DNA of 64,000 bases from positions 124,001 to 188,000 of the forward strand of contig NZ_JAFMZP010000006.1 in NCBI RefSeq assembly GCF_024436435.1. The letters run 5' to 3'. The translations under genes and the position numbers were made by a program. The DNA comes from Desertivirga xinjiangensis (GTDB lineage Bacteria > Bacteroidota > Bacteroidia > Sphingobacteriales > Sphingobacteriaceae). This document shows, one piece after another, positions 1 to 64,000 of the stretch; within the stretch, counting starts at the first letter, position 1, and every line of letters starts with the position of its first letter. A model generated the notes under the pieces. It was not told where the DNA came from. It was given only the letters and a program-made list of their open reading frames with translations, and ran no database searches.

Positions 1-535
1 TAGAGTTTCTGGGCATAAAATTGCTTTCCTTTTGTTCTGCACCAACAGGATTAAGTGGTTCCAAAACTAAAGGAACCCCTCCATACAACCGTACCAAGTC
101 GAAGTATCGGAAAGCTCTAAAGAACCGAGCTTCACCTGATAATTTATTCTTTGTGTATTGAGGAAGGTCACCATTGTTCACATCTCTAATAAACTCGTTA
201 ATCTTCCTTATTTTCGCCCAGTTATTTGAAGTGCTTAATCCGGTTCCAAAATCGGCTACCGTAGCTTGATCTACTGTGCCCTCAAAAAACTTGGACTCAC
301 CATAGGATTCGTCCGAAAAAGCCCCTGATCCAGATATTGCACCTCCGGTATTGCCAAACCAGCCCGGCAAATTATCGTTATAAATATAGCTAAGGTTTAA
401 AAAAGCCAGTGTCGAGTCACTGTAAATCAATGAACCATCGATAGTGGATAAATTAGTCTTATCCATTACTTTTTCACAGCTACTCAAGCCTAAAAGCAGC
501 GCAGCACAGATGAATAAATTATTTGAAAGTTTCAT
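1..535 (-). CDS. SusD/RagB-family outer-membrane lipoprotein (3' part outside window)
   Basis: Open reading frame running off the left edge; about 178 residues are visible from the ATG at 535. The N-terminus is a lipoprotein signal peptide with lipobox LSSC (Cys20), followed by sequence typical of SusD (a region like SGEARFFRAFRYFDLVRLYGG, the helical TPR-like core). SusD-type proteins sit on the cell surface as the glycan-binding lid of the TonB-dependent SusC channel. The start lies 13 bases after the stop of the SusC gene at 549-3773, so the pair is co-transcribed. The C-terminal half is not visible, so no substrate can be inferred. Confidence 0.88.
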   Translation of the reverse strand, partial: MKLSNNLFICAALLLGLSSCEKVMDKTNLSTIDGSLIYSDSTLAFLNLSYIYNDNLPGWFGNTGGAISGSGAFSDESYGESKFFEGTVDQATVADFGTGLSTSNNWAKIRKINEFIRDVNNGDLPQYTKNKLSGEARFFRAFRYFDLVRLYGGVPLVLEPLNPVGAEQKESNFMPRNS

Positions 536-548
536 ATTCTGTAATTAG

Positions 549-3500
549 TTAAAACCCAACATTAAGACCTAAAGACCAAGATTTTAATGCCGGATATGCG
601 TTGTAAACTCCAGTACTATATCGGTAATCACTATAGGGGTTATTTATTATAAATGGATTAGTACCCACTAGATAAACCCGTGCACTGCTTAGACCCACAC
701 GGCTAACGACGGTCTTTGGCAGAGAATAAGAAACGTTTATATTAGAAATATTGAACGTCGTTGAACTTCTAAACCAAAAGGAAGAGACTCTATCGTAAGT
801 ATCCGTATAGTACGGGTTAGGGTACTTTGCGTCAGTGTTTTCAGGAGTCCAATGATCTGCCCAAAATGCTGGACGATTTAATGTGTTTTTTGCAATCTTT
901 CTTGCGTCTCCTTCCACTACGTCCTGTCCACCCCAAGATGCGCCCGAAGTTACTGATAGGCTCAATGATTTAAAGGCTACATTGAAATTAAACCCTAGAC
1001 CATAGTGATTATTTGCCTTCTTAGTCAAGAATTCCACGTCGTCCTCCGTGATAACACCGTCGGGATCTGTGGGGTTGCCATTTAATCTCGGGCCAGAAAT
1101 ATCCTCGTAATACAACATCCCAGGCTCTGGGTCTTTACCAAAAAGCTTATAGCCAGGATGCTGCGCCAAGTAATTCGTTACATCTTCTTCGGTTCTAAAC
1201 ATCCCTACGTATCTGTACCCCCAGATGCCCATATCTGTCGACCGGCCATTAGGATCCTGTATTGAACCGACTAAGCCTTGACTTACATCAACCTTTACGT
1301 TTTTGTTATCATTCCAACTAAAGAAAGTGTTGATTCCATATTTCCAATCGGTATTGATATTGTCTCTCCACCCAAGGGAAATTTCAGTACCAAACATTTT
1401 CATCTCCCCATAATTTTCAGATGGTAATTGCTGACCAACTAGAGCCGAAACGGAGGAAGTTAATTGAGTCAACATATTGTAGTTACGATCATGGTAGCCG
1501 TCCACAGTAAGTGATAATCGATCTTTTAAGAATCTAGCTTCCAACCCTAATCCCAATTTCGTTGCATCATCCCAAACCACTTCCCGATTCGTAATTCCAT
1601 CCTGAATTATGGTAAGAGTTCTGTCTGCGTCTCCACCAAACACCGCTCCTTTGCCTGTTTCTTTCTTGTATTTATCATACCATTGGAACGGCCGTGTACG
1701 ATCTGCTCCAACAAAACCTGCAGAACCTCTGATCTTCAGAAAGTTCATAAATCTGACATTGTTTTTAAAGAAATTTTCTTCACTGACTACCCAACCAAAT
1801 GAGAACGATGGAAAGTAGCCCCAACGATTTTCAGGAGCAAAACCAGAAGACGCATCTGCTCTCAACGTAAACTCTGCCAGATATTTATCAGCATAGTTAT
1901 AATTTAGACGGCCGATATAAGATAGATAGCCAGATTCTGATTCAGACTCGCTTTGCAACACGGAAACGCCAGTAGCATAATTCATATTGTCTGATCCTCC
2001 TTGCATTGGATCTTCTATATATGTTGCCACTCCATCGGTATAACTCTCTCTTTGTTCCACCATCGCAAGAGCTGAAATCGTATGCTTGCCAAAGGTACGA
2101 TCGTAGTTTAAAGATCCATTTATTTGATAGTTTTCGGCGTAAGTAGGATTAAAGCGGACTTGGTTACCATTTTTTAGAATGACCGAGTTCAATACATCTC
2201 CACCGTAAATATGCTTATTTGTGCCTAGCATTGAGAAACGATAAACCGGATAAGATGTTCCATATTGTTTCCCAAAAGAGTTATCCTCGCGTTTGTTATA
2301 AACAGCCCTTGCTTTTAAACCTTTTATAAAAGGGACCTCGTAATCTAAGTTGAGATTTACATTTAACCCTGAGTTTCTAGTTTTTGTGTAGTTATCTGAA
2401 TTTTGAATTTCAAAAAAATGGAAATTCTCGGTGGTAGAATTGGTCGCTGTTCCCAATAAAACCGGCAGACCATTTATATAAGGAGGATTAAACTGCGGTG
2501 TCTGCAGTAAAGCTAACACGTCTTTCTCTACACTTTCTCCACCTTGTTTTAGCCAATACATTTTTTTATTGTACAAATCTCCGCTGACTTGTAATCCAAG
2601 TTTTAGCCCTTTCGTTACTTTTATGTCGGTGCTTGCACGATAAGTCCAACGACTGGCATCTATATTTTCTAAGTTAGCATCCTGGGCATTATATGTTATA
2701 CTCCCAAAGTATGTAGCCCTATCACTTCCTCCACTTGCGCTTAATGTATGGCGGGAGACCATTGATGATTTCCAGGCCATATCCAGCCAGTTATAATTAT
2801 GAGCCTTAAAATACTCTAGTTCATCGGGAGTGTATATGTCACCACTAGTACCCTGGCCGCGTGCAATATTGTAATCATTCAGATAAGTAGCCAATTCATA
2901 ACCGTTCATCATCTTGGGCAACATAAGCGCATCTGAAGTACCAACAGATCCACTGTAACTAATTTGTGGAGGACCAACTTTTCCTCTCTTTGTACGCACC
3001 AATACAGCTCCGTTATTACCGCTAACTCCATAGATAGCCGCAGCAGCATCTTTCAACACTGAAATACTTTCAATCTCAGTAACATCCAAAAGATTAAATT
3101 GATCAGAAGTTTTTACCACATCGTCTATTATATAGATAGGTTCTGTAGTTCCTCCGTCTTTAGATAATAAGGATGGATTCCTGATAGTGATCCTGGCATT
3201 TTCTCCAGGTCTAGCCTGGCCGCCTGCTACAGAGACACCTGCCACTTGCCCACGCAAAGCTGCAGCCAAACTTCCTACTGGAAGATCCTGAATAGCCTCC
3301 ATCTTTATATTTTCAACCGCATGAGTTAGTGAAGCTTTTTTCTGAGTTCCATATCCAACAACCACCACTTCATTAAGTTCAGAAGCACTCTCCTGTAGAG
3401 TAATGTTGAAGCTAGTTGCACCTTTAGCGGCTACCTCTCTAGTTGTAAACCCTAAAAAACTAAATACCAACGTCTCATTACCAGTCGGCAAATTCAACCT

Positions 3501-3773
3501 AAATACACCATTCACATCAGTACTGGTGCCTGTTGTTGTACCTTTAATTTTAACGCTAACTCCAGGTAAAGGCTCTCCTTTACTATCTTTTACCGTGCCG
3601 GTTACGTTAATCCGAGCGGCTTCTTTAATATTTATATTTTTTACAGTCGCTAAGGATGTTTCCCGATTGGCAGCATAAGACGTTGCTGATAACATTAACG
3701 CGGCCAATAAAGGAGTGCAGGCCATCCTTGAACCTTTACTCAAATAATGCTGCGTGTGTAAAAATAAGTTCAT
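549..3773 (-). CDS. SusC/RagA-family TonB-linked outer-membrane protein
   Basis: About 1,074 residues. After a signal sequence ending near the SYAA residues comes a carboxypeptidase-D regulatory-like (beta-sandwich) domain containing VTGTVKDSKGEPLPGV, then the segment ELNEVVVVGYGTQ that precedes the plug in SusC proteins, a plug domain, and a long barrel ending in an aromatic residue (VGF). Length is normal for SusC. The frame extends to an ATG at 3803, but the start at 3773 gives a more plausible leader. Role: energised import of glycan fragments with the partner SusD at 1-535. The DUF3826/isomerase genes lie upstream on the same strand, 300 bases away. Confidence 0.93.
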   Translation of the reverse strand: MNLFLHTQHYLSKGSRMACTPLLAALMLSATSYAANRETSLATVKNINIKEAARINVTGTVKDSKGEPLPGVSVKIKGTTTGTSTDVNGVFRLNLPTGNETLVFSFLGFTTREVAAKGATSFNITLQESASELNEVVVVGYGTQKKASLTHAVENIKMEAIQDLPVGSLAAALRGQVAGVSVAGGQARPGENARITIRNPSLLSKDGGTTEPIYIIDDVVKTSDQFNLLDVTEIESISVLKDAAAAIYGVSGNNGAVLVRTKRGKVGPPQISYSGSVGTSDALMLPKMMNGYELATYLNDYNIARGQGTSGDIYTPDELEYFKAHNYNWLDMAWKSSMVSRHTLSASGGSDRATYFGSITYNAQDANLENIDASRWTYRASTDIKVTKGLKLGLQVSGDLYNKKMYWLKQGGESVEKDVLALLQTPQFNPPYINGLPVLLGTATNSTTENFHFFEIQNSDNYTKTRNSGLNVNLNLDYEVPFIKGLKARAVYNKREDNSFGKQYGTSYPVYRFSMLGTNKHIYGGDVLNSVILKNGNQVRFNPTYAENYQINGSLNYDRTFGKHTISALAMVEQRESYTDGVATYIEDPMQGGSDNMNYATGVSVLQSESESESGYLSYIGRLNYNYADKYLAEFTLRADASSGFAPENRWGYFPSFSFGWVVSEENFFKNNVRFMNFLKIRGSAGFVGADRTRPFQWYDKYKKETGKGAVFGGDADRTLTIIQDGITNREVVWDDATKLGLGLEARFLKDRLSLTVDGYHDRNYNMLTQLTSSVSALVGQQLPSENYGEMKMFGTEISLGWRDNINTDWKYGINTFFSWNDNKNVKVDVSQGLVGSIQDPNGRSTDMGIWGYRYVGMFRTEEDVTNYLAQHPGYKLFGKDPEPGMLYYEDISGPRLNGNPTDPDGVITEDDVEFLTKKANNHYGLGFNFNVAFKSLSLSVTSGASWGGQDVVEGDARKIAKNTLNRPAFWADHWTPENTDAKYPNPYYTDTYDRVSSFWFRSSTTFNISNINVSYSLPKTVVSRVGLSSARVYLVGTNPFIINNPYSDYRYSTGVYNAYPALKSWSLGLNVGF

Positions 3774-3803
3774 AATTTTTCGGTTCGTTAAAAATAAAGA
3801 CAA

Positions 3804-4107
3804 AAAAAGACCCTAACTCATAATTATGAGTTCTCAATGGGCATTAAAAATTAATTACTTGTTGATTACGCTTAACTGGTTTCTATTAGCATATTTCTTG
3901 AATTCTTCATACTGATTTGGTTTTTAAATTGGCTACATTCATCTAATTAAATAAACCTAAAAGATGTTATGCTAATAAGTACATAAGAGTTCTTAGTACG
4001 GTTTATTCGTATATCAAATTTATATTTATATGTAAATAAATTCCTATAGCATTTTCTCAAGAATTTGTACGATGTTACCATCGCCAAAGTTACTGGCTTT
4101 CTTATTT
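3804..4107. other. Intergenic region between DUF3826 and SusC genes, AT-rich
   Basis: No coding potential seen. It holds a small perfect hairpin (CGATG-TTAC-CATCG, 4070-4083) and, on the minus strand, TAAATTTG (4015-4022), which matches the Bacteroidota -7 consensus TAnnTTTG, though no good -33 TTG is at the expected distance. A promoter for the SusC/SusD pair probably lies here. Confidence 0.4.
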
Positions 4108-4770
4108 TTATTTCGCCGCCTTAATCCTTGCCTGCCATTCTTTACTAGCTTTATTCATATCAATACCCGCCGCTGATAAATAATTGTTAATTCTGCCCTT
4201 ATATTTTCCAAACCAGGCATGCTTCTTTTCAGAGGATTCTGCATCCATCGCATGTTCACGTGCTTCGGTAAGATATTCTAATATTTGCTTCTTTTGTTCT
4301 GTTGTCAACGAAGGCAGCATTTCCTGGTATCCCTTGTAGGTTATCGGTAACACGCCATAGGTCATACCGTCTTTCACCTGTTCAACCTGTTGCTGGTTCA
4401 AATGTTTTGACAGTTTAGAAATGTACTGCTTGTGCAGCTTAGCTAACTTCTTATCAGCATCTTCCTGAAGTCCTTTAACTTCCTGCTCCGCTTTTTCTTT
4501 ATTGTCCTTATTGGCTTCCTTTACTTGTTTAACAGCTGCGTTACGGGCGTCATGTATCGTGTTAAGGTCGATGTACTGCTGAGCTATGATATCACGTACT
4601 TTAATTGCTTTGCTGCTATCAGCAAGGCCTAATGGAGTTATGATTTTTGCAGCACGTCCGGTTACAACTTGCCTGTACTCTGCTGCTTTATCTTGGGCAA
4701 AAACAGTACTCACCGATACTATTCCTACTGCTAACAAACAAACTACTGTTTTTAATACTGATTTGAACAT
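4108..4770 (-). CDS. Secreted DUF3826-type protein
   Basis: 220 residues with a Sec signal peptide (MFKSVLKTVVCLLAVGIVSVS, cleavage around VFAQ). The remainder is Lys/Glu-rich and mainly helical, and resembles DUF3826 proteins found in carbohydrate loci of Bacteroidota; this assignment comes from recall of the family pattern, not a search. No enzymatic motif is visible. It starts 26 bases after the stop of the fucose-isomerase-like gene and is probably in its operon. The function is unknown; a periplasmic accessory role in sugar use is inferred from context only. Confidence 0.7.
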   Translation of the reverse strand: MFKSVLKTVVCLLAVGIVSVSTVFAQDKAAEYRQVVTGRAAKIITPLGLADSSKAIKVRDIIAQQYIDLNTIHDARNAAVKQVKEANKDNKEKAEQEVKGLQEDADKKLAKLHKQYISKLSKHLNQQQVEQVKDGMTYGVLPITYKGYQEMLPSLTTEQKKQILEYLTEAREHAMDAESSEKKHAWFGKYKGRINNYLSAAGIDMNKASKEWQARIKAAK

Positions 4771-4795
4771 ATGTTTAATTGATTATTTACTACAA

Positions 4796-6412
4796 CTATA
4801 ATTCTATATCTCCGCAGAAATGGACCTGAAGTCCAAGCTCGGTCAGTGCCGCAGCTTTGATTCTGCAAGCCTGATGAGCCGATGCCTCATCCGGAGTATA
4901 AACTACATGAATATGATTTGCTTTATGCCTTGCCATCAACTGATCCCTCTTCACCCCTTTCAACACTGCATGCATAATTGGCCATTGAGGTGTAGTAAGG
5001 TTCCAGCGGCGTTTTGTTTCGTCTTCTGGTAACCTGACAACCTCTCCTACGCCAAGGTCGCATTGGAGAATATTATTCATAACGTAAATTCTGCTCCAAA
5101 CAATATATCCCGGTTTACTTATTCCTTTAAGTGTTCCGCCACCCAAGCGAAAATACATGGGAGGCTGTCTGTCGCTGGAAGCTCCCTGGTATCCATCTAT
5201 AAAATGCGCAGGCGGAGCAGCGCCGGAAATAAGGAATAACCATACAAAATCATCTATACCTTCTCCTTTGTAATCCTCACCCCATCGAATGTCATGCAGC
5301 GTGTTTTCACCTGGCATTCCCAGCTCTTTCCATAAGTGGTAAGTAAGCAACGCATCCAGTCCGGCACATTCATCAACCTCATTAAAATGTGGCAATGCTT
5401 CACCGGCGAAAACTTCTGTACCTGACGGAGTATAAACCGGAGGACGGTCCTGATTGTTTAGCAAACCTTCTACCAGGTCGCTGGCAACCGTCAAATCCTT
5501 TAATCCCTGCTGATATTGGATACCTATGGTTGAACAGCCAAACTCATCTGCAATACGTGCAGCGGCTATATACATTTTACATTGCTCCAGAGTTTGCTCG
5601 CGTGTTAATTCTGTCTCGGGGTCAGTCCCCCAGTTAAATTGCATCCCTTTGTGAAGAAGCCAATCAAGCACTTTACCTGATTCGTTATCATTCACTGTTT
5701 TCATAGATGCATATAGGGCCGATTGGCTTAGTCTTTCTTTAAACACTCCGGTTTTATGAAGTAACTCATCCGGAATGATAGCATTGTACATTCCCATACA
5801 CCCCTCATCGAAAACTCCCATGATGGCTTTGTTTTCTTTTAAACGTTTGCCAAAATCCCTGCCCCTTTGCTCATCCTCAAAGCGAACTTTTGCAAGATCA
5901 AAACTTTTTACGTGGCTCTGATCATGTTGTACACGACCTGTTGCTAACCATTCTTTCAGACCCTGGATAAAGAAATCGTCATCGAAATTCTCACTCCATA
6001 GGGTACTGTAATTTACATTCGCTTTGGTTAAACAACCATTTAAGTTCAGCATTCCTACCAGGCCCGGCCATTGACCGCTCCAGTTTGCCACCGTTAGTAT
6101 TGGCCCCTCATGCGTAGTTAGTCCGGCTAAAACGTGGTGAGAGTACTGCCACACACTTTCGGCTACTATCAAAGGCTGTGTTTTATCAATATTTCTAAAC
6201 ACTTCCATTCCCATTTTTTGCGAATCGATAAATCCGTGTTTTTTCTCCTCATCATATGGATGTGCCCGTTTCACAGTCCATCCCTGGCTTTCAACTGCAG
6301 AGATAAGTATACTTTCCATATCAGCCTGCGCTGCCCAGCAGTTTTGATTTGCTGAAAGCCGTAGATCACCACTTGCTACGAGTAGAACTTCTTTTGGGTT
6401 AGTCTCTTTCAT
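4796..6412 (-). CDS. L-fucose/L-arabinose isomerase-family protein
   Basis: About 538 residues from the Met at 6412; the frame also allows an ATG at 6454. The protein begins [20 protein letters not shown] and contains the multi-domain layout of the fucose-isomerase-like fold: an N-terminal Rossmann-like half (to about residue 340) and a C-terminal half with [15 protein letters not shown] and RLGGGTLKG. Family members interconvert aldoses and ketoses with a divalent metal; the exact sugar cannot be read from sequence, and many members are uncharacterised. No signal peptide, so it is cytoplasmic. It is divergent from an AraC regulator and near an aldolase-family gene and a symporter, suggesting one catabolic module for a deoxysugar or pentose. 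Confidence 0.8.
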
Positions 6413-6609
6413 ATAAGATAATTTTAGCTCCTTTAATTCGTGGCTGCACATCATCCGCTTGCCAATTGCATTAAAAGGAAATTGATAAGTCTATAATTTC
6501 AGTGTTACGAATAATCGGCCACACAAATTTGAAGAATCAGTTAGGGCAAACTTTCCTGCTTCTTATCAACTTAGTGTAGGATGTTATCATTGGATTTGTG
6601 ATATTTGTC

Positions 6610-6617
6610 TATCTTTG
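6610..6617 (+). promoter_or_regulatory. Possible -7 promoter element for the AraC gene
   Basis: TATCTTTG matches the Bacteroidota -7 consensus TAnnTTTG, 93 bases before the AraC ATG. The only TTG nearby upstream (6590-6592) is 17 bases away rather than about 20, so the call is tentative. The 6413-6710 gap is a divergent regulatory region for the isomerase and AraC genes. Confidence 0.35.
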
Positions 6618-6710
6618 ATCAAACTAATCATGTTCAAGTAACAAACTTATCAGATTACAATAAACGATTCCCTTTAGGAGTTATCAGTAAACTATTATTA
6701 AAGTATTAGT

Positions 6711-7601
6711 ATGAAACCTCTTTTTCACAAAGTTCCTGTAAAACCCGAAAGCTCATTTAGTATTCGCCACGACAGGAAACCGAATTTTGTGGGTATCTGG
6801 CATTATCATCCGGAGCTGGAATTACACTATGTAATTAAAGGCGAAGGTGTGCGCTTTATTGGAAATAATATTGGAAATTTCTCTCCTGGTGATCTGGTTC
6901 TGTTAGGTGAAAACCTTCCTCATACCTGGAGATGTACGGAAGAATACTTCCAAAACAGCCCCGATCATGAGATCGAGGTGATTGTAATACATTTTTTACC
7001 TGACTGCCTCGGAAAGTTCCTTTTAAATCTTCCGGAAGCCTATCTGTTACCGAAGCTGTTTGAGAAAGCTAAAAGTGGAATGGTTATAGGCGGCAAAACC
7101 AAAACCAGGCTGGCTGAGCTTATGCGTGAAGCTCTTAGCGCAACTAACCTTGACAAGGTGATCGTTTTGCTGAAGATCCTTAAAACCCTTGCAGAAACTA
7201 CCGAGTTTAAAACCATCGTATCCGGTCAAAGTACGTTCTATCAGTCTAATGAAACCGATACCTTGCGATTGAATAAAGTTTGTAATTACACCTTAACTAA
7301 TTACAAAAAAGATATCACCCTGGAGGAGATCTCTTCCATCAGTAACCTGAGTGTGACCTCCTTTTGCAGGTACTTCAAGCTGATGACCAAGAAAACCTAT
7401 TATGATTTTCTGATTGAAATACGGATCAGTCATGCATGCAGAGCCCTCGTTGAGGACAAGTTACCCACCGAGGTGATTTGCTTTGACTGCGGTTTTAATA
7501 ATGTTTCAAACTTTTACCGCCACTTCAAAAAAGTGACGGGTATTACGCCTCTTGAGTATAAGAGAAAGTATCTGAATAAAGTGAAGCAGAATGTTGCCTA
7601 G
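6711..7601 (+). CDS. AraC-family transcriptional regulator
   Basis: 296 residues. The N-terminal cupin-like sensing domain (about 15-170) includes HYHPELELHYVIKGEG and PGDLVLLGENLPHTW, typical of sugar-responsive AraC proteins. The C-terminal tandem helix-turn-helix (about 190-290) includes LEEISSISNLSVTSFCRYFK and CGFNNVSNFYRHFKKVTGITP. It is divergent from the isomerase/DUF3826 operon and convergent with the aldolase/symporter genes, so it probably controls one or both in response to the sugar. A rho-independent terminator overlaps its stop codon. Confidence 0.93.
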   Translation: MKPLFHKVPVKPESSFSIRHDRKPNFVGIWHYHPELELHYVIKGEGVRFIGNNIGNFSPGDLVLLGENLPHTWRCTEEYFQNSPDHEIEVIVIHFLPDCLGKFLLNLPEAYLLPKLFEKAKSGMVIGGKTKTRLAELMREALSATNLDKVIVLLKILKTLAETTEFKTIVSGQSTFYQSNETDTLRLNKVCNYTLTNYKKDITLEEISSISNLSVTSFCRYFKLMTKKTYYDFLIEIRISHACRALVEDKLPTEVICFDCGFNNVSNFYRHFKKVTGITPLEYKRKYLNKVKQNVA

Positions 7602-7617
7602 AAGCTCTGCTTTTTTT
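7584..7617 (+). terminator. Rho-independent terminator of the AraC gene
   Basis: Inverted repeat AAGCAGA (7584-7590) / TCTGCTT (7606-7612) followed by a run of seven T. The stem straddles the TAG stop codon at 7599-7601. Confidence 0.65.
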
Positions 7618-8050
7618 GAAAACCAATAATCTAAGCTGCCCACATTTCCAGGCTCTTCGAGATATTTATCCCGAAGCCCTATCGTAGGTTCTCCGAACCG
7701 CACATAAGTAGGGCCTTCTCCTACTCGGCTCCCAAACGGCGCCCACAATCCTGGCGAAGGTCGCTTGGAGATAAGACTGTGTCTAGGAGATGTCTAGGAC
7801 GGAATGCTAAACAATCACTAATTAGCAGCTGTCCTAAAGTTTTAAAGTGCCAACCGATGAAAGCGAGTCTCCGACTCCTTAGGCGTTTAGTAAAGCGCTT
7901 TAACGGAGTCGGAGACTCCTTTTTATTTATGAATCCGTAGAGACCCCTGCGGGAACTCGACGGACAGATTGGGGATTCTGCGGAAGGATGAGAGGTTTCG
8001 CGTGCGCTAGCAACCAAGAGTTTTTCCAGCTTTGCTTAGTAACGGCTAAG
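7602..8050. other. Gene-free region with palindromic repeat
   Basis: 449 bases with no convincing gene; the open frames here are repeat-encoded. It contains the first copy of a dispersed palindromic repeat (7860-7995) and, at 7619-7639, a 21-base sequence that recurs almost unchanged at 9183-9204. Confidence 0.7.
7860..7995. repeat. Dispersed palindromic intergenic repeat, copy 1
   Basis: Perfect 14-bp inverted repeat GAGTCTCCGACTCC (7865-7878) / GGAGTCGGAGACTC (7905-7918), enclosing the 12-bp palindrome TAAAGCGCTTTA (7891-7902). It is followed by a conserved tail, GACTCC-T-rich-TGAATCCGTAGAG (7914-7942). The tail and hairpin arms recur at 12515-12660 and 25255-25630. No transposase is associated. 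Confidence 0.8.
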
Positions 8051-8869
8051 CTACGATTGAAGTTTCTGGCGGATTTCTTTTACGAATTCGACAGAAACAT
8101 TGGCTATCTCTGCGGCCTGGATGTCTGATAGTCCTAATTTTGAAATCAGGTTTTCGATGACTTCCGCTTTACCTTTTACTTCTCCTTTACGGTAAAGGAA
8201 GTCATTCTCTTCTTTAAAATATTTTGATATTGCTTTCATAACTTTTTCTAATTCATGCTCAAGGCTGCTGCGTAGCTGCACAAAAATACGTAATTGCTTA
8301 AAATACCGGCTTTCAGCGAAATCTCCACCGGCACTTGCTCTTACTTCGTCAACGATGGTCTTTACAACGCTGTATGGATCCTCATTACCAAAATTAACCA
8401 ATATAGATAACATTTTAACTTCAGGATTGTCTGAGTTTAGAAATTATTTGTAATTAGCATCCGAAAGACAAATCAGTTCATAACTGTACTTATGCTTTTC
8501 AGTATCTATTAGCACAGGCATGGAAGGCTTGACGTCCCTCAGAAAAATAACATACTGCTTCACGGGAAGGCGGTATTTCCGCATAATCATAATACTGTAA
8601 TCAGCCATTCTGTATACCATTCCATCATCATCCTCCAACTGAAATTCAACTTGTAGCATATAAGTTTTCCTACAGCTATCCGTTACGCGTTTTAGAGAGT
8701 CTGGCGTTCTTTCCTTAGTGTGCTGAATATCATCAGGGACCTCTTCGCTACTAACAATATCGAGGCCCAGGACGTCCCGGATGATCATTGGAAGGGTTAC
8801 TTCCAGATGTTCCTTTATTATTTTGTCATACTGGTTGGCCTGTCGCCGGCTGGTGGATTTTTGGGGCAT
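8051..8869 (-). pseudogene. Rpn-type PD-(D/E)XK nuclease/putative transposase, interrupted by an in-frame stop
   Basis: Two open frames (8444-8869, 141 residues; 8051-8413, 120 residues) lie in the same reading frame, separated by a single TAA at 8444-8446 and the ten readable codons FLNSDNPEVK. Joined, they give 272 codons with the layout of Rpn (recombination-promoting nuclease) family proteins: an N-terminal nuclease part with LQVEFQLEDDDGMVYRMADY and a C-terminal helical part with RKGEVKGKAEVIENLI. One nonsense mutation therefore appears to have split the gene. The second half has an ATG at 8413 and could still be translated alone, but without the nuclease core. A hairpin GGCTTG/CAAGCC (8870-8889) sits directly before the start. 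Confidence 0.8.
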
Positions 8870-9211
8870 GGCTTGTCAATCATCAAGCCAAGATAATAGC
8901 AAACATTTGTCAGGGGTATGATTAGTATCATTCATTCTCTTGATATGAAAGATACTCACCCAACCACCCTCTGTCCTTCTTTTAATCATCTCCTGATCAC
9001 GTTCAAGGATTTATATGAGACAGCAAGGAACTTGAGAGGCAGCTGATAGGGGATAGCCAATGAGGTCCCAAACCATCTCCAATCGACCCCCTAACGATCT
9101 CAATAGATTGTTAAAGCCTGTTCAGGAGATGGTATGAAGAAGACTAAAGCAAATCAGGTCACACACGCGTGCCCGATATGCCAAAACCAATAATTTAAAG
9201 CTGCTTAGTTT
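8870..9211. other. Gene-free region downstream of the aldolase gene
   Basis: 342 bases without a supportable gene. The right end (9183-9204) carries the near-copy of the 7619-7639 sequence; otherwise nothing recognisable. Confidence 0.6.
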
Positions 9212-10144
9212 TTACAGTGCCAGACGTATCTCCAAATCTTTTTGAAGACGGTCGAAATCCTTGAACAGGGTTTCAATCTGCGAGCTGACTGTCTGTGTAA
9301 ATGCACCTACTTTACGGCGTGTGAACGTGGAAATGTCCAGCCCTCTCTTCTGGAGGAAGTACTTGGAAACGATTGGATATACGTTGTGCATCACGTCCAT
9401 ATTTTCAATTAAAAACTGTTGTACTCTTTCTACCTCCAGCTTTAAGTCCTCTTTGTCGTAATTATCGCACAGCCAAACTATCAGTTCGGGGAAATAGTTC
9501 CCTTGTATACATGAAAGTCCTGCAGATCCTGCCTTTAGTGATTCAACTGCATGCACCATGTAAGCATCGTATAGACCAAAATTATAGCCGTCCGTAAGCT
9601 TCAGCTTTTTTTTGATCTGTTCAAGGTCCAGCGAAGTATCTTTATGATAGATCACGCGCCCTGTAGCCACAAATTGCTGCAATTGCTCGGGCGATATAAG
9701 TCTCTTGTAAGGAACCGGGCATTCGTAAAAACCAACTGGTACTCCTGGCGTCAGATCCAAGAGACGGAATACCCGCTCGTTGAAAGCATCGTCTGCTTCA
9801 TCTTCATCAGCAAGCAAACCAGTGATCAATATCACAGCATCCGTGCCCGTATCACTAACTTTCTTAACAAATTCCGCCTGAGCTTCCACCGGCCCGCCGA
9901 AGGTACCTGTCGCAACAACTGGAACCTTGCCTGCTGTAACCTTTATTACATGTTTAATTACCTCCAGTCTTTCTTCGTCTGTCAGCTCAAACATCTCGCT
10001 GGACAGACAGTTTGCGAACAAACCTTTGGCACCTGCATCCAGGTATACCTCGGTCAATTTGCCAAGGGAATCAAAATCAACATTTCCGTTGTCCTTAAAC
10101 GGAGTAAGCATTACCGGTATAAATCCTTTTTCTGAGTTGTTCAT
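9212..10144 (-). CDS. Dihydrodipicolinate synthase/N-acetylneuraminate lyase-family aldolase
   Basis: 310 residues, close to family length, a cytoplasmic TIM barrel. The Schiff-base lysine is Lys168 in VIYHKDTSLD and the catalytic tyrosine is Tyr140 in GFYECPVPYK. The usual GxxGE phosphate/carboxylate-binding loop before LTDEER is replaced by ANCLSSE (residues 44-50), so the enzyme is unlikely to be DapA. Family members cleave or form 2-keto acids such as 2-keto-3-deoxy sugar acids, N-acetylneuraminate or dihydrodipicolinate. It starts 40 bases after the stop of the symporter gene and is probably co-transcribed with it. Together with the isomerase this suggests catabolism of a sugar acid; the substrate is not determined. 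Confidence 0.88.
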   Translation of the reverse strand: MNNSEKGFIPVMLTPFKDNGNVDFDSLGKLTEVYLDAGAKGLFANCLSSEMFELTDEERLEVIKHVIKVTAGKVPVVATGTFGGPVEAQAEFVKKVSDTGTDAVILITGLLADEDEADDAFNERVFRLLDLTPGVPVGFYECPVPYKRLISPEQLQQFVATGRVIYHKDTSLDLEQIKKKLKLTDGYNFGLYDAYMVHAVESLKAGSAGLSCIQGNYFPELIVWLCDNYDKEDLKLEVERVQQFLIENMDVMHNVYPIVSKYFLQKRGLDISTFTRRKVGAFTQTVSSQIETLFKDFDRLQKDLEIRLAL

Positions 10145-10184
10145 TTTTGTTGATGATAATATTTTATAATAGATGTGATTATTG

Positions 10185-11750
10185 TTAGTAGACGAGTGCC
10201 TTTCTACGGATCTTTGTAAAAAGTAGCCCGACCAGAAAAATAGTGAGGGTGCCGATCACAATGATCATATTCTTATGAAGCGGGCTTCGCAGGAATTCGT
10301 ATTGTGACGGTATGCTGGATGAGAAGGTCATCCACAATATAACCAGTACGCCAATGATAGTAGCGGTCAAAGCTTCGTGATTCTTACTCTGCTTGCTGAT
10401 GATTCCCAACAGGAACAAGCCGAGCATTCCGGCGGCAAATATCCCGGACAATTCCCACCATATATCCAGAATACTTTTTACGCCGATCATCGCTATTCCT
10501 GCTGCCAAACCTGCAAAGCCTGCTATGGTAGTTGCGACATGCAATAAGCGTAGCGTTTGTTTTTCGTTGATTTCCGGTTTAAAATATCGCTTATAAATAT
10601 CCACTGTAAACACCGTTGCCGAGGCATTCATTCCAGAGCTGATGGTACTCATGGCAGCCGATAGGATTGCTGAAACAATTAAGCCTACTAAACCTGCCGG
10701 GATCTTGGTTACCATAAAATGTGGCATTATTTTATCGCCATAGTCTTCAGGTTTGAGAGTAGCTGCAAGAGAAGTAACTTGAGCTGCCGAAGCTCCCAGG
10801 CCAGCTCTTTCTACTGCCACCTGGTGTTTGATTGTCTCAACCAGTTCCGGATGAACCTGGTAATAGGCGAACAACGAAGATCCGATCACAAAAAATATCA
10901 GTGATGCCGGAACGTACAGCCAAACACATAGCCAGATAGACTTTGAGGCGGCTTTCTCGGACGAGGCCGTGTGGTAGCGCTGCACATAGTTCTGATCCAT
11001 ACCGAAATTATTCAGGTTAATGAAAAAGCCGTAAAGCAAGATCACCCAGAACGACGCCTGTGTGAAGTCGGGCGCAAAGGTACCCAGGCTAAACTTTCCG
11101 TTGGAGGACCCTATATCTATAATCCTTGAGACTCCACCAGGCATCCCCTGTACAATCAGGTAAAGTATGAGGAATGCTCCAAACGTTTTGATCACAGCCT
11201 GCACAACTTCAGTCCATATAACAGCTTCAATCCCTCCCATTACGGTATAGATGATAATTACGATGCCCATCACCAGCATAATGATTTGCATGGAATAACC
11301 GGTCAGCGCCTGAAGACTTAGTGCTATCCCAAAGAAGATTGAACCCATACGGGCTAGCTGAGTGAGCAGAAAGCATACTACTGCGTAGGTCCTTGCCCAT
11401 GCTCCGAACCGGTGCTCGAGATGTGTATAAGCTGAGATCTCACCGGTGCTACGATAAAATGGCACAAAGTATTTAGCGGCCACCCAGGCTGCCAGTGGCA
11501 TGGAGATACTGAACACGAATGCATTCCAGTTTCCTCCAAATGCTTTTCCCGGCACTCCCAGAAAGGTATTGCTGCTAAGAAATGTGGCATATATAGATAA
11601 CCCAATGGCCCAGCCAGGGATCGTTCCCGATGCTTTAGTGAACTGCTCTGAGTTTTTGTTCTTGCGGGAGAAATAATATCCTACAAAAACCATAGCAATC
11701 AGGTATAAAATTATTACAGCTAAATCAAATATTGGCAGGCTATTCATCAA
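10185..11750 (-). CDS. Sodium:solute symporter (SSS/SLC5 family)
   Basis: 521 residues with about 13 hydrophobic segments, beginning DLAVIILYLIAMVFVGYYFS, the typical first helix of SSS transporters. The central region IYTVMGGIEAVIWTEVVQ matches the SSS signature. It would import a sugar or sugar acid with Na+ across the inner membrane. It is the first gene of a unit with the aldolase, and a perfect palindrome (11768-11784) lies 18 bases before its start. Confidence 0.92.
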   Translation of the reverse strand: MMNSLPIFDLAVIILYLIAMVFVGYYFSRKNKNSEQFTKASGTIPGWAIGLSIYATFLSSNTFLGVPGKAFGGNWNAFVFSISMPLAAWVAAKYFVPFYRSTGEISAYTHLEHRFGAWARTYAVVCFLLTQLARMGSIFFGIALSLQALTGYSMQIIMLVMGIVIIIYTVMGGIEAVIWTEVVQAVIKTFGAFLILYLIVQGMPGGVSRIIDIGSSNGKFSLGTFAPDFTQASFWVILLYGFFINLNNFGMDQNYVQRYHTASSEKAASKSIWLCVWLYVPASLIFFVIGSSLFAYYQVHPELVETIKHQVAVERAGLGASAAQVTSLAATLKPEDYGDKIMPHFMVTKIPAGLVGLIVSAILSAAMSTISSGMNASATVFTVDIYKRYFKPEINEKQTLRLLHVATTIAGFAGLAAGIAMIGVKSILDIWWELSGIFAAGMLGLFLLGIISKQSKNHEALTATIIGVLVILWMTFSSSIPSQYEFLRSPLHKNMIIVIGTLTIFLVGLLFTKIRRKALVY

Positions 11751-11767
11751 TAAATAATTGGTTGTGG

Positions 11768-11784
11768 TTTGTTAGTCTAACAAA
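11768..11784. promoter_or_regulatory. 17-bp palindrome in the symporter leader (candidate operator)
   Basis: TTTGTTAG-T-CTAACAAA is a perfect inverted repeat with 8-bp arms. It lies 18-34 bases upstream of the symporter start and within the 162-base divergent gap to the 2H-phosphoesterase gene. It could be a regulator site or an RNA hairpin. A second, smaller inverted repeat TACTAA/TTAGTA is at 11860-11876. Confidence 0.5.
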
Positions 11785-11912
11785 TATCTATCTGCGCACA
11801 GGTTTTTTACTATAGCATTTTTCCCAGCTATTGTATGATTTTAGCTACTTATAATATTTTACTAAAAATATTAGTATTTCTATTTTCATTTACTACCTTT
11901 ATTATCAATTAG

Positions 11913-12506
11913 ATGCAAGTATACAATATGAAATCAGCTATAAATAACCAACTGGCGTTGTTTGATACACAGAACTACGAATTCAATATTCTCATCTCTC
12001 CCACTTACCGGATTAAGAACTACGTCTATAATTTTAAGCAACAGATCAATGAAAGGATTGGTCTCGATGCTAAGAATCTATATTCTGTGCCGCACATTTC
12101 GCTTTTCAAGATGGAATCGGTTGACAATGAAGATTATATTCTTGAGAATTTCAAACAAGCTTTACTTTATTCTAAGAGGTTTAAGGTCGAGTTAAATGGG
12201 GTAGGATTTTTCAAACATGGCGAGAGTAAGAAGAGTGTCTTTCTAAATATCGTTAATCCGGAACCTATCGTGCATATCTACAAAAGACTGCTGTCTGCTT
12301 TTCGTTTAAAGGAAAGACCTTTTATGCCGCGCCTAACAGTGGTGAAAGCTATCGCAAACAGTAAGATGAACAAGATTGAATATGATTTAAGTAAGTATAA
12401 TTACCATGATAACTTTTTCTGCACAAAGGTTACGGTGCTAAAGAAACCTATTAATGATGATCCGGATACAAAGTATGTAAAGATCTATGAAGCGTTGTTG
12501 AATTAA
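11913..12506 (+). CDS. 2'-5' RNA ligase-like (2H phosphoesterase superfamily) protein
   Basis: 197 residues, the size of LigT-type proteins. The first 2H motif is intact: PHISLF with His61 and Ser63. The second, normally HxT/S, reads PRLTVVK, with Arg140 in place of the second catalytic histidine, so classical 2H hydrolysis is doubtful. A Met at residue 6 is an alternative start. The gene is monocistronic, divergent from the symporter, and followed by a palindromic repeat whose first hairpin (12519-12536) could terminate it. The cellular role is unknown. Confidence 0.72.
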   Translation: MQVYNMKSAINNQLALFDTQNYEFNILISPTYRIKNYVYNFKQQINERIGLDAKNLYSVPHISLFKMESVDNEDYILENFKQALLYSKRFKVELNGVGFFKHGESKKSVFLNIVNPEPIVHIYKRLLSAFRLKERPFMPRLTVVKAIANSKMNKIEYDLSKYNYHDNFFCTKVTVLKKPINDDPDTKYVKIYEALLN

Positions 12507-12514
12507 ATGGATGC

Positions 12515-12660
12515 TTCGGGGAGTCTGGAGACTCCCTTTCATTTATGAATCCGTAGAGCGGCCATAAAACGAGTTTACAGCACTGTCAGCACTGTCCGGA
12601 GAGTTCTGAAAGGCTCTCCGGATTCAGTAATAAAAAAGAGTCTCTGACTCGCCAGGCGTC
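12515..12660. repeat. Dispersed palindromic intergenic repeat, copy 2
   Basis: Hairpin GGGAGTCT-gg-AGACTCCC (12519-12536), then the conserved GACTCC-TTTCATTTATGAATCCGTAGAG tail, then the perfect 9-bp inverted repeat TCCGGAGAG (12595-12603) / CTCTCCGGA (12614-12622), then GAGTC-tct-GACTC (12638-12650). The 9-bp arms are identical to those in copy 3. It fills the gap between convergent genes and may act as a bidirectional terminator. Confidence 0.8.
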
Positions 12661-12683
12661 ATGCAAAGAAGCCATACAGACCA

Positions 12684-15600
12684 CTATTGTACATCCAACG
12701 CATCCACACTCACACCTTCCATGTCTATCGCAGTTAAACGTACTTTGTAAGTACCTGCATTGATCATGGTTCCGGTGTTAGTTGTGAAGTAATTCCATTT
12801 GCCTTCCCTGGTTGGAGTCAGATCAAATGTTTCGGGACTTTTCATCATAGTGCCGTCGGCGGCCAGGACTTCAATCTGGGCTTTTAAAATTCTATTGAAA
12901 GGATTGTGATATTTAACGGTCAGTGAATATGTGTCCGCTACGCCGGTGTTGATCGTCCATTCTAAAACATTTCCGGATGGTTTGTTGAATTTCACCCGCT
13001 CGCGGCCCATGAGGGCTTCTTTACCAATGCCCTTCCCTATCAGTGCGGCGTCAACAGCTTTATAAGAAATAACTTTCTTTAAGTCGTGTGCTGGTTCAAG
13101 GGCGCTGGCAGGTAGTACTGCAACTATGTACATCGCTTTTGAAGAAGCGCTGCCGGTAGTAACAGGCTGTCCGGGCTGGAATCTCTTCCGGTAAACCGTA
13201 TACTGCTGGCCGCCCTTGTAGGTACTTGTGATCATTCCGCCTGTAGCTTCATAATCTTTCAGCCATGCAGGTATCACCTCTTTAACCCCGGGGTAGGCCA
13301 CAAAAACGTCAGCTTCTGACCCTACTTTAAACGACAAGCCTGCTTTACCGGCTTTAGCGGTCTGGATCCACTCCGCACCATAAAGGTTCGAAGGCAATGA
13401 AACAAATGCAGCATCGTCATCCGAATAGATCTTATCACCTGTATCCATCCAGCTCATTGGGGTCCCTGCAGGAGACAGGTCCTGTATGGCCAGGGCTGAA
13501 GCCGGTGCAGGAGCAGTCTTTTTATCCAGGCTTGCTATCGCGATAGCCGATATCACAGCCTGGGCAGACTTCACCTCTGGAAATGATATCAGCAACAAAC
13601 CGCCTTTTACTTTCACTTTTACAGTTTTCTTCAAAGCAGCATCATGCCCGACTTCTTTCCAGATGTCCAGGTCCTTAATAAGCACTTCACCGTTAACAGC
13701 CACGTCAAACAAACGCATGCCTTTGCAATCCATTCCACCTCCTGTTCCAAGCCAGGGTTCGTTAAAATATAGCTCTACCAGGTATTCGCCATCAGGAACA
13801 GGAAACTCATAATTAAGCTTGTCCCTTCCATAGCGGAAGTCCTGGAATAACTTCCAGTCGGTAGTTCCTGCGATAGGGTCGTGAATACGGCGCTGACTGG
13901 CAAAAAATGCGGGTGTCCCTGGGAAATCTTTCGTCCAGGAATTTGAGCCCCAGGTTTGTGTACTGGTCCGCTGCCTGTCGGCCGACCAGGTATTTCCCTG
14001 GCCGTCTTTAAAGTCGGGACCACCGCAGTTTACCCTGTATAAGTAGTTATACCCTTTTTCAGGAGCAGTAAGCGGCTTAGCACCTTTCAGAAAATCATCA
14101 AAATGCGGCGCTTTGGGTAAATGGTGAAGCACGATATAATCAGTCGCCACCTCTTTACCATTTACATAACCTTTTGCATACAGCACATTGTAGTTAATAT
14201 TCACATCATCCCACTGAAAATGGGTTCCTACACCGTTCCTTTTACGTTTACCTAATGAAGCATGATTAACATCATTAAAAAGCTCCACTTCGTCGCAGTT
14301 GGAATAAATGGTAATGCTATCCTTTTTACCCGGGCTGGTCCATCTGTCTGGCCAGGTGTGCGAAACGATATAGACCATCGGATCTGTTTCTTTAGGAGCA
14401 TAATTTGCTCTGAACATATAGTACACATCCAAAGGCTCTTCCCATGGTGTAAGCAAGCCTTTATAATTTACGGGCCCGACCCTGTCAAGTTCACGTAAGC
14501 CCTCACCTCCTTGTACACGACCCGGATTATCATGAGAAGTAAATAGCCAGAAGAAATGTCCGGTGGTTTTATCCTTTGCAGATTCAGCAAGTCTTACCTT
14601 CATTTCCATCAGCTGAGTCATGCGATCCTCGCTTAAAGCCGATCCGTTTTGAACGAAAGGACCTTCTGTATGCAGGTCCAGCGTTCTCCAGGCTCCATAC
14701 TCACCGATAAGTACCTGCCGCTCCACATCTTTGTCGTACGTTTTAGGGTCGCCTCCGTATGTACCAGTCCAGTTTTGCGGCACATCCCAGTCCGTTCCTT
14801 TCCCGCCATTACAGGTTGTTACCAGGCGCTGGGAGGATGCTGTAGGATCAAGGCTTCTTATGAGTTCGGTGCATTCGCGGGCAAAATCTTCCGGCAGGGT
14901 ACTTTCGTTTTCCAAGCCCCAAAGCACAATGGAGGGGCTGTTTCTTCGCTCTTTCACCCAATCTGTCAGCAAGTCCTTAAAGTTTTTCCTGAATTCAGGA
15001 GTATCGTACCATATATGCGCAGCCATTTGGGTCCACCAGAGGATACCATGCTTATCCCAATATTCATGATAACGGAGGTTATGAGGCTGATGGGCATCCC
15101 GGAAGGCATTGAAACCTGCACCTTTCATTTGCATTACACGTGATCTCACCTGTTCTGCAGAAAAAGCATGGCCATTTCCAATAAGATGCTCGTACTCAGC
15201 AATACCGTTTATAAACACCGGCTTACCATTTAAAAAGAATTGTTTCTGATCTTTTTTTCCGATCGGCCAGCTGATCCAGCGGATTCCATAAGGGGTAACC
15301 TGCTCATCCAAAAGTTTTCCTTTTTCTACGACCTTTGTTACAATGGAATAGAGGTAAGGGTTTTCTAAGGACCATAAGGTAACGTCTTTAAGCTGTGATT
15401 GCTGGTTTAGGATGATCTTGTTTCCCGCAGACAATGTTTGCTGTTTACTAACTTCAGCGACTTTCACTCCATCTTTATTAAGAATTTGGGTAAGCAGCGT
15501 AATTTTCCGGGATTTGTTCCCGTAGTTTTTGATCTCTGTGTTGAAGTTTACCCGGGCTGATCTTTCTGTTACTGTCGCATCATTCCAGGCATGAACGCCA

Positions 15601-16208
15601 AAAGGTTCAATTCGGACATCGTTGCTAACGATCAAATGTACGGGGCGGAATATACCCAGCGGCTGAGAACCTTCGGAGAAACCTCTTTCAGTAGAACATC
15701 CGCCGCAAACCCAAGGCAGGTCCTGGATATGAGGAGGGTGATCGGCGCGTACTGCAAGGGTATTTGCTTGATTGTCGAGTTTGATAACGTCGGTAACATC
15801 AAGGGTAAAAGTGGTGCGTCCGCCGGGGTGGTAGCCAACCTTTTTGCCGTTAAGATATACAGTAGCGTATGATCCTACGCCTTCGAAGTAGAGGAAAAAG
15901 CGTTTTCCGGATCTGTTGTTTTTGAGATTGAAGGTTTTGCGGTACCAGGCATAGCCATGGAAGTTTCCATGCATTAAGCGACGGTAACCGTGATATTGAT
16001 CCCAGTTATGAGGGACGTTTACAGTTTTCCAGTTTTGTGTTTTATAGTCTGGTTTTTCGAAGCCAGAGTAAGCGTTCTTGTCTTCCTCATGGGCGATGGT
16101 TTGCCAGTTGGCATCGAGAGAAATGTCAGTACGTGTTTGGGCTTTGGAGGTTTGGAATATGGATATCCCTATGAAGAGGGAGAGTATGTGTAATATCTTC
16201 ATTCGCAA
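12684..16208 (-). CDS. Glycoside hydrolase family 2 protein with malectin and C-terminal carbohydrate-binding-like domains
   Basis: 1,174 residues, secreted (signal peptide to about FQTSKAQ). An N-terminal jelly-roll sugar-binding domain (about 28-195) is followed by an immunoglobulin-like domain (to about 305) and a TIM barrel (about 310-600). The expected acid/base Glu435 is in WGLENES and the nucleophile Glu503 in VLIGEYG. A malectin-like domain (around RVNCGGPDFKDGQGN, about 745-900) and a C-terminal beta-sandwich of CBM6/35 type (about 1060-1174) follow. GH2 includes beta-galactosidases, beta-glucuronidases and others; the specificity is open. It is the last gene of PUL 1, separated from GH95 by a CACAGAG-type repeat. 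Confidence 0.9.
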   Translation of the reverse strand: MRMKILHILSLFIGISIFQTSKAQTRTDISLDANWQTIAHEEDKNAYSGFEKPDYKTQNWKTVNVPHNWDQYHGYRRLMHGNFHGYAWYRKTFNLKNNRSGKRFFLYFEGVGSYATVYLNGKKVGYHPGGRTTFTLDVTDVIKLDNQANTLAVRADHPPHIQDLPWVCGGCSTERGFSEGSQPLGIFRPVHLIVSNDVRIEPFGVHAWNDATVTERSARVNFNTEIKNYGNKSRKITLLTQILNKDGVKVAEVSKQQTLSAGNKIILNQQSQLKDVTLWSLENPYLYSIVTKVVEKGKLLDEQVTPYGIRWISWPIGKKDQKQFFLNGKPVFINGIAEYEHLIGNGHAFSAEQVRSRVMQMKGAGFNAFRDAHQPHNLRYHEYWDKHGILWWTQMAAHIWYDTPEFRKNFKDLLTDWVKERRNSPSIVLWGLENESTLPEDFARECTELIRSLDPTASSQRLVTTCNGGKGTDWDVPQNWTGTYGGDPKTYDKDVERQVLIGEYGAWRTLDLHTEGPFVQNGSALSEDRMTQLMEMKVRLAESAKDKTTGHFFWLFTSHDNPGRVQGGEGLRELDRVGPVNYKGLLTPWEEPLDVYYMFRANYAPKETDPMVYIVSHTWPDRWTSPGKKDSITIYSNCDEVELFNDVNHASLGKRKRNGVGTHFQWDDVNINYNVLYAKGYVNGKEVATDYIVLHHLPKAPHFDDFLKGAKPLTAPEKGYNYLYRVNCGGPDFKDGQGNTWSADRQRTSTQTWGSNSWTKDFPGTPAFFASQRRIHDPIAGTTDWKLFQDFRYGRDKLNYEFPVPDGEYLVELYFNEPWLGTGGGMDCKGMRLFDVAVNGEVLIKDLDIWKEVGHDAALKKTVKVKVKGGLLLISFPEVKSAQAVISAIAIASLDKKTAPAPASALAIQDLSPAGTPMSWMDTGDKIYSDDDAAFVSLPSNLYGAEWIQTAKAGKAGLSFKVGSEADVFVAYPGVKEVIPAWLKDYEATGGMITSTYKGGQQYTVYRKRFQPGQPVTTGSASSKAMYIVAVLPASALEPAHDLKKVISYKAVDAALIGKGIGKEALMGRERVKFNKPSGNVLEWTINTGVADTYSLTVKYHNPFNRILKAQIEVLAADGTMMKSPETFDLTPTREGKWNYFTTNTGTMINAGTYKVRLTAIDMEGVSVDALDVQ

Positions 16209-16227
16209 TTATAAAAAAGTTTGAATC

Positions 16228-16312
16228 AACCACAGAGGGCACGGAGGCACCACAGAGAACACAAAGAAATTAGCACTGTGCCCTCTGTGAGAACTTTGTG
16301 TTCTCTGTGGTT
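16228..16312. repeat. CACAGAG-type structured repeat, copy 1
   Basis: Two perfect inverted repeats interlock: CACAGAGGGCAC (16231-16242) with GTGCCCTCTGTG (16278-16289), and the 18-bp ACCACAGAGAACACAAAG (16249-16266) with its complement (16294-16311). The order is A-B-A'-B'. It lies between the GH95 and GH2 genes; a related copy is at 30856-30940. Confidence 0.8.
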
Positions 16313-16319
16313 AAACAGC

Positions 16320-19121
16320 TTACCACTTATTAAACTTATACTTCTTCCCTTTGCGGGTAGAAAAATCAATCACTTTACCGGCATATCTCAGCACGCAGTT
16401 ATTTCCTGCCTCTGAAATAACTTCTACGCTCTGCAGCTTACCATCTTTCCAGCTCAGATCAAAGGTAAAACCGCCACGGGCTTTAATACCCTTAACAGAT
16501 CCATCTTTAAAATCGGATGGTAAAGCTGGCAGCAAGTCAATATACTTCGTATGGCTCTGGATAAGCATCTCTCCTATTCCGGCTGCGCCTCCAAAGTTCC
16601 CATCAATCTGGAAAGGAGGGTGCGCATCAAAAAGGTTCAGATACGATCCGCCGTTTCCGGTAGCGGGACGGATCAGCATTTTTACCATCTTCATGGCATG
16701 TTCTCCATCTTTGAATCGTGCCCAGAAATTGATCTTCCATGCAAGGCTCCAGCCTGTCCCTTCATCCCCACGGTAAATTAACGACTGGCGGGCGGCTTTC
16801 ATTACCTCAGGATTCGTGTCCCAGGTAATATCATTTCCAGGATGAACACCCCACAAATGCGATACGTGACGATGCTTATTTATTGTATCATCTTTGTCTT
16901 CCAGCCATTCCTGCAACTGTCCGAACTTGCCTATCTTGTTAGGTGCGATAAGGCCATGTTTTTGATTTAAAGTATCGCGAAAAGCAGCGTCTACCCCTAG
17001 CAATTCGCCAGCTTTGATCGTCGATTGAAACAATGTCCGTATGATCTGGTGGTCCATCGTCGGACCAGCAACCAAACCTCCGTTTTCAGGAGAATTAGAC
17101 GGCGTACTAATCAGTCTGCCCGTCTTAGGATCCAGAACGAGGACGTCGGCATAAAATCTTGATGCTTCCTTCATTATCGGGTAAGCCCTTGACTTCAAAA
17201 ATTCTTTATCTTGCGTAAACAGGAAATGCTCCCAGAGATGCAGACTCACCCATCCGGCTCCTCCAACCCATATACCGTGGTTAGAAGCATTGATCGGAGC
17301 AGTTCCCCTCCAGGCATCTGTATTGTGATGCAGAACCCATCCGGAAGCATTGTAATGAGCTCTTGCGGTCTTCCTTCCCTCCTGGGAAAGTTCCTCTACC
17401 ATTTTGAAAAATGGCTCGTGAAGCGGTGACAGATTAAGAAGCTCTGCCGGCCAGTAGTTCATTTCCGCGTTTATGTTCGTGGTATACTTACTTCCCCAGG
17501 GAGGTGTAAGCAGATCGTTCCATATCCCCTGAAGGTTCGCCGGATTTGTGCCAGGCCGTGAACTGGAAATCAACAGATATCTCCCAAACTGAACATATAA
17601 TGCTGCAAATGAAGGGTCGCTGGTTTTAGAAAAATTTGCAAGACGTACATCCGTTGGAAGACTGTTGTCTTCCCGGCCAAATGCAATGTTAAATGTTTTA
17701 TAATACTGCTGATATTCGTTTACATGAGCTTCCCGGATCTGCTCAGGCTTTTTTCCTTTTATACTTTCAAGAGCGCTCTGACATTTAGCCAGGGGATTGC
17801 CTGAGACATCTTTATAGTTAACATAATTAGTACCAGCAGTTAAATACAAAGTAACGTCATCCGCTCCATTGACGATAATTCTATCGTTCGTAACAGAAAC
17901 ATTTCCCTTGGTTGACTCAACTCTCAGTAAGCTCTCACCGCGCAATGCTCCATTTCTGACTTTAAGAGAAAGACCAAGTGTGTTATTATCCACTTTTTTG
18001 GTACTGGAATATTTGTGCGGGCTGTTTAGCAAGGTTTCAAAGCTAATACTTCCCGGTTTATCAGCCTTAATATGAATCACTATGGCCTGGTTTGGCTGAC
18101 TCGCGAAGTATTCACGTGTATAATTTACACCGTTCAGGGTATAGGTTGTCCGGGAAATGGCAGTATTAAGGTCGAGTTCCCTTTTATAGTTTGTAGCAGA
18201 AGCTAGCCCTTTGAAGTTTAAAAATACATCGCCGAAAGGCTGATAGTCCGCCTGAAACTTTGCTACTGCGGGCGGCTCATCATTCTGGATCTTATATTTC
18301 CAGGCTTTCACCAACGAAATCCCATTTTTTACATCCCCGCCTTCCGGATAAATACCGATATGGCGGGAAGTGTCTTTATAACCAGCGATGCCCCCTTTAT
18401 CGAAAAAATTCAATACCTGGATAGCGATGGTGTTAGTCCCTTTCTTCAGTACCTCTTTGGGAATAATGTACTTCCTACCTTCGGTATTGTCGGTGCTTCC
18501 AATCAGCTTTCCATTCACATAAGTAAAATCCTGGTCCCTTATCCTGTTTAAATCCAAAACAAGGTTTTTGCCTTTCCAGTTCTTGGGAAGATTAAAGCTA
18601 GTCCTGAACCAAACTGCACCGTCGATTTCAAGATCCTGGGTCTCCCAGCCTTCATAGGTTGGAACCTTAAAGGATGACCATTTACTATCATCGTACTCCG
18701 AAAGAGAAGGATTGCCATCCATCCCTTTGAATGTACGCATATCACTTATCCATTTTTCTCTCTGGCCTTCCGTACTTTTTAAACCCATAAATTTCTCAGC
18801 GGCGAGCTGTTCAGCCTCCTTTTGCTTTCCCTCGGAAAGTAATTGCCGCAGCTGAGGAAGATACTGAGCCGCACCTTCACGGTGGTAAGCTCTCGGCTCA
18901 CCCGTCCAGAGGGTCTCTTCATTAAATTGTATCCTGTCGCTCTCCAGACCAGCGAAGATCATCGCCCCCAACCTGCCGTTTCCTAAAGGAAGTGCATCGG
19001 TCCACTTTACAGCGGGTTTGTTATACCAGAGCTTATAATCCTGAGCACCAGCGCCGAAAGGCGCAGTAAAAAGACAACAAACTGCCAGCAGCAGGAAAAC
19101 TATTTTACGGGTATGGATCAT
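16320..19121 (-). CDS. Glycoside hydrolase family 95 (alpha-L-fucosidase/alpha-L-galactosidase type)
   Basis: 933 residues, secreted (signal peptide to about FGAGAQ). The N-terminal GH95 beta-sandwich opens with LWYNKPAVKWTDALPLGNGRLGAM and EETLWTGEP. The (alpha/alpha)6 catalytic domain carries TNINAEMNYWPAE and the conserved IDGNFGGAAGIGEML, in which Asp840 matches the family's catalytic base. About 170 residues (120-290) resembling a GH2-type jelly-roll sugar-binding domain are inserted into the N-terminal domain, so the protein is longer than usual GH95 enzymes. GH95 removes terminal alpha-1,2-L-fucose or, in pectin loci, alpha-L-galactose. Its ATG overlaps the GH28 stop (TAATG), implying translational coupling. 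Confidence 0.93.
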   Translation of the reverse strand: MIHTRKIVFLLLAVCCLFTAPFGAGAQDYKLWYNKPAVKWTDALPLGNGRLGAMIFAGLESDRIQFNEETLWTGEPRAYHREGAAQYLPQLRQLLSEGKQKEAEQLAAEKFMGLKSTEGQREKWISDMRTFKGMDGNPSLSEYDDSKWSSFKVPTYEGWETQDLEIDGAVWFRTSFNLPKNWKGKNLVLDLNRIRDQDFTYVNGKLIGSTDNTEGRKYIIPKEVLKKGTNTIAIQVLNFFDKGGIAGYKDTSRHIGIYPEGGDVKNGISLVKAWKYKIQNDEPPAVAKFQADYQPFGDVFLNFKGLASATNYKRELDLNTAISRTTYTLNGVNYTREYFASQPNQAIVIHIKADKPGSISFETLLNSPHKYSSTKKVDNNTLGLSLKVRNGALRGESLLRVESTKGNVSVTNDRIIVNGADDVTLYLTAGTNYVNYKDVSGNPLAKCQSALESIKGKKPEQIREAHVNEYQQYYKTFNIAFGREDNSLPTDVRLANFSKTSDPSFAALYVQFGRYLLISSSRPGTNPANLQGIWNDLLTPPWGSKYTTNINAEMNYWPAELLNLSPLHEPFFKMVEELSQEGRKTARAHYNASGWVLHHNTDAWRGTAPINASNHGIWVGGAGWVSLHLWEHFLFTQDKEFLKSRAYPIMKEASRFYADVLVLDPKTGRLISTPSNSPENGGLVAGPTMDHQIIRTLFQSTIKAGELLGVDAAFRDTLNQKHGLIAPNKIGKFGQLQEWLEDKDDTINKHRHVSHLWGVHPGNDITWDTNPEVMKAARQSLIYRGDEGTGWSLAWKINFWARFKDGEHAMKMVKMLIRPATGNGGSYLNLFDAHPPFQIDGNFGGAAGIGEMLIQSHTKYIDLLPALPSDFKDGSVKGIKARGGFTFDLSWKDGKLQSVEVISEAGNNCVLRYAGKVIDFSTRKGKKYKFNKW

Positions 19122-20707
19122 TATTTCACAATATTTCTTGGTTCAACCTGAATAGTTTCAGCAACACCAGCTTCCTTGATAACAGGGGTTTTTACATTCT
19201 TAAAGTTGTTGCCATCAAGTGTGATGCTTTTAGTTCTTTCACCTTTCAAACGTAAAAACACATCTGTGCCGGCAGCTGGAAATGAATCGTATAAGAAAGC
19301 ATCTTCTACGTTAGTGAGCTCAACAATGGGAACGCCAGCATGAGGTTTGAACGATTTTACACCGTCAATCTCCAATGTTTTTACGTTCTCAGCCTTTATT
19401 GAAGGACCGGTCTCGGTGTTAATCTGAACATTATGAAACTCAATTCTTCTTGCCTGTTTAATGTTGAAACCTGTTTTTGCGTCTATGTTAATATTATTAA
19501 AGCTGATATTCTCGACAGGCATCTCCTCCAGACCATTAATGAAGCAGGCCTCATTTATATTTGAGCCGGTAATATTGCTGAAATGTATATTGCGGAACTG
19601 AGGGGTCCTTTCCGATACCGGCTCAGGATTAGTTTTTGCATATTGAAGGTCAAGCACGATCGCCTGATCCCTGATGTCTTTCATCACAATATTATCCACC
19701 CGGATTTCTTCAACCACTCCTCCTCTTCCACGAGCCGACTTAATACGAATTCCTCTATCGGTGCCATCAAATACACAGTTTGAAATCGCGATCTTGCGGA
19801 CGCCGCCAGACATTTCACTTCCAATCACCACACCACCATGGCCTGATAACATCGTACAATTAGTGATGGTATAGTTTTCAGCAGGAGTGTTCATTGCCCT
19901 TCCCGGCTTGTCTTTACCTGACTTAATTGTGATGCAGTCGTCGCCCACACTGATATGACTGTTAGCTATGTGAACATTGTAACAGGACTCAGGGTTGATG
20001 CCGTCAGTATTAGGAGCGAACCTGGCTGGATTAAAAATAGTAACTGCATTAACAGTCACGTTCTCACAAAACTGTGGATTTACTGTCCAGAATGGAGAAT
20101 TACGAATGGTAATACCTTCGATCAAAACGTTCTTACAATACATTGGCTGAATAAAAGGAGGGCGAAGGAATCCTCTTTTCATTTGCTTTGGCTCATCAGG
20201 CAAAAGAATGTCTTTATTCAAGTCATCAAACATGTGCTGCCACTTAGAGCGCGGCTGATCTTGCTTATACCCTTCCACAAAATCCCACCATTTCTTGCCG
20301 TGGCCATCAATGATACCGCGACCTTTGATTGCAATATTCTCCGCCTTGTAGGCATAAAACAAGGGAGAGAAACTTGTGACATCCACACCCTCATACCGGC
20401 TTTTCACCATAGGAAGGTAATCGTCGAAATTATCACTGAAATGAAGTTCTGCTCCGGCATCGATAAAAATGGTAATGTTACTTTTCAGATGAATAGCTCC
20501 TGTCAGATATTTTCCGGCGGGAAAATAGACGGTACCACCGCCTGCCTTTGACGCTGCCTCAATGGCTTTTTTTATTGCCTGCGTTGCTAGCCTGGAACTA
20601 TCGTTTTTTGCACCGTACTTTAAAACATTATAATAATCCTGTGCCGATGTCGTGAGTGTTGCTCCTGTCAGGCAGCAGAATAGCAGTATCCTCTGTATGT
20701 ATTTCAT
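19121..20707 (-). CDS. Glycoside hydrolase family 28 (polygalacturonase-like)
   Basis: 528 residues, secreted (signal peptide ending about TTSAQ), right-handed beta-helix. All four GH28 motifs are present: NTDG (233-236), GDD (255-257), GHG (289-291) and RIK (321-323), which supply the catalytic aspartates, the histidine and substrate-binding residues. GH28 inverting enzymes cleave alpha-galacturonic acid linkages in pectin; the exo- or rhamnogalacturonan-type mode cannot be read off. It lies between the (alpha/alpha)6 glycosidase gene (13-base gap) and GH95 (1-base overlap) in PUL 1. Confidence 0.94.
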   Translation of the reverse strand: MKYIQRILLFCCLTGATLTTSAQDYYNVLKYGAKNDSSRLATQAIKKAIEAASKAGGGTVYFPAGKYLTGAIHLKSNITIFIDAGAELHFSDNFDDYLPMVKSRYEGVDVTSFSPLFYAYKAENIAIKGRGIIDGHGKKWWDFVEGYKQDQPRSKWQHMFDDLNKDILLPDEPKQMKRGFLRPPFIQPMYCKNVLIEGITIRNSPFWTVNPQFCENVTVNAVTIFNPARFAPNTDGINPESCYNVHIANSHISVGDDCITIKSGKDKPGRAMNTPAENYTITNCTMLSGHGGVVIGSEMSGGVRKIAISNCVFDGTDRGIRIKSARGRGGVVEEIRVDNIVMKDIRDQAIVLDLQYAKTNPEPVSERTPQFRNIHFSNITGSNINEACFINGLEEMPVENISFNNINIDAKTGFNIKQARRIEFHNVQINTETGPSIKAENVKTLEIDGVKSFKPHAGVPIVELTNVEDAFLYDSFPAAGTDVFLRLKGERTKSITLDGNNFKNVKTPVIKEAGVAETIQVEPRNIVK

Positions 20708-20720
20708 TTATATGTTTTGA

Positions 20721-22268
20721 CTAGATCTTACCTTTTAATTTCTTTAATTTATTTGCTTTCGCGATTTCTTTACCGTCCGCAAATACCCGGAATCCTTTTC
20801 CTTTTCCGTATTTGGTACCTGTTTTATCCCAAACAATGGTCAGCAGTTTTCCATGGTATGGAACCTTATCCAGATAGAACCAGTCCCACTGTCCCTCAGG
20901 AAGTATCGGGTTTATTTCCAGGGTATTGTCAGCACGAGGCTTCAGACCAACCAGGTCGTTAATGATCAGATCAGCAAAGCTGGAGTGATTGTAAAACTTA
21001 CTTCTCGGATGATCACCCTTCAACCACTCACCATTTTTCTCATCCTGGTATTCACCGATGTAAGTTTTTCCATTCATTTTGTGAGACATGGCGTACTTAT
21101 GAAATTCATCATAAAACACCTGCTTCGTCATGTTTCCTTTATGCTTGTAATTAGTAAGCAAATTCGACAATCCTTTAAGTGTTTGTGTAGTTGCATAAGG
21201 CCATACCGCGCCGTCCCACTCGCAACCATGTCCGGAACCATGGGTTCTGAACAGAGGATGACGCCTTTCTGCGGTTGTTAGTCCCCAGGGAGCGTTAAAC
21301 CCGTTAGTATCCAGGATCTGATCCCATTGTTTGGCATATTTTGCTTTATCCTCCGGAAGATTAAAATACCATGGAATAAAACCGATAGCTTCCCTAGCAT
21401 CACATAAGCCACCTTTCTCGTAAAGAACCTTAAAGAATGAAGCAGTATCGTCCCAAAGTTTCTCATGCACCGCTTTTTTCAGGAAGTCAGCTTTGGGTTG
21501 GTATTTACTCTTCAATGAATCTATCTTGAACAGCTCAGCAATTTCAACCATCGCTTTCGCATTTCCATACATATAGCTATTGATGGTTGGGCGAATATGT
21601 TTCTCCTTGCGACTTCCACTTATGGACTCTTCCATTGCATCGCGCACATCGAACTGCCAGAACATCTTGTTTGGAGCCTGCTTTTCCTGTTCCCATTTGC
21701 CGTAGTCTGCATCCAATTCGGGTACTAACTTGGTAAGGAAGGCTTTATCATAAACCACTTTGTAGTGGTCAAGAACCGCATCGTGGATCCAGCTGCTGAA
21801 GGCATGAAAACGTTGCACTTTGTGTTTCGGATCGATATAAAACCAGAAATTTATATAGTCTTTAATGTACTGCGGGTTTCGTAGCCACCGGCCCTCATTG
21901 ATCTGGTGCCCCAGACCACTGCTGATCGCGTTGTATTTTCCTGCATGATTTGCCGGAGTAATGAATTCTGTTACGACATGTCCTTCTGGCGTATGCTTGA
22001 TATGTTTGCGGTATGCCCACCAACGGAAATAGTAAATGCGCTCGATGGCCGAATCAGGGCAGTCGAACAAAGGGATGTTTTGCGAAAGCCATTCCAACGA
22101 CTGTGCATTCGGCACCATGTTTATTACTGCTTCCTCCCGGTCGTCAGCGTTAAATTCTTCTACATATCTCTTCAGATCGGCAGTCGCTGGAAAAGTGTTC
22201 TGCTGAGCCGAAGCAGGCTTAAAAGCTAAAATTGATAAGAACGCTATAATGCAAATTCTGTAATTCAT
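20721..22268 (-). CDS. Secreted (alpha/alpha)6-barrel glycoside hydrolase, MGH1/GH63-like
   Basis: About 515 residues from the Met at 22268, which begins a clear signal peptide (NYRICIIAFLSILAFKPASAQ); the frame also has an ATG at 22298, which overlaps the upstream stop. The body resembles trehalase/mannosylglycerate-hydrolase-like (alpha/alpha)6 domains, with RYYFRWWAYRKH-like and GHGCEWDGAVWPYATTQTL segments; the latter fits the acid-containing motif of that clan. The family assignment is from pattern recall and the substrate is unknown. It sits in PUL 1 between the 920-residue glycosidase and GH28, so it is likely to act on pectin-derived oligosaccharides. Confidence 0.72.
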   Translation of the reverse strand: MNYRICIIAFLSILAFKPASAQQNTFPATADLKRYVEEFNADDREEAVINMVPNAQSLEWLSQNIPLFDCPDSAIERIYYFRWWAYRKHIKHTPEGHVVTEFITPANHAGKYNAISSGLGHQINEGRWLRNPQYIKDYINFWFYIDPKHKVQRFHAFSSWIHDAVLDHYKVVYDKAFLTKLVPELDADYGKWEQEKQAPNKMFWQFDVRDAMEESISGSRKEKHIRPTINSYMYGNAKAMVEIAELFKIDSLKSKYQPKADFLKKAVHEKLWDDTASFFKVLYEKGGLCDAREAIGFIPWYFNLPEDKAKYAKQWDQILDTNGFNAPWGLTTAERRHPLFRTHGSGHGCEWDGAVWPYATTQTLKGLSNLLTNYKHKGNMTKQVFYDEFHKYAMSHKMNGKTYIGEYQDEKNGEWLKGDHPRSKFYNHSSFADLIINDLVGLKPRADNTLEINPILPEGQWDWFYLDKVPYHGKLLTIVWDKTGTKYGKGKGFRVFADGKEIAKANKLKKLKGKI

Positions 22269-22290
22269 TTCTGTTTTTATTCTAATCAAA

Positions 22291-25053
22291 CTATTCAAAT
22301 AACCAATCTATTTCTTTACCGTGAGCTCCTAAGCCCGCGTTGTAGATTTTGATTTCTTTATTGCCATCTATAAACCCTAATACAAGTAAGGATCCTTTTG
22401 GCAGGTTTAAAGTGTGTGTACCGGCAGCAAAAGCATAAGAGTGAACGTTTACAGGTGGCATTCCATCTATTAACGTTGCATTAGAGATTTTAATCTCACC
22501 CTGTCCATAATCATTCGCGCTGGCGTCGGTTTCCAACTCCGGGGCTCTAGCAAAAGCATTATCCAATTTGTTGAAATATCCTATAAGGAGTTTCACTGGC
22601 TTAGAAGTGGAGAATTTAATACTTGTTCCACTAGTGATCTGGCTGGCGCGTGAAAGCTTCAATCCTTTTAAGCCTTGCAGCTCGATAGCTGCATCTTTAA
22701 CTTGCAGGGTTGTATCTGAGAAAATAGCTTGTCCCGGTGCAACAGTATAAAAGCTGGCTTTAGGAGAAAGTATTTTCACGTCTGCATTTTTGAAAGGAAC
22801 TTTTTTGGCAGCGCCGCTTATTTTATTTGTCTTTAAGGAATCAATGCTACTCTTAAACTGAGCCAGTTCTTTCTCAAACACGGGCATCATTTCAAACCAG
22901 TTAATATAGGTAGCATCTACTCCTCTCATAGGGATCTTACGTTGAGCAGTTTGCATACTGTTTGCATAAAGATAAGTTCCCTTCGTCAGCTTAACCAGCT
23001 CAGCATAGTGTTTAACGCTGCTTTCTAACAGGGGAAGTGCCTTCTCAAGGTCGGCAACATTCTCAGAGTATTTATACCGAAGCACTGCCACAGCAGCTCT
23101 CGCCTTTTGAGCGTAGAAGTTTGCCATCACATTATAACAATACATGTCGTTCTTAAGGCGTGCAAACTCCTCTTTATTTTTGGTTACAAAAGGAGCAGCC
23201 TTGTCTATAGCTTCCACCGCTTTTCTTCCATGAGCCACTACTTCATCAGCTACTTGTATCGGAGTTTCACCGATGTGCTTCTGATTTTTTGCTTCCTTCT
23301 CGGCGTACTCGATGATCATTTCACCTTCCGGAGCTTCCGACTCATAAAGCAAAGTGAACAGCCCATAGCGGAAAGGGTTGATAAGCTGTGTCATCAACAT
23401 CCCCAGGGTAAGGGTCTGACGATTACCATCAGTAATGCCATAGCGTCTTAACAATTTAGGAGATATCTCTCCAGCTTCCTCGTGTGCTTCGAGCACATTC
23501 TTTCCCTGCTCAGGCTTAAGTCCGAAAGTATCCGCCAGGGAATTGGACCAGTATTTCACTTCTTCATCTTTGTTACGATTAGCTTTCCAGGCATAACGTG
23601 CCCAGGTTTTATACCACATCCAGTCGCGGTCTATCTGCAGCAACCGTTGTCCTTCTACCTTATCGGCAGTATAAGGCCAGTCCCAGTAAGATGCCTGTGG
23701 ATACAGATGAAGACCGTTCGACTCATACACATTATGCATTGCCTGCACTGATTTTTGTATAAAGTCAGGCGAGCTGTAGCGGAAGGGTTCGAGGTTGGCA
23801 AGAATATGTACATTTTGAATATGAACGGTGCCGATCCTGCTCAAGCTTCTATGAAGTTCAGCCCACTTGCCACGGGGTGTGTAAGTGGTCAAAGCTTCAC
23901 CGTTATATTTCGCCATGGTATAAAGGTTCTTATAAATAGGCAAGGCCTCTTTCATAACACGAGGCGCATCTGAATCGTGAGCACGCAGTACAATGGGTGG
24001 CTCAGTTGTCTGATTCAGGGCTTTCAAACCATCCTTAACACCCGGAATGATCGTCTTTGTAAACCAATCGACGTCATCCTGACCCACTCCTTCCATAGCC
24101 TCACCTAAAGTGATCAGCAATCCTACATTAGGATATTTTTCAACGAAAGCAGCAATAGATTTGCGGGTGTAATCTGAGATTAAAGGAGTGATCGGACGAT
24201 TCCTGTCCTGCGTTTTTATGTTATGCTTTTCGGCGAAAGGCTTCGAAACAATAATATTATAGAACATCTGGATCACCCAGATACCACGCTTATTAGCTTC
24301 TTCGGTGAGGAACTTAAACATCTCCTCGTTCTTTCTGAAAGTAGCATCGTCAACTTCTACCGCATAAGGGTACTCTTTCAGCTTCACCAATGAAGCAAAA
24401 GGATGTCCATTCCAGAGGTACAGGGAATTGTAGCGATTCTCTACCATCATATCCAGGTACTTGAGCCAGTGCGACTTATCGTAGAACCATGGAAATTGTT
24501 CTGGAGTGTACGGATACTCATAAACCGTTCTCCCTGGAAGATAATAAGGCTTTTGAATACCGATACAGGTGCCACGAAGTACCATCTCTGGTTTATCGCT
24601 AATATTCAGCTGCACAGGAAGTTTCTTCTCAGCAAGAATCCTGTCTGCCAATTCAAGACATCCGTATAGAACACCTGTATTATCTGCACCACCAATAATG
24701 GTGTTGTTTAGATTCGATGCAATTGAAAAGCCCTCTTTTCCGGGATTTTCGTTAATGCTTAAACTGTATTTTTCTTTGGATGCTCTTACTAGTTGGCTTG
24801 CTGTCTCTCCGGCAACAATAACAGCTTTCGCTTTAGGAAGAGTATTCTGTTTGAGTATGGTAACTGTGTAGCCGGCTTCTTTTAAAGCGGCTGAAAGCTT
24901 TTCTGAGCCGAACGAAATCCGCTCGTGAGCATTTACAGGTATTACAATTGAAATTACTTTCCGGGCCGGGGGATTGTTGGATGCGAATGCTTTGCCTGAA
25001 CTAAATGATAGTAGGTAAATAAAGCTTGCCAGAACGTAAAGAAGTCTTTTCAT
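22291..25053 (-). CDS. Large secreted glycosidase-like protein, possibly uronidase (GH67/GH115-like N-domain)
   Basis: 920 residues with a signal peptide (to about SSGKAFA). Residues about 30-150 look like the alpha/beta N-terminal domain seen before the TIM barrel in GH67, GH115 and GH20 (SEKLSAALKEAGYTV, FSIASNLNNTIIGGADNTGVLYGCLEL). A barrel-like region follows (GTCIGIQKPYY, MMVENRYNSLYLWNG, LLITLGEAMEG, ILRAHDSDAPR-like), then a helical region and a C-terminal beta-domain (about 770-920). I do not recognise a specific family; Glu in TLGEAME is a candidate catalytic residue by position only. It is the first enzyme gene of PUL 1, so a role on acidic pectin sugars is plausible. Confidence 0.6.
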   Translation of the reverse strand: MKRLLYVLASFIYLLSFSSGKAFASNNPPARKVISIVIPVNAHERISFGSEKLSAALKEAGYTVTILKQNTLPKAKAVIVAGETASQLVRASKEKYSLSINENPGKEGFSIASNLNNTIIGGADNTGVLYGCLELADRILAEKKLPVQLNISDKPEMVLRGTCIGIQKPYYLPGRTVYEYPYTPEQFPWFYDKSHWLKYLDMMVENRYNSLYLWNGHPFASLVKLKEYPYAVEVDDATFRKNEEMFKFLTEEANKRGIWVIQMFYNIIVSKPFAEKHNIKTQDRNRPITPLISDYTRKSIAAFVEKYPNVGLLITLGEAMEGVGQDDVDWFTKTIIPGVKDGLKALNQTTEPPIVLRAHDSDAPRVMKEALPIYKNLYTMAKYNGEALTTYTPRGKWAELHRSLSRIGTVHIQNVHILANLEPFRYSSPDFIQKSVQAMHNVYESNGLHLYPQASYWDWPYTADKVEGQRLLQIDRDWMWYKTWARYAWKANRNKDEEVKYWSNSLADTFGLKPEQGKNVLEAHEEAGEISPKLLRRYGITDGNRQTLTLGMLMTQLINPFRYGLFTLLYESEAPEGEMIIEYAEKEAKNQKHIGETPIQVADEVVAHGRKAVEAIDKAAPFVTKNKEEFARLKNDMYCYNVMANFYAQKARAAVAVLRYKYSENVADLEKALPLLESSVKHYAELVKLTKGTYLYANSMQTAQRKIPMRGVDATYINWFEMMPVFEKELAQFKSSIDSLKTNKISGAAKKVPFKNADVKILSPKASFYTVAPGQAIFSDTTLQVKDAAIELQGLKGLKLSRASQITSGTSIKFSTSKPVKLLIGYFNKLDNAFARAPELETDASANDYGQGEIKISNATLIDGMPPVNVHSYAFAAGTHTLNLPKGSLLVLGFIDGNKEIKIYNAGLGAHGKEIDWLFE

Positions 25054-25351
25054 TCGTTGCTTGTCTTTTTAAATGTATGCGTGTGCGTGCGTGTGAACTG
25101 GTTAGACTTAAAAAGTCTGGTTAGTTTTGATGATCAAAAGTAGGAGCAATAAGGGAGAGATAATTATAAAATCTTTTCTATCTATTATAGGATATTAGCG
25201 CCGTCTGAAATAAAGTGGTTACAAAGTAAGGAATATGTTATAAACCTGCTGCCTATGCGGAGTCGGGAGACTCCTTTTCATTACTGAATCCGGAGAGCGC
25301 TGCGCTAAACTCTCCGGACAGGAAGGTACGTCGGACAGGCAGGGGTTTACT

Positions 25352-25429
25352 CAAGAGGCCCTGAAACAAGTTCAGGGTGACGAAGAAACAATTTTGTACG
25401 TCAGAACTACTTTTTATGCGCCAAACGTC
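25352..25429 (+). repeat. 78-bp direct repeat, unit 1
   Basis: Identical base for base to 25471-25548. It contains the inverted repeat CCCTGAA-ACAAG-TTCAGGG-type palindrome (ccctgaa/ttcaggg) common in bacterial intergenic repeats. Confidence 0.9.
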
Positions 25430-25470
25430 ATGCCGAATCCATTTCGGCACCCCTTGAACTATGTTTAACA

Positions 25471-25548
25471 CAAGAGGCCCTGAAACAAGTTCAGGGTGAC
25501 GAAGAAACAATTTTGTACGTCAGAACTACTTTTTATGCGCCAAACGTC
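25471..25548 (+). repeat. 78-bp direct repeat, unit 2
   Basis: Second exact copy, starting 119 bases after the first unit begins. The 41 bases between units contain a different palindrome, TGCCGAA/TTCGGCA. Confidence 0.9.
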
Positions 25549-25636
25549 CTTCAACACCGGTTGCTGTCCGTAGACTGAGCGAAGCGGAGTCTACGGATTA
25601 GCCAATGAACAGCAGTCTCTGACTGCTTTGCAACCT

Positions 25637-26077
25637 TTACTGAACCGTTAGCGTAACGCTCGAAGTCCTGCTAAGCGTGTTCTGGTTAAGAACTTCCACA
25701 TCGAGCTTGATACTGGTTCCGCTCGCCAGCCCGGCAGGCACCTGGTAAGGCAACAGTAAAGAGTCAGTTCTGCTAACTGCTGAATAAGCTTTAGCATAAG
25801 CACTCGTCGAAACAGCTTGCCGTGCGCCTGTTCCAACAGTTGCATAGAGGTTTATTTTATCTACGGGGTCGTCCGACCAATACCGTAAATCCAATTGAAG
25901 CGAGCTGCCAGCAGGCACTCTGGAAGTTTGTGGTGGCACTACTGAAAGGCTAGCTATAACAGGAAGCTTTCCTACTATTTCGATATTATCCTTTAACCAT
26001 TCATCGGGGGCATTCTTCTCACAAGAGGCACCAAGAAAACATAAAAGAAGTAAGGGTAAATATATGTTTGATTTCAT
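25637..26077 (-). CDS. Small surface lipoprotein of a SusC/SusD locus (SusE/F position)
   Basis: 146 residues with lipoprotein signal peptide and lipobox GASC. The mature part is one beta-sandwich-like domain (VVPPQTSRVPAGSSLQLDLRY, ending SRTSSVTLTVQ) of immunoglobulin/PKD-like character. It lies 11 bases after the SusD stop, where SusE/SusF-type glycan-binding lipoproteins are normally encoded. No family assigned. Binding of glycan at the cell surface is inferred from position. Confidence 0.7.
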   Translation of the reverse strand: MKSNIYLPLLLLCFLGASCEKNAPDEWLKDNIEIVGKLPVIASLSVVPPQTSRVPAGSSLQLDLRYWSDDPVDKINLYATVGTGARQAVSTSAYAKAYSAVSRTDSLLLPYQVPAGLASGTSIKLDVEVLNQNTLSRTSSVTLTVQ

Positions 26078-26088
26078 TTTGAGAGTCT

Positions 26089-27549
26089 TTAATTAGTAAA
26101 CAACCAAATTTTCTGTGCCTGATCAGGAATTCGTGGAACATTAGCGTTCCGCCCTGGTTCGTTATCAGCATACTTCGCTCTTTGCACAAAGCTAGAACCC
26201 AGGAAATTCCTAAGAGGCGGTGCAAAGCCAGGATATATACTGGTACTGTATTCATGCCTTCTGAGATCGGTCCATGTTTCCATTTGCATAAAAAGAGCAA
26301 TGTACTTCTGAAGCATTATGTTTGATAATGTAAGACTAGCAGCACCTACAGCTATCCTGGGATCGTCCAGGTAAACGGAGGGATTAGTGATACCCAGTTT
26401 CAACAAACTTCCTTCAATTCCATTGCGATAAGCAGTATACGCCTCTGCCCTGTTAGTGTTCAATAAGGCTTCCGCACGGATAAACTGTGTTTCCGAATAA
26501 GTGATGATGGGCACAATTGCAGTGCGGGCGCCATAGTACGTATTAGCGGTAATATCGGTATTAGCCAGGTTTGCTCCATTTTCATTTCCGAGGGAACCTA
26601 CCGGTCGACCCACATAAGTTGCAGCGCCGGCATTATCGACGAACTTTGAAATCCTGGGATCAAGCAGGCCCGGATAGAATGTGCCGTTCAGCAGATTAAT
26701 AAAATACGTTGAAGGCCGGGCATGTTTGCTGGCCTGCACTGTGTTTCCCAGGTGGGTGAACCAGGGACTTGGCCTATCGGTTGTATACCTGAGCTGAAGA
26801 TCTAATGATCCGGTTTTATCATCGAACGCCAATGCAGCGTCATTGGCAGCGTTTTGGTAATTGGCAGCATCTTTTTCAGTCAGGTGAAGATAATACCTTG
26901 CCCGAGTGGCGTAAGCCGCTTTCAGCCAGTTAGCAATATTACCCTTGTAAATATGGTCACTCGTTCCAACCCGTAGCGTAGTCGATTCAGGCAAGGGCTT
27001 TTGAAGATCAGCAATGGCACCATCCAACAGGCCTTTCAAATGCACCATGTATATTTGTTCCTGCGGATCGTATCTGGGACTCAAATTCGCCGCGCCCTGA
27101 AAAGCTTCCGAATAAGGCAAGTCGCCCCATATATCGGTAGCCTGCATCAGGTTTAAGGCCATTAATAACTTACCGATACCCGCATATTGAGGTGCCCCCT
27201 GTGCTTCAGAGCGTTCTGTGAGTTCTTTTAGGTTGGGCATCGCATTCAGATACGCTGATCTCCAGATATTATCAAAACCATAGGGATTATAGGAATCAAT
27301 ATTGGCTTCCTGATTTGCGCTACCGGCAAAATATTGCGGATAGTAGTTCCCGTACTGACCCACATTAAAAAAAGTGGAGTCAGTATACTCGATAGTTGCG
27401 GCCAGCAAACCTGCCAGACTCACCTGCTCCCTGGTGAGCCTGGCGGGATTATCATTTATATCCAATTGCTTATTGCAGGCTAACAACGTTATTGCGAGCA
27501 AACAATAAACCGGGTAGTAAATAATGCTGCTTCTTAAATTCTTTTTCAT
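26089..27549 (-). CDS. SusD/RagB-family lipoprotein (SusD-like type 2)
   Basis: About 486 residues from the Met at 27549, chosen because it begins a proper lipoprotein signal peptide (KKNLRSSIIYYPVY..., lipobox LLAC); an upstream ATG at 27573 overlaps the SusC gene. Contains the helical SusD pattern (LMALNLMQATDIWGDLPYSEAF, IYKGNIANWLKAAYATRARYYLHL). The mature protein would form the lid of the SusC channel encoded 10 bases upstream. PUL 1. Confidence 0.92.
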   Translation of the reverse strand: MKKNLRSSIIYYPVYCLLAITLLACNKQLDINDNPARLTREQVSLAGLLAATIEYTDSTFFNVGQYGNYYPQYFAGSANQEANIDSYNPYGFDNIWRSAYLNAMPNLKELTERSEAQGAPQYAGIGKLLMALNLMQATDIWGDLPYSEAFQGAANLSPRYDPQEQIYMVHLKGLLDGAIADLQKPLPESTTLRVGTSDHIYKGNIANWLKAAYATRARYYLHLTEKDAANYQNAANDAALAFDDKTGSLDLQLRYTTDRPSPWFTHLGNTVQASKHARPSTYFINLLNGTFYPGLLDPRISKFVDNAGAATYVGRPVGSLGNENGANLANTDITANTYYGARTAIVPIITYSETQFIRAEALLNTNRAEAYTAYRNGIEGSLLKLGITNPSVYLDDPRIAVGAASLTLSNIMLQKYIALFMQMETWTDLRRHEYSTSIYPGFAPPLRNFLGSSFVQRAKYADNEPGRNANVPRIPDQAQKIWLFTN

Positions 27550-27559
27550 GTTTGTTGCT

Positions 27560-30500
27560 CTAAAAATTAACATTTAATCCTAAAAAAAAGCTTCTGGTGG
27601 TTGGAATACCAGTGCCTACATAACCTGCTGCATTGGACCCCGCGCCGTAGGTGCTCGACTCGGGATCAAAACCAACAAACGGTGTGCTTACCCATAGGTT
27701 ATTGCCGGTCACCGAAACTGATGCACTTTTAATTCTCGTATTACCAAGTACAGACCTTGGCAGGTCATACGATAAGGAGATATTTTGCAGGCGTATCCAT
27801 GATGCATCCTGAAACCCGTTATTTTCTGATGCCAGCCGGTAAGCAAAAGCGTTATTATAAAAGGCCTGATCTATAACAACGGGAATGTCATTTGGCACAT
27901 ACTGAGGACTTGTAGCTGTACCCACATTTTTAACTCCTTTGAAGATCACCTGGGTATTCCTGAGTTCCGTTTCGGCACCAATACCTGTGACATAACGCTG
28001 CCACCGGGCTATATCAAATACATCTCCCCCCTTTCTGAATGAAAACAGGAAGGAAAGATTAACGCCTTTGTATGATAGGTTACTTCCCAGGCCGCCGCTC
28101 CAGTCAGGATAAGCATTTCCAACCAGGAAGTTATCCGCAAGGACGGTTGTAACCCCGGGTAAACCTGTAGTTCCGTTTAGGATGAGCTGACCATAGTAAG
28201 GGCTGCTTGCGTCTTCCACGCGGAGATAAGGCCAGCCATACCAGTCGCCGGGCCTACCGCCCGTTTTGATGATCTGTTTCAACCATGGAGTCTCAGGATT
28301 AAATGTGATTTCGTTGATCCCCGGAGGCATAGACAATACCCGTCCTTTTGTTCTCGCCCAGTTTGCCTTTAAATTCCACTTAAAATCTGTTTTATTGATG
28401 ATAGAGGCATCTACCAAAAACTCCAGAGAGCGGTTTCTTATTTCACCTGCGTTTGTTACAAACAGATCAAAACCTGAAGCGAAGCTAACCGGCACAGGTA
28501 CGATCTGATCGATACTATTGGTTATCGCGTAGTTGGCATCCAAAGATACCTTATCCCGAAAGAAACGGAATTCGCCGCCGAATTCTAGCCCTTTGGTCCT
28601 TTCAGGTCGCAGGTCCCCGGCCCCGAAGTTAAGATTTCTGGCTATACCGCTCACTCCGCTAAAAGATTGAAGGGGTGAATAATAAGAACCTATCTGATAA
28701 GGATCTGCATCTTTACCAACTTCCGCGTATGATGCCCTTAGCTTTCCGAAATTGATAATGGGATTTTCACTTAAACCTAGCGTTTCACTAAACACATAAG
28801 CAATGCTGGCTGAAGGATAAAAGAACGAGCGGTTATTTTTAGGCAGGGTTGATGACCAGTCATTTCTGCCGGTTACTCCTAAAAACAGAGTATTATCGAA
28901 GCTTGCTTTTAAATCAGCAAAGACCCCAATGATATTTCTTTCGGAAGGGAAACTGGTTGTTGTATAAACTGTATAATTATTTATACTTTCTAAGCCAGGA
29001 ACAATAGCCTGAGTCCCGGCACTCGATAAACTGGTACGCCTGATATTAGTAAACGTGTGTCCCACCAGGGCATTTAAGCCCCATTTATCGGTCAGGTCTT
29101 TTGTGGCACGAACAATTAAATTCGAATTGATTTCTGTATAGCCCTGTGAAGATTGGGTCATTGAACCCAAAGGAGTGATTAAAAGACCCGTTTCGTTATA
29201 CGCAGAGCGTTCGTCTGTATAATGGTCAATACCTGCCTTGTAATTCACCGACAACCAGCTAAGCGGGTTATATTCCGTACCGATGGTGCCTAGTATACGA
29301 TTCACATTGTCTTTTAAGAATGAGTTTTCTGAAAAATAAAAAGGGTTTTGAAGCGCCGCATTGTAAACCTTCTGTGTACCGTCGGGATTCAGGTAATCCG
29401 TAACGTCAACGGTATTGGTATGACGCATAAGGTAAAAAATCGTTCCGGAACCAACTCCTGTACGCGGATTCTTACCTCCTGAATTGATATAATTAGCTGA
29501 AGCATCAAACTTGAGCTGTTTCGACGCTTTCAAAGTTCCCGACAAACGAATCGAAGTTCTGTCGTAGTTCGAATTTGGAACCACGCCATTCTGGTCAGCC
29601 CGAGCTATGGATGTAAAATAAGTAGCATTCTCGCTTCCGCCGCTAAAGGTCAGCGACTGCTGAGCTATGTGACCTGTCTTGAAGAACTGGTCGTAAGGAT
29701 TATAAACCGAAGTTCCCGGTTCGATCCTGGGCCCCCAGGTATTTACGCTGCTTACAAGAGCTCCGTTATTCCCGTTACCATAAGTAGTTTGAATAGGCGG
29801 AGTTTTCCGTACATCATCAAAGCTATAGGAGGTTTTGAAGCTGAAGGTTGCTTTTCCTGCTTTACCTGACTTCGTGGTGATCACTATGGCTCCGTTAGCG
29901 GCTCTCAGACCGTATAATACTGAGGCTGCCGGTCCCTTTAGAATGGTCATCGATTCAATATCATCCGGATTTATGTCCGAAAAACGATTGGTATTCTGAA
30001 ACTGGTCGCCTCCCGAACCTCCGAACTGATCGGTATTATTAGATACAGGAATACCATCGATAATAAATAGTGGCTGATTATTTGCGGAAGGATTAAGTGA
30101 ATTGATCCCTCGGATCTGTATACGGGTTCCAGCCCCCGCAGCGCCGCCGGCGCTTGTAATTTGCACTCCTGTCGCTTGCCCCTTCAATGCATTAAGCACA
30201 TTAGGCTGATTTGTGCTGGTGATATCTTCGGATCGTATTTCCTGAACCGAATACCCCAACGAGCGCCTGTCTTGCCGCACTCCCAGGGCCGTAACTACTA
30301 CCTCGCTCAGGGCTTTTGTATCACGGCGAAGCACCACGTCAATCTGGTCTGCGGTCCCAACCGTCCTCTCTTGGGTTGTAGTACCAATAAATGTAAACAC
30401 GAGTACCTGGCCCTCGCTCGCTCTGATGGAGTAGTTGCCATTTGCATCTGTCGATGTTGCTGTTGATTCTCCTTTAATGGTTACTGAAACCCCTGGCAAG

Positions 30501-30610
30501 GGGGATCCGTCTTCAGCTGAAGTGACGCTGCCTCTTATTAACCGGGGTTGCGCAAGAACATGCAGAGACAAGAAAACCATACTTAGGAAAAGTGTAAATG
30601 GTTTTTTCAT
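27560..30610 (-). CDS. SusC/RagA-family TonB-linked outer-membrane protein
   Basis: 1,016 residues. Signal peptide (to about LHVLAQ), carboxypeptidase-regulatory-like domain (about 22-95, IRGSVTSAEDGSPLPGV), pre-plug segment ALSEVVVTALGV, plug with the RIQIRGINSLN and PLFIIDGIPV motifs and GPAASVLYGLRAANGAIVITTK, then barrel ending NVNF. First gene of PUL 1; it imports the oligosaccharides on which the downstream GH genes act. Confidence 0.95.
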   Translation of the reverse strand: MKKPFTLFLSMVFLSLHVLAQPRLIRGSVTSAEDGSPLPGVSVTIKGESTATSTDANGNYSIRASEGQVLVFTFIGTTTQERTVGTADQIDVVLRRDTKALSEVVVTALGVRQDRRSLGYSVQEIRSEDITSTNQPNVLNALKGQATGVQITSAGGAAGAGTRIQIRGINSLNPSANNQPLFIIDGIPVSNNTDQFGGSGGDQFQNTNRFSDINPDDIESMTILKGPAASVLYGLRAANGAIVITTKSGKAGKATFSFKTSYSFDDVRKTPPIQTTYGNGNNGALVSSVNTWGPRIEPGTSVYNPYDQFFKTGHIAQQSLTFSGGSENATYFTSIARADQNGVVPNSNYDRTSIRLSGTLKASKQLKFDASANYINSGGKNPRTGVGSGTIFYLMRHTNTVDVTDYLNPDGTQKVYNAALQNPFYFSENSFLKDNVNRILGTIGTEYNPLSWLSVNYKAGIDHYTDERSAYNETGLLITPLGSMTQSSQGYTEINSNLIVRATKDLTDKWGLNALVGHTFTNIRRTSLSSAGTQAIVPGLESINNYTVYTTTSFPSERNIIGVFADLKASFDNTLFLGVTGRNDWSSTLPKNNRSFFYPSASIAYVFSETLGLSENPIINFGKLRASYAEVGKDADPYQIGSYYSPLQSFSGVSGIARNLNFGAGDLRPERTKGLEFGGEFRFFRDKVSLDANYAITNSIDQIVPVPVSFASGFDLFVTNAGEIRNRSLEFLVDASIINKTDFKWNLKANWARTKGRVLSMPPGINEITFNPETPWLKQIIKTGGRPGDWYGWPYLRVEDASSPYYGQLILNGTTGLPGVTTVLADNFLVGNAYPDWSGGLGSNLSYKGVNLSFLFSFRKGGDVFDIARWQRYVTGIGAETELRNTQVIFKGVKNVGTATSPQYVPNDIPVVIDQAFYNNAFAYRLASENNGFQDASWIRLQNISLSYDLPRSVLGNTRIKSASVSVTGNNLWVSTPFVGFDPESSTYGAGSNAAGYVGTGIPTTRSFFLGLNVNF

Positions 30611-30855
30611 AATAGATAGATTTTGGGTGAAACCTATATGTAGAATCCTTTATACCAGATTTTTGTTTCGAATAAATTTTATTATTCTTATTACGTTCAC
30701 ACAGCACGTTTAAGCTTAGTTTCTTTAAAAAACGCACAAATACGCAATCAGTCAGAAACTAAACCAGTATTTACAACTAAGTTACCAAACCTTGGGGATG
30801 CTGATTGTAAACTGTGGGTACAGCCTAGTTTACAATTCATGCCGAGCTCCTTGAT

Positions 30856-30940
30856 AATCACAGAAAACACAGAGAAGGCACGGAGGACCAGAAAGATCAG
30901 CATTTCCTTCTGTGTAAACCTCTGTGCCCTCCGTGGTTAT
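30856..30940. repeat. CACAGAG-type structured repeat, copy 2
   Basis: Diverged copy of the 16228-16312 element: ATCACAGAAAACACAGAG, then CACGGAGG, then CTCTGTGCCCTCCGTGG. CACGGAGG/CCTCCGTG and ACAGAG/CTCTGT arms are complementary, with the same A-B-A'-B' style. Confidence 0.75.
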
Positions 30941-30951
30941 ACCCCAAAACT

Positions 30952-30984
30952 AAAAAGCAGCGACCGTTTCCGGCCGCTGCTTTC
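30952..30984 (-). terminator. Rho-independent terminator of the 38.4-31.0 kb operon
   Basis: On the minus strand: GCAGCGGCCG, loop GAAA, CGGTCGCTGC (near-perfect 10-bp GC-rich stem), then TTTTTA. It starts about 30 bases after the stop of the epimerase gene. Confidence 0.85.
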
Positions 30985-31013
30985 AAACATTGACTATATA
31001 GAGAAATAAGAAA

Positions 31014-32201
31014 CTATTTCAAAGCCACAAGATTTGCAGGCTCGTGTTCGAGCGTCTTCCAAACCTGATAAAGAGCTCTGGGTATATGAAAACATCCTTT
31101 CCACTTACCACCTTTTAATGGAAGCAGTACTTCCCCCTTGCGATTAAGGTAACCGAACCACTCTCCATATTCGGCATCACGAAAATGCTTCCAGGTATAT
31201 TCATGTAATTTCTCAAACCAAATTTTACACCTTTCATTTCCACTCACATGGTAAGCCTTTGCCATACATACCAAAGCCTCCACATGAACCCACCATAATT
31301 TTTGATCCCACTCAAGCTGCTGAGGCGGATAACCTTTAATATCCTTAAAATACAGTATACCGCCAAAATCCTTATCCCAACCGTATTCAATTGCATTCAA
31401 GGCAATTTCAATCGTTTTATCGATCAATGGTTGGCTTTTAATCCGGATACCCAGATCCATAATGAACCACATAGCCTCAATAACGTGCCCGGGATTCACT
31501 AAACGACCTTCAAAGCAATCAGCGAAAGTACCGTCCTGATACACATTTTCCAGGATCAAACCACTTTCCGGCTGATAAAATACCTCCATCACCTCATGGA
31601 TCACATCCTCTATGAGTGTATTTACCAACTTAGGATCAAGGATATGCTCCAACTCCAGCGAAAGATTGCTCAGTATCATTGGCAAAGAGAAATTTTTCAG
31701 ATCCCTGGTTCCCGGGTAGATCTTGTTGTATTTGCCCTTCGTATTATTGCGGCGGTTTATGATGTTCTCAAAGGTGTTTTTGGCGATGTCTGCATATTCG
31801 TCTTTTGAATTCGCTTTATATAAAGCCGCAAACCCCATCGAAGCGAAACAGTCGGAAAAAATATTGTACGGCTGTATTAATGGTTTTCCATGCTGATCCA
31901 GAGAGAAATACCAATTTCCCTCTGCGTCACGGCCGTACTTTTTCAAAAAATCCGCCCCGTGCTCTGCCATTTCCAGCCATTCTTGCCTGGCCTCCACATT
32001 GTTATACAGCATGGAAAACATCCACACCTGACGCCCCTGTAACCAAATAAACTTATCCTTATCGAATACTTTCCCATGTTGATCGAGACAGGTAAAATAC
32101 CCTCCTCCAACATTATCCTTTGAATGTTTCATCCAAAAGGGAATGATATTTCCAAGTAATTCTTCTTTGTATAGTTCGCTGTATTTCTTCATCTTATCCA
32201 T
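31014..32201 (-). CDS. N-acylglucosamine 2-epimerase (AGE)-family protein
   Basis: About 395 residues, (alpha/alpha)6 barrel, cytoplasmic. Family landmarks: FIWLQGRQVWMFSMLYN near residue 60, NPGHVIEAMW and KGCFHIPRALYQVW, the latter two carrying the histidines conserved in AGE/renin-binding-protein epimerases. It starts at 32201 overlapping the stop of the DUF4434 gene, or at the Met at 32192. Family members interconvert GlcNAc and ManNAc, mannose and glucose, or cellobiose; the hexosaminidase-containing neighbourhood favours an N-acetylhexosamine. Last gene of the operon, followed by a terminator. Confidence 0.88.
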   Translation of the reverse strand: MDKMKKYSELYKEELLGNIIPFWMKHSKDNVGGGYFTCLDQHGKVFDKDKFIWLQGRQVWMFSMLYNNVEARQEWLEMAEHGADFLKKYGRDAEGNWYFSLDQHGKPLIQPYNIFSDCFASMGFAALYKANSKDEYADIAKNTFENIINRRNNTKGKYNKIYPGTRDLKNFSLPMILSNLSLELEHILDPKLVNTLIEDVIHEVMEVFYQPESGLILENVYQDGTFADCFEGRLVNPGHVIEAMWFIMDLGIRIKSQPLIDKTIEIALNAIEYGWDKDFGGILYFKDIKGYPPQQLEWDQKLWWVHVEALVCMAKAYHVSGNERCKIWFEKLHEYTWKHFRDAEYGEWFGYLNRKGEVLLPLKGGKWKGCFHIPRALYQVWKTLEHEPANLVALK

Positions 32202-33144
32202 TTTCCAAATGTTCAAGGTATTCGAGATATTCTTTGTATCTGTTATATAAATGCCCGGCCTGCAGATATGCCGATTGCGGACTCATAAAATGTGAAAATT
32301 CAAATGTGATGGCTTTTTCGTAACCGGCCTTTCGCGCAGCTTCCAGCTTTAAGCGAAGTTTTTCAAATTTGATAGGCAGGAATTTTATAGGCATATCACG
32401 GTCGAAACTTTCAGCATTCGTCCAGCACTGCAAGCCAAATTTATCGGCCATTCCCTTGTTTACCGCAAAAAAGTCGCCTAGCTCGTGATAGTCAATATGA
32501 CCGTCCTGAAAAGCTACAGCATCTACTGCACCCTGTATTCCATCGAATATTTCGCTCCACTCTTTTTCATGTTCCGACAAGGAAACCGCATCCTCCTTGG
32601 TAAGCTCACCAGAAGCCGCCATAACCGCCTTTTTACCATCTATCCATGGGGAAATGAACGTCGGCAAGCCATTACTTACTTCCTTGCATTGCATTCCCAG
32701 GGTACGGAATGCCTCTGTCGCCCCTTTCGTACGGCGGCTTATTTCCATACTCAGGTACCAGCCTCCAAAGCTTTTATAGTGACCGTATCGCTGCCAGACC
32801 TCATCGATGACGAAACGATTAGAATCTATCTCTGAGGATAAATTTCCTGTATCCCAATAATGACCGCTGTCATACAAGCCGAAGTAGAACTTCATATCAT
32901 ATTTCTCCGCAAGCTGCAGGTACATATCTACCAGGTCGACCGGCGGCTGGTAACAACCAAATTCTTTTTGCAGGTATGCAGAGGGATAGGTAATAAACCT
33001 CCGGTAGCCGCTTCTGATCAGGATCACCGTATCTATTCCTACAGCCTTCATATAAGCAAAATCCCTGTCCCACTCAGCCATTCCCCAATTCTGGTGGGGG
33101 ATATCGTGGGATATTTCGTCCAGGAATGTTCCTGTAATCTTCAT
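32194..33144 (-). CDS. DUF4434-type TIM-barrel protein
   Basis: 316 residues, no signal peptide. Begins KITGTFLDEISHDIPHQNW and continues with WDRDFAYMKAVGIDTVILIRSGY, KYDMKFYFGLYDSGHYW and GGWYLSMEI, a pattern I recognise as DUF4434, a putative glycoside-hydrolase-like barrel. Acidic residues at strand ends (for example in YLSMEIS and FEFSHFMSP) could be catalytic, but this is inferred. It follows the SGNH gene by one base and overlaps the epimerase start, so it belongs to the operon. Its cytoplasmic location suggests action on imported small sugars. Confidence 0.75.
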   Translation of the reverse strand: MKITGTFLDEISHDIPHQNWGMAEWDRDFAYMKAVGIDTVILIRSGYRRFITYPSAYLQKEFGCYQPPVDLVDMYLQLAEKYDMKFYFGLYDSGHYWDTGNLSSEIDSNRFVIDEVWQRYGHYKSFGGWYLSMEISRRTKGATEAFRTLGMQCKEVSNGLPTFISPWIDGKKAVMAASGELTKEDAVSLSEHEKEWSEIFDGIQGAVDAVAFQDGHIDYHELGDFFAVNKGMADKFGLQCWTNAESFDRDMPIKFLPIKFEKLRLKLEAARKAGYEKAITFEFSHFMSPQSAYLQAGHLYNRYKEYLEYLEHLENG

Positions 33145-33145
33145 T

Positions 33146-33817
33146 TTATAAATATTTTTTGTTTCTCAAATAGTCCACCCACAACACATAAGCAGCAGGT
33201 TTGATATGAATACCATCCATTGTCAATTCAGCTCTCAACTTTCCCTGACTGTCGCTAAATACTTCGTGCAGATTGATATAAGTTAAACGGTACTCAGCAG
33301 CCAGTTTTTGGATTTCCTTGTTAAGTTGGGTAACGAGATGCCCTTTATTCTTAAGATATGCTGCTGTGAGAATATTCTCATTCATCGGCAGCACGCTCTG
33401 CACATATAAGTTGGTTTTAGGCGAACCCTTTTTTATGTGTTCAATAATTTTCCGGTAGTTGGAAATGATCACTTCAATAGGAAGATTTCTCCCTAAATCG
33501 TTGATACCAATAAGGAGGAATATTTTTTTAGGTTGACTCTCGACAATTGGAGCAAGCCTGGCCCTTACACCGAAGGTGTTATCTCCTCCAATCCCACGAT
33601 TCATGATGACTTTACCAGGCAGCAGTTCATGCCACATACCTCTTTCCGTGATGCTGTTGCCCAGGAACACTATTGATCTTTGAGGCAAAGGCAAGCTTTT
33701 AAAGAGTTCCATCCTGCCCTGGTAATATGTATTATTATAATTGCTATCTATTTTAGCGCTTTGTGCTTTTACCGATACACAAGCAAAAAACAGAAGAGGA
33801 ATAAGTAGTTTGTTCAT
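33146..33817 (-). CDS. Secreted SGNH/GDSL-family hydrolase (esterase) 1
   Basis: 223 residues with signal peptide (to VSVKAQ). SGNH blocks are all present: GNSITERG (block I, nucleophilic Ser), NRGIGGDN (block II, Gly), IGINDLG (block III, Asn) and DGIHI (block V, Asp/His). Such enzymes remove acyl groups, often O-acetyl, from sugars. It has a tandem paralogue immediately upstream (9-base gap) with the same blocks. It probably deacetylates glycans in the periplasm before glycosidase action. Confidence 0.9.
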   Translation of the reverse strand: MNKLLIPLLFFACVSVKAQSAKIDSNYNNTYYQGRMELFKSLPLPQRSIVFLGNSITERGMWHELLPGKVIMNRGIGGDNTFGVRARLAPIVESQPKKIFLLIGINDLGRNLPIEVIISNYRKIIEHIKKGSPKTNLYVQSVLPMNENILTAAYLKNKGHLVTQLNKEIQKLAAEYRLTYINLHEVFSDSQGKLRAELTMDGIHIKPAAYVLWVDYLRNKKYL

Positions 33818-33826
33818 TAGCTTCTT

Positions 33827-34618
33827 CTATAAATAATTATTCGTTTTTAGATATTGCGCCCATAAAATATAAGCCACTGGCTGTAAGTGAATTCCGTCCG
33901 TAGTCAGATTGATTTTCATCTGAGCACTATTATTCAGATCAGCGAACACATCCGTGTGAAGATCTATAAAAGGCAGCCCGTACCTAAGAGCCAGCGATCT
34001 TAACTGGGTGTTCAGTTCTCGTATCTTTTCATTCGTCAGCTTAGAATACGAAGATGACAGGATGGTTTCGGCAACAGGCAGCACACTCTGAAAGTATAAC
34101 CTTGTTTTAGGCGAATCCTTTTGGATCTTCCTGGCTATCCGTTCGTAGTTGTTTACGATAACAGCCGGAGGTGTCCCCCGCTTCAGGTCATTTACGCCAA
34201 TCATCAAAAAAATCTTTTTTGGCTTGGATGCCAATATCTCATCCAGCCTGTAAAACACACCGAAAGAATTGTCGCCGCTAATTCCCCTGTTCAGTACATT
34301 TTTTCGATGAATAAGCTCCTGCCACTCTCCTGCCTCTGTAATGCTGTTTCCCAGGAAAACAATTTCATTTTTTCGATCGGGAATTTGTTTGAAAAACGAC
34401 AGCCGCTGTTTATAATAACCGTTTGCATAACTGCTATCAACGGAGGCTGCCTGCTGGCAAACCGCTGAATGCGAAGACACCATACACAGTATGATTAACA
34501 GCACGCTTAATAGGCTTACCCCTTTCGCCGGGTGGAAGCATCTTATTTGAAAAAACAAGACTGCTCCCTTCGACGATAACAACAAACCTATTGAACAACC
34601 ATTCATTGCAGAGATCAT
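33827..34618 (-). CDS. Secreted SGNH/GDSL-family hydrolase (esterase) 2
   Basis: 263 residues. Blocks GNSITEAGEW, NRGISGDN, IGVNDLKRG and DGIHL match its neighbour, indicating tandem duplication and divergence. The N-terminus is unusually long: the hydrophobic signal-like segment (VSLLSVLLIILCMVSS) only starts near residue 34, so the true start may be internal, but the ATG at 34618 overlaps the symporter stop (ATGA), which supports coupling. Function as for the paralogue: carbohydrate deacylation, substrate unknown. Confidence 0.87.
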   Translation of the reverse strand: MISAMNGCSIGLLLSSKGAVLFFQIRCFHPAKGVSLLSVLLIILCMVSSHSAVCQQAASVDSSYANGYYKQRLSFFKQIPDRKNEIVFLGNSITEAGEWQELIHRKNVLNRGISGDNSFGVFYRLDEILASKPKKIFLMIGVNDLKRGTPPAVIVNNYERIARKIQKDSPKTRLYFQSVLPVAETILSSSYSKLTNEKIRELNTQLRSLALRYGLPFIDLHTDVFADLNNSAQMKINLTTDGIHLQPVAYILWAQYLKTNNYL

Positions 34619-36447
34619 TTGTCAGCTTCCTTTAAATGATCCCACCAGAATTTTTTCAACCAGATACTGGTGATGATCAGCACGCCACACCAAACCACCA
34701 TCTGGGTATTTTCACGTATCATAAAATAGATCGGAATAACCACCTGAGCCATCTGCCAGACAATACCAGCGGCTATATTAGCCATGTCACGGTTGAAATC
34801 TTTATTAGGGACGAAAGATGGATCTTCGGCCATCACCTCTCTCTTGATTGGCCCCCAGAATCCCCATGGACGGGTTTTACGATAAAAATCTTTCACTGCC
34901 TCGCGGTTAGGAAGAGGCTCCATATAAGTTCCGATAATACAGCCGATCGCCGAGATAACAAGGATCACTGGAAAAACATAGATGTCCACGATATCCGGAA
35001 AAACAAATAATTTGACAGTAGAAGCAACCAGACCGAACAACATTCCCCAGAAGTAGCCGAGACCGGAAAAGCGCCACCACACCCATTTTAAAAGGTTGGC
35101 AGCCACATACCCCCCATACAAAGCGGAAGTGAGCCAAAGCGTAAGTTTCGTTAAAGATGAAGCATTAAATCCAAAAATGATACCCACTACAACCAACAAT
35201 ACAGAAGAGAGAATGCTGAGTCTTATATATCTCTCATTTGAAGCGTTCGGATTGATATACTTCTTATAAATATCGTTGACTATATAGGCTGGTGCCGCAT
35301 TTATGAAAGCTGAAAAGGTACCCATAAATGCCGAGAGGAAACCCGCCAGGATAAGTCCTTTTAAACCGCTGGGTACAAATTGGTTGATAGATAAAGGAAG
35401 CACCTTTTCAAAATCGATATTGCTGCCCATCTTTCCCATTTCCGGCCCAAGATATACCAGTCCCAGAACAGCAAAGGATGCGATCATAAGATACCTGGGA
35501 ATATACATTACAAAGATGGTACTGATACTCATCTTTGCAGCTTCGGATGGAGTACGGGCTGATAAGATACGCTGCATATCGTAACTTGGAACAGGTCCTG
35601 CAATAGAGGCGAAGATCCCCTTGAAGAGCATCATCATAAACAGCAATCCGAAGAGCCCAAAGCCATCAGCTTCAATCTTTCCGTTCACATTTGGAAGTGC
35701 AGTCTTACTCCAGTCGAGGTCAAGGTTCCAGCCGAAGAACAGATCCCCCCATCCTGCCGGTACTGCCGCCTGGATCTGCTCAGCAGTTACAGACGTGTAA
35801 GCAATATATCCGATGGCAAAACAGGAAGCAGTCATAATCACAAATTGCAGCACTTCTGTAGCCACAACGCTATACATCCCTCCTTTAACCGTATAAATAG
35901 TAGTCAGTAAGCAGATCAGCAGGGCATAACTTCTTTCAGACGTCAGGTGATATGAGCCTATATTCATTGAAAGATCCCATGGCAGGATCGCTGTACAATA
36001 TTTCCCGATCCCCTCAAAAAAATATGCGATAAAACCAATGACACTGATCACAGCAAAAGTTACAATAATGATATGGGAGAGCTTCGCGCCCTTGCCATCT
36101 CCAAAGCGGAAAGTTATCCATTGCGCACCCGTCATTACGCCCGAACGTCGCATCCAAATCGCCAGGTAAACGAAAATGAACACCTGGTTCCATACAGGCC
36201 AGAGCCATGGAATCCAGGCACTTTTCAGGCCATAAATAAAAAGGATACTTACCGTCCACATGGTTCCCGAAGTATCAAACATACCTGAGGCGTTACTTAA
36301 GCCTAGGTAATACCATTTCATGGTATTGCCACCGAGGAAGTACGAGTTAAGATCCTTGGAAGCTTTCCTGGAGATATAAAATCCCAGCAAAAGAATTCCA
36401 AAAATGTAAGCAAGAATAATTGTGATATCGAGTATACTTAAGCTCAT
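34615..36447 (-). CDS. Sodium:solute symporter (SSS/SLC5 family), long form
   Basis: 610 residues with about 14 hydrophobic segments, starting LDITIILAYIFGILLLGFYISRK. Contains the SSS features YTVKGGMYSVVATEVLQF and MSISTIFVMYIPRYLM. Longer than the 521-residue symporter at 10.2 kb, with an extra C-terminal cytoplasmic segment and helices. It would import the monosaccharide released in the periplasm. Overlaps the SGNH-2 gene by 4 bases. The leader shows ACACACCAT shortly before the start, also seen before the upstream oxidoreductase. Confidence 0.92.
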   Translation of the reverse strand: MSLSILDITIILAYIFGILLLGFYISRKASKDLNSYFLGGNTMKWYYLGLSNASGMFDTSGTMWTVSILFIYGLKSAWIPWLWPVWNQVFIFVYLAIWMRRSGVMTGAQWITFRFGDGKGAKLSHIIIVTFAVISVIGFIAYFFEGIGKYCTAILPWDLSMNIGSYHLTSERSYALLICLLTTIYTVKGGMYSVVATEVLQFVIMTASCFAIGYIAYTSVTAEQIQAAVPAGWGDLFFGWNLDLDWSKTALPNVNGKIEADGFGLFGLLFMMMLFKGIFASIAGPVPSYDMQRILSARTPSEAAKMSISTIFVMYIPRYLMIASFAVLGLVYLGPEMGKMGSNIDFEKVLPLSINQFVPSGLKGLILAGFLSAFMGTFSAFINAAPAYIVNDIYKKYINPNASNERYIRLSILSSVLLVVVGIIFGFNASSLTKLTLWLTSALYGGYVAANLLKWVWWRFSGLGYFWGMLFGLVASTVKLFVFPDIVDIYVFPVILVISAIGCIIGTYMEPLPNREAVKDFYRKTRPWGFWGPIKREVMAEDPSFVPNKDFNRDMANIAAGIVWQMAQVVIPIYFMIRENTQMVVWCGVLIITSIWLKKFWWDHLKEADK

Positions 36448-36566
36448 CTATTTAATGGTGTGTGTTGTGCTGACTAGTTAGGTTCGCCAGAAGATATTTC
36501 TGCGCGTGAAAATTCCCTCAATACTTCCTAACTAACCGATCTTTTCATATTTATAGTTTTACAGAT
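36448..36566. promoter_or_regulatory. Intercistronic gap with long-loop inverted repeat
   Basis: TAGTTAGG (36475-36482) and CCTAACTA (36527-36534) are perfect 8-bp arms separated by 44 bases, lying between the oxidoreductase stop and the symporter start. It may be an mRNA structure or a regulatory site. Confidence 0.4.
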
Positions 36567-38393
36567 CTACTTACTAATAAGACTTCCTGTAAAATCGATT
36601 TCCTGTTTAAAGGGGTTCAGGTATTTATCAATTAGCACCGCAGCATTCCTCCTGTTAAGCTTCCCCGTCAAAAAGCCTTTTTCTTCCTGCAGAACCCGGG
36701 CCTCTGTTATGCTCTTATCTATCAGTAAAAAGGTTTCTGTCAAAAACTTTAATGTAAGAGGTTCTCCTGATGCCTGCACTGTATTCAATTGCGGATAATA
36801 CGTTTTTAGACCACTTACAAATTCATATTCACTTATTTCCCTTTCAGGATAAAACCATGTTTGATTAGCCCATTTAAATGGAAGACCAGTTCCTTTCAAG
36901 ATTCCTGTAGAACCAATCCTTTGGATAGCCTGAAAATCCGTATCTGCAGGTTTGATATCAATAAATGGCATCAGGTAAGCTTTTGCATCCAGCAATGCCT
37001 GCTGCACCTCCCTAATGTTCACCTGAGCAGGTTGAATGTTTCTTTTTATTGCAATAGCTGCCAGAGTTCCTGCTGCCTGACCTATGGTGATCACCACAGG
37101 TTGTAAGCGGGAAGCACCATTTACAATATTGCTAACACTGATACTTTTTTCAGCTACTATCAAACCCTCCTGACTTGCCGGAACCAATGCTCCTAAAGGA
37201 ATATTATACGACGGCACTTTAATTTTTACAAAATCTATTTGCGGAGCAGAAGGATTTTTCAAATGGTGATGATCAATAGTATAATCTCCTACAGCTATAC
37301 CGGTACGATATAAAGCCTCCTTCTGACTGTACGGCATTGAAACATGATTCAGGGTTAAAGTAACCTTCCCCTTCATCCGGCGGCTTTCGCGGTGATAAGG
37401 TATCATCGGAAGTTTATCCGCCGTAGGAAACTCATCATCAGCCAGGCCCAAATTCTTGTAACCAAGTTCTGTTTGAAGATAGTAGACAAATCTAAGTGTG
37501 TGTAACTTTGCTTCTTCTAACACCTCTTTCCGTTCAGCGGGAGTCTTACTAATAATGTTCAAGTAGATATCATTGCCAAATTTTGGCCAGTTTATCATAT
37601 ACTTGTTATTTGGCAGTCGCCCATACTGCATCATCTTATAGCAGTTATTATTGGCATTATCAAAAGCCGCCGGATCAGAAACGTCGCAGCTTCCTGCAAA
37701 TTCAGCCGCTCTATAGCCTGCGGGTTCGGGAATAGTCTTGTCCACGCCTTTACCATAATCTTTCAGGATAGCTACATAAGTCATGTCCTGGATGATATCA
37801 TTGGCCTTTTCAGGCGCATACTCCTCTCCTGTTTCGAAGCGGCTATCCATTCCAACTCTGTACTCCACTCCTATGGAAGCCATCAGATCGCCCAATTCCG
37901 TGGCATCCAATAACAGCTTGGATTGCACCAGCTTTTTCTTACCGTTTGAGACCAGTGTAACATTCCACTTGCCATCTTTCCTTTTCACCTCCTTCCACGT
38001 TGTTTTGTACCAAACGGAAAGATCCTTTTCTCTCGCTAACTCTTTCAAAATCCGGTTACCCACAGAAGGTTCAAACAGGGTATTGCTCACCCATCCGGTT
38101 TCAACGGCCGCCGGTCCGCCATAGTAATTATACAATTTCTCACGAAACTCTCCCCATAGGCCAGAGGGCATGTTATGATTTCCATCAATTGCAGATACGC
38201 CAGCTGCTGTCAGCATCCCTCCTAACCAGTCCGTCTCCTCTGCAATTATTGTTTTTACCCCCATCCTGGCCGCCTGAATTCCGGCCGTAGTACCGCTGGC
38301 TCCTCCACCAATGATTAACAGGTCGGTCTTAATTACCTGTGCCGATAACTGGACTGAGAAAAAAATAAATAAGCCGCAAAACAATCTGATCAT
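36567..38393 (-). CDS. Secreted FAD-dependent oxidoreductase (FAD_oxidored type)
   Basis: 608 residues with a signal peptide (to LSAQ). The dinucleotide-binding motif follows at once: DLLIIGGGASGTTAGIQAARMG, then EETDWLGGML, typical of the PF12831 family found in polysaccharide loci. C-terminal part contains GASRLQPVVITIGQAAGTLAAIA, the FAD-binding C-motif. Periplasmic or surface location with a bound FAD implies export as an apo- or folded protein by Sec, which is unusual for flavoproteins. The substrate is unknown; oxidation of a sugar or of a glycan terminus is inferred from context. First gene of the operon ending at the 30.95 kb terminator; a hairpin sits in its leader. Confidence 0.85.
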   Translation of the reverse strand: MIRLFCGLFIFFSVQLSAQVIKTDLLIIGGGASGTTAGIQAARMGVKTIIAEETDWLGGMLTAAGVSAIDGNHNMPSGLWGEFREKLYNYYGGPAAVETGWVSNTLFEPSVGNRILKELAREKDLSVWYKTTWKEVKRKDGKWNVTLVSNGKKKLVQSKLLLDATELGDLMASIGVEYRVGMDSRFETGEEYAPEKANDIIQDMTYVAILKDYGKGVDKTIPEPAGYRAAEFAGSCDVSDPAAFDNANNNCYKMMQYGRLPNNKYMINWPKFGNDIYLNIISKTPAERKEVLEEAKLHTLRFVYYLQTELGYKNLGLADDEFPTADKLPMIPYHRESRRMKGKVTLTLNHVSMPYSQKEALYRTGIAVGDYTIDHHHLKNPSAPQIDFVKIKVPSYNIPLGALVPASQEGLIVAEKSISVSNIVNGASRLQPVVITIGQAAGTLAAIAIKRNIQPAQVNIREVQQALLDAKAYLMPFIDIKPADTDFQAIQRIGSTGILKGTGLPFKWANQTWFYPEREISEYEFVSGLKTYYPQLNTVQASGEPLTLKFLTETFLLIDKSITEARVLQEEKGFLTGKLNRRNAAVLIDKYLNPFKQEIDFTGSLISK

Positions 38394-38408
38394 AAAACTG
38401 ATGGTGTG

Positions 38409-38431
38409 TAGGTCCGAATTTCTCGGACCTA
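38409..38431. promoter_or_regulatory. Perfect hairpin in the leader of the oxidoreductase gene
   Basis: TAGGTCCGA, 5-base loop, TCGGACCTA: a perfect 9-bp stem, 16 bases upstream of the start codon and 55 bases after the DUF5017 stop. No T-run follows on the minus strand, so it is more likely an mRNA processing or stability element, or an operator, than a terminator. Confidence 0.5.
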
Positions 38432-38485
38432 AATAACGATATTTATCTCAATTGATCAATATCTTTTTTAATTTTTTTAAAAAGT

Positions 38486-39394
38486 CTACTTGACCGTGAC
38501 CTGCACTTCTTTTACACTTTTCCTTTGATTAGTATCTTCGGCATTTGTCGCCACAAATGTGACTGTGTAAACCCCTGGGGCGCTAAAAGCATATTTAAAC
38601 GTTTTTCTCATCGGCTCTAAAAACGCTTTAATACCAGTGCCTAAATCGGGAGTAACTGTGGTAGGGAACAATGCCTTAGTAACAACCCAATCTTCAGACT
38701 TTATCACACTGCTGGCCGGAACGAAAAATAGCGATGGCGCAGCAGCTTGAATCGTCCATTTATTCGCCGGGTTGGCAAAATCCAACCCTATCCATCCAGC
38801 CGTAGTTATTGTAGCTCCGTTTAGTACAGTATTATCTTCCAATGTATTCGTTAGATTAAAAGAATATACTCTCCATGTCCTCTGGGACGTTGGACTAACT
38901 GGTTGTCCCAGGTATTTGTAAGCGAAATACAAAGGTTTTCCCGAAACTATGAGGTCTGAAATGTCAACTTTCCCAGAGGAAGTACGCACGCCATTTGCAC
39001 CTGCTGCTGATGTAGATAGAGTAAACCGTTTAGTTATGTCAGACCATTTAGCAGCCCTTACGTTTGTAGTATCATAAACATTATTAAAGTCGGTCGATAC
39101 TAAAACGCTCAAATTGTCAGGCTGAGATCCAAATAATACCTGTGTTTCCATCTCTAATTCAAGCTTACCACTTGCTTCAGTTCTATTTTTAAACTGATAT
39201 TCTTTTCCTTTCTCTCCGGAATAAAATGTGATAATATCTGCATGCCCCGACAACGTAAAAGAGACAGAGTCACCAACCTTATACTCCTGCTTCTCTGTTT
39301 TTACATCGAAAGAAGGGGCTTCTACTTCATTACTGCATGAAAACAGCAGAGTTGAAGATATCATCAGACCTAATAAATACTTTATCCTATACAT
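38486..39394 (-). CDS. DUF5017-type surface lipoprotein
   Basis: 302 residues with lipobox LFSC. The mature protein has beta-rich repeats (TEKQEYKVGDSVSFTLSG, FYSGEKGKEYQFKNR) and ends with a PKD-like segment APGVYTVTFVATNAED. This arrangement is what I recall for DUF5017, lipoproteins encoded after SusC/SusD that occupy the SusE/F position. Probable role: cell-surface glycan binding. It is 27 bases after the SusD stop. Confidence 0.8.
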   Translation of the reverse strand: MYRIKYLLGLMISSTLLFSCSNEVEAPSFDVKTEKQEYKVGDSVSFTLSGHADIITFYSGEKGKEYQFKNRTEASGKLELEMETQVLFGSQPDNLSVLVSTDFNNVYDTTNVRAAKWSDITKRFTLSTSAAGANGVRTSSGKVDISDLIVSGKPLYFAYKYLGQPVSPTSQRTWRVYSFNLTNTLEDNTVLNGATITTAGWIGLDFANPANKWTIQAAAPSLFFVPASSVIKSEDWVVTKALFPTTVTPDLGTGIKAFLEPMRKTFKYAFSAPGVYTVTFVATNAEDTNQRKSVKEVQVTVK

Positions 39395-39421
39395 AAATAT
39401 GCAATTAAGTTGTTCCTAATT

Positions 39422-41227
39422 TTACCAGCCGCGGTTTGGTATAATATCCCGGTTTGAATTCAATTCAGCTGCGGGGATCGCAAACAGGGTGTCCTTTTCT
39501 GTAACATTTTGGCCAGACCTTGCTGCATATGTCCATGCAGGCAATGCTGTGGTCGCAATTTCATTCGCAATTGATTTCATTGTTAAATAAAATTCGCCCC
39601 AGCGGATCAGATCAAATCTTCGCAAGCCCTCATATCCTAACTCAAGACCCCGTTCCTTTCTAACTGCTCTTCTGAAATCCTCTTTTGTGGCTATATCAGC
39701 AGCCGTGAGGTCGGCGTCGTTTGTGTTTTTGTCCGTCATAACGGCCGTAGCGGTGGCTGCTACACCTGTAGCGGACAAACCTCCACTAAATGATACCGAA
39801 GGTGCAGAAGTATAGCCGCTACCCATTTCACTCATATATACCGCGGTCACCTTACCTCCGGCAACCACTGCGGTGCCTATAGCTCCTGATCCGCCCCCGC
39901 CGGTGAATGTCACAGTCGGAACTGAGACATAACCACTACCACCATCGACAATTTTCACATCCCGTACCAGCTCCTGGCCGAGGTTCTTTCCATAAGCACG
40001 GCGTCTTACTTCATTAACTGCATCAATGGCTGTTTGAGGCGGAACAAGAGTACTCATTTCATTCTCAGCCTCTGCCAGCATAAGCAGCACGTCAGAATAA
40101 CGAAGTATTGGAAAATTGATTTGAGTTGTTCCATTAAATCTTGGCAAAGGCTCAAACTCCCTGCGCCATTTTGCATCATAACGATTATATATTTGAGCAG
40201 GAGTATATGCGTTTTTAGCCCCTGTAGTGCCATAGGAAAAAGGACTTATCGTCCAGTCTCTGCGCAGATCTTTGGAGTCAAACAATTTATAGTATTTTTC
40301 TGTGGTGTGTTTAGCACCATAACTATATCCAATTGTTGCATTGGCACCGATTCCGTTTATCGATCCCAAAGACCCCTCTTCATCCTGTGTTCCATTCCTG
40401 AGACCGAACTCCACTTCCCAGATAACTTCTTTAGTGTCATACTTATTTGACGACATATTAATAAACACTTGCCTGTAATCCGGATTAAGAGAATGCCCAG
40501 CCGTTTTTACCATTTCCGCCCATTTCTTAACCTCAGCATATCTCGACACATCCCTTAATGGAGCCCCTGCCATTTTCAAATTCACTCTTGCCAAGATTCC
40601 CCAAACCACGGATTTCGTTACACGGCTTCCATAAGAATAATTAGCTATTGGATATACCATCTCTGCAGCCTTTTCCATATCGCGAACTATCTGTTCATAG
40701 GTAGTTTTGTAAGGAGTATTCGGGAAATTCACTTCCGATGTTGATGCTGTCGCAGTTAAACGCAGCGGAACATTTCCCCAGTTCGACACGAGAAGAAAAT
40801 AATAATAGGCGCGAAGAAACAAAGCTTCTCCCTCGGCAGCCTTTTTCTTATTTGCATCCATATTCGCATTTCCAATATTCTCGAGCAGCATATTGGCCCG
40901 GTTGATTCCATTGTATAGAGCAGTCCAGGTGTCTGTCAGCTTAGTATCCGAAGGGTTATAGTTATATAATGCAATATCCTGGGTCCAGGTAGATAGGGCA
41001 ACAAAACTGTCATCTGCCACATCCATCTCGAAGTACAAGTTCCTGCCGTAAGTGGCCGACTTACCAAGGACATCATATACACCGGAAAGAGCTGCATTTA
41101 CATCCGCTTCATTCTTAAAGAAATTCTTAGGTGACAAGGAATCTGTTGGCACAACATCGAGAAACTTGTTACACGATGTGGATACTACGAGAAATGCAAT
41201 TAGTATAGTGTTAAAAATACGTTTCAT
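39422..41227 (-). CDS. SusD/RagB-family lipoprotein with inserted glycine-rich repeat
   Basis: 601 residues; signal peptide with Cys19 in STSC, and SusD helices (WTALYNGINRANMLLENI, GEALFLRAYYYFLLV, ILRYSDVLLMLAEAENE). Residues about 424-497 interrupt the fold just after EVRRRAYG with two copies of a motif of the form GSGYxSxPxVxFxGG followed by Ala/Val-rich strands. The normal C-terminal SusD sequence (DFRRAVRKERGLELGYEGLRRFDLIRWG) resumes afterwards. This makes the protein longer than usual. Partner of the SusC at 41239-44430; PUL 2. Confidence 0.93.
   Translation of the reverse strand: MKRIFNTILIAFLVVSTSCNKFLDVVPTDSLSPKNFFKNEADVNAALSGVYDVLGKSATYGRNLYFEMDVADDSFVALSTWTQDIALYNYNPSDTKLTDTWTALYNGINRANMLLENIGNANMDANKKKAAEGEALFLRAYYYFLLVSNWGNVPLRLTATASTSEVNFPNTPYKTTYEQIVRDMEKAAEMVYPIANYSYGSRVTKSVVWGILARVNLKMAGAPLRDVSRYAEVKKWAEMVKTAGHSLNPDYRQVFINMSSNKYDTKEVIWEVEFGLRNGTQDEEGSLGSINGIGANATIGYSYGAKHTTEKYYKLFDSKDLRRDWTISPFSYGTTGAKNAYTPAQIYNRYDAKWRREFEPLPRFNGTTQINFPILRYSDVLLMLAEAENEMSTLVPPQTAIDAVNEVRRRAYGKNLGQELVRDVKIVDGGSGYVSVPTVTFTGGGGSGAIGTAVVAGGKVTAVYMSEMGSGYTSAPSVSFSGGLSATGVAATATAVMTDKNTNDADLTAADIATKEDFRRAVRKERGLELGYEGLRRFDLIRWGEFYLTMKSIANEIATTALPAWTYAARSGQNVTEKDTLFAIPAAELNSNRDIIPNRGW
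39737..39958 (-). repeat. In-frame two-unit repeat inserted in SusD
   Basis: Encodes residues about 424-497 of the SusD: VDGGSGYVSVPTVTFTGG and GSGYTSAPSVSFSGG units about 40 residues apart. The same repeat style occurs in phage-tail and adhesin-like proteins, from general recall. Confidence 0.75.
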
Positions 41228-41238
41228 AAATTTTGAAT

Positions 41239-44200
41239 TTAGAAGCTAGTGTTTAAACCAAATGTGATTGTACGAGCTCTTGGATAAGCTGAATAATCAA
41301 AACCGGGTGTCAGGGCACTGTTTCGCACAGAAACTTCAGGATCATAACCGGAGTAGTTTGTCCAGGTATAAAGATTCTGTGCCGACACGAATACTCTGAA
41401 AGTATTTATTTTAACCCGCTTTAATAGGTTTGCCGGTAAGGTATAGCCCAGTGATACGGTTTTCAGCCTTAAAAATGAACCGTCCTCAATTATTCTGGTT
41501 GAATAGGACTTTAACGAAGAGCCTCTTATAGATCCAGCTCCCGGAATATCCGAATCCTGATTCTCAGGCGACCATCTGTTAACATATGTGGCATACTGAT
41601 TATACCCATACTTATATGCAGATTCGAACAGGATACGGTTGGCATTGATTATATCATTTCCATACGACCATTGAAAAAAGACACCTAGATCGAAATTTTT
41701 AAATCTCAAATTATTTGAGAGCCCCCCAACATGCACTGGATTTGGATCGCCTATTACAACCTTGTCACTTTCATTAATGATCAGGTCTCCGTTCATGTCC
41801 CTGTACTTAGCATCCCCCGGTTTTACGCTAGATGCCGATCCTGAGCCACCATTCGCGGTGACATCGCCTTTCAGAGTATAGGTATTACCAACCTGTACGA
41901 AATCTTCATATTTATAAACTCCATCATACACCAGGCCATAAAATTGCGCGATAGGCTCACCGATTCTGGCTACATATCCTGTGATATTTTTCCAGTCGTC
42001 TCCCCATGATTGAACAGATGGCAGATACGTCTGATTTTCCGCTAGCTCAAGTATTTCATTTCTGTTGAAGGCGATATTAAAATTTGAGGTCCAGTTGAAG
42101 TTTTTAGACTTAAGAGGTGTTACAGAAGCACTTATTTCAAGTCCCTCATTTCTCACCTTGCCAATATTTTTCATCCCCCTGTTGTATCCGGTGCTAGGGG
42201 ATAAAGTAGCATTTAGCAATAAATCCCTTGTATTCTTGCGATAGAGATCAACTCCCAGGGTAAGACGGTCTTTAAAAAAGCCGAGATCTAGTCCGAGGTT
42301 TGTCTGTCCAGTTACTTCCCACTTAAGATCCTTATTACCCAGACTTGTATAAACAACACCTTTCGAATCTGCATTGTTAAACATATATCCCGGCGAATTA
42401 TTGATCGGATATGAGACATCCGTGTTGATGGAGAACAAAGCCGGATAGGCGGCAAAGTCGCTAAATCTATTATTTCCGGTTACTCCCCATGAAAGTCTCA
42501 ACTTAGCATTAGAAACATAAGTCAGGTTTTTCATGAATGTTTCGTTATTTATTTGCCAACCGAAAGCTGCTGAAGGAAAGTACCCCCATTTATTATTACC
42601 TATAAATCTGGATGAACCATCTGCACGCATTGAAGCGGTAAATAGATATCTGTCAGATAATTTGTAATTTGCACGCCCTATGAACGAAGCTGCTGACCAT
42701 TCACCGGTTAAAGAAGTTATAGCAAGAGGAGTTCCTTCATCCAAACCACTGATACCTAAGCTCTCACTGGGTAAAAGTACGGATGTTGCACCGAAAGCGG
42801 AGCTTTTGCCTCCTTCAAGAGTAAATCCGCCCATCACATCAAAATAATGTCTGGCATTTAAGCGTTTCGAATACGTTAATGTGTTCGCATTTTGCCAGCC
42901 GCTCGAGGTATAGATCGTCTTACTTCCATTGACCAGGTAATTTCCAGCGATACCACTTCGGGACATCGAGCCATTAAAGAGCTCAAATTCACGATTTCCG
43001 CGGTTTATACCGGCAAGAACTTTTAATTTTAGTTCTTTAGAAAAACTATACTCTGCGAAGCCATTGGCATTCAGATTATTTGAAAAATGCTCTCTTAATT
43101 CGTTTTTGCTGGTTAATACCGGGTTAAAAGTAAAGTTCGAAGCTTGTTCAACCTCCGGGTCGTTTGCCAGGTCAAGAAGATTCACCTCAGGAGAAACGGC
43201 AAGCGGGCGAAAAGCCCAAACGTTAAACATCAAATTTATTTCATTACTAAAATTTCCCGTTGAGGTAGGGCTTCCATAAGTCTTAATATAAGCATAATTA
43301 GCATTAAGTCCAACTTTCAGACGATCAGAAACCTGCTGATCTAGAGAAAGTCTTCCCTGGGTACGAGCAAAGCCTGAATTCATAATTATACCATTTTGAT
43401 TGGTATGAGATAAAGAAGCACTGTATTTTGTCTTGTCCGATCCACCGGCAAGAGACAAATAATGATCGGTCATAAGCGCCTTCCTGGTCACCTGATCTTC
43501 CCAATTTATTCCCTTAACATTGCGATAGTCCTCCAATGTTCTGCCATCTTTGAAATATAATTCTTTCGTTTTTACAGGATCGATCTCATTCTGCAAGTTC
43601 ACAAACTCATAAGGGCTTAAAACGGCAAGCCGCTTATTATTTTCTTGCGAACCCAGATAGCCATTATATGTAATGAGCGATTTCCCGGCTTTACCCCGCT
43701 TCGTGGTTACCATTATCACTCCATTCGCCCCCCTCGCTCCATAGATAGCCGTCGCGGATGCATCTTTTAAGACATCGATCGACTCAATATCATTTGGATT
43801 AATTGTGTTCAGTGGATTCACGGCACCATTATTTGCATCTTCAAATGGAAAACCGTCGATAACAAACAACGGATAGTTAGTTTGGGTGATTGAATTATTA
43901 CCCCTGATCGTGATGTTAATGGTTGATCCCGGCTGACCTTCAGCTGATGTCACCTGCACACCTGCAACCCGGCCGGCCAGAGCCTCATCAAACGATTTCA
44001 CTGGGGCACCTTTAAGATCAGCTATGTCAACACTCCCAATAGCCCCGGTAATATCCTTTCGAAGCACCGTCCCATAACCGATGACCACCACTTCGTTTAA
44101 TTTAGAAGAACTTACAGTTAAGACAACGTTTAGGGTCCTCTTTCCAGCGATTGAAACTTCCTTATTTTCGAAACCTAAGTAGGAGAAAAGCAAGGTTTCA

Positions 44201-44430
44201 TCAAATGATTCTACCGGAATTTTAAACTTCCCGCCAGCATCAGTGCTAATACCATTCGTTCCTCCCTTCACTTTAACAGTTACGCCTATTAAGGGGCTTC
44301 CATCCTGATCTTTGACAATACCCGAAACAGAGTTACTCTGTCCCCTAACTTCTGCATACTGACAAAAAATAAGTATCATAGTCATAATGACACTTGCTAA
44401 CCTTCGTCTTTGAGTAATTAATTGCTGCAT
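41239..44430 (-). CDS. SusC/RagA-family TonB-linked outer-membrane protein
   Basis: 1,063 residues. Signal peptide (to AEVRGQ), carboxypeptidase-regulatory-like domain (about 33-110, VSGIVKDQDGSPLIGV), KLNEVVVIGYGTV pre-plug segment, plug with NITIRGNNSI and PLFVIDGFPF, LKDASATAIYGARGANGV, then barrel ending LNTSF. Imports glycans with the SusD 11 bases downstream. Divergent from the ROK regulator, with a 501-base gap between them. Confidence 0.95.
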   Translation of the reverse strand: MQQLITQRRRLASVIMTMILIFCQYAEVRGQSNSVSGIVKDQDGSPLIGVTVKVKGGTNGISTDAGGKFKIPVESFDETLLFSYLGFENKEVSIAGKRTLNVVLTVSSSKLNEVVVIGYGTVLRKDITGAIGSVDIADLKGAPVKSFDEALAGRVAGVQVTSAEGQPGSTINITIRGNNSITQTNYPLFVIDGFPFEDANNGAVNPLNTINPNDIESIDVLKDASATAIYGARGANGVIMVTTKRGKAGKSLITYNGYLGSQENNKRLAVLSPYEFVNLQNEIDPVKTKELYFKDGRTLEDYRNVKGINWEDQVTRKALMTDHYLSLAGGSDKTKYSASLSHTNQNGIIMNSGFARTQGRLSLDQQVSDRLKVGLNANYAYIKTYGSPTSTGNFSNEINLMFNVWAFRPLAVSPEVNLLDLANDPEVEQASNFTFNPVLTSKNELREHFSNNLNANGFAEYSFSKELKLKVLAGINRGNREFELFNGSMSRSGIAGNYLVNGSKTIYTSSGWQNANTLTYSKRLNARHYFDVMGGFTLEGGKSSAFGATSVLLPSESLGISGLDEGTPLAITSLTGEWSAASFIGRANYKLSDRYLFTASMRADGSSRFIGNNKWGYFPSAAFGWQINNETFMKNLTYVSNAKLRLSWGVTGNNRFSDFAAYPALFSINTDVSYPINNSPGYMFNNADSKGVVYTSLGNKDLKWEVTGQTNLGLDLGFFKDRLTLGVDLYRKNTRDLLLNATLSPSTGYNRGMKNIGKVRNEGLEISASVTPLKSKNFNWTSNFNIAFNRNEILELAENQTYLPSVQSWGDDWKNITGYVARIGEPIAQFYGLVYDGVYKYEDFVQVGNTYTLKGDVTANGGSGSASSVKPGDAKYRDMNGDLIINESDKVVIGDPNPVHVGGLSNNLRFKNFDLGVFFQWSYGNDIINANRILFESAYKYGYNQYATYVNRWSPENQDSDIPGAGSIRGSSLKSYSTRIIEDGSFLRLKTVSLGYTLPANLLKRVKINTFRVFVSAQNLYTWTNYSGYDPEVSVRNSALTPGFDYSAYPRARTITFGLNTSF

Positions 44431-44496
44431 AGCATACGATTAAGATTAATAATTTAAGAAAACCACCCATCAGGCTTTAAACATCCAGATATAAGA

Positions 44497-44504
44497 CAAA
44501 TATA
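44497..44504 (-). promoter_or_regulatory. Possible -7 promoter element of the PUL 2 SusC operon
   Basis: Minus-strand TATATTTG matches TAnnTTTG 67 bases before the SusC start; the -33 position 20 bases upstream reads TTT rather than TTG. The rest of the 44431-44931 gap is AT-rich with A/T runs and no gene; ROK binding sites would be expected here but none is defined by eye. Confidence 0.4.
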
Positions 44505-44931
44505 AATAAAAAAACTACCTTTTTAAAAAAAATTAAAAAGAAAAACTTAATATCTTAATAATATTTTCAACATTTTCACCAGTAAATAGCAATATAGACC
44601 TCGATTCCTAAAAAAAACGTCTATTTTTTTGAAAAACGAGCAAAACTTGCCACGCCAGAAACGCACTTTTATGGAGACACCATAGTCCGACTAGCTAAAT
44701 AAATACCAATAAATCCCCCAATGGCGATTATTATAATCTCAGATCTTAGTCGTACTTGATAATTTTGAAATGGTCTATAGTTTGTACGGCGCAATATAAA
44801 ATCATTTTTAGTTAATGACAAGCAACTTTTATATTTTTTTTAATAAGTATTAATATTAGATCTGCCGCTGTTAATTATTTAGAGGATAATTCTTACTATT
44901 GTAATGCTATATAATCAGAACTTATCTTGCA

Positions 44932-46143
44932 ATGACTTTTTTTGAAGAATTGAATAATGAGAGTATTACAGGTGTTGCCTATAAGAACATCAATTTAAAA
45001 AAATCGATAATCTCATTTTTTGCTAATACTGGAAATTCAACTATTGCGGATCTATGCAAGGAACTGACCCTTAGCGCACCTAAAGTAAACAACCTGATCA
45101 ATGAATTAATTTCAGACGGTTTGGTAAAAGACTACGGCAAGGTTGACTCTACGGGTGGCCGCAGACCCAATATCTACGGTTTATTACCTGAGTCCGCTTT
45201 CTTTGTTGGCGTTGACGTAAAACAAAATCATATCAATATCGGCATTTCGGATCTCCAAAAAAACATGGTTCGCATGGTTGAAGACCTGCCATACCGGCTA
45301 AATAACAACCAGGAGTCTCTGGAAGAACTTTGCTCTCTGATATCAAAATTTATCGAGGAATTCCCCGCACCTAAAGATAAAATCCTGGGGATAGGAATAA
45401 ACTTATCGGGAAGAATAAATTATGCCACGGGCTACAGTTACAGTTTCTTCCATTTTCATGAAGAACCTTTAAGTAAAGTTATTGAATCACTCCTCGGTAT
45501 AAAGGTATTCCTCGAAAACGATTCAAGAGCAATGGCATTCGGAGAATTTTCTTCAGGGGTAGTTAATGATGAAAAAAATGTATTATTTCTAAATCTGGAT
45601 TACGGGTTGGGCATGGGCATCATGCTAAATAGCCAGTTATATTATGGCAAATCAGGCTTTGCCGGCGAATTTGGGCACATGCCCATTTTTAAAAATGAGA
45701 TCATTTGTCATTGCGGCAAAAAAGGCTGCCTGGAAACCGAAGCCTCAGGATGGGCACTAACCAGAATGTTTAGAGAGAAGATCAACGAAGGTTCAACTAC
45801 TGTATTGAAAACGAAGACGACACAAATAGAACTCGAAAACATCCTGGAAGCAGCGAACAACGACGATACTTTAGCCATAGAACTGATTGCACAAATAGGT
45901 GAAAACCTGGGGCGCGGCATAGCTTTATTGATCAACATTTTTAATCCAGAGCTGGTAATCCTTGGCGGAAGCCTGGCTACCACAGGCGAATTTTTGAGAT
46001 TACCAATAAAGAGCGCTGTAAACAAATACTCTCTTAGCCTGGTAAATACAGATACGCAATTAAAAGTTTCAAAATTAGGCGAAAAGGCCGGAGTCATAGG
46101 CGCCTGCTTGCTGGTGAGAAACAGATTACTAGCCTTAAACTAA
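44932..46143 (+). CDS. ROK-family transcriptional regulator (NagC/XylR type)
   Basis: 403 residues. An N-terminal winged helix (about 22-85; STIADLCKELTLSAPKVNNLINELISDG, then GGRRPNIYGL) is followed by a sugar-binding ROK fold with FVGVDVKQNHI (about 91-100), ENDSRAMAFGE (Asp198 conserved), and the zinc/signature region GFAGEFGHMP and CHCGKKGCLE (His249, Cys259, Cys261, Cys266). NagC-type members sense N-acetylhexosamine derivatives or related sugars and repress uptake genes. Placement divergent from SusC/D and 8 bases from the convergent GH20 gene suggests it controls PUL 2. Confidence 0.93.
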   Translation: MTFFEELNNESITGVAYKNINLKKSIISFFANTGNSTIADLCKELTLSAPKVNNLINELISDGLVKDYGKVDSTGGRRPNIYGLLPESAFFVGVDVKQNHINIGISDLQKNMVRMVEDLPYRLNNNQESLEELCSLISKFIEEFPAPKDKILGIGINLSGRINYATGYSYSFFHFHEEPLSKVIESLLGIKVFLENDSRAMAFGEFSSGVVNDEKNVLFLNLDYGLGMGIMLNSQLYYGKSGFAGEFGHMPIFKNEIICHCGKKGCLETEASGWALTRMFREKINEGSTTVLKTKTTQIELENILEAANNDDTLAIELIAQIGENLGRGIALLINIFNPELVILGGSLATTGEFLRLPIKSAVNKYSLSLVNTDTQLKVSKLGEKAGVIGACLLVRNRLLALN

Positions 46144-46151
46144 GAGGAAAT

Positions 46152-48044
46152 TCAGTTATTCGACTTAATCCTCTTATTTAGCTCTGCTAGTGGCAGATTA
46201 ATAATCCTTCCCATTTGTTTCCGACCTTTATAGGAAACTACTCTTATATGATGCGCGCCTTTGGGTATTTCCAGCGGGACACCGCGGTATTCAGGATAAA
46301 ACCTATCCGGATCAGTATCATCGAAGCTATAAAAAACCCTTAAACCACCGATTTCATTTGAAATATCCACTTTTAATGAGTCCCCTGCTTTTGCAGCCCG
46401 GATTATTGGCTCATAAAACGCCTTCGAATAATTCACATTCGCCGAATCTAACCTTGGAAGATGTTCTTCTAATCGCGCGATGAAACCATCCCAGCCCCGT
46501 ACAGACTTAGGAGACCAAAAAACTTCCGATAACGCTATAGCTCTTGGGAAAGTCATGTACTGTAGTTTTCTTTCATTGGCTACCTGTTCAGTCCATAGAC
46601 AGCCCTGTCCTCCAAGCACATTCTCGTGGTTAACACCGAAGGGACTCAAGTCCCAGTTGTAAGCGTTTGTTAATCTTGAAACTGAGAAAAGCCCATTTTC
46701 CAAAACGACATCATTCTGGTAAAAATCAAGGTAGGTATTTGCTGCCGGAGCCATCACCACTTTGTGTCCCTTCACCGAAGCTACTTTTCCCCCTTTCATA
46801 TCCTTCCAGCTAATAAGCGCAAAACTTGTATCCAGATCTCCATCCAAATTCTCATACCAACCCATCACTTTTTTCCCTTTGCTCTGAACGATTTTTGCAA
46901 CCCTGTTCAGAAAGTACCTTTGAAGTCCTTCTTCATTTTTTAATCCTTCTTCTTTAATCCTTTTCTGACAAACGGCACATTTTTTCCAATACGTTCTGGT
47001 AACCTCATCCCCGCCAATATGAATGTATTCAGACGGAAAAAGCGATGCAACTTCCTCAAAAAGCTTATCCAGAAACTGGTAGGTCGAATCATTTCCAACA
47101 CATAACACATTGGTCCTGCTTATATTCCATGGGTCGCCTGCCAACACTTGCTGCTGTGTCTTAGTACAGGAGAGATTAGGATAGGAAGCTATTAAAGCCA
47201 AGCTATGTCCCGGGACATCAATTTCAGGCACCACCGTTACAAACCGATCTGCAGCATATGAAATAATCTCTTTTACATCATCGAGGGAATAAAACCCACC
47301 ATCTGTAGCTGCTTCGCCAGGCTCAGGCTCTTTGAAGCCATTCCAATATCCCGTTCGGGGAACATGCCAGGCTCCAACTTTAGTAAGCAAAGGCAAGCCC
47401 TTCAATTCCACCCTCCATCCCTGGTTGTCCGTCAGATGAAAATGAAAAGTATTAAGCTTGTACTTCGCTATTTGATTAATATAGGACTTAATTACTTCCT
47501 TTGAAAAGAAATGGCGACTAACATCCAGCATTAAGCCCCTCCATGAAAATGCCGGGTAGTCTGTTATATTTAAACACGGCACCTTCCAACCGGTACCAGC
47601 AGAGAACCTACTACTCTCTGCCGCTGCAGGTAATAATTGCATCAATGATTCAAAAGCATAAAACCAGCCCTTCGGACTATTGGCACTGATCAATATCTCA
47701 CTGCGGGATACCTTCAAACCATACCCCTCCTCTCCCAGTTCCTTTACATGCCTTTCATTCAGCACAAACACCACCGAAGACTTCTTATTTCGTTCAACAA
47801 CTGGTAACTTTAAACCTGTTGAAACCCGTAGGCGTAAGGCAAACTGCTCGACTAAGGCCTGATGGCTGCTATATTTGGCAGCTAGTACAAACCTGGTTGC
47901 CGGTTTAAACTCGAACTCCCTTTCGAGAACCTTCATACTAACCGGAACAGGTATGAGGGCCACTTGTCTTTGCGCAAAGGTTTGCCCCACAAGAACGAGC
48001 GTCATCTGCACAAGCAGACTTGTCGACAATATGAACTTTTTCAA
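46152..48044 (-). CDS. Glycoside hydrolase family 20 beta-N-acetylhexosaminidase
   Basis: 630 residues, signal peptide (to QTFAQ). N-terminal GH20b domain (about 28-160), catalytic barrel with WRGLMLDVSRHF, FHFHLTDNQGW, and the catalytic pair Asp346-Glu347 in HIGGDEVTRTYW, used in substrate-assisted cleavage of terminal beta-GlcNAc or GalNAc. C-terminal beta-sandwich (about 540-630) with FDDTDP. Stands as a clear functional anchor for PUL 2 as an N-acetylhexosamine system. Confidence 0.96.
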   Translation of the reverse strand: MKKFILSTSLLVQMTLVLVGQTFAQRQVALIPVPVSMKVLEREFEFKPATRFVLAAKYSSHQALVEQFALRLRVSTGLKLPVVERNKKSSVVFVLNERHVKELGEEGYGLKVSRSEILISANSPKGWFYAFESLMQLLPAAAESSRFSAGTGWKVPCLNITDYPAFSWRGLMLDVSRHFFSKEVIKSYINQIAKYKLNTFHFHLTDNQGWRVELKGLPLLTKVGAWHVPRTGYWNGFKEPEPGEAATDGGFYSLDDVKEIISYAADRFVTVVPEIDVPGHSLALIASYPNLSCTKTQQQVLAGDPWNISRTNVLCVGNDSTYQFLDKLFEEVASLFPSEYIHIGGDEVTRTYWKKCAVCQKRIKEEGLKNEEGLQRYFLNRVAKIVQSKGKKVMGWYENLDGDLDTSFALISWKDMKGGKVASVKGHKVVMAPAANTYLDFYQNDVVLENGLFSVSRLTNAYNWDLSPFGVNHENVLGGQGCLWTEQVANERKLQYMTFPRAIALSEVFWSPKSVRGWDGFIARLEEHLPRLDSANVNYSKAFYEPIIRAAKAGDSLKVDISNEIGGLRVFYSFDDTDPDRFYPEYRGVPLEIPKGAHHIRVVSYKGRKQMGRIINLPLAELNKRIKSNN

Positions 48045-48072
48045 AACGAAAGAAATGTTCTTGATCTATGAA

Positions 48073-49248
48073 CTATTTCATATCTACAGGAATAAAAATC
48101 AATGGAGTCGGCAAACATGACGCTCCGGGAGGAGAGTAAGTTATGTTAAGCGTTTGCTCTTCACCATTAGCCGCCGGCGCAAACACCTGCACTAATACAG
48201 CTTCTGGCGCTCCTTTAGTAGTAAGCTTATCTGAAGGTAATTTTATTATACCTTCATCAAACTTTCCTTTGCTTACCACCATAGTGGCAGCCATGCCATT
48301 ACACCACTTATTATCAGAAGAACGGGAATTCCAGGTAACCAATGCCAGTCCTTTACCGTCAGTACTTTTCCATTTCAAATTTATTGAATACATTACTCCG
48401 TAGTTGCCGGCAAGTTTCGCTTGCTGTCCTCTACTGCTCTCTTTTCCCAATACCCATGGATCTATTTTACCATCAGCAAGCATTAAATGAGATGTACCGT
48501 TTTTGGTATCAAGCACTCCTTCAGTATTAACTTCATAGTTACTCACACCGAACAAACCTCTACCTGCACCACTTTGTCCTTTGGGCGGCAAAATATTCTT
48601 CACTTGTTTTAACGCATCAGGACCGCTTATTGAAGGGGCAGTTTGTATGATACTGATTTCAGCAGGTTGATCAATCACAAATTCATAAAACCCATGAACC
48701 AGCTCATCATACTTCACTATGTTCTTTTCAAGCTTTTCATCTATTGCAATTGCCTCTCCTGGCTTTACCGTCCTGATCTTATCATCCCCTTTTGAGGCAA
48801 AGTAATCTGCTAATCCTTGTTTACCTATCTGGAAATAGTTAGCACTCGGCTTTTGAGAAGAATACTTCAACATCCGGATATTCATTTTTGATGTACCTAG
48901 ATTTTTGATAACAGCCGTAATTTTGCGATCAATTTTTGCCGGTTCAACCACACCGTTAACATTATAAACATATAACCTGACCGCACCTGGTACTACCTTT
49001 TCCTGCAAGGCTATCCCTTCGGGAACGCGGATATATTCGGGATCGTCAGAGATTATATACTGAGGCCCGGGCAATACAACTTTCTGGTAATTAATCAAGG
49101 GTAGATTTTCTGTGAGAAACCCATCCAGCTTAACTATCGTACCTTGCTTTGCTAACAGAATCTGTTGATTCTGTTCTTTAGAGATTGTTTGTGCGTTGAT
49201 AGTTAATCCCGAAGAAAGCAGAAGAAAAAGCAAATTTCTTTTTTTCAT
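48073..49248 (-). CDS. Unrecognised secreted protein in PUL 2
   Basis: About 391 residues from the Met at 49248, which gives a clean signal peptide (KKRNLLFLLLSSGLTINAQ); an ATG at 49272 adds eight residues. The mature protein is beta-rich without known motifs: GAVRLYVYNVNGVVEPAKI (about 90), a middle segment YFASKGDDKIRTVKPGEAIAI, and a C-terminal part with NLKWKSTDGKGLALVTWNSRSSDNKWC and a late Cys pair. No family recognised. It lies 28 bases upstream of GH20 and is probably co-transcribed; a glycan-binding or anchoring role is only a guess. Confidence 0.8.
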   Translation of the reverse strand: MKKRNLLFLLLSSGLTINAQTISKEQNQQILLAKQGTIVKLDGFLTENLPLINYQKVVLPGPQYIISDDPEYIRVPEGIALQEKVVPGAVRLYVYNVNGVVEPAKIDRKITAVIKNLGTSKMNIRMLKYSSQKPSANYFQIGKQGLADYFASKGDDKIRTVKPGEAIAIDEKLEKNIVKYDELVHGFYEFVIDQPAEISIIQTAPSISGPDALKQVKNILPPKGQSGAGRGLFGVSNYEVNTEGVLDTKNGTSHLMLADGKIDPWVLGKESSRGQQAKLAGNYGVMYSINLKWKSTDGKGLALVTWNSRSSDNKWCNGMAATMVVSKGKFDEGIIKLPSDKLTTKGAPEAVLVQVFAPAANGEEQTLNITYSPPGASCLPTPLIFIPVDMK

Positions 49249-49372
49249 TAAAGAGGTTACAGTTTGAATCATCTATTGTAATATATAAGTGTATGTGACT
49301 AAGCAATAACTATGGTAAATATATAATTATTATTAACACTTAGCAACTTTTTAAATATTTTTACAAAGACTA

Positions 49373-50505
49373 CTAATCAGCACTTGTCCCTGCTTTTATG
49401 GCGTTCCATAAGCTTACTTTCATTCTGTTGTAAGGGGGACTATAAGCATGCACCACATCAAAGAGCATAACCCCGTCAGACTTAGAAAGGACTAGCTTAA
49501 TCGCTTTTGATAGATCACCCTGGCTTGCCCAGCTCAGATTTCCCATATCAATACTTCCGTATAAGGGCAATTTATCTTTGGTCACATAATTACCACCATT
49601 TATTGAACCCTCGATACTCCACCAATGGTAAGCAAGGCCAGTAGAGGCCGGGTTGTCATTAATCAACAATTGAGTGAAATAATTTCCTGTCATTAAAAGA
49701 TCTAGCTCTTCAGCCAGGCCAGAATCTTTATAACCAGGAACTGCCCAGTCGAAACGCACACTAGGATCCGAGTAAGGATCATATAATCGGCTGGCCCAAT
49801 TTACACCTACCTGATAATAGGTGGCATACCATGAACCAACATACGACCCAAATTTGATTTCCGGCCTGATACTTTGACGCCGGCCCTGGCGCGCTGAATA
49901 AAATCATGCATCACGTTGGCTCTATATTCAAGCCAGCGTTTGTAATAAACACCCGTAGCAGCAGGAACAATCTGCCCGGAAACGTTCTTCCAGTATGGTA
50001 CAATATCCTTTGGGAAAGTCATATTTCTGGCATTCATGTCATTATATTTCTGCTCCAGAAACCCGACAAAGTCGTTTTTACTATAGTCAGAAAAATCAGC
50101 ATTTATGTCGGCGTAGCGGCAATAGTCAGTGATGATACCATCGACATCATACCTGGCAACTATCTCCTTCATAATGTTAATCGCCCTATCCTGCACTTCA
50201 GGTAAGGCCGGATTCACAAATCCATTTTTTCCTGTGGAAGTTACCGGCACACGCATGCCGTTGACATCGCAAACCACTGATTGATAAAAATCTTTAAAAA
50301 CAGCATCTTCGAACACATTTCCCATTTTACGTACATAGTCTCCTTCGACGAAAACCATAGTAGAAGCAAATACTTTCATCTTGCGCAACCAAGCCTCTCT
50401 TATGATAAATTCAAGATAATCGAAGCCGGGAGGCAGAAACTTTCCTTCCATGGATGTCAACTGAGGAGCATAGTCGCTAATAAACTGACCATTAGATAAA
50501 CTCTT
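49373..50505 (-). pseudogene. GHL10 (family-10-like) glycosidase, 5'-truncated and frameshifted
   Basis: Two frames (49807-50460 and 49373-49759) belong to one gene. Translation in the neighbouring frame across 49865-49760 reads RPEIKFGSYVGSWYATYYQV then NWASRLYDPYSDPSVRFDW, which joins the two without a stop; a single missing base near 49865 explains the break. Upstream, the frame continues as KSLSNGQFISDYAPQLTSME only to a TAA at 50506-50508, so no signal peptide or first barrel strand is encoded. Recognisable parts are MKVFASTMVFVEGD, DGIITDYCRYADIN and the C-terminal barrel half. GHL10/DUF187 enzymes are secreted glycosidase-like barrels. Confidence 0.8.
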
Positions 50506-50513
50506 TTATTGGT

Positions 50514-51251
50514 TTACTGTATAAACTTTTTGCGAACAGCAACAGAGGGACTTCTAAGGGATAGTATATAAATACCACTCTGCAGATTAACAGGAATACT
50601 AAATCCATTGTCACCCTTTTGGAGATTGAGAGACAAAGACCCCAACTCCCGTCCGGACACATCTAAAACATGTATCGTGGCTGCAGAATTAACAGGAGTA
50701 TATACAGAGCCTTTTACCAATCCCGTCCCCCATGCCGAGAAAACAGTTAGTTCAGTAGAGTTAAGTCCTGTTTCAATGACAACAACAGCAGACAAGGACT
50801 CTTTTCCATTAAAATCCACCTGTCTCAACCTATAATAATTTGTTCCCGGCAGAGGGTTTTGATCAATGAAGTTATAACTACTGGAAACAGAAGAATTCCC
50901 TTTTCCTAAAACGAATGATAACAGCGAGAAAGACTTAGCATCTTCAGACCGAAGTACCTCGAATCTGGAATTGTTTATTTCGAATGCTGTTTTCCACGAC
51001 AATATATTTACCTGCCCGGATTTTTTACCGGAAAAAGAAATTAGTTCAACGGGCAGAACCTGTTTGCGGAGGGCCGCAATAAATGCGACATTATTTGCGC
51101 CATAGCCATTCCCCCAGTTCGGACTAGCGTCCGAGCTGGCTGAGGCGTCAGGGCCATTATAATCTAAAAGAACTTTTGAGGGATCTAATATCTGCGATTT
51201 CGCAGCCATGGAGAATACCAAAAAACCCGATAGAATGATAGTCGTTTTCAT
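50514..51251 (-). CDS. T9SS-exported protein with stalk and sorting domain, no evident catalytic domain
   Basis: 245 residues. Signal peptide (to MAAKSQ), about 45 residues of unrecognised sequence (ILDPSKVLLDYNGPDAS...), then a fibronectin-like stalk starting LPVELISFSG and containing SRFEVLRSEDAKSFS and NYYRLRQVDFNGKE, then a type A T9SS C-terminal domain (about 170-245) ending SGIYILSLRSPSVAVRKKFIQ-like. Such domains direct cargo to the outer membrane, but the enzymatic cargo normally in front is missing. It stands next to a decapitated GHL10 gene, so this region may have been rearranged. Confidence 0.78.
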   Translation of the reverse strand: MKTTIILSGFLVFSMAAKSQILDPSKVLLDYNGPDASASSDASPNWGNGYGANNVAFIAALRKQVLPVELISFSGKKSGQVNILSWKTAFEINNSRFEVLRSEDAKSFSLLSFVLGKGNSSVSSSYNFIDQNPLPGTNYYRLRQVDFNGKESLSAVVVIETGLNSTELTVFSAWGTGLVKGSVYTPVNSAATIHVLDVSGRELGSLSLNLQKGDNGFSIPVNLQSGIYILSLRSPSVAVRKKFIQ

Positions 51252-51262
51252 TTGAATTGTGA

Positions 51263-52762
51263 TTAGATCTTTGATTTAACAATAACTGCACTTACCACTG
51301 CTCTTTCTGTACCATCTGATGGCCTGACTGTATTCTGACCATTTATCGTAAAGGACGTAGAACCTCCCCCATCAAGATTCAACGCAGCTACGCAACCCAT
51401 CTCCTTCATTAAATTTGCCAACTCAAGCAGGTCCAGTCCTATGCCCCCATTTGCGTTCCCACCTTCCACAGCAACGATTATCACTTTTCCATCAGCAGTG
51501 TGCCCAATGGCAGACCGGGCCCTCGAAGATGCGTTATCAATAACTATTAGTTCTTGGACATCCGTAATATTCACTGTATTATTTTTAATAAGAACAGGAG
51601 AGCCTCCTATTGCACTTGTAGCATTCCAAATGGTACCTCCGCTGGGAAAAGTTGCAGTGGGAAGGCCTTGCGGCGCAAGCGAAACATCATTAGGACTTGG
51701 CTGAGGATAAGAATAGATTGTTCCGTTGCTGGAACCTACATGATATATCCAACTCACATCAGGCTGATCAGTAGCAGTAATTCCAAAAGCTCCCCGTGTT
51801 GGATAATATGTATTCGCCGTCGATTTGTAGACGCTCCTGCTTAAAGATTTGATATTCACAGCGCTTACAACGGCACGATACTCTACGAGGCTATACGAAG
51901 CATTCGAGCCAAAAAAACCTCCGTTTATACATGCATAAGCTGTTCCGGGTTCATCACTATAAAAGGAAGAAACTTTTTTGGTGGTAGCGGACAGAACTGG
52001 CTTAAACTCAACCAACCTCGGATCGAAGACCAATGCATAGGCATTCATAGACTTTCCATTGTAAGGGGCAGTCGTTTTGTAAACCTGGATACCTGCCGGG
52101 AAACCAGTCATCAATTCTTCTGCCTTTAACCAATAAGAAGGCAGATTAACCAAAGGCACGTCTTTAGAAACCGCAACGGCCGGGTTAGTTGCATACACAA
52201 ACGATCCCGCAGCCGCAGTAGCGCTGGTTACGATTTTAGGGCAAGCAAGGCCAGTAAAAAAAATATTTGTACTGCCATTCCCGGTTGCAAAAGCATGAAC
52301 CGCATTAGTAGTTCCCAAGCCGTCATCTGCTCCCCCCGACCTGATAAGCACCATTTCTGTCGCGGTCAGATTTAGCGAATGCGCAGCGTTCAGGTTAATA
52401 AGCTTGCTATTTTCAAACTTAATATCAACAATAAAATCAGCCGGGTTTTCATCCTCTTTCCATGCTGCATCACTTGATCCATTTTTCCTTAAAACAATAG
52501 CAGTTCCAGACCTCAGATCTTTCCAGAGATCAACATCTGCAAACCTGTACTTTCCCCCATTATCAGTCGTAATACTATTTCCAAAATCTTTTAAAATATA
52601 ATTCCGGATATCCAGGTGATCCCGAATAACTAAAAGCTCGATAGCGTCATAATCGCCAGTTGCGCTGGTGCTATTATAAATCCGATTGACAACAATGTTT
52701 TGAGCGTAACTCAGATAGGCGCCCAAAAAGCAACAAAAGAAAATGAGTAAGCGTTTTTTCAT
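51263..52762 (-). CDS. Phosphodiester glycosidase (NAGPA-family) with N-terminal lamin-tail-like domain
   Basis: 499 residues, signal peptide (to LSYAQ). Residues about 22-190 resemble a lamin-tail-type domain (DYDAIELLVIRDHLDIRNY). The C-terminal half (about 245-497) has the NAGPA landmarks INGGFFGS, GGSPVLIKN, ARSAIGHTADGKVIIVAVEG and NLDGGGSTSFTING. The human relative removes GlcNAc from GlcNAc-1-phospho-mannose diesters; bacterial members cleave sugar-phosphodiester bonds in envelope or exopolysaccharides. First gene of the run toward GH20, with a 457-base gap upstream. With GH20 and AGE it supports a GlcNAc-phosphodiester substrate hypothesis. Confidence 0.9.
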   Translation of the reverse strand: MKKRLLIFFCCFLGAYLSYAQNIVVNRIYNSTSATGDYDAIELLVIRDHLDIRNYILKDFGNSITTDNGGKYRFADVDLWKDLRSGTAIVLRKNGSSDAAWKEDENPADFIVDIKFENSKLINLNAAHSLNLTATEMVLIRSGGADDGLGTTNAVHAFATGNGSTNIFFTGLACPKIVTSATAAAGSFVYATNPAVAVSKDVPLVNLPSYWLKAEELMTGFPAGIQVYKTTAPYNGKSMNAYALVFDPRLVEFKPVLSATTKKVSSFYSDEPGTAYACINGGFFGSNASYSLVEYRAVVSAVNIKSLSRSVYKSTANTYYPTRGAFGITATDQPDVSWIYHVGSSNGTIYSYPQPSPNDVSLAPQGLPTATFPSGGTIWNATSAIGGSPVLIKNNTVNITDVQELIVIDNASSRARSAIGHTADGKVIIVAVEGGNANGGIGLDLLELANLMKEMGCVAALNLDGGGSTSFTINGQNTVRPSDGTERAVVSAVIVKSKI

Positions 52763-53151
52763 ACTTTAAATAATAAAATAATTTAAACATTGCCTAAGTT
52801 ATTAAATTATTTATTTAAGTTAAATACTACGCAATTTTTTATTAATAATATAGAGCGGTATATTGATGTATTTATTATTTTAGACTTTTAACTGAAACCT
52901 CTTTTGCGCTCGACATCAAACTCCTCAAATCTATCCCTGGGTTTCACCTGAGTTGCACATGCCCCCAGCTAGAGCCCACCATGAGTCCACGTTTAGTCCA
53001 CCTTTCCCGGGAAATAGGTGGCCTCTTAGAGGCTATTAAGAGGGTTCAGGCAAGCTGCTTATCTTTCCAAGGGATAAGAAGGCAATACACCTGTATATTA
53101 GAATACCTAAGTGTGGTCTGCAAAAAGCAAATACGGATAGAGTGCAAAAAG

Positions 53152-53163
53152 TGACTTAAGTCA
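53152..53163. promoter_or_regulatory. 12-bp palindrome abutting the -33 element
   Basis: TGACTTAAGTCA is a perfect palindrome ending one base before the TTG of the adjacent promoter, a natural position for a regulator. Confidence 0.5.
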
Positions 53164-53194
53164 TTGACGCCCACCTGGCAATGGTTTAGATTTA
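53164..53194 (+). promoter_or_regulatory. Promoter of the 53220 gene
   Basis: TTG (53164-53166), 20-base spacer, TAGATTTA (53187-53194), one mismatch from TAnnTTTG. The predicted transcript start leaves a leader of about 20 bases. Confidence 0.55.
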
Positions 53195-53219
53195 TGCCGA
53201 AGATACAATTTTAAAATCC

Positions 53220-54095
53220 ATGGCAAGAATCGATAAAAACGGAATCATTCACGGATCAAAAGCAAACGATGTTTATAGGGAATACCAGGGCAAGCAAGTG
53301 ATACAGAGTAAACCAAAGGAGTTTAAACAAACACCGAATAGCCAGGAAGGCAACCTTGAATTTTCCTTATCCAGCACCACGGCCATGGCAATACGCCACG
53401 CGTTTGGCTACACCTATGCCGGTTATGATGGAAAAATGGTAAACCGCCTGAATTCCGCAGTGTATTCCTGCATTCTTGCCAGTAGTAAAGAAAGAGGTGA
53501 ACGTGATCTGAACGACGCGGATCTGAGTTACCTCGAAGGCTTCCAGTTTAATAATAATTCCCCTACGGATAAAGTATTCAAAAAAAAGCCAAAAGCTTAT
53601 TTGGATGCTGAAAACAAGATCCTCATAGATATTCCCTCGCTTTCATATTATGACATCAAGAGCAGCCACACGGGCGACTACTTACTTAGATTTGTAGTGA
53701 TAGCCTTCCACTTTAAAAACAAGGCATTTCATTACAATGGTCTGAAAGAGATTACCATAAGACGTGGTGAAACGCTTGAAGGCGGAGAGATCCGACTTGA
53801 AGATGAATTGCTTAAAGGCAGGGTTATAATGTTAAGCATGTCTCTGCATGGCTATCACAATGATCATTTCGGAGGAGTACAAACAATCAACTCATCGAGC
53901 TGGAGCCCTTCAGAGATATTGGCAGCCTGGCATATTCCCGCAGGTGGCCCGGAAGATGAAACTGTTGCAATTAACAACAAGCCTTTAGGTCTAACATATA
54001 ATGGAAACGAGTATTTGGACAAAATAGCCCAATTAAGGAACAAGGTTAAAACTAAGAAAAAAACGAGAGGGCTGAAAGCGAAGCGAAAGCTGTAA
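53220..54095 (+). CDS. Hypothetical protein, unrecognised
   Basis: 291 residues without signal peptide or membrane segment. Starts ARIDKNGIIHGSKANDVYREYQGKQ-like, a basic N-terminal region (residues 1-45) reminiscent of small Bacteroidota hypothetical proteins with a GKxxxx-K-P-pattern near the start; the middle is beta-rich (YLLRFVVIAFHFKNKAFHY) and the C-terminus is a Lys/Arg tail (KTKKKTRGLKAKRKL) that could bind nucleic acid or be disordered. Own promoter and palindrome upstream; convergent with the Aha1-like gene. Function unknown. Confidence 0.75.
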   Translation: MARIDKNGIIHGSKANDVYREYQGKQVIQSKPKEFKQTPNSQEGNLEFSLSSTTAMAIRHAFGYTYAGYDGKMVNRLNSAVYSCILASSKERGERDLNDADLSYLEGFQFNNNSPTDKVFKKKPKAYLDAENKILIDIPSLSYYDIKSSHTGDYLLRFVVIAFHFKNKAFHYNGLKEITIRRGETLEGGEIRLEDELLKGRVIMLSMSLHGYHNDHFGGVQTINSSSWSPSEILAAWHIPAGGPEDETVAINNKPLGLTYNGNEYLDKIAQLRNKVKTKKKTRGLKAKRKL

Positions 54096-54167
54096 CCGAA
54101 GCCAGCTCAGTCAATGAAATACCCGAATAGACTCACTAAGCAGAACCTCGTCGCGCCACTCGTCTAA

Positions 54168-55013
54168 TTATTTAGATTCGGAAAATTCTTTGATTAGCTT
54201 AATACCTTCATCCCACATCGCAGTATGCCCCTCAATATATTTTTTGGCAAGTGGTCCTGATTCAACGGCAAGTGTATAACTGCCGTCGCTATTTTTAGAA
54301 AGTGAGTACTTTTCAGCGTACTCTCCAGTCTCACTACCTGGTGCAGGCTCTACGTCATCATACATATCCACCTGCAAATATTCAAAGTTGCGGTGCTCTT
54401 TAACTTTGCCCACCGAGCCAACATTTCCTTCCGAATCTAACCAGCGTACCTCTGATCCTGGCTTCCAGTCCGTTTCAACTGATGCTCCGCCGCCAAATGC
54501 CTTTCCCCACTGGTCCTCCGGATGTAACAGCACATCCCAAATATTTTCCGCAGATGCCGATATCACTACCGATTTTTGGATAACACCGGTTTCAACGTAG
54601 TTTTTGAGTGACTCACCCAGTATGAAGTTCCAGCCTCCTGTGAAACTTGAAACAGAAAAGTTAGGATCATCTGTCTGAAAGCTGCCCAAACCCTCGTGGC
54701 TAAGTCTCAACCTTGTTTGTCTCTCCGCCTCCTCAAATAACTCGACAGTTAGTACAGAACGTCTGTCATATTCCGGATAAGTCCAGGTGTAACTTAATTT
54801 ATTAGGGGCCTCTACATGTAACACTTCACATTCATGCAGATATTGTACGTTTTCATCTCCTCCCGTAAAGCTGAACTTAAATCCTTTCTCAGGTTTGAAC
54901 CCGGAGATGTCGAAATACCATTCCTTCATTTGATCTTTGTCGGTGAGGGCTTTCCATACCTTTTCAATTGGTGCGTTATAAATATCTTCAACAACGAGTG
55001 GTTTGGTTTCCAT
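54168..55013 (-). CDS. Double Aha1/SRPBCC-domain protein
   Basis: 281 residues with two consecutive AHSA1-type START-like domains: residues about 1-135 (VVEDIYNAPIEKVWKALTDKDQMKEWYF) and 140-280 (VVISASAENIWDVLLHPEDQWGKAFGG, VRWLDSEGNVG). These are cytoplasmic hydrophobic-pocket proteins, often stress- or ligand-related in Bacteroidota; no substrate can be deduced. A second two-domain paralogue is at 59024-59959 and a single-domain one at 61506-61973. Convergent with the hypothetical gene. Confidence 0.9.
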   Translation of the reverse strand: METKPLVVEDIYNAPIEKVWKALTDKDQMKEWYFDISGFKPEKGFKFSFTGGDENVQYLHECEVLHVEAPNKLSYTWTYPEYDRRSVLTVELFEEAERQTRLRLSHEGLGSFQTDDPNFSVSSFTGGWNFILGESLKNYVETGVIQKSVVISASAENIWDVLLHPEDQWGKAFGGGASVETDWKPGSEVRWLDSEGNVGSVGKVKEHRNFEYLQVDMYDDVEPAPGSETGEYAEKYSLSKNSDGSYTLAVESGPLAKKYIEGHTAMWDEGIKLIKEFSESK

Positions 55014-55275
55014 AAGATTGGTTTTAGGGGAATTAGATAAAGTTATAAATATCTAAGGAAGCAACAAAAAAAAAATTAGCTTGTATCCGGCTTCCTGGCA
55101 CACGCGGCACGCGTGCGCAAAAACTTTTCAGAATCAATGTAAATTCTTGAAAGAATAACTTTTCACTTAACCCGGCTTAACCATTGAGAGTGAATGAATG
55201 TGCAATAGTTATCCCCAGCAGCAAGAAAAAAGTAATAGAAGAGCTCAAACTACTAATTTCATTTTAAGCCAAAAG

Positions 55276-55359
55276 TGCCCGGAACGAGATTCGAACTCGT
55301 ACACCTATACAGGCGCCACCCCCTCAAGATGGTGCGTCTACCAATTTCGCCACCCGGGC
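55276..55359 (-). tRNA. tRNA-Leu (GAG)
   Basis: 84 bases. Acceptor GCCCGGG pairs with TCCGGGC; the anticodon arm is CCATC-TTGAGGG-GGTGG, giving anticodon GAG; a long variable arm and T-arm ACGAGTTCGAATCTCGT confirm Leu. No CCA is encoded. 28 bases downstream of the second tRNA-Leu on the same strand. Confidence 0.95.
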
Positions 55360-55387
55360 TTTTGTTATGATTTATTACCTTTATGCT

Positions 55388-55474
55388 TGGTGCCCGAGGA
55401 GAGACTCGAACTCTCAAGGGACAATTCCCAACGGCTTCTGAGACCGCAACGTTTACCAATTTCGCCACCCGGGC
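55388..55474 (-). tRNA. tRNA-Leu (CAG)
   Basis: 87 bases including an encoded 3' CCA. Acceptor GCCCGGG; anticodon arm GCGGT-CTCAGAA-GCCGT gives anticodon CAG; long variable arm. It shares its 5' 21 bases with the GAG gene, consistent with duplication of a tRNA-Leu ancestor. Confidence 0.95.
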
Positions 55475-55485
55475 ATAAAGGTCCG

Positions 55486-55493
55486 CAAATATA
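55486..55493 (-). promoter_or_regulatory. -7 promoter element of the tRNA-Leu pair
   Basis: Minus-strand TATATTTG (exact TAnnTTTG), 12 bases before the first tRNA base, the right distance for a start a few bases upstream of the mature 5' end. The -33 element is not clear. Confidence 0.5.
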
Positions 55494-55571
55494 TAACCTT
55501 AAAACAAACTTTCAGCCTTAATTTAGAAAAATGTAGAATTCAAATATTTTGCTGAATAGTGGTGTTTCCTC

Positions 55572-55889
55572 CTACTGGTGGAAACTATCCGCATCAGAGA
55601 GTCCGGGGTTCTCGGCAAGTATTTCCATCCTTGGATTTTCAATATAATCGGCATACCAACGTATGGCTTCAATCACCAGCAAAGGATCGTTTCCGTCGTA
55701 GTGCGATGTCTCAAATGCAAGAAGCTGACCATGGTCGTTGCCATAGAATTGCAGCTCGGAAGGATTTGGCTCGAACTCTTCTTTGTCGAGGCAAAATACA
55801 TTAATGCGCAGATCACCATCTCTGTGCCGGATTACGTCTCTGCACGGATTATGTGAATCTTTTACCAACAAAAAAACAGACTGATCCAT
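55572..55889 (-). CDS. Small hypothetical protein
   Basis: 105 residues, soluble, acidic, no signal peptide: begins DQSVFLLVKDSHNPCRDVI and ends LAENPGLSDADSFHQ. I recognise no domain. It has its own ATG and lies isolated between tRNA-Leu and tRNA-Lys genes. The antisense frame is also open, but only this strand gives protein-like composition with conserved-looking Trp/Tyr spacing. Confidence 0.6.
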   Translation of the reverse strand: MDQSVFLLVKDSHNPCRDVIRHRDGDLRINVFCLDKEEFEPNPSELQFYGNDHGQLLAFETSHYDGNDPLLVIEAIRWYADYIENPRMEILAENPGLSDADSFHQ

Positions 55890-56109
55890 AAGTATTATTT
55901 GATATTAATGCCAAAGCTTTCAAAATGTTTTTAAAAAATTTATCCTGAAATTATTAAATACAGGAGGCTTAGACCTTTTCAATCTCCGTTTCTTTTGTCT
56001 TATTGTTTGATTTTTGAGACGATTTGGGCAGTTTCTAACGCCTAAGGAAGATTTTCTATCTGAGAATTAAATGCTTAACCATTTTATCTAAAAAAATAAA
56101 ACAAAGGGC
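55890..56109. other. Gene-free AT-rich stretch before the tRNA-Lys genes
   Basis: 220 bases with poly-A/T tracts; nothing else recognised before the tRNA-Lys promoter. Confidence 0.5.
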
Positions 56110-56140
56110 TTGCAGCGTATTGTTTATAGCCGTACATTTG
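56110..56140 (+). promoter_or_regulatory. Promoter of the tRNA-Lys genes
   Basis: TTG (56110-56112), exactly 20 bases, TACATTTG (56133-56140): a full match to the Bacteroidota consensus, 40 bases upstream of the first tRNA-Lys. Confidence 0.7.
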
Positions 56141-56180
56141 CATCACTTTAAAAGAAACGGTTAAACGTTCTGAAAAAGTT

Positions 56181-56253
56181 GATTCCGTAGCTCAGCTGGT
56201 AGAGCATTACACTTTTAATGTAGTGGTCCTGGGTTCGAATCCCAGCGGGATCA
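56181..56253 (+). tRNA. tRNA-Lys (TTT), copy 1
   Basis: 73 bases; acceptor GATTCCG/CGGGATC, anticodon arm TTACA-CTTTTAA-TGTAG with anticodon TTT, T-arm CTGGGTTCGAATCCCAG. The next bases are CGG, so CCA is not encoded. Confidence 0.96.
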
Positions 56254-56272
56254 CGGAGTGATACTCCAAGGT

Positions 56273-56302
56273 AAAAGCCTCTTGAAAGAGAGGCTTTTTT
56301 AT
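56273..56302 (+). terminator. Terminator between the tRNA-Lys copies
   Basis: AAGCCTCT-tgaa-AGAGAGGCTT hairpin followed by TTTTTT. It should end most transcripts of copy 1 before copy 2. Confidence 0.75.
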
Positions 56303-56319
56303 TAAATTTTCTTGAATAC

Positions 56320-56395
56320 GATTCCGTAGCTCAGCTGGTAGAGCATTACACTTTTAATGTAGTGGTCCTGGGTTCGAATCCCAGCGGGATCACCA
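56320..56395 (+). tRNA. tRNA-Lys (TTT), copy 2, with encoded CCA
   Basis: Base-identical to copy 1 over 73 bases (56320-56392), but followed directly by CCA (56393-56395). Lies 66 bases after copy 1. A weaker GU-containing hairpin with a T-run follows near 56395-56426. Confidence 0.96.
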
Positions 56396-56507
56396 AAAGC
56401 CTCACAGAAATGCGGGGTTTTTTCTTTAAACTAACCCCGGATCAAGCATAGAACGGATCAGTGCCAAAATCTGGGATCAAGCGGAAAAGTTGAGGGCACT
56501 GTAAACA

Positions 56508-57401
56508 TCACTTCCGAACTGGTCTCAGCGTATAAACAAGAGAAGTTTTTGATATATCCATACCTCGACCATCAATATCACTATAGTTGTATAAGAGGAT
56601 TTCACCTTGTTTCCCTTCAAATACGAAATACCTGTTATTCTTCTTATCGGTATTAAAGCCAATAAGATCCGCGGTATTTTCGTCGGGCTCGTCAAAATCG
56701 GTATTTATACGATAAGTTTGATACCCGGAGAAACCCGAGAGATTTCCTTCCGGACTAAAGCTTACAGTTTTGCTGTGGCCCAAAGAATCAGAACAAATGT
56801 ACTTTCCTGCAAAGACCTCCCTATTTGCTAAATATTGAATCCCACTCTCGACACTGTTTGAAGACGAGCTCTTCAATATCCTGGTGTATTCAGTTTTATC
56901 AATAAGCTTATTATTTTTATTGTAATGAAACAAAGTAAGTGTTGTGTCCCCACCCACCGAGTAGCCTAACAAGTAATAATTACTTCTGTCATCGTAATCG
57001 ATCAAATTTGTTTTATAAAGTGTGTCTTTCCCGCTCAGGCCTGGATAAATTGTAAATTGCCAACCTTCGTGATTGCCCATGCTACAACCTACATAAAGAC
57101 TGTCGGCTGATTTTTCGGCCTCCTGAATAATTATACTTGAATATTTTCCAATTTTGTTATGTGAACGCGCAGGAGATTTTGTCACCTTTATCGACTCAAC
57201 GTAGTCAGTTTGAACCCAGTCACCATTAAGCACCGAGGGAAACCCGCCTTTGATAGCTTTTTTGGGAACTTCCTTGTTATTGAGAGTCTCAACCTCTATG
57301 GTCGTTGTATCCTTTGCTTTTCTGGTTCTCTTTTCCGATTGACAAGATACTGCTGCCAGGAAAATTACAATAAAGTACTTCAGTTTAGCCTTCATTCGCA
57401 A
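56508..57401 (-). CDS. Hypothetical lipoprotein
   Basis: 297 residues with lipobox AVSC (KLKYFIVIFLAAVSC). The mature part is beta-rich: a conserved-looking WVQTDYVESIKVTKSPA segment, SVGGDTTLTLFHYNKNNKLIDKTEYTRI, and a second half FAGKYICSDSLGHSKTVSFSPEGNLSG. No family recognised; probably periplasmic. Alone between tRNA-Lys and DinB genes. Confidence 0.82.
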   Translation of the reverse strand: MRMKAKLKYFIVIFLAAVSCQSEKRTRKAKDTTTIEVETLNNKEVPKKAIKGGFPSVLNGDWVQTDYVESIKVTKSPARSHNKIGKYSSIIIQEAEKSADSLYVGCSMGNHEGWQFTIYPGLSGKDTLYKTNLIDYDDRSNYYLLGYSVGGDTTLTLFHYNKNNKLIDKTEYTRILKSSSSNSVESGIQYLANREVFAGKYICSDSLGHSKTVSFSPEGNLSGFSGYQTYRINTDFDEPDENTADLIGFNTDKKNNRYFVFEGKQGEILLYNYSDIDGRGMDISKTSLVYTLRPVRK

Positions 57402-57485
57402 TTTTGTTTAAGATATTTTCAAGCCGAAGTTAATTCAAATATCATAAATTGCAAGTTTGATGATAGTTACCAGAGTGCAAAAAAC

Positions 57486-57992
57486 TTAACTAGTTTTAAT
57501 CTCATCTTCATACACAGGCCCATACATTCCCGGCACCTTATTTCCCGTAGCTCGCAGATAAACGATCAATTCACCGCGGTGGTGATAAATGTGATTAAAA
57601 AGAAAGCCACGTGCCACCATCCCTCTGGGCATTGGGCCAAGCACTACCTGCTCCCCTACTGTCATGGTCCAATTATCTAATAACTTTTCTTCGGTAAGCG
57701 TTTTTAGCGCAGCCCTGGCCTTTTCAACGTTGCTTTCAAAAAGTGCCAGCGTAGCTTTGATATCATTTGTATCACCCCGTTCGAGACTATCCGTTGAGAT
57801 ATCGTAAACGTCCTGGGTGATTGTACCTACGTACCAATAGTAAATAGTGGCAATATGCTGTGCCAGCTCCCCCATTGTCCAGGATGTTTCAGAAGGTTTA
57901 TAGGCAAGATCTTTTTCGGGAACGGCCTGTAGCAGTTTACGGGTGCTGCTTACTTCGTGTTCAAATTCTTGAGTCAAATATTGCAGTATCAT
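57486..57992 (-). CDS. DinB-family protein
   Basis: 168 residues, four-helix bundle of the DinB/YfiT type. Likely metal-binding histidines are in GELAQHIATIYYWY (near residue 50) and HIYHHRGELIVYLRA (near 137). Members include thiol transferases and uncharacterised proteins; no specific substrate can be deduced. Cytoplasmic; own transcript. Confidence 0.88.
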   Translation of the reverse strand: MILQYLTQEFEHEVSSTRKLLQAVPEKDLAYKPSETSWTMGELAQHIATIYYWYVGTITQDVYDISTDSLERGDTNDIKATLALFESNVEKARAALKTLTEEKLLDNWTMTVGEQVVLGPMPRGMVARGFLFNHIYHHRGELIVYLRATGNKVPGMYGPVYEDEIKTS

Positions 57993-58042
57993 ATAAATTG
58001 TTTCTAATAAAGATAGTAAAGATGCATGTTAGACATTGATTT

Positions 58043-58915
58043 TTACAATGTGTTTTCACGCAAAAAGTTTTTTATCAGGCTTCGAACCTCGTCAAAATTA
58101 GTTTCCAGCGCCATATGCCCTCCTTCCAGGATATGAAGCTGTGCAGCAGGCAGGTCACGTTGATAACAATAAGCTTCTTCGATGCTGAAAAAGACATCGT
58201 ATTTTCCCCAAACGATTATTGCCGGCGGCTGATACTTTCTGAAGTAGTACTGATACTTTTCGAACATTTGCAGGTTGCTCTGATAGTCACAATTCAAGTG
58301 GAATTGCATCTCAATATTGCCGGGCCGGCTTATTAGCGCCCAGTCAAGGGTCCATAATTCGGGGCCAAGATGATAAAGCAAGTTGTCAGGAAGTCCGGCA
58401 GTATATTGCATTTTGGTACCGTCCTCACTTAAAAAGGACATCACTTTCTTCTTTTTTTCTTCGGTTGGATTTGCCCAGAAATCTTTTGTCTCGTCCCATT
58501 GGGAGCCTAAGCCTTCTGCATAGGCGTTCCCATTTTGAACAATCAAACCGAGAATCTTTTCCGGATTATTTATGCACAGCCGAAGTCCTATGGCGGATCC
58601 GTAGTCGTGGAGATAAATAACGAATGTATCCAGGCCAATCGTCTCAACAAATTGCTCCATGCAGGCGGATATATTACTGAATGAGTATTCGAACTCATTC
58701 ATCTGGGGAAAATCGCTAAAACCAAAACCAGGATAGTCCGGAGCTACGAGATGAAATTTGTCTGACAATGAGATCATCAGGTTTTTAAACATAACCGACG
58801 AACTCGGGAATCCATGTAACAAGAGGAGTGAAGGATTTCTTTTATCGCCAGCCTCACGGTAAAAGATTTTGATACCATTTATTTCAATGCCCTTATTTTG
58901 AATTGGGTTGCTCAT
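58043..58915 (-). CDS. Alpha/beta hydrolase, haloalkane-dehalogenase/epoxide-hydrolase-like
   Basis: 290 residues, no signal peptide. Core motifs: LLLHGFPSSS oxyanion region (33-40), PDYPGFGFSD, nucleophile elbow YLHDYGSAIG with Asp104 in place of Ser (typical of dehalogenases and epoxide hydrolases), PAIIVWGKYDVFFS and catalytic His in EGGHMALE. An aspartate nucleophile is visible; the substrate is not determined. Confidence 0.9.
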   Translation of the reverse strand: MSNPIQNKGIEINGIKIFYREAGDKRNPSLLLLHGFPSSSVMFKNLMISLSDKFHLVAPDYPGFGFSDFPQMNEFEYSFSNISACMEQFVETIGLDTFVIYLHDYGSAIGLRLCINNPEKILGLIVQNGNAYAEGLGSQWDETKDFWANPTEEKKKKVMSFLSEDGTKMQYTAGLPDNLLYHLGPELWTLDWALISRPGNIEMQFHLNCDYQSNLQMFEKYQYYFRKYQPPAIIVWGKYDVFFSIEEAYCYQRDLPAAQLHILEGGHMALETNFDEVRSLIKNFLRENTL

Positions 58916-59023
58916 TTTGTAAAGAGGTAGAGCTGTAAAAATGATAATAAAAAGCCGAAATCTTTCTGACTTTTTACTATCATTACTTCAAAAATTCATT
59001 CCGTTTTGCGATTCAACTAACTA

Positions 59024-59959
59024 TCACTTATCGTTTTCCGGATAAGGAAAGCCTTTACCAGTTTCGCAAAGAAACTTCAAACTCCTGAAGAACAAAGCCC
59101 AATCATAACTGCAGGATTCAAACTCGGAGGTGTACGCCTTCCATCCGGCATGGTGGAAGGTCATAATGCAGCCTTTGCTGTGTGCTTCTAGTTTAAACGA
59201 AAGCGTGGTTCCAATCCATTCATCGTACGCTTTAAGACATAACCACCCTACACTACTGTAAGGCTTGAGTTCGGTCACCTTCATTTCCTTGTAGTATTCC
59301 GGACCAAATGCAAACCTCAATATGGCACCAAGCTCCGGCTTTGCTATGGTATCCGGTGTCCACCAGCCAGCCAATCCTTTTTGCGTGGTCAACGCTTCGT
59401 ACACGATTTCGACCGGGACCTTTATCAGTAAGCGATGACGAATACATTTCTGTTCTGATGTGGTGTCTGAATTTGCTTCGGGATCATGAGATGTTCCCAC
59501 AGTTGAATCTGCTTCAATTTTTGGTGTTGCCTTACCCTTTCCGGTGAGAATTAATTGCTTTAAGCTGTCCTGAATATAGTGGGTCCAGGCATCGTGGCAA
59601 ACCTGGTAACATTCTTTTGCCGGCACTAAACCCTTTTGAGTAAAGCTCAGACGGGTACTACCGTTATTTTGAGAAATGTCAAAGATGATCTGGTCGCCTT
59701 TCCACTCCGATTGGTCCTGAGTGAATTTGAAATGGTTATCGAGCACAGTCCAGACCACTTTTTTATTAGGGATCAATTCAGTTATTTTCATTTTACAGCG
59801 ATGGACGTCCTGGTAATGATAGGCAAATTCACTATCGAGAGAACCTGTCTCGCCGTCAATATTTTCCGACCACCAGCCCCGGACATTATTTACTGCATTA
59901 AATACTGCTGCTGGCGATGCGTCTACTACTAGTGTGGTTGAGAAATCTTCGGTTTTCAT
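59024..59959 (-). CDS. Double Aha1/SRPBCC-domain protein
   Basis: 311 residues. Two START-like domains: about 1-135 (STTLVVDASPAAVFNAVNNVRGWWSENI) and about 165-310 (LLIKVPVEIVYEALTTQKGLAGWWTPDTI), separated by a Thr/Ser-rich linker. Paralogous to 54168-55013. Divergent from the GlxA-type regulator, which may control it. Confidence 0.9.
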   Translation of the reverse strand: MKTEDFSTTLVVDASPAAVFNAVNNVRGWWSENIDGETGSLDSEFAYHYQDVHRCKMKITELIPNKKVVWTVLDNHFKFTQDQSEWKGDQIIFDISQNNGSTRLSFTQKGLVPAKECYQVCHDAWTHYIQDSLKQLILTGKGKATPKIEADSTVGTSHDPEANSDTTSEQKCIRHRLLIKVPVEIVYEALTTQKGLAGWWTPDTIAKPELGAILRFAFGPEYYKEMKVTELKPYSSVGWLCLKAYDEWIGTTLSFKLEAHSKGCIMTFHHAGWKAYTSEFESCSYDWALFFRSLKFLCETGKGFPYPENDK

Positions 59960-60060
59960 AATGATTTGTTTAAAGTTAAATGCTCTGGTAATACTTCTTC
60001 AAGTCAAATGTCGGCACAAACAGGCTCCGTCAGAGGGTGCAAAATAGACATTGTGAAGGG

Positions 60061-60091
60061 TTGATATGGACAAGAAGGACTCATAACTTTG
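60061..60091 (+). promoter_or_regulatory. Promoter of the GlxA-type regulator gene
   Basis: TTG (60061-60063), exactly 20 bases, TAACTTTG (60084-60091). The transcript would begin about 8-10 bases before the ATG at 60106, which fixes that ATG as start and excludes the upstream ATG at 60037. Confidence 0.7.
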
Positions 60092-60105
60092 TGAAAAGCA
60101 TAGCG

Positions 60106-61089
60106 ATGAAACATATTACCATCCTGGTTCCCGAGGGGGAAAGCAACAACCTTAGCAGTATAGTTGGCGCCTATAAGATATTGACACGAGCGAATGCTCT
60201 TTGGAAGGAAAATAGCGGAAACGCTTTGTATAAGATAGAACTGGCGGGCATTTCGAACCAGATTTCATACTATGAAGGCTTGTTCTCAGTGCAGCCGCAT
60301 AAAAACATTTCAGATATCGCTAAAACCCACCTTATTATTATTCCTTCACTAAACCATAATTATGATAAAGTTGTTGCACCCAATCAACCGCTCATTGACT
60401 GGATCGTTGATCAATACAAAAACGGTGCAGAGATAGCCAGTATATGTACAGGCGCTTTTTTGTTGGCCGCATCGGGTTTGCTGGATGGAAAAAAGTGCTC
60501 CACGCACTGGGCGGCAGCTAATAATTTCAGAGCCATGTTCCCAAAAGTTGATATTGAGCCGGACAGGTTAATAACGGCGGAAAGCGGCATTTATACCAAT
60601 GGTGGCGCGTATTCATTTTTAAACCTGATTATCTACCTCGTGGAAAGGTATTTCGACCGGCCGACAGCCATTTTTTGCTCCAAAGTGTTCCAGATAGAAA
60701 TGAACAGGGATAGCCAGTCTTCCTTCATCATGTTTAAAGGACAGAAGTCACACGACGATGATGTGGTAATGCAGGCGCAAAATTACATCGAGGCGCACTT
60801 TGAGGAAAAAATATTTGTTGAGGAATTGTCGCAGAGGCTGGCTGTAGGCAGACGGAATTTCGACAGAAGATTTATAAAGGAAACCGGAAATACTCCAGTG
60901 GAATATATGCAACGGGTGCGGATTGAGAAAGCAAAAAATGAGTTTGAAACCAGCCGCAAGACGGTGAACGAAGTTATGTATCAAGTTGGCTACTCGGATA
61001 TGAAAGCATTTCGCGAGGTATTTAGAAAGGTTACGGGGATGACGCCGCTGGATTACCGGAAAAAATATAATAAAGAGTCTCTATTCTAA
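60106..61089 (+). CDS. GlxA-type transcriptional regulator (DJ-1/PfpI + AraC HTH)
   Basis: About 327 residues. N-terminal DJ-1/PfpI-like domain (about 1-165) with ICTGAFLLAASGLLDGKKCSTHW at the nucleophile elbow (Cys followed by Thr-Gly), then a C-terminal AraC-type double HTH (about 220-325): LSQRLAVGRRNFDRRFIKET and YSDMKAFREVFRKVTGMTPLDYR. Start chosen at 60106 because of the promoter spacing. Probably controls the neighbouring SRPBCC gene. Confidence 0.92.
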   Translation: MKHITILVPEGESNNLSSIVGAYKILTRANALWKENSGNALYKIELAGISNQISYYEGLFSVQPHKNISDIAKTHLIIIPSLNHNYDKVVAPNQPLIDWIVDQYKNGAEIASICTGAFLLAASGLLDGKKCSTHWAAANNFRAMFPKVDIEPDRLITAESGIYTNGGAYSFLNLIIYLVERYFDRPTAIFCSKVFQIEMNRDSQSSFIMFKGQKSHDDDVVMQAQNYIEAHFEEKIFVEELSQRLAVGRRNFDRRFIKETGNTPVEYMQRVRIEKAKNEFETSRKTVNEVMYQVGYSDMKAFREVFRKVTGMTPLDYRKKYNKESLF

Positions 61090-61126
61090 TTGGAAATTTA
61101 TTAAGTCACTAATTTTTAACGCCCTA

Positions 61127-61157
61127 TTGCGTAGTCAAATAACTACACATATATTTG
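61127..61157 (+). promoter_or_regulatory. Promoter of the ArsR operon
   Basis: TTG (61127-61129), exactly 20 bases, TATATTTG (61150-61157), full consensus match. The predicted leader before the ATG at 61176 is only about 12 bases. Confidence 0.7.
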
Positions 61158-61172
61158 TAGCCAAATAACTAC
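61131..61172. promoter_or_regulatory. Two ArsR-type operator repeats
   Basis: GTAGTCAAATAACTAC (61131-61146) and GTAGCCAAATAACTAC (61157-61172): 16-bp repeats differing at one base, each with GTAG...CTAC ends, spaced 26 bases and flanking/overlapping the -7 element and the start of the leader. Binding by the adjacent ArsR would block its own promoter. Confidence 0.65.
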
Positions 61173-61175
61173 GTA

Positions 61176-61499
61176 ATGAATTTAAGAAGAGATGTATTTC
61201 AGGCCATTGCCGACCCAACCAGAAGGGCGATACTTATATTGGTTGCGTCACAATCTATGACAGCAGGTGCGATAGCTGCAAACTTCGACACAGCCAGACC
61301 CACCGTTTCTAAACACCTTCAGATACTAACGGAGTGTGAATTGCTCAAACAGCAGCAAAACGGCAGGGAAATTCACTATCAGTTAAACCCTGGCAAAATG
61401 AAAGAAATAGCAGACTTTATTGAACCCTTCCGAAAAATGTGGGATGATCGATTCAATAAACTCGAGGATATTATGAAAAACTTTAAACCAAACTATTAG
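61176..61499 (+). CDS. ArsR-family winged-helix regulator
   Basis: 107 residues: [21 protein letters not shown], then recognition helix [12 protein letters not shown], wing around EIHYQLNPG. No Cys metal-site motif, so it is the non-metal ArsR type commonly paired with SRPBCC genes. It starts the operon of SRPBCC-DoxX-(DUF4256) and its operator repeats sit on its own promoter. Confidence 0.92.
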
Positions 61500-61505
61500 A
61501 ATCAA

Positions 61506-61973
61506 ATGGAAAGAAAAACGAAGATCCATGCAGAAGATGGTAAACACGACCTTTTGATAACGAGAGAATTCGATTTGCCCCTTCAACTTCTCTTTAAGGC
61601 ACATGCAGAGCCCGAGATTGTTGAACAATGGATGAGCACAAACGTGCTGAAGCTGGAAAACAAAAAGCATGGCGGCTGGCAGTACGAGACAAGAAACGAT
61701 CAGGGGATAGTAGTATTTCGCGCCAATGGTGTGATCCATGAATTTATCCCAAATCAAAAGATCACCAGGACATTTGAAATGGAGAACACGCCTTTCGACG
61801 TGCAGCTCGAGTTTCTGGAATTTGAGCTGCTTAGTGAAACCACAAGTAAACTAAGCACACACATTGTCTTCAGATCTGTAGAACTTAGAAACCAAATGTT
61901 GGCTTTACCTTTTGCACAAGGCCTGAATATGGCTCATAACAAATTGCAAAATATTGTAAGTAAATTAAAATGA
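61506..61973 (+). CDS. SRPBCC (Aha1-like) protein
   Basis: 155 residues, one AHSA1 domain (LLITREFDLPLQLLFKAHAEPEIVEQWM, GGWQYETRNDQGIVVFRANGVIHE). Six bases after the ArsR stop; its stop overlaps the DoxX start (ATGA). ArsR-SRPBCC pairs are common in Bacteroidota, though their ligand is generally unknown. Confidence 0.92.
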   Translation: MERKTKIHAEDGKHDLLITREFDLPLQLLFKAHAEPEIVEQWMSTNVLKLENKKHGGWQYETRNDQGIVVFRANGVIHEFIPNQKITRTFEMENTPFDVQLEFLEFELLSETTSKLSTHIVFRSVELRNQMLALPFAQGLNMAHNKLQNIVSKLK

Positions 61974-62380
61974 CTATAACAAAGAGAACCGGGTCTGGAA
62001 GCTCAGCAAAGCTGAACAGAATAATCTATTGGATTGCTACTCTCTGGCTTACCCTCGGCATGCTATCCACCGGAATAGTGCAGTTATTACGAGTTAAAGG
62101 AGAAATTGAATTTATTTTAAATTTGGGCTATCCCGACTATTTACTTACGATCGTGGGTGTTTCAAAAATTTTGGGTGTTATAATAGTTCTTATTCCTAGA
62201 TTTACTTTACTAAAGGAATGGGCTTATGCGGGCTTTTTTTATACGATGGCAGGAGCCTTTGTTTCACATATAGCAGCGGGAAGCCCAATGAATGAAATCT
62301 TTCCTTCGGTATTATTGCTAACCCTAACTGTGGTATCCTGGTTTTTCAGGCCTGCAGATAGAAAAATCGTTTCTCACTAA
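61970..62380 (+). CDS. DoxX-like membrane protein
   Basis: 136 residues with four hydrophobic segments (IIYWIATLWLTLGMLSTGIVQ, YLLTIVGVSKILGVIIVLI, WAYAGFFYTMAGAFVSHIA, VLLLTLTVVSWFF). Size and pattern fit DoxX/SURF4-like proteins. Overlaps the SRPBCC gene by 4 bases, so cotranslated. Confidence 0.85.
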   Translation: MTITKRTGSGSSAKLNRIIYWIATLWLTLGMLSTGIVQLLRVKGEIEFILNLGYPDYLLTIVGVSKILGVIIVLIPRFTLLKEWAYAGFFYTMAGAFVSHIAAGSPMNEIFPSVLLLTLTVVSWFFRPADRKIVSH

Positions 62381-62399
62381 ACTACAAAAGATCTATAAG

Positions 62400-62975
62400 A
62401 TGAACAATAGTATTATCAACCAAAAGGAGTTGTTACCGGAACAACGTGAAGAACTACTGAACACTTTGAAATCCCGTTTTGAAAAGAACATGAACCGGCA
62501 TAAAGGTATGGAATGGGCTAAAGTACAAGCAAAGCTGGAAGCCAGTCCAGAAAAATTGTGGGTGCTTGATGAAATGGAAGTCACTGGTGGCGAACCGGAT
62601 GTTGTTGATTTTGATAAGAAAACTGGTGAAATTATTTTTTATGATTGTTCGGCTGAAAGCCCTAAGGGTCGAAGAAGTATTTGTTTTGACCAGGATGCTT
62701 TAAATTCAAGGAAAGAGCATAAGCCAGCCGACAGTGCTATGAATATGGCAAAGAACATGGGTATTGAAATTCTTTCTGAAGAGCAATACCGGGCGCTGCA
62801 GCAACTTGGAGAATTCGACAAAAAAACCTCCAGCTGGATACAAACTCCTGCTCCTATCAGAAAACTAGGCGGGGCTCTCTTTTGCGATCGTCGATATGAC
62901 CATGTCTTCTTGTATCATAATGGGGCAGAGTCTTATTATGCTGCCAGGGGTTTCCGGGGCTCGCTGAGAGTTTAA
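62400..62975 (+). CDS. DUF4256-type protein
   Basis: 191 residues: RSFEKNMNRHKGMEW-like start, WVLDEMEVTGGEPDVV, EIIFYDCSAESPKGRRS and GGALFCDRRYDHVFLYHNGAESYYAARGF. This pattern is what I recall for DUF4256. Cytoplasmic; function unknown. It follows the DoxX gene by 19 bases and is probably in the ArsR operon. Convergent with tspO across a 34-bp palindrome. Confidence 0.88.
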   Translation: MNNSIINQKELLPEQREELLNTLKSRFEKNMNRHKGMEWAKVQAKLEASPEKLWVLDEMEVTGGEPDVVDFDKKTGEIIFYDCSAESPKGRRSICFDQDALNSRKEHKPADSAMNMAKNMGIEILSEEQYRALQQLGEFDKKTSSWIQTPAPIRKLGGALFCDRRYDHVFLYHNGAESYYAARGFRGSLRV

Positions 62976-63001
62976 TACCAGCATTTGCACCTGCATAAAT
63001 C

Positions 63002-63035
63002 GGTATATGAATTAACGCGCGTTAATTCATATACC
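63002..63035. repeat. Perfect 34-bp palindrome over the tspO stop codon
   Basis: GGTATATGAATTAACGC (63002-63018) is directly followed by its exact reverse complement (63019-63035), with no loop. The right arm encodes the last residues and stop of TspO (WYMN*). It lies between convergent genes. Confidence 0.85.
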
Positions 63036-63489
63036 AGATAGCTCCATTCAAACATGCAGCAAAACTTACCCACAAGAGATAGGGAAGCTGCAGCCAGGCT
63101 GCCACCTTGCTAATCTGATGGAACCAGAAGATCATAAAGATAATGCTTATCCATAACAGAACGATTTCAATCAAAGCCAGACCGGTTTGATGGAAATAAA
63201 AAAATAAAAAACTCCAGGCAAAGTTCAACAACAGCTGAAGAAAAAAAATTGTCAGTGCCGTTGATCTTATTTTTCCTGGTTCGGCCTTCCAAATTAGATA
63301 CAAGGAAATTCCCATTAAAATATATAGCGCAGTCCAAACCGGGCTGAATACTTCATTCGGGGGATTGAATGATGGCTTATTCAGGTAAACATACCAGTTT
63401 GATATATTAGAAGATGTTGCATAACCAGCCACCCCTCCTACCAGCAAGGGCAGTGCTATACTTAAAATGAGCCTGATAACGTTTTTCAT
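63022..63489 (-). CDS. tspO: TspO/MBR-family membrane protein
   Basis: 155 residues, five hydrophobic helices, with the family hallmark SFNPPNEVFSPVWTALYILMG (Trp/Pro motif) near residues 38-58 and QLLLNFAWSFLFF. TspO binds porphyrins/heme-like ligands in other bacteria and modulates stress or porphyrin handling; the ligand here is unproven. Its stop codon is in the 34-bp palindrome. It follows the dehydrogenase gene by 8 bases. Confidence 0.93.
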   Translation of the reverse strand: MKNVIRLILSIALPLLVGGVAGYATSSNISNWYVYLNKPSFNPPNEVFSPVWTALYILMGISLYLIWKAEPGKIRSTALTIFFLQLLLNFAWSFLFFYFHQTGLALIEIVLLWISIIFMIFWFHQISKVAAWLQLPYLLWVSFAACLNGAIWYMN

Positions 63490-63497
63490 ATTCCAGA

Positions 63498-64000
63498 TTA
63501 TTTTATTGCAGCCACTCTCCAGATCACGTTAGAGGCATCGTCAGCTACCAGGAGGGATCCATCATTCAGTACGCTAACACCAACCGGCCTGCCGTATACT
63601 TTTCCTTCTTCCTGGTCTGCTATAAACCCGGTTAGGAAATCTTCGGGTTTACCTGAAGGTTTTCCGTTTTTGAAAGGCACGAAAACTACTTTATATCCCA
63701 CAAGTTCTGAGCGGTTCCAAGACCCATGTTGTCCAATAAACGCACCGTTATGGTATCTAGCCGGGAATGCTTTTTTACCATAGAATGCCAGGCCCAGCGA
63801 AGCGGAATGTGCTTCCAGAGGAACATCAGGCACGGTTGTTTTTTTTACAAGATCCGGCCTGACACCCTTAAGGCGCGGATCTTCATTCTGACCGAAATAA
63901 GCATAGGGCCATCCGTAAAATCCTCCTTCCTTAACACTGGTCAGATAGTCCGGTACAAGCTCATCTCCCAATCCGTCACGTTCGTTAACTGCTGTCCATA
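63498..64000 (-). CDS. PQQ-dependent sorbosone/glucose-dehydrogenase-type beta-propeller (5' part outside window)
   Basis: 167 residues of the C-terminal end are visible; the frame stays open to the right edge (WTAVNERDGLGDELVPDYLT). Contains FYGWPYAYFG, HNGAFIGQHGSWNRSELVGYKVVFVPF and GRPVGVSVLNDGSLLVADDASNVIWRV, typical of the sorbosone dehydrogenase family. Such enzymes are periplasmic PQQ aldose/sorbosone oxidoreductases. The signal peptide and start are not visible. Confidence 0.9.
   Translation of the reverse strand, partial: WTAVNERDGLGDELVPDYLTSVKEGGFYGWPYAYFGQNEDPRLKGVRPDLVKKTTVPDVPLEAHSASLGLAFYGKKAFPARYHNGAFIGQHGSWNRSELVGYKVVFVPFKNGKPSGKPEDFLTGFIADQEEGKVYGRPVGVSVLNDGSLLVADDASNVIWRVAAIK

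Follow-up and report, generated by a model that had tools for sequence, protein, structure and literature searches.

A polysaccharide utilization locus (PUL) of Desertivirga xinjiangensis, at 31014-52762 of the 64,000-nucleotide stretch analysed here (the window), may well be controlled by a single NagC/NanR-like ROK repressor and serve to import and degrade an acylated GlcNAc-containing glycan. Such a glycan is the most likely food, with ManNAc handled by the AGE-type epimerase. The computed part of this explanation consists of the gene families, the shared predicted operator and the recurrence in relatives; the enzyme steps we infer. SusC and SusD genes are adjacent in the locus and are accompanied by degradative enzymes and a regulator. 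A preliminary description had named AGE, DUF4434, twin SGNH, SSS, FAD, DUF5017, SusCD, ROK, GH20 and NAGPA genes and had reported no sialidase. Our Pfam scan of the PUL proteins recovered every one of these families in its place and matched no sialidase family among the same proteins. The genes are as follows.

31014..32216, minus strand: AGE-type N-acylglucosamine 2-epimerase (PF07221, 7e-75; PDB 2gz6/6f04; signal peptide not seen by eye)
32194..33144, minus strand: DUF4434 protein (PF14488, 2e-82; PDB 4h41, 1.5e-168; signal peptide not seen by eye)
33146..33817, minus strand: SGNH/GDSL esterase b (PF13472; GNS and DGIH motifs; signal peptide by eye)
33827..34618, minus strand: SGNH/GDSL esterase a (PF13472; GNS and DGIH motifs)
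34615..36447, minus strand: SSS-family symporter (PF00474, 7.5e-22; nearest structures are sodium/glucose cotransporters)
36567..38393, minus strand: exported FAD oxidoreductase (PF12831, 9e-99; FAD-core fold; GGGASG just after the signal peptide)
38486..39394, minus strand: DUF5017 surface lipoprotein (PF16409, 1e-66; lipobox by eye)
39422..41227, minus strand: SusD-like lipoprotein (PF07980, PF14322)
41239..44430, minus strand: SusC-like TonB-dependent transporter (PF07715, PF13715)
44932..46143, plus strand: ROK-family regulator with an N-terminal HTH (PF00480, PF13412)
46152..48044, minus strand: GH20 beta-hexosaminidase (PF00728, 8.6e-109; GGDE motif)
48073..49272, minus strand: HYP48, probably secreted, beta-sandwich type (no Pfam family at E 0.001)
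49388..50496, minus strand: GHL10 glycosidase remnant (PF02638 on the first piece; tblastn with intact relatives)
50514..51251, minus strand: small protein (signal peptide by eye; weak sorting-tail match, PF18962 below cut-off)
51263..52762, minus strand: NAGPA-type phosphodiester glycosidase with an extra N-terminal part (PF09992, 4.5e-27; structures 6pku/6pki)

Several of these assignments are specific. The epimerase passes the NCBIfam GlcNAc 2-epimerase equivalog NF052547 (674.5 bits, cut-off 600), the GH20 protein has the catalytic domain with its D-E pair (PF00728 and GGDE), and the NAGPA protein scores 95.7 bits in Pfam (cut-off 25) with its NLDGGGS, GGFF and GGSPVL motifs present. HYP48, the broken GHL10 gene, the small sorting-tail protein and the ROK operators are additions to the list of the preliminary description. 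The predicted fold of HYP48 is of the beta-sandwich type (mean pLDDT 85.2); Foldseek gave TM-scores of 0.27 or less among the best 50 matches listed, and the best VIA match has Z 7.0, a level common for this tool, with rmsd 3.9 over 114 residues. We make no claim of a new fold for this beta-sandwich. The GHL10 gene beside NAGPA lacks about the first 93-98 codons, as judged by tblastn with intact relatives, and changes frame between about 49873 and 49903; owing to this 5' truncation and frameshift, no intact GHL10 reading frame was found in the window.

We then investigated the ROK regulator and its predicted operator. The best NCBIfam match of the regulator is NagC, below the cut-off, and the Mlc equivalog cut-off is likewise missed. 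As in the Bacteroides NanR (BT0433) regulon, a ROK protein with an HTH is encoded beside its predicted targets. The operator model is an AT-rich palindrome of 22 bp trained on 57 ROK-divergent regions, where the median best site scores 18.1 bits (2.6 in shuffles). Its sites in the window, given without strand, are these.

38463..38484: predicted ROK operator, 20.4 bits, preceding the FAD-to-AGE operon
44519..44540: predicted ROK operator, 22.0 bits, in the SusC promoter region
44826..44847: predicted ROK operator, 12.8 bits, preceding the ROK gene
49347..49368: predicted ROK operator, 21.2 bits, preceding HYP48-GH20
52798..52819: predicted ROK operator, weak, 10.0 bits, preceding NAGPA

The best sites are thus those of SusC, HYP48-GH20 and the FAD-to-AGE operon, those of ROK and NAGPA being weaker, and the sites at FAD and HYP48 lie outside the training set. 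At NAGPA, the 10.0 bits correspond to about the 95th percentile of shuffles. Over the whole genome the pattern occurs at five places and its reversed control at four, which is hardly more frequent, and what is informative is solely how the sites cluster at promoters: four of the five near-matches fall within the locus and the fifth lies between convergent gene ends. In relatives, where sites below 15 bits were dropped before counting, 33 of 35 held-out sites in 80 named loci lie upstream of PUL families (NAGPA 10, HYP48 9, FAD 7, SusC1 3, SusC 2, Est 2), although such zones make up 22% of the DNA. A locus from the same genus has strong sites at FAD, HYP48, GH20, SusC and ROK. The operators shared by the window and its relatives support the earlier grouping of these genes, NAGPA included, as one predicted regulon.

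The locus was compared with 54 loci from Sphingobacteriales, Chitinophagales, Rufibacter and one Flavobacteriaceae bacterium. After removal of tblastn matches covering less than 40% of the query, ORFs shorter than 120 aa, overlapping shorter ORFs and HMM matches above E 1e-15, the families were counted in these loci as follows: ROK 48, SGNH 35, HYP48 35, GHL10 26, AGE 19, DUF4434 17, NAGPA 17 and GH20 13. GHL10 is the most frequent glycosidase among those counted. The gene set is conserved as a modular and widespread one, in which NAGPA, present in 17 loci, is an optional module. DUF5009, possibly HGSNAT-like, is present in relatives' loci and was not found among the scanned PUL proteins of the window; it had no match to solved structures up to E 0.1. 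A NAGPA gene near murQ on contig 25 was set aside because MetH and MTHFR genes lie between them.

These genes suggest the following route. The glycan would be captured by SusCD and the DUF5017 lipoprotein; exported NAGPA may remove GlcNAc-1-P, exported GH20 beta-GlcNAc and the exported SGNH esterases acyl groups, while the exported flavoprotein would oxidise or reduce a GlcNAc residue. Sugars would then enter through the SSS symporter, cytoplasmic AGE would interconvert ManNAc and GlcNAc, and a sugar or derivative would release ROK. Of the substrate first proposed, a GlcNAc-containing, acylated and possibly phosphodiester-linked glycan, the GlcNAc-type and probably acylated character is retained; the phosphodiester link remains a guess, with NAGPA in so few of the related loci.

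The flavoprotein itself is a FAD oxidoreductase (PF12831, 332 bits, cut-off 27) with a GxGxxG motif and an FAD-type fold. The top VIA matches reach Z 19.1, extend over about 175-230 residues and are all FAD cores; the best 50 matches listed in each of two structure searches for a sugar oxidoreductase similar along its whole length are likewise FAD-core matches. In 18 of 26 loci of the Algoriphagus group it shares the locus with a GH18 gene whose chitinase motif reads DGLDFDWE/DGLDYDWE, which suggests that it probably acts on GlcNAc glycans. That a lack of MurQ explains the flavoprotein was rejected: this genome has MurQ, which matches in 121/121 family genomes (118 over the cut-off), so that it does not discriminate for a peptidoglycan reading.

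As the target we favour a bacterial envelope glycan, namely peptidoglycan strands with attached ManNAc/GlcNAc-1-P polymers. Walls of this kind have ManNAc, GlcNAc-1-P and O-acetyl features, and AGE, NAGPA and the esterases match these. Moreover, GHL10, the leading glycosidase in relatives, is described as a peptidoglycan lytic transglycosylase domain in Cwp19 (PMC6016235). On the other hand, the window's own GHL10 is broken, and no peptidoglycan amidase or peptidase was found among the scanned PUL proteins. Further against an envelope glycan, GH43 and GH92 lie next to the same-genus locus and GH38 occurs in other DUF4434-AGE loci, which points to mannose-containing glycans. It is rather improbable that a Bacteroidota PUL dismantles anchored Gram-positive wall polymers in the specific way in which NAGPA would cut the GlcNAc-1-P link, AGE would channel linkage-unit ManNAc and the flavoprotein would perform redox chemistry on GlcNAc/MurNAc. 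If envelope eating were true, a similar activity in vivo would be expected of the gut BT0433-BT0454 region, and the exported redox step would be an undescribed one.

Alternatively, the PUL might serve eukaryotic N-glycans or other mannose-GlcNAc glycans of plants, fungi or animals, GH20 and NAGPA uncapping GlcNAc, mannosidases acting on the core and AGE handling ManNAc. We regard this as doubtful. Besides the GH92 and GH43 genes of the same-genus locus, GH92 is found in locus L047, and five loci, of which one was checked by Pfam, combine GH38-cluster genes with DUF4434 and AGE. In the available descriptions, the BT_0439 SusC is implicated in host glycan degradation (PMC5238430) and BT_0438 is a GH89 alpha-GlcNAcase (PMC8225759). 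However, the scan of the window's PUL proteins gave no mannosidase, and the GH92/GH43 genes of the same-genus locus lack a preceding ROK operator. A chitin or chito-oligosaccharide system is unlikely. It would account for the window's GH20, the FAD-GH18 pairing in the Algoriphagus group and the operator at SusC1 in three of those 26 loci, one of which (L042) has GH18, but the GH18 model had no match in the 54 other loci, and chitin does not need NAGPA, AGE or esterases.

The least likely reading is a Bacteroides NanR-type locus converting sialic acid to ManNAc and then, by AGE, to GlcNAc. The AGE equivalog match and the SGNH esterases agree with it, but the symporter is structurally nearer to SGLT than to 5nv9, presumably the sialic-acid symporter SiaT. 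Although the ROK protein NanR (BT0433) is predicted, in the description available, for sialic acid and GlcNAc (PMC3878776), sialic acid as the main substrate was rejected, since neither sialidase nor lyase was found among the scanned PUL proteins and the three lower-scoring of the four PF00701 proteins of the genome fall below both NanA cut-offs. BNR_2 proteins are encoded elsewhere in the genome, outside the PUL, so a sialidase may exist there.

The open-licence literature yielded no papers on DUF4434 or on phosphodiester glycosidase with polysaccharide utilization, and, among six papers listed on teichoic acid and related subjects, none by title on such a PUL. The preliminary description knew no described system with exactly this set; the view that nothing similar is described finds no support in that form, as similar genes occur in the BT0433-BT0454 region of Bacteroides thetaiotaomicron. 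PDB 4h41, the DUF4434 structure, is presumably BT_0435 of that region. By its published descriptions, as far as these go, the region shares the ROK regulator and SusCD with the window and contains DUF5009, family-10 glycosidases and an alpha-GlcNAcase; parts of it respond in vivo, with substrates unknown. The window has NAGPA and GH20, B. theta has GH89, and the window further differs in lacking DUF5009 among the scanned PUL proteins and in its broken GHL10. The GHL10 domain of Cwp19 is shared with 26 of the 54 related loci, whereas the window's copy is only a remnant. The window's NAGPA protein has its NAGPA domain in common with the mammalian uncovering enzyme but carries the extra N-terminal part. 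NagC/Mlc repressors resemble the window's ROK protein in the HTH, the ROK domain and an AT-rich palindromic predicted operator, and differ in that it scores below both equivalog cut-offs. As a PUL, the set represents a variation on an already known type, comparable to the NanR (BT0433) region.

Pfam and NCBIfam profile searches recovered, in place, every family that the preliminary description had named in the PUL (31014-52762 of the window). On the minus strand, the SusC-SusD-DUF5017 genes and the FAD oxidoreductase-SSS-SGNH-SGNH-DUF4434-AGE genes run head to tail, several of them overlapping or spaced by just a few bases, and the plus-strand ROK regulator gene (44932-46143) is divergent from SusC-SusD-DUF5017. 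The rest comprises HYP48 (48073-49272, a probably secreted protein with no Pfam family) with GH20, followed by NAGPA, the gene for a small protein and what is left of a GHL10 gene (49388-50496). By equivalog score, AGE is a GlcNAc/ManNAc epimerase. Intact relatives of the GHL10 gene align in two frames; approximately its first 93-98 codons are absent and the frame shifts between about 49873 and 49903. As read, truncation and frameshift leave this gene non-working, though the damage may reflect assembly error instead of decay. The adjoining NAGPA gene is open. A hydrophobic stretch just before the FAD motif in 79 of 81 motif-carrying flavoproteins (the other two fall just under the threshold) is in line with predicted export of the flavoprotein, the PUL's FAD oxidoreductase.

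Loci in relatives were collected via the flavoprotein, the 80 named ones being the best 80 of 124 candidates. Because the flavoprotein was the selection criterion, its own presence there is uninformative; family counts are minimum values, taken over flanks of up to 10 kb and in some cases less. Sphingobacteriales, Chitinophagales, Rufibacter and one Flavobacteriaceae bacterium contribute 54 loci, with at least 48 for ROK, 43 for SusC, 37 for DUF5009, 35 each for SGNH and HYP48, 29 for MFS, 26 for GHL10 (the most frequent of the counted glycosidases), 19 for AGE, 16 each for DUF5017 and Est, and 10 for SSS. The other 26 (Algoriphagus and kin) have SusC in at least 24, GH18 in 18 and ROK-family genes in 15, and none of the remaining counted families was found within their flanks of at most 10 kb. 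The families recur together in relatives, but not as a fixed set: NAGPA and DUF4434 reach at least 17 and GH20 at least 13 of the 54. The PUL is real, coherent and conserved, and its gene combination is modular. Within its own family, the flavoprotein (E <=1e-100) is found in 31 of 121 genomes, the window's included, and is therefore an accessory trait; identity is at least 60% in 19 of these 31, and one of two other genus members has it. DUF4434 occurs in 36 of 395 genomes sampled across the phylum (24 over the cut-off). At L133-L136 and L140, loci from other families, DUF4434 and AGE adjoin genes of a GH38 alpha-mannosidase cluster.

The training set for a 22-bp palindromic motif, the predicted ROK operator, consisted of 57 divergent intergenic regions next to ROK genes, among them that of the window. 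The best site reached at least 14 bits in 72% of these regions versus 0.9% of shuffles, which, for training data, is no proof alone.

Predicted ROK operators in the window
Before SusC: 22.0 bits, best of all window sites
Before HYP48: 21.2 bits, second
Before the FAD operon: 20.4 bits, third
Before ROK: 12.8 bits, fourth
Before NAGPA: 10.0 bits, fifth

The next best site anywhere in the window scores 7.9 bits, and the HYP48, FAD and NAGPA sites are outside the training set. Across the 5.5-Mb genome, the pattern with one mismatch occurs at five places, four within the PUL and one on contig 21 where the ends of two convergent genes flank it. Since a reversed control pattern gave four, the number of places is unremarkable; their clustering at promoters is remarkable. 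Among the 80 loci, many of them related, 35 sites of at least 15 bits lie outside the training regions and are not independent events; 33 are upstream of NAGPA (10), HYP48 (9), FAD (7), SusC1 (3), SusC (2) or Est (2), in zones making up 21.7% of the DNA. At least 25 of the 80 loci, mostly of the Algoriphagus group, have no site of at least 15 bits. Three loci of that group with SusC and the flavoprotein (L042, L067 and L071) carry the same operator before SusC1, L042 also with GH18.

We take DigH to be a GHL10 protein. It is a denuded-glycan hydrolase according to PMC12288456, in which a search for GHL10 gave no match. GHL10 in Cwp19 is described as a peptidoglycan lytic transglycosylase (PMC6016235), the precise substrates being then undetermined according to PMC5765458. 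The Cwp19-type activity, with NAGPA and the esterases, favours bacterial envelope glycans as the putative target. By contrast, relatives carry GH92, GH43 and GH38 genes nearby, which speaks for mannose-containing glycans, and a GH18 with a chitinase motif in the Algoriphagus group favours chitin-like ones. GlcNAc is common to all three targets, and the evidence reaches no further. BNR_2 proteins, and so perhaps a sialidase, occur elsewhere in the genome. Profile searches found no sialidase (as first described) or lyase among the scanned PUL proteins, and the three scored of the genome's four PF00701 proteins all fell below the NanA cut-offs.

Alongside pectin-type enzymes, presumably an RG-II set, the neighbouring PUL (9212-30610) encodes an SSS symporter and a protein of the DHDPS family.

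Enzyme matches in the neighbouring PUL
22291-25053: alpha-D-galacturonidase, NCBIfam, over cut-off
12684-16208: beta-glucuronidase/beta-L-arabinofuranosidase match, NCBIfam, below cut-off

A second NAGPA locus of this genome (L155; contig 11, 1120000-1135000) contains SusD, DUF5017, NAGPA, a SASA sialate-esterase family protein and a calcineurin-like phosphoesterase, then SSS, DHDPS, fructose-6-P aldolase, a LacI regulator and ribokinase; a motif scan of the locus gave no ROK operator of at least 10 bits. Another NAGPA gene (L168; contig 25, 90000-108000) lies with DUF218 and BACON proteins and SusD, about 6 kb from a MurQ gene, with housekeeping genes between.

The window's DUF4434 protein matches PDB 4h41, presumably BT_0435 of Bacteroides thetaiotaomicron, at 1.5e-168. 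BT0433 is predicted to encode NanR, a ROK-family regulator linked to sialic acid and GlcNAc (PMC3878776). PMC10434189 lists an alpha-GlcNAcase, a TonB receptor and a SusD protein at BT0438-40, DUF4855 at BT0442, and at BT0446-49 DUF5009, a pair of family-10 glycosylhydrolases, which we infer to be GHL10, and a calcineurin-like phosphoesterase. The preliminary description knew of no system with precisely this gene set; by these accounts, the PUL is related to a known predicted regulon, that of NanR. As far as those descriptions extend, it resembles the NanR region in combining a ROK regulator, SusCD and family-10/GHL10-type genes, of which the window's own is the broken copy.
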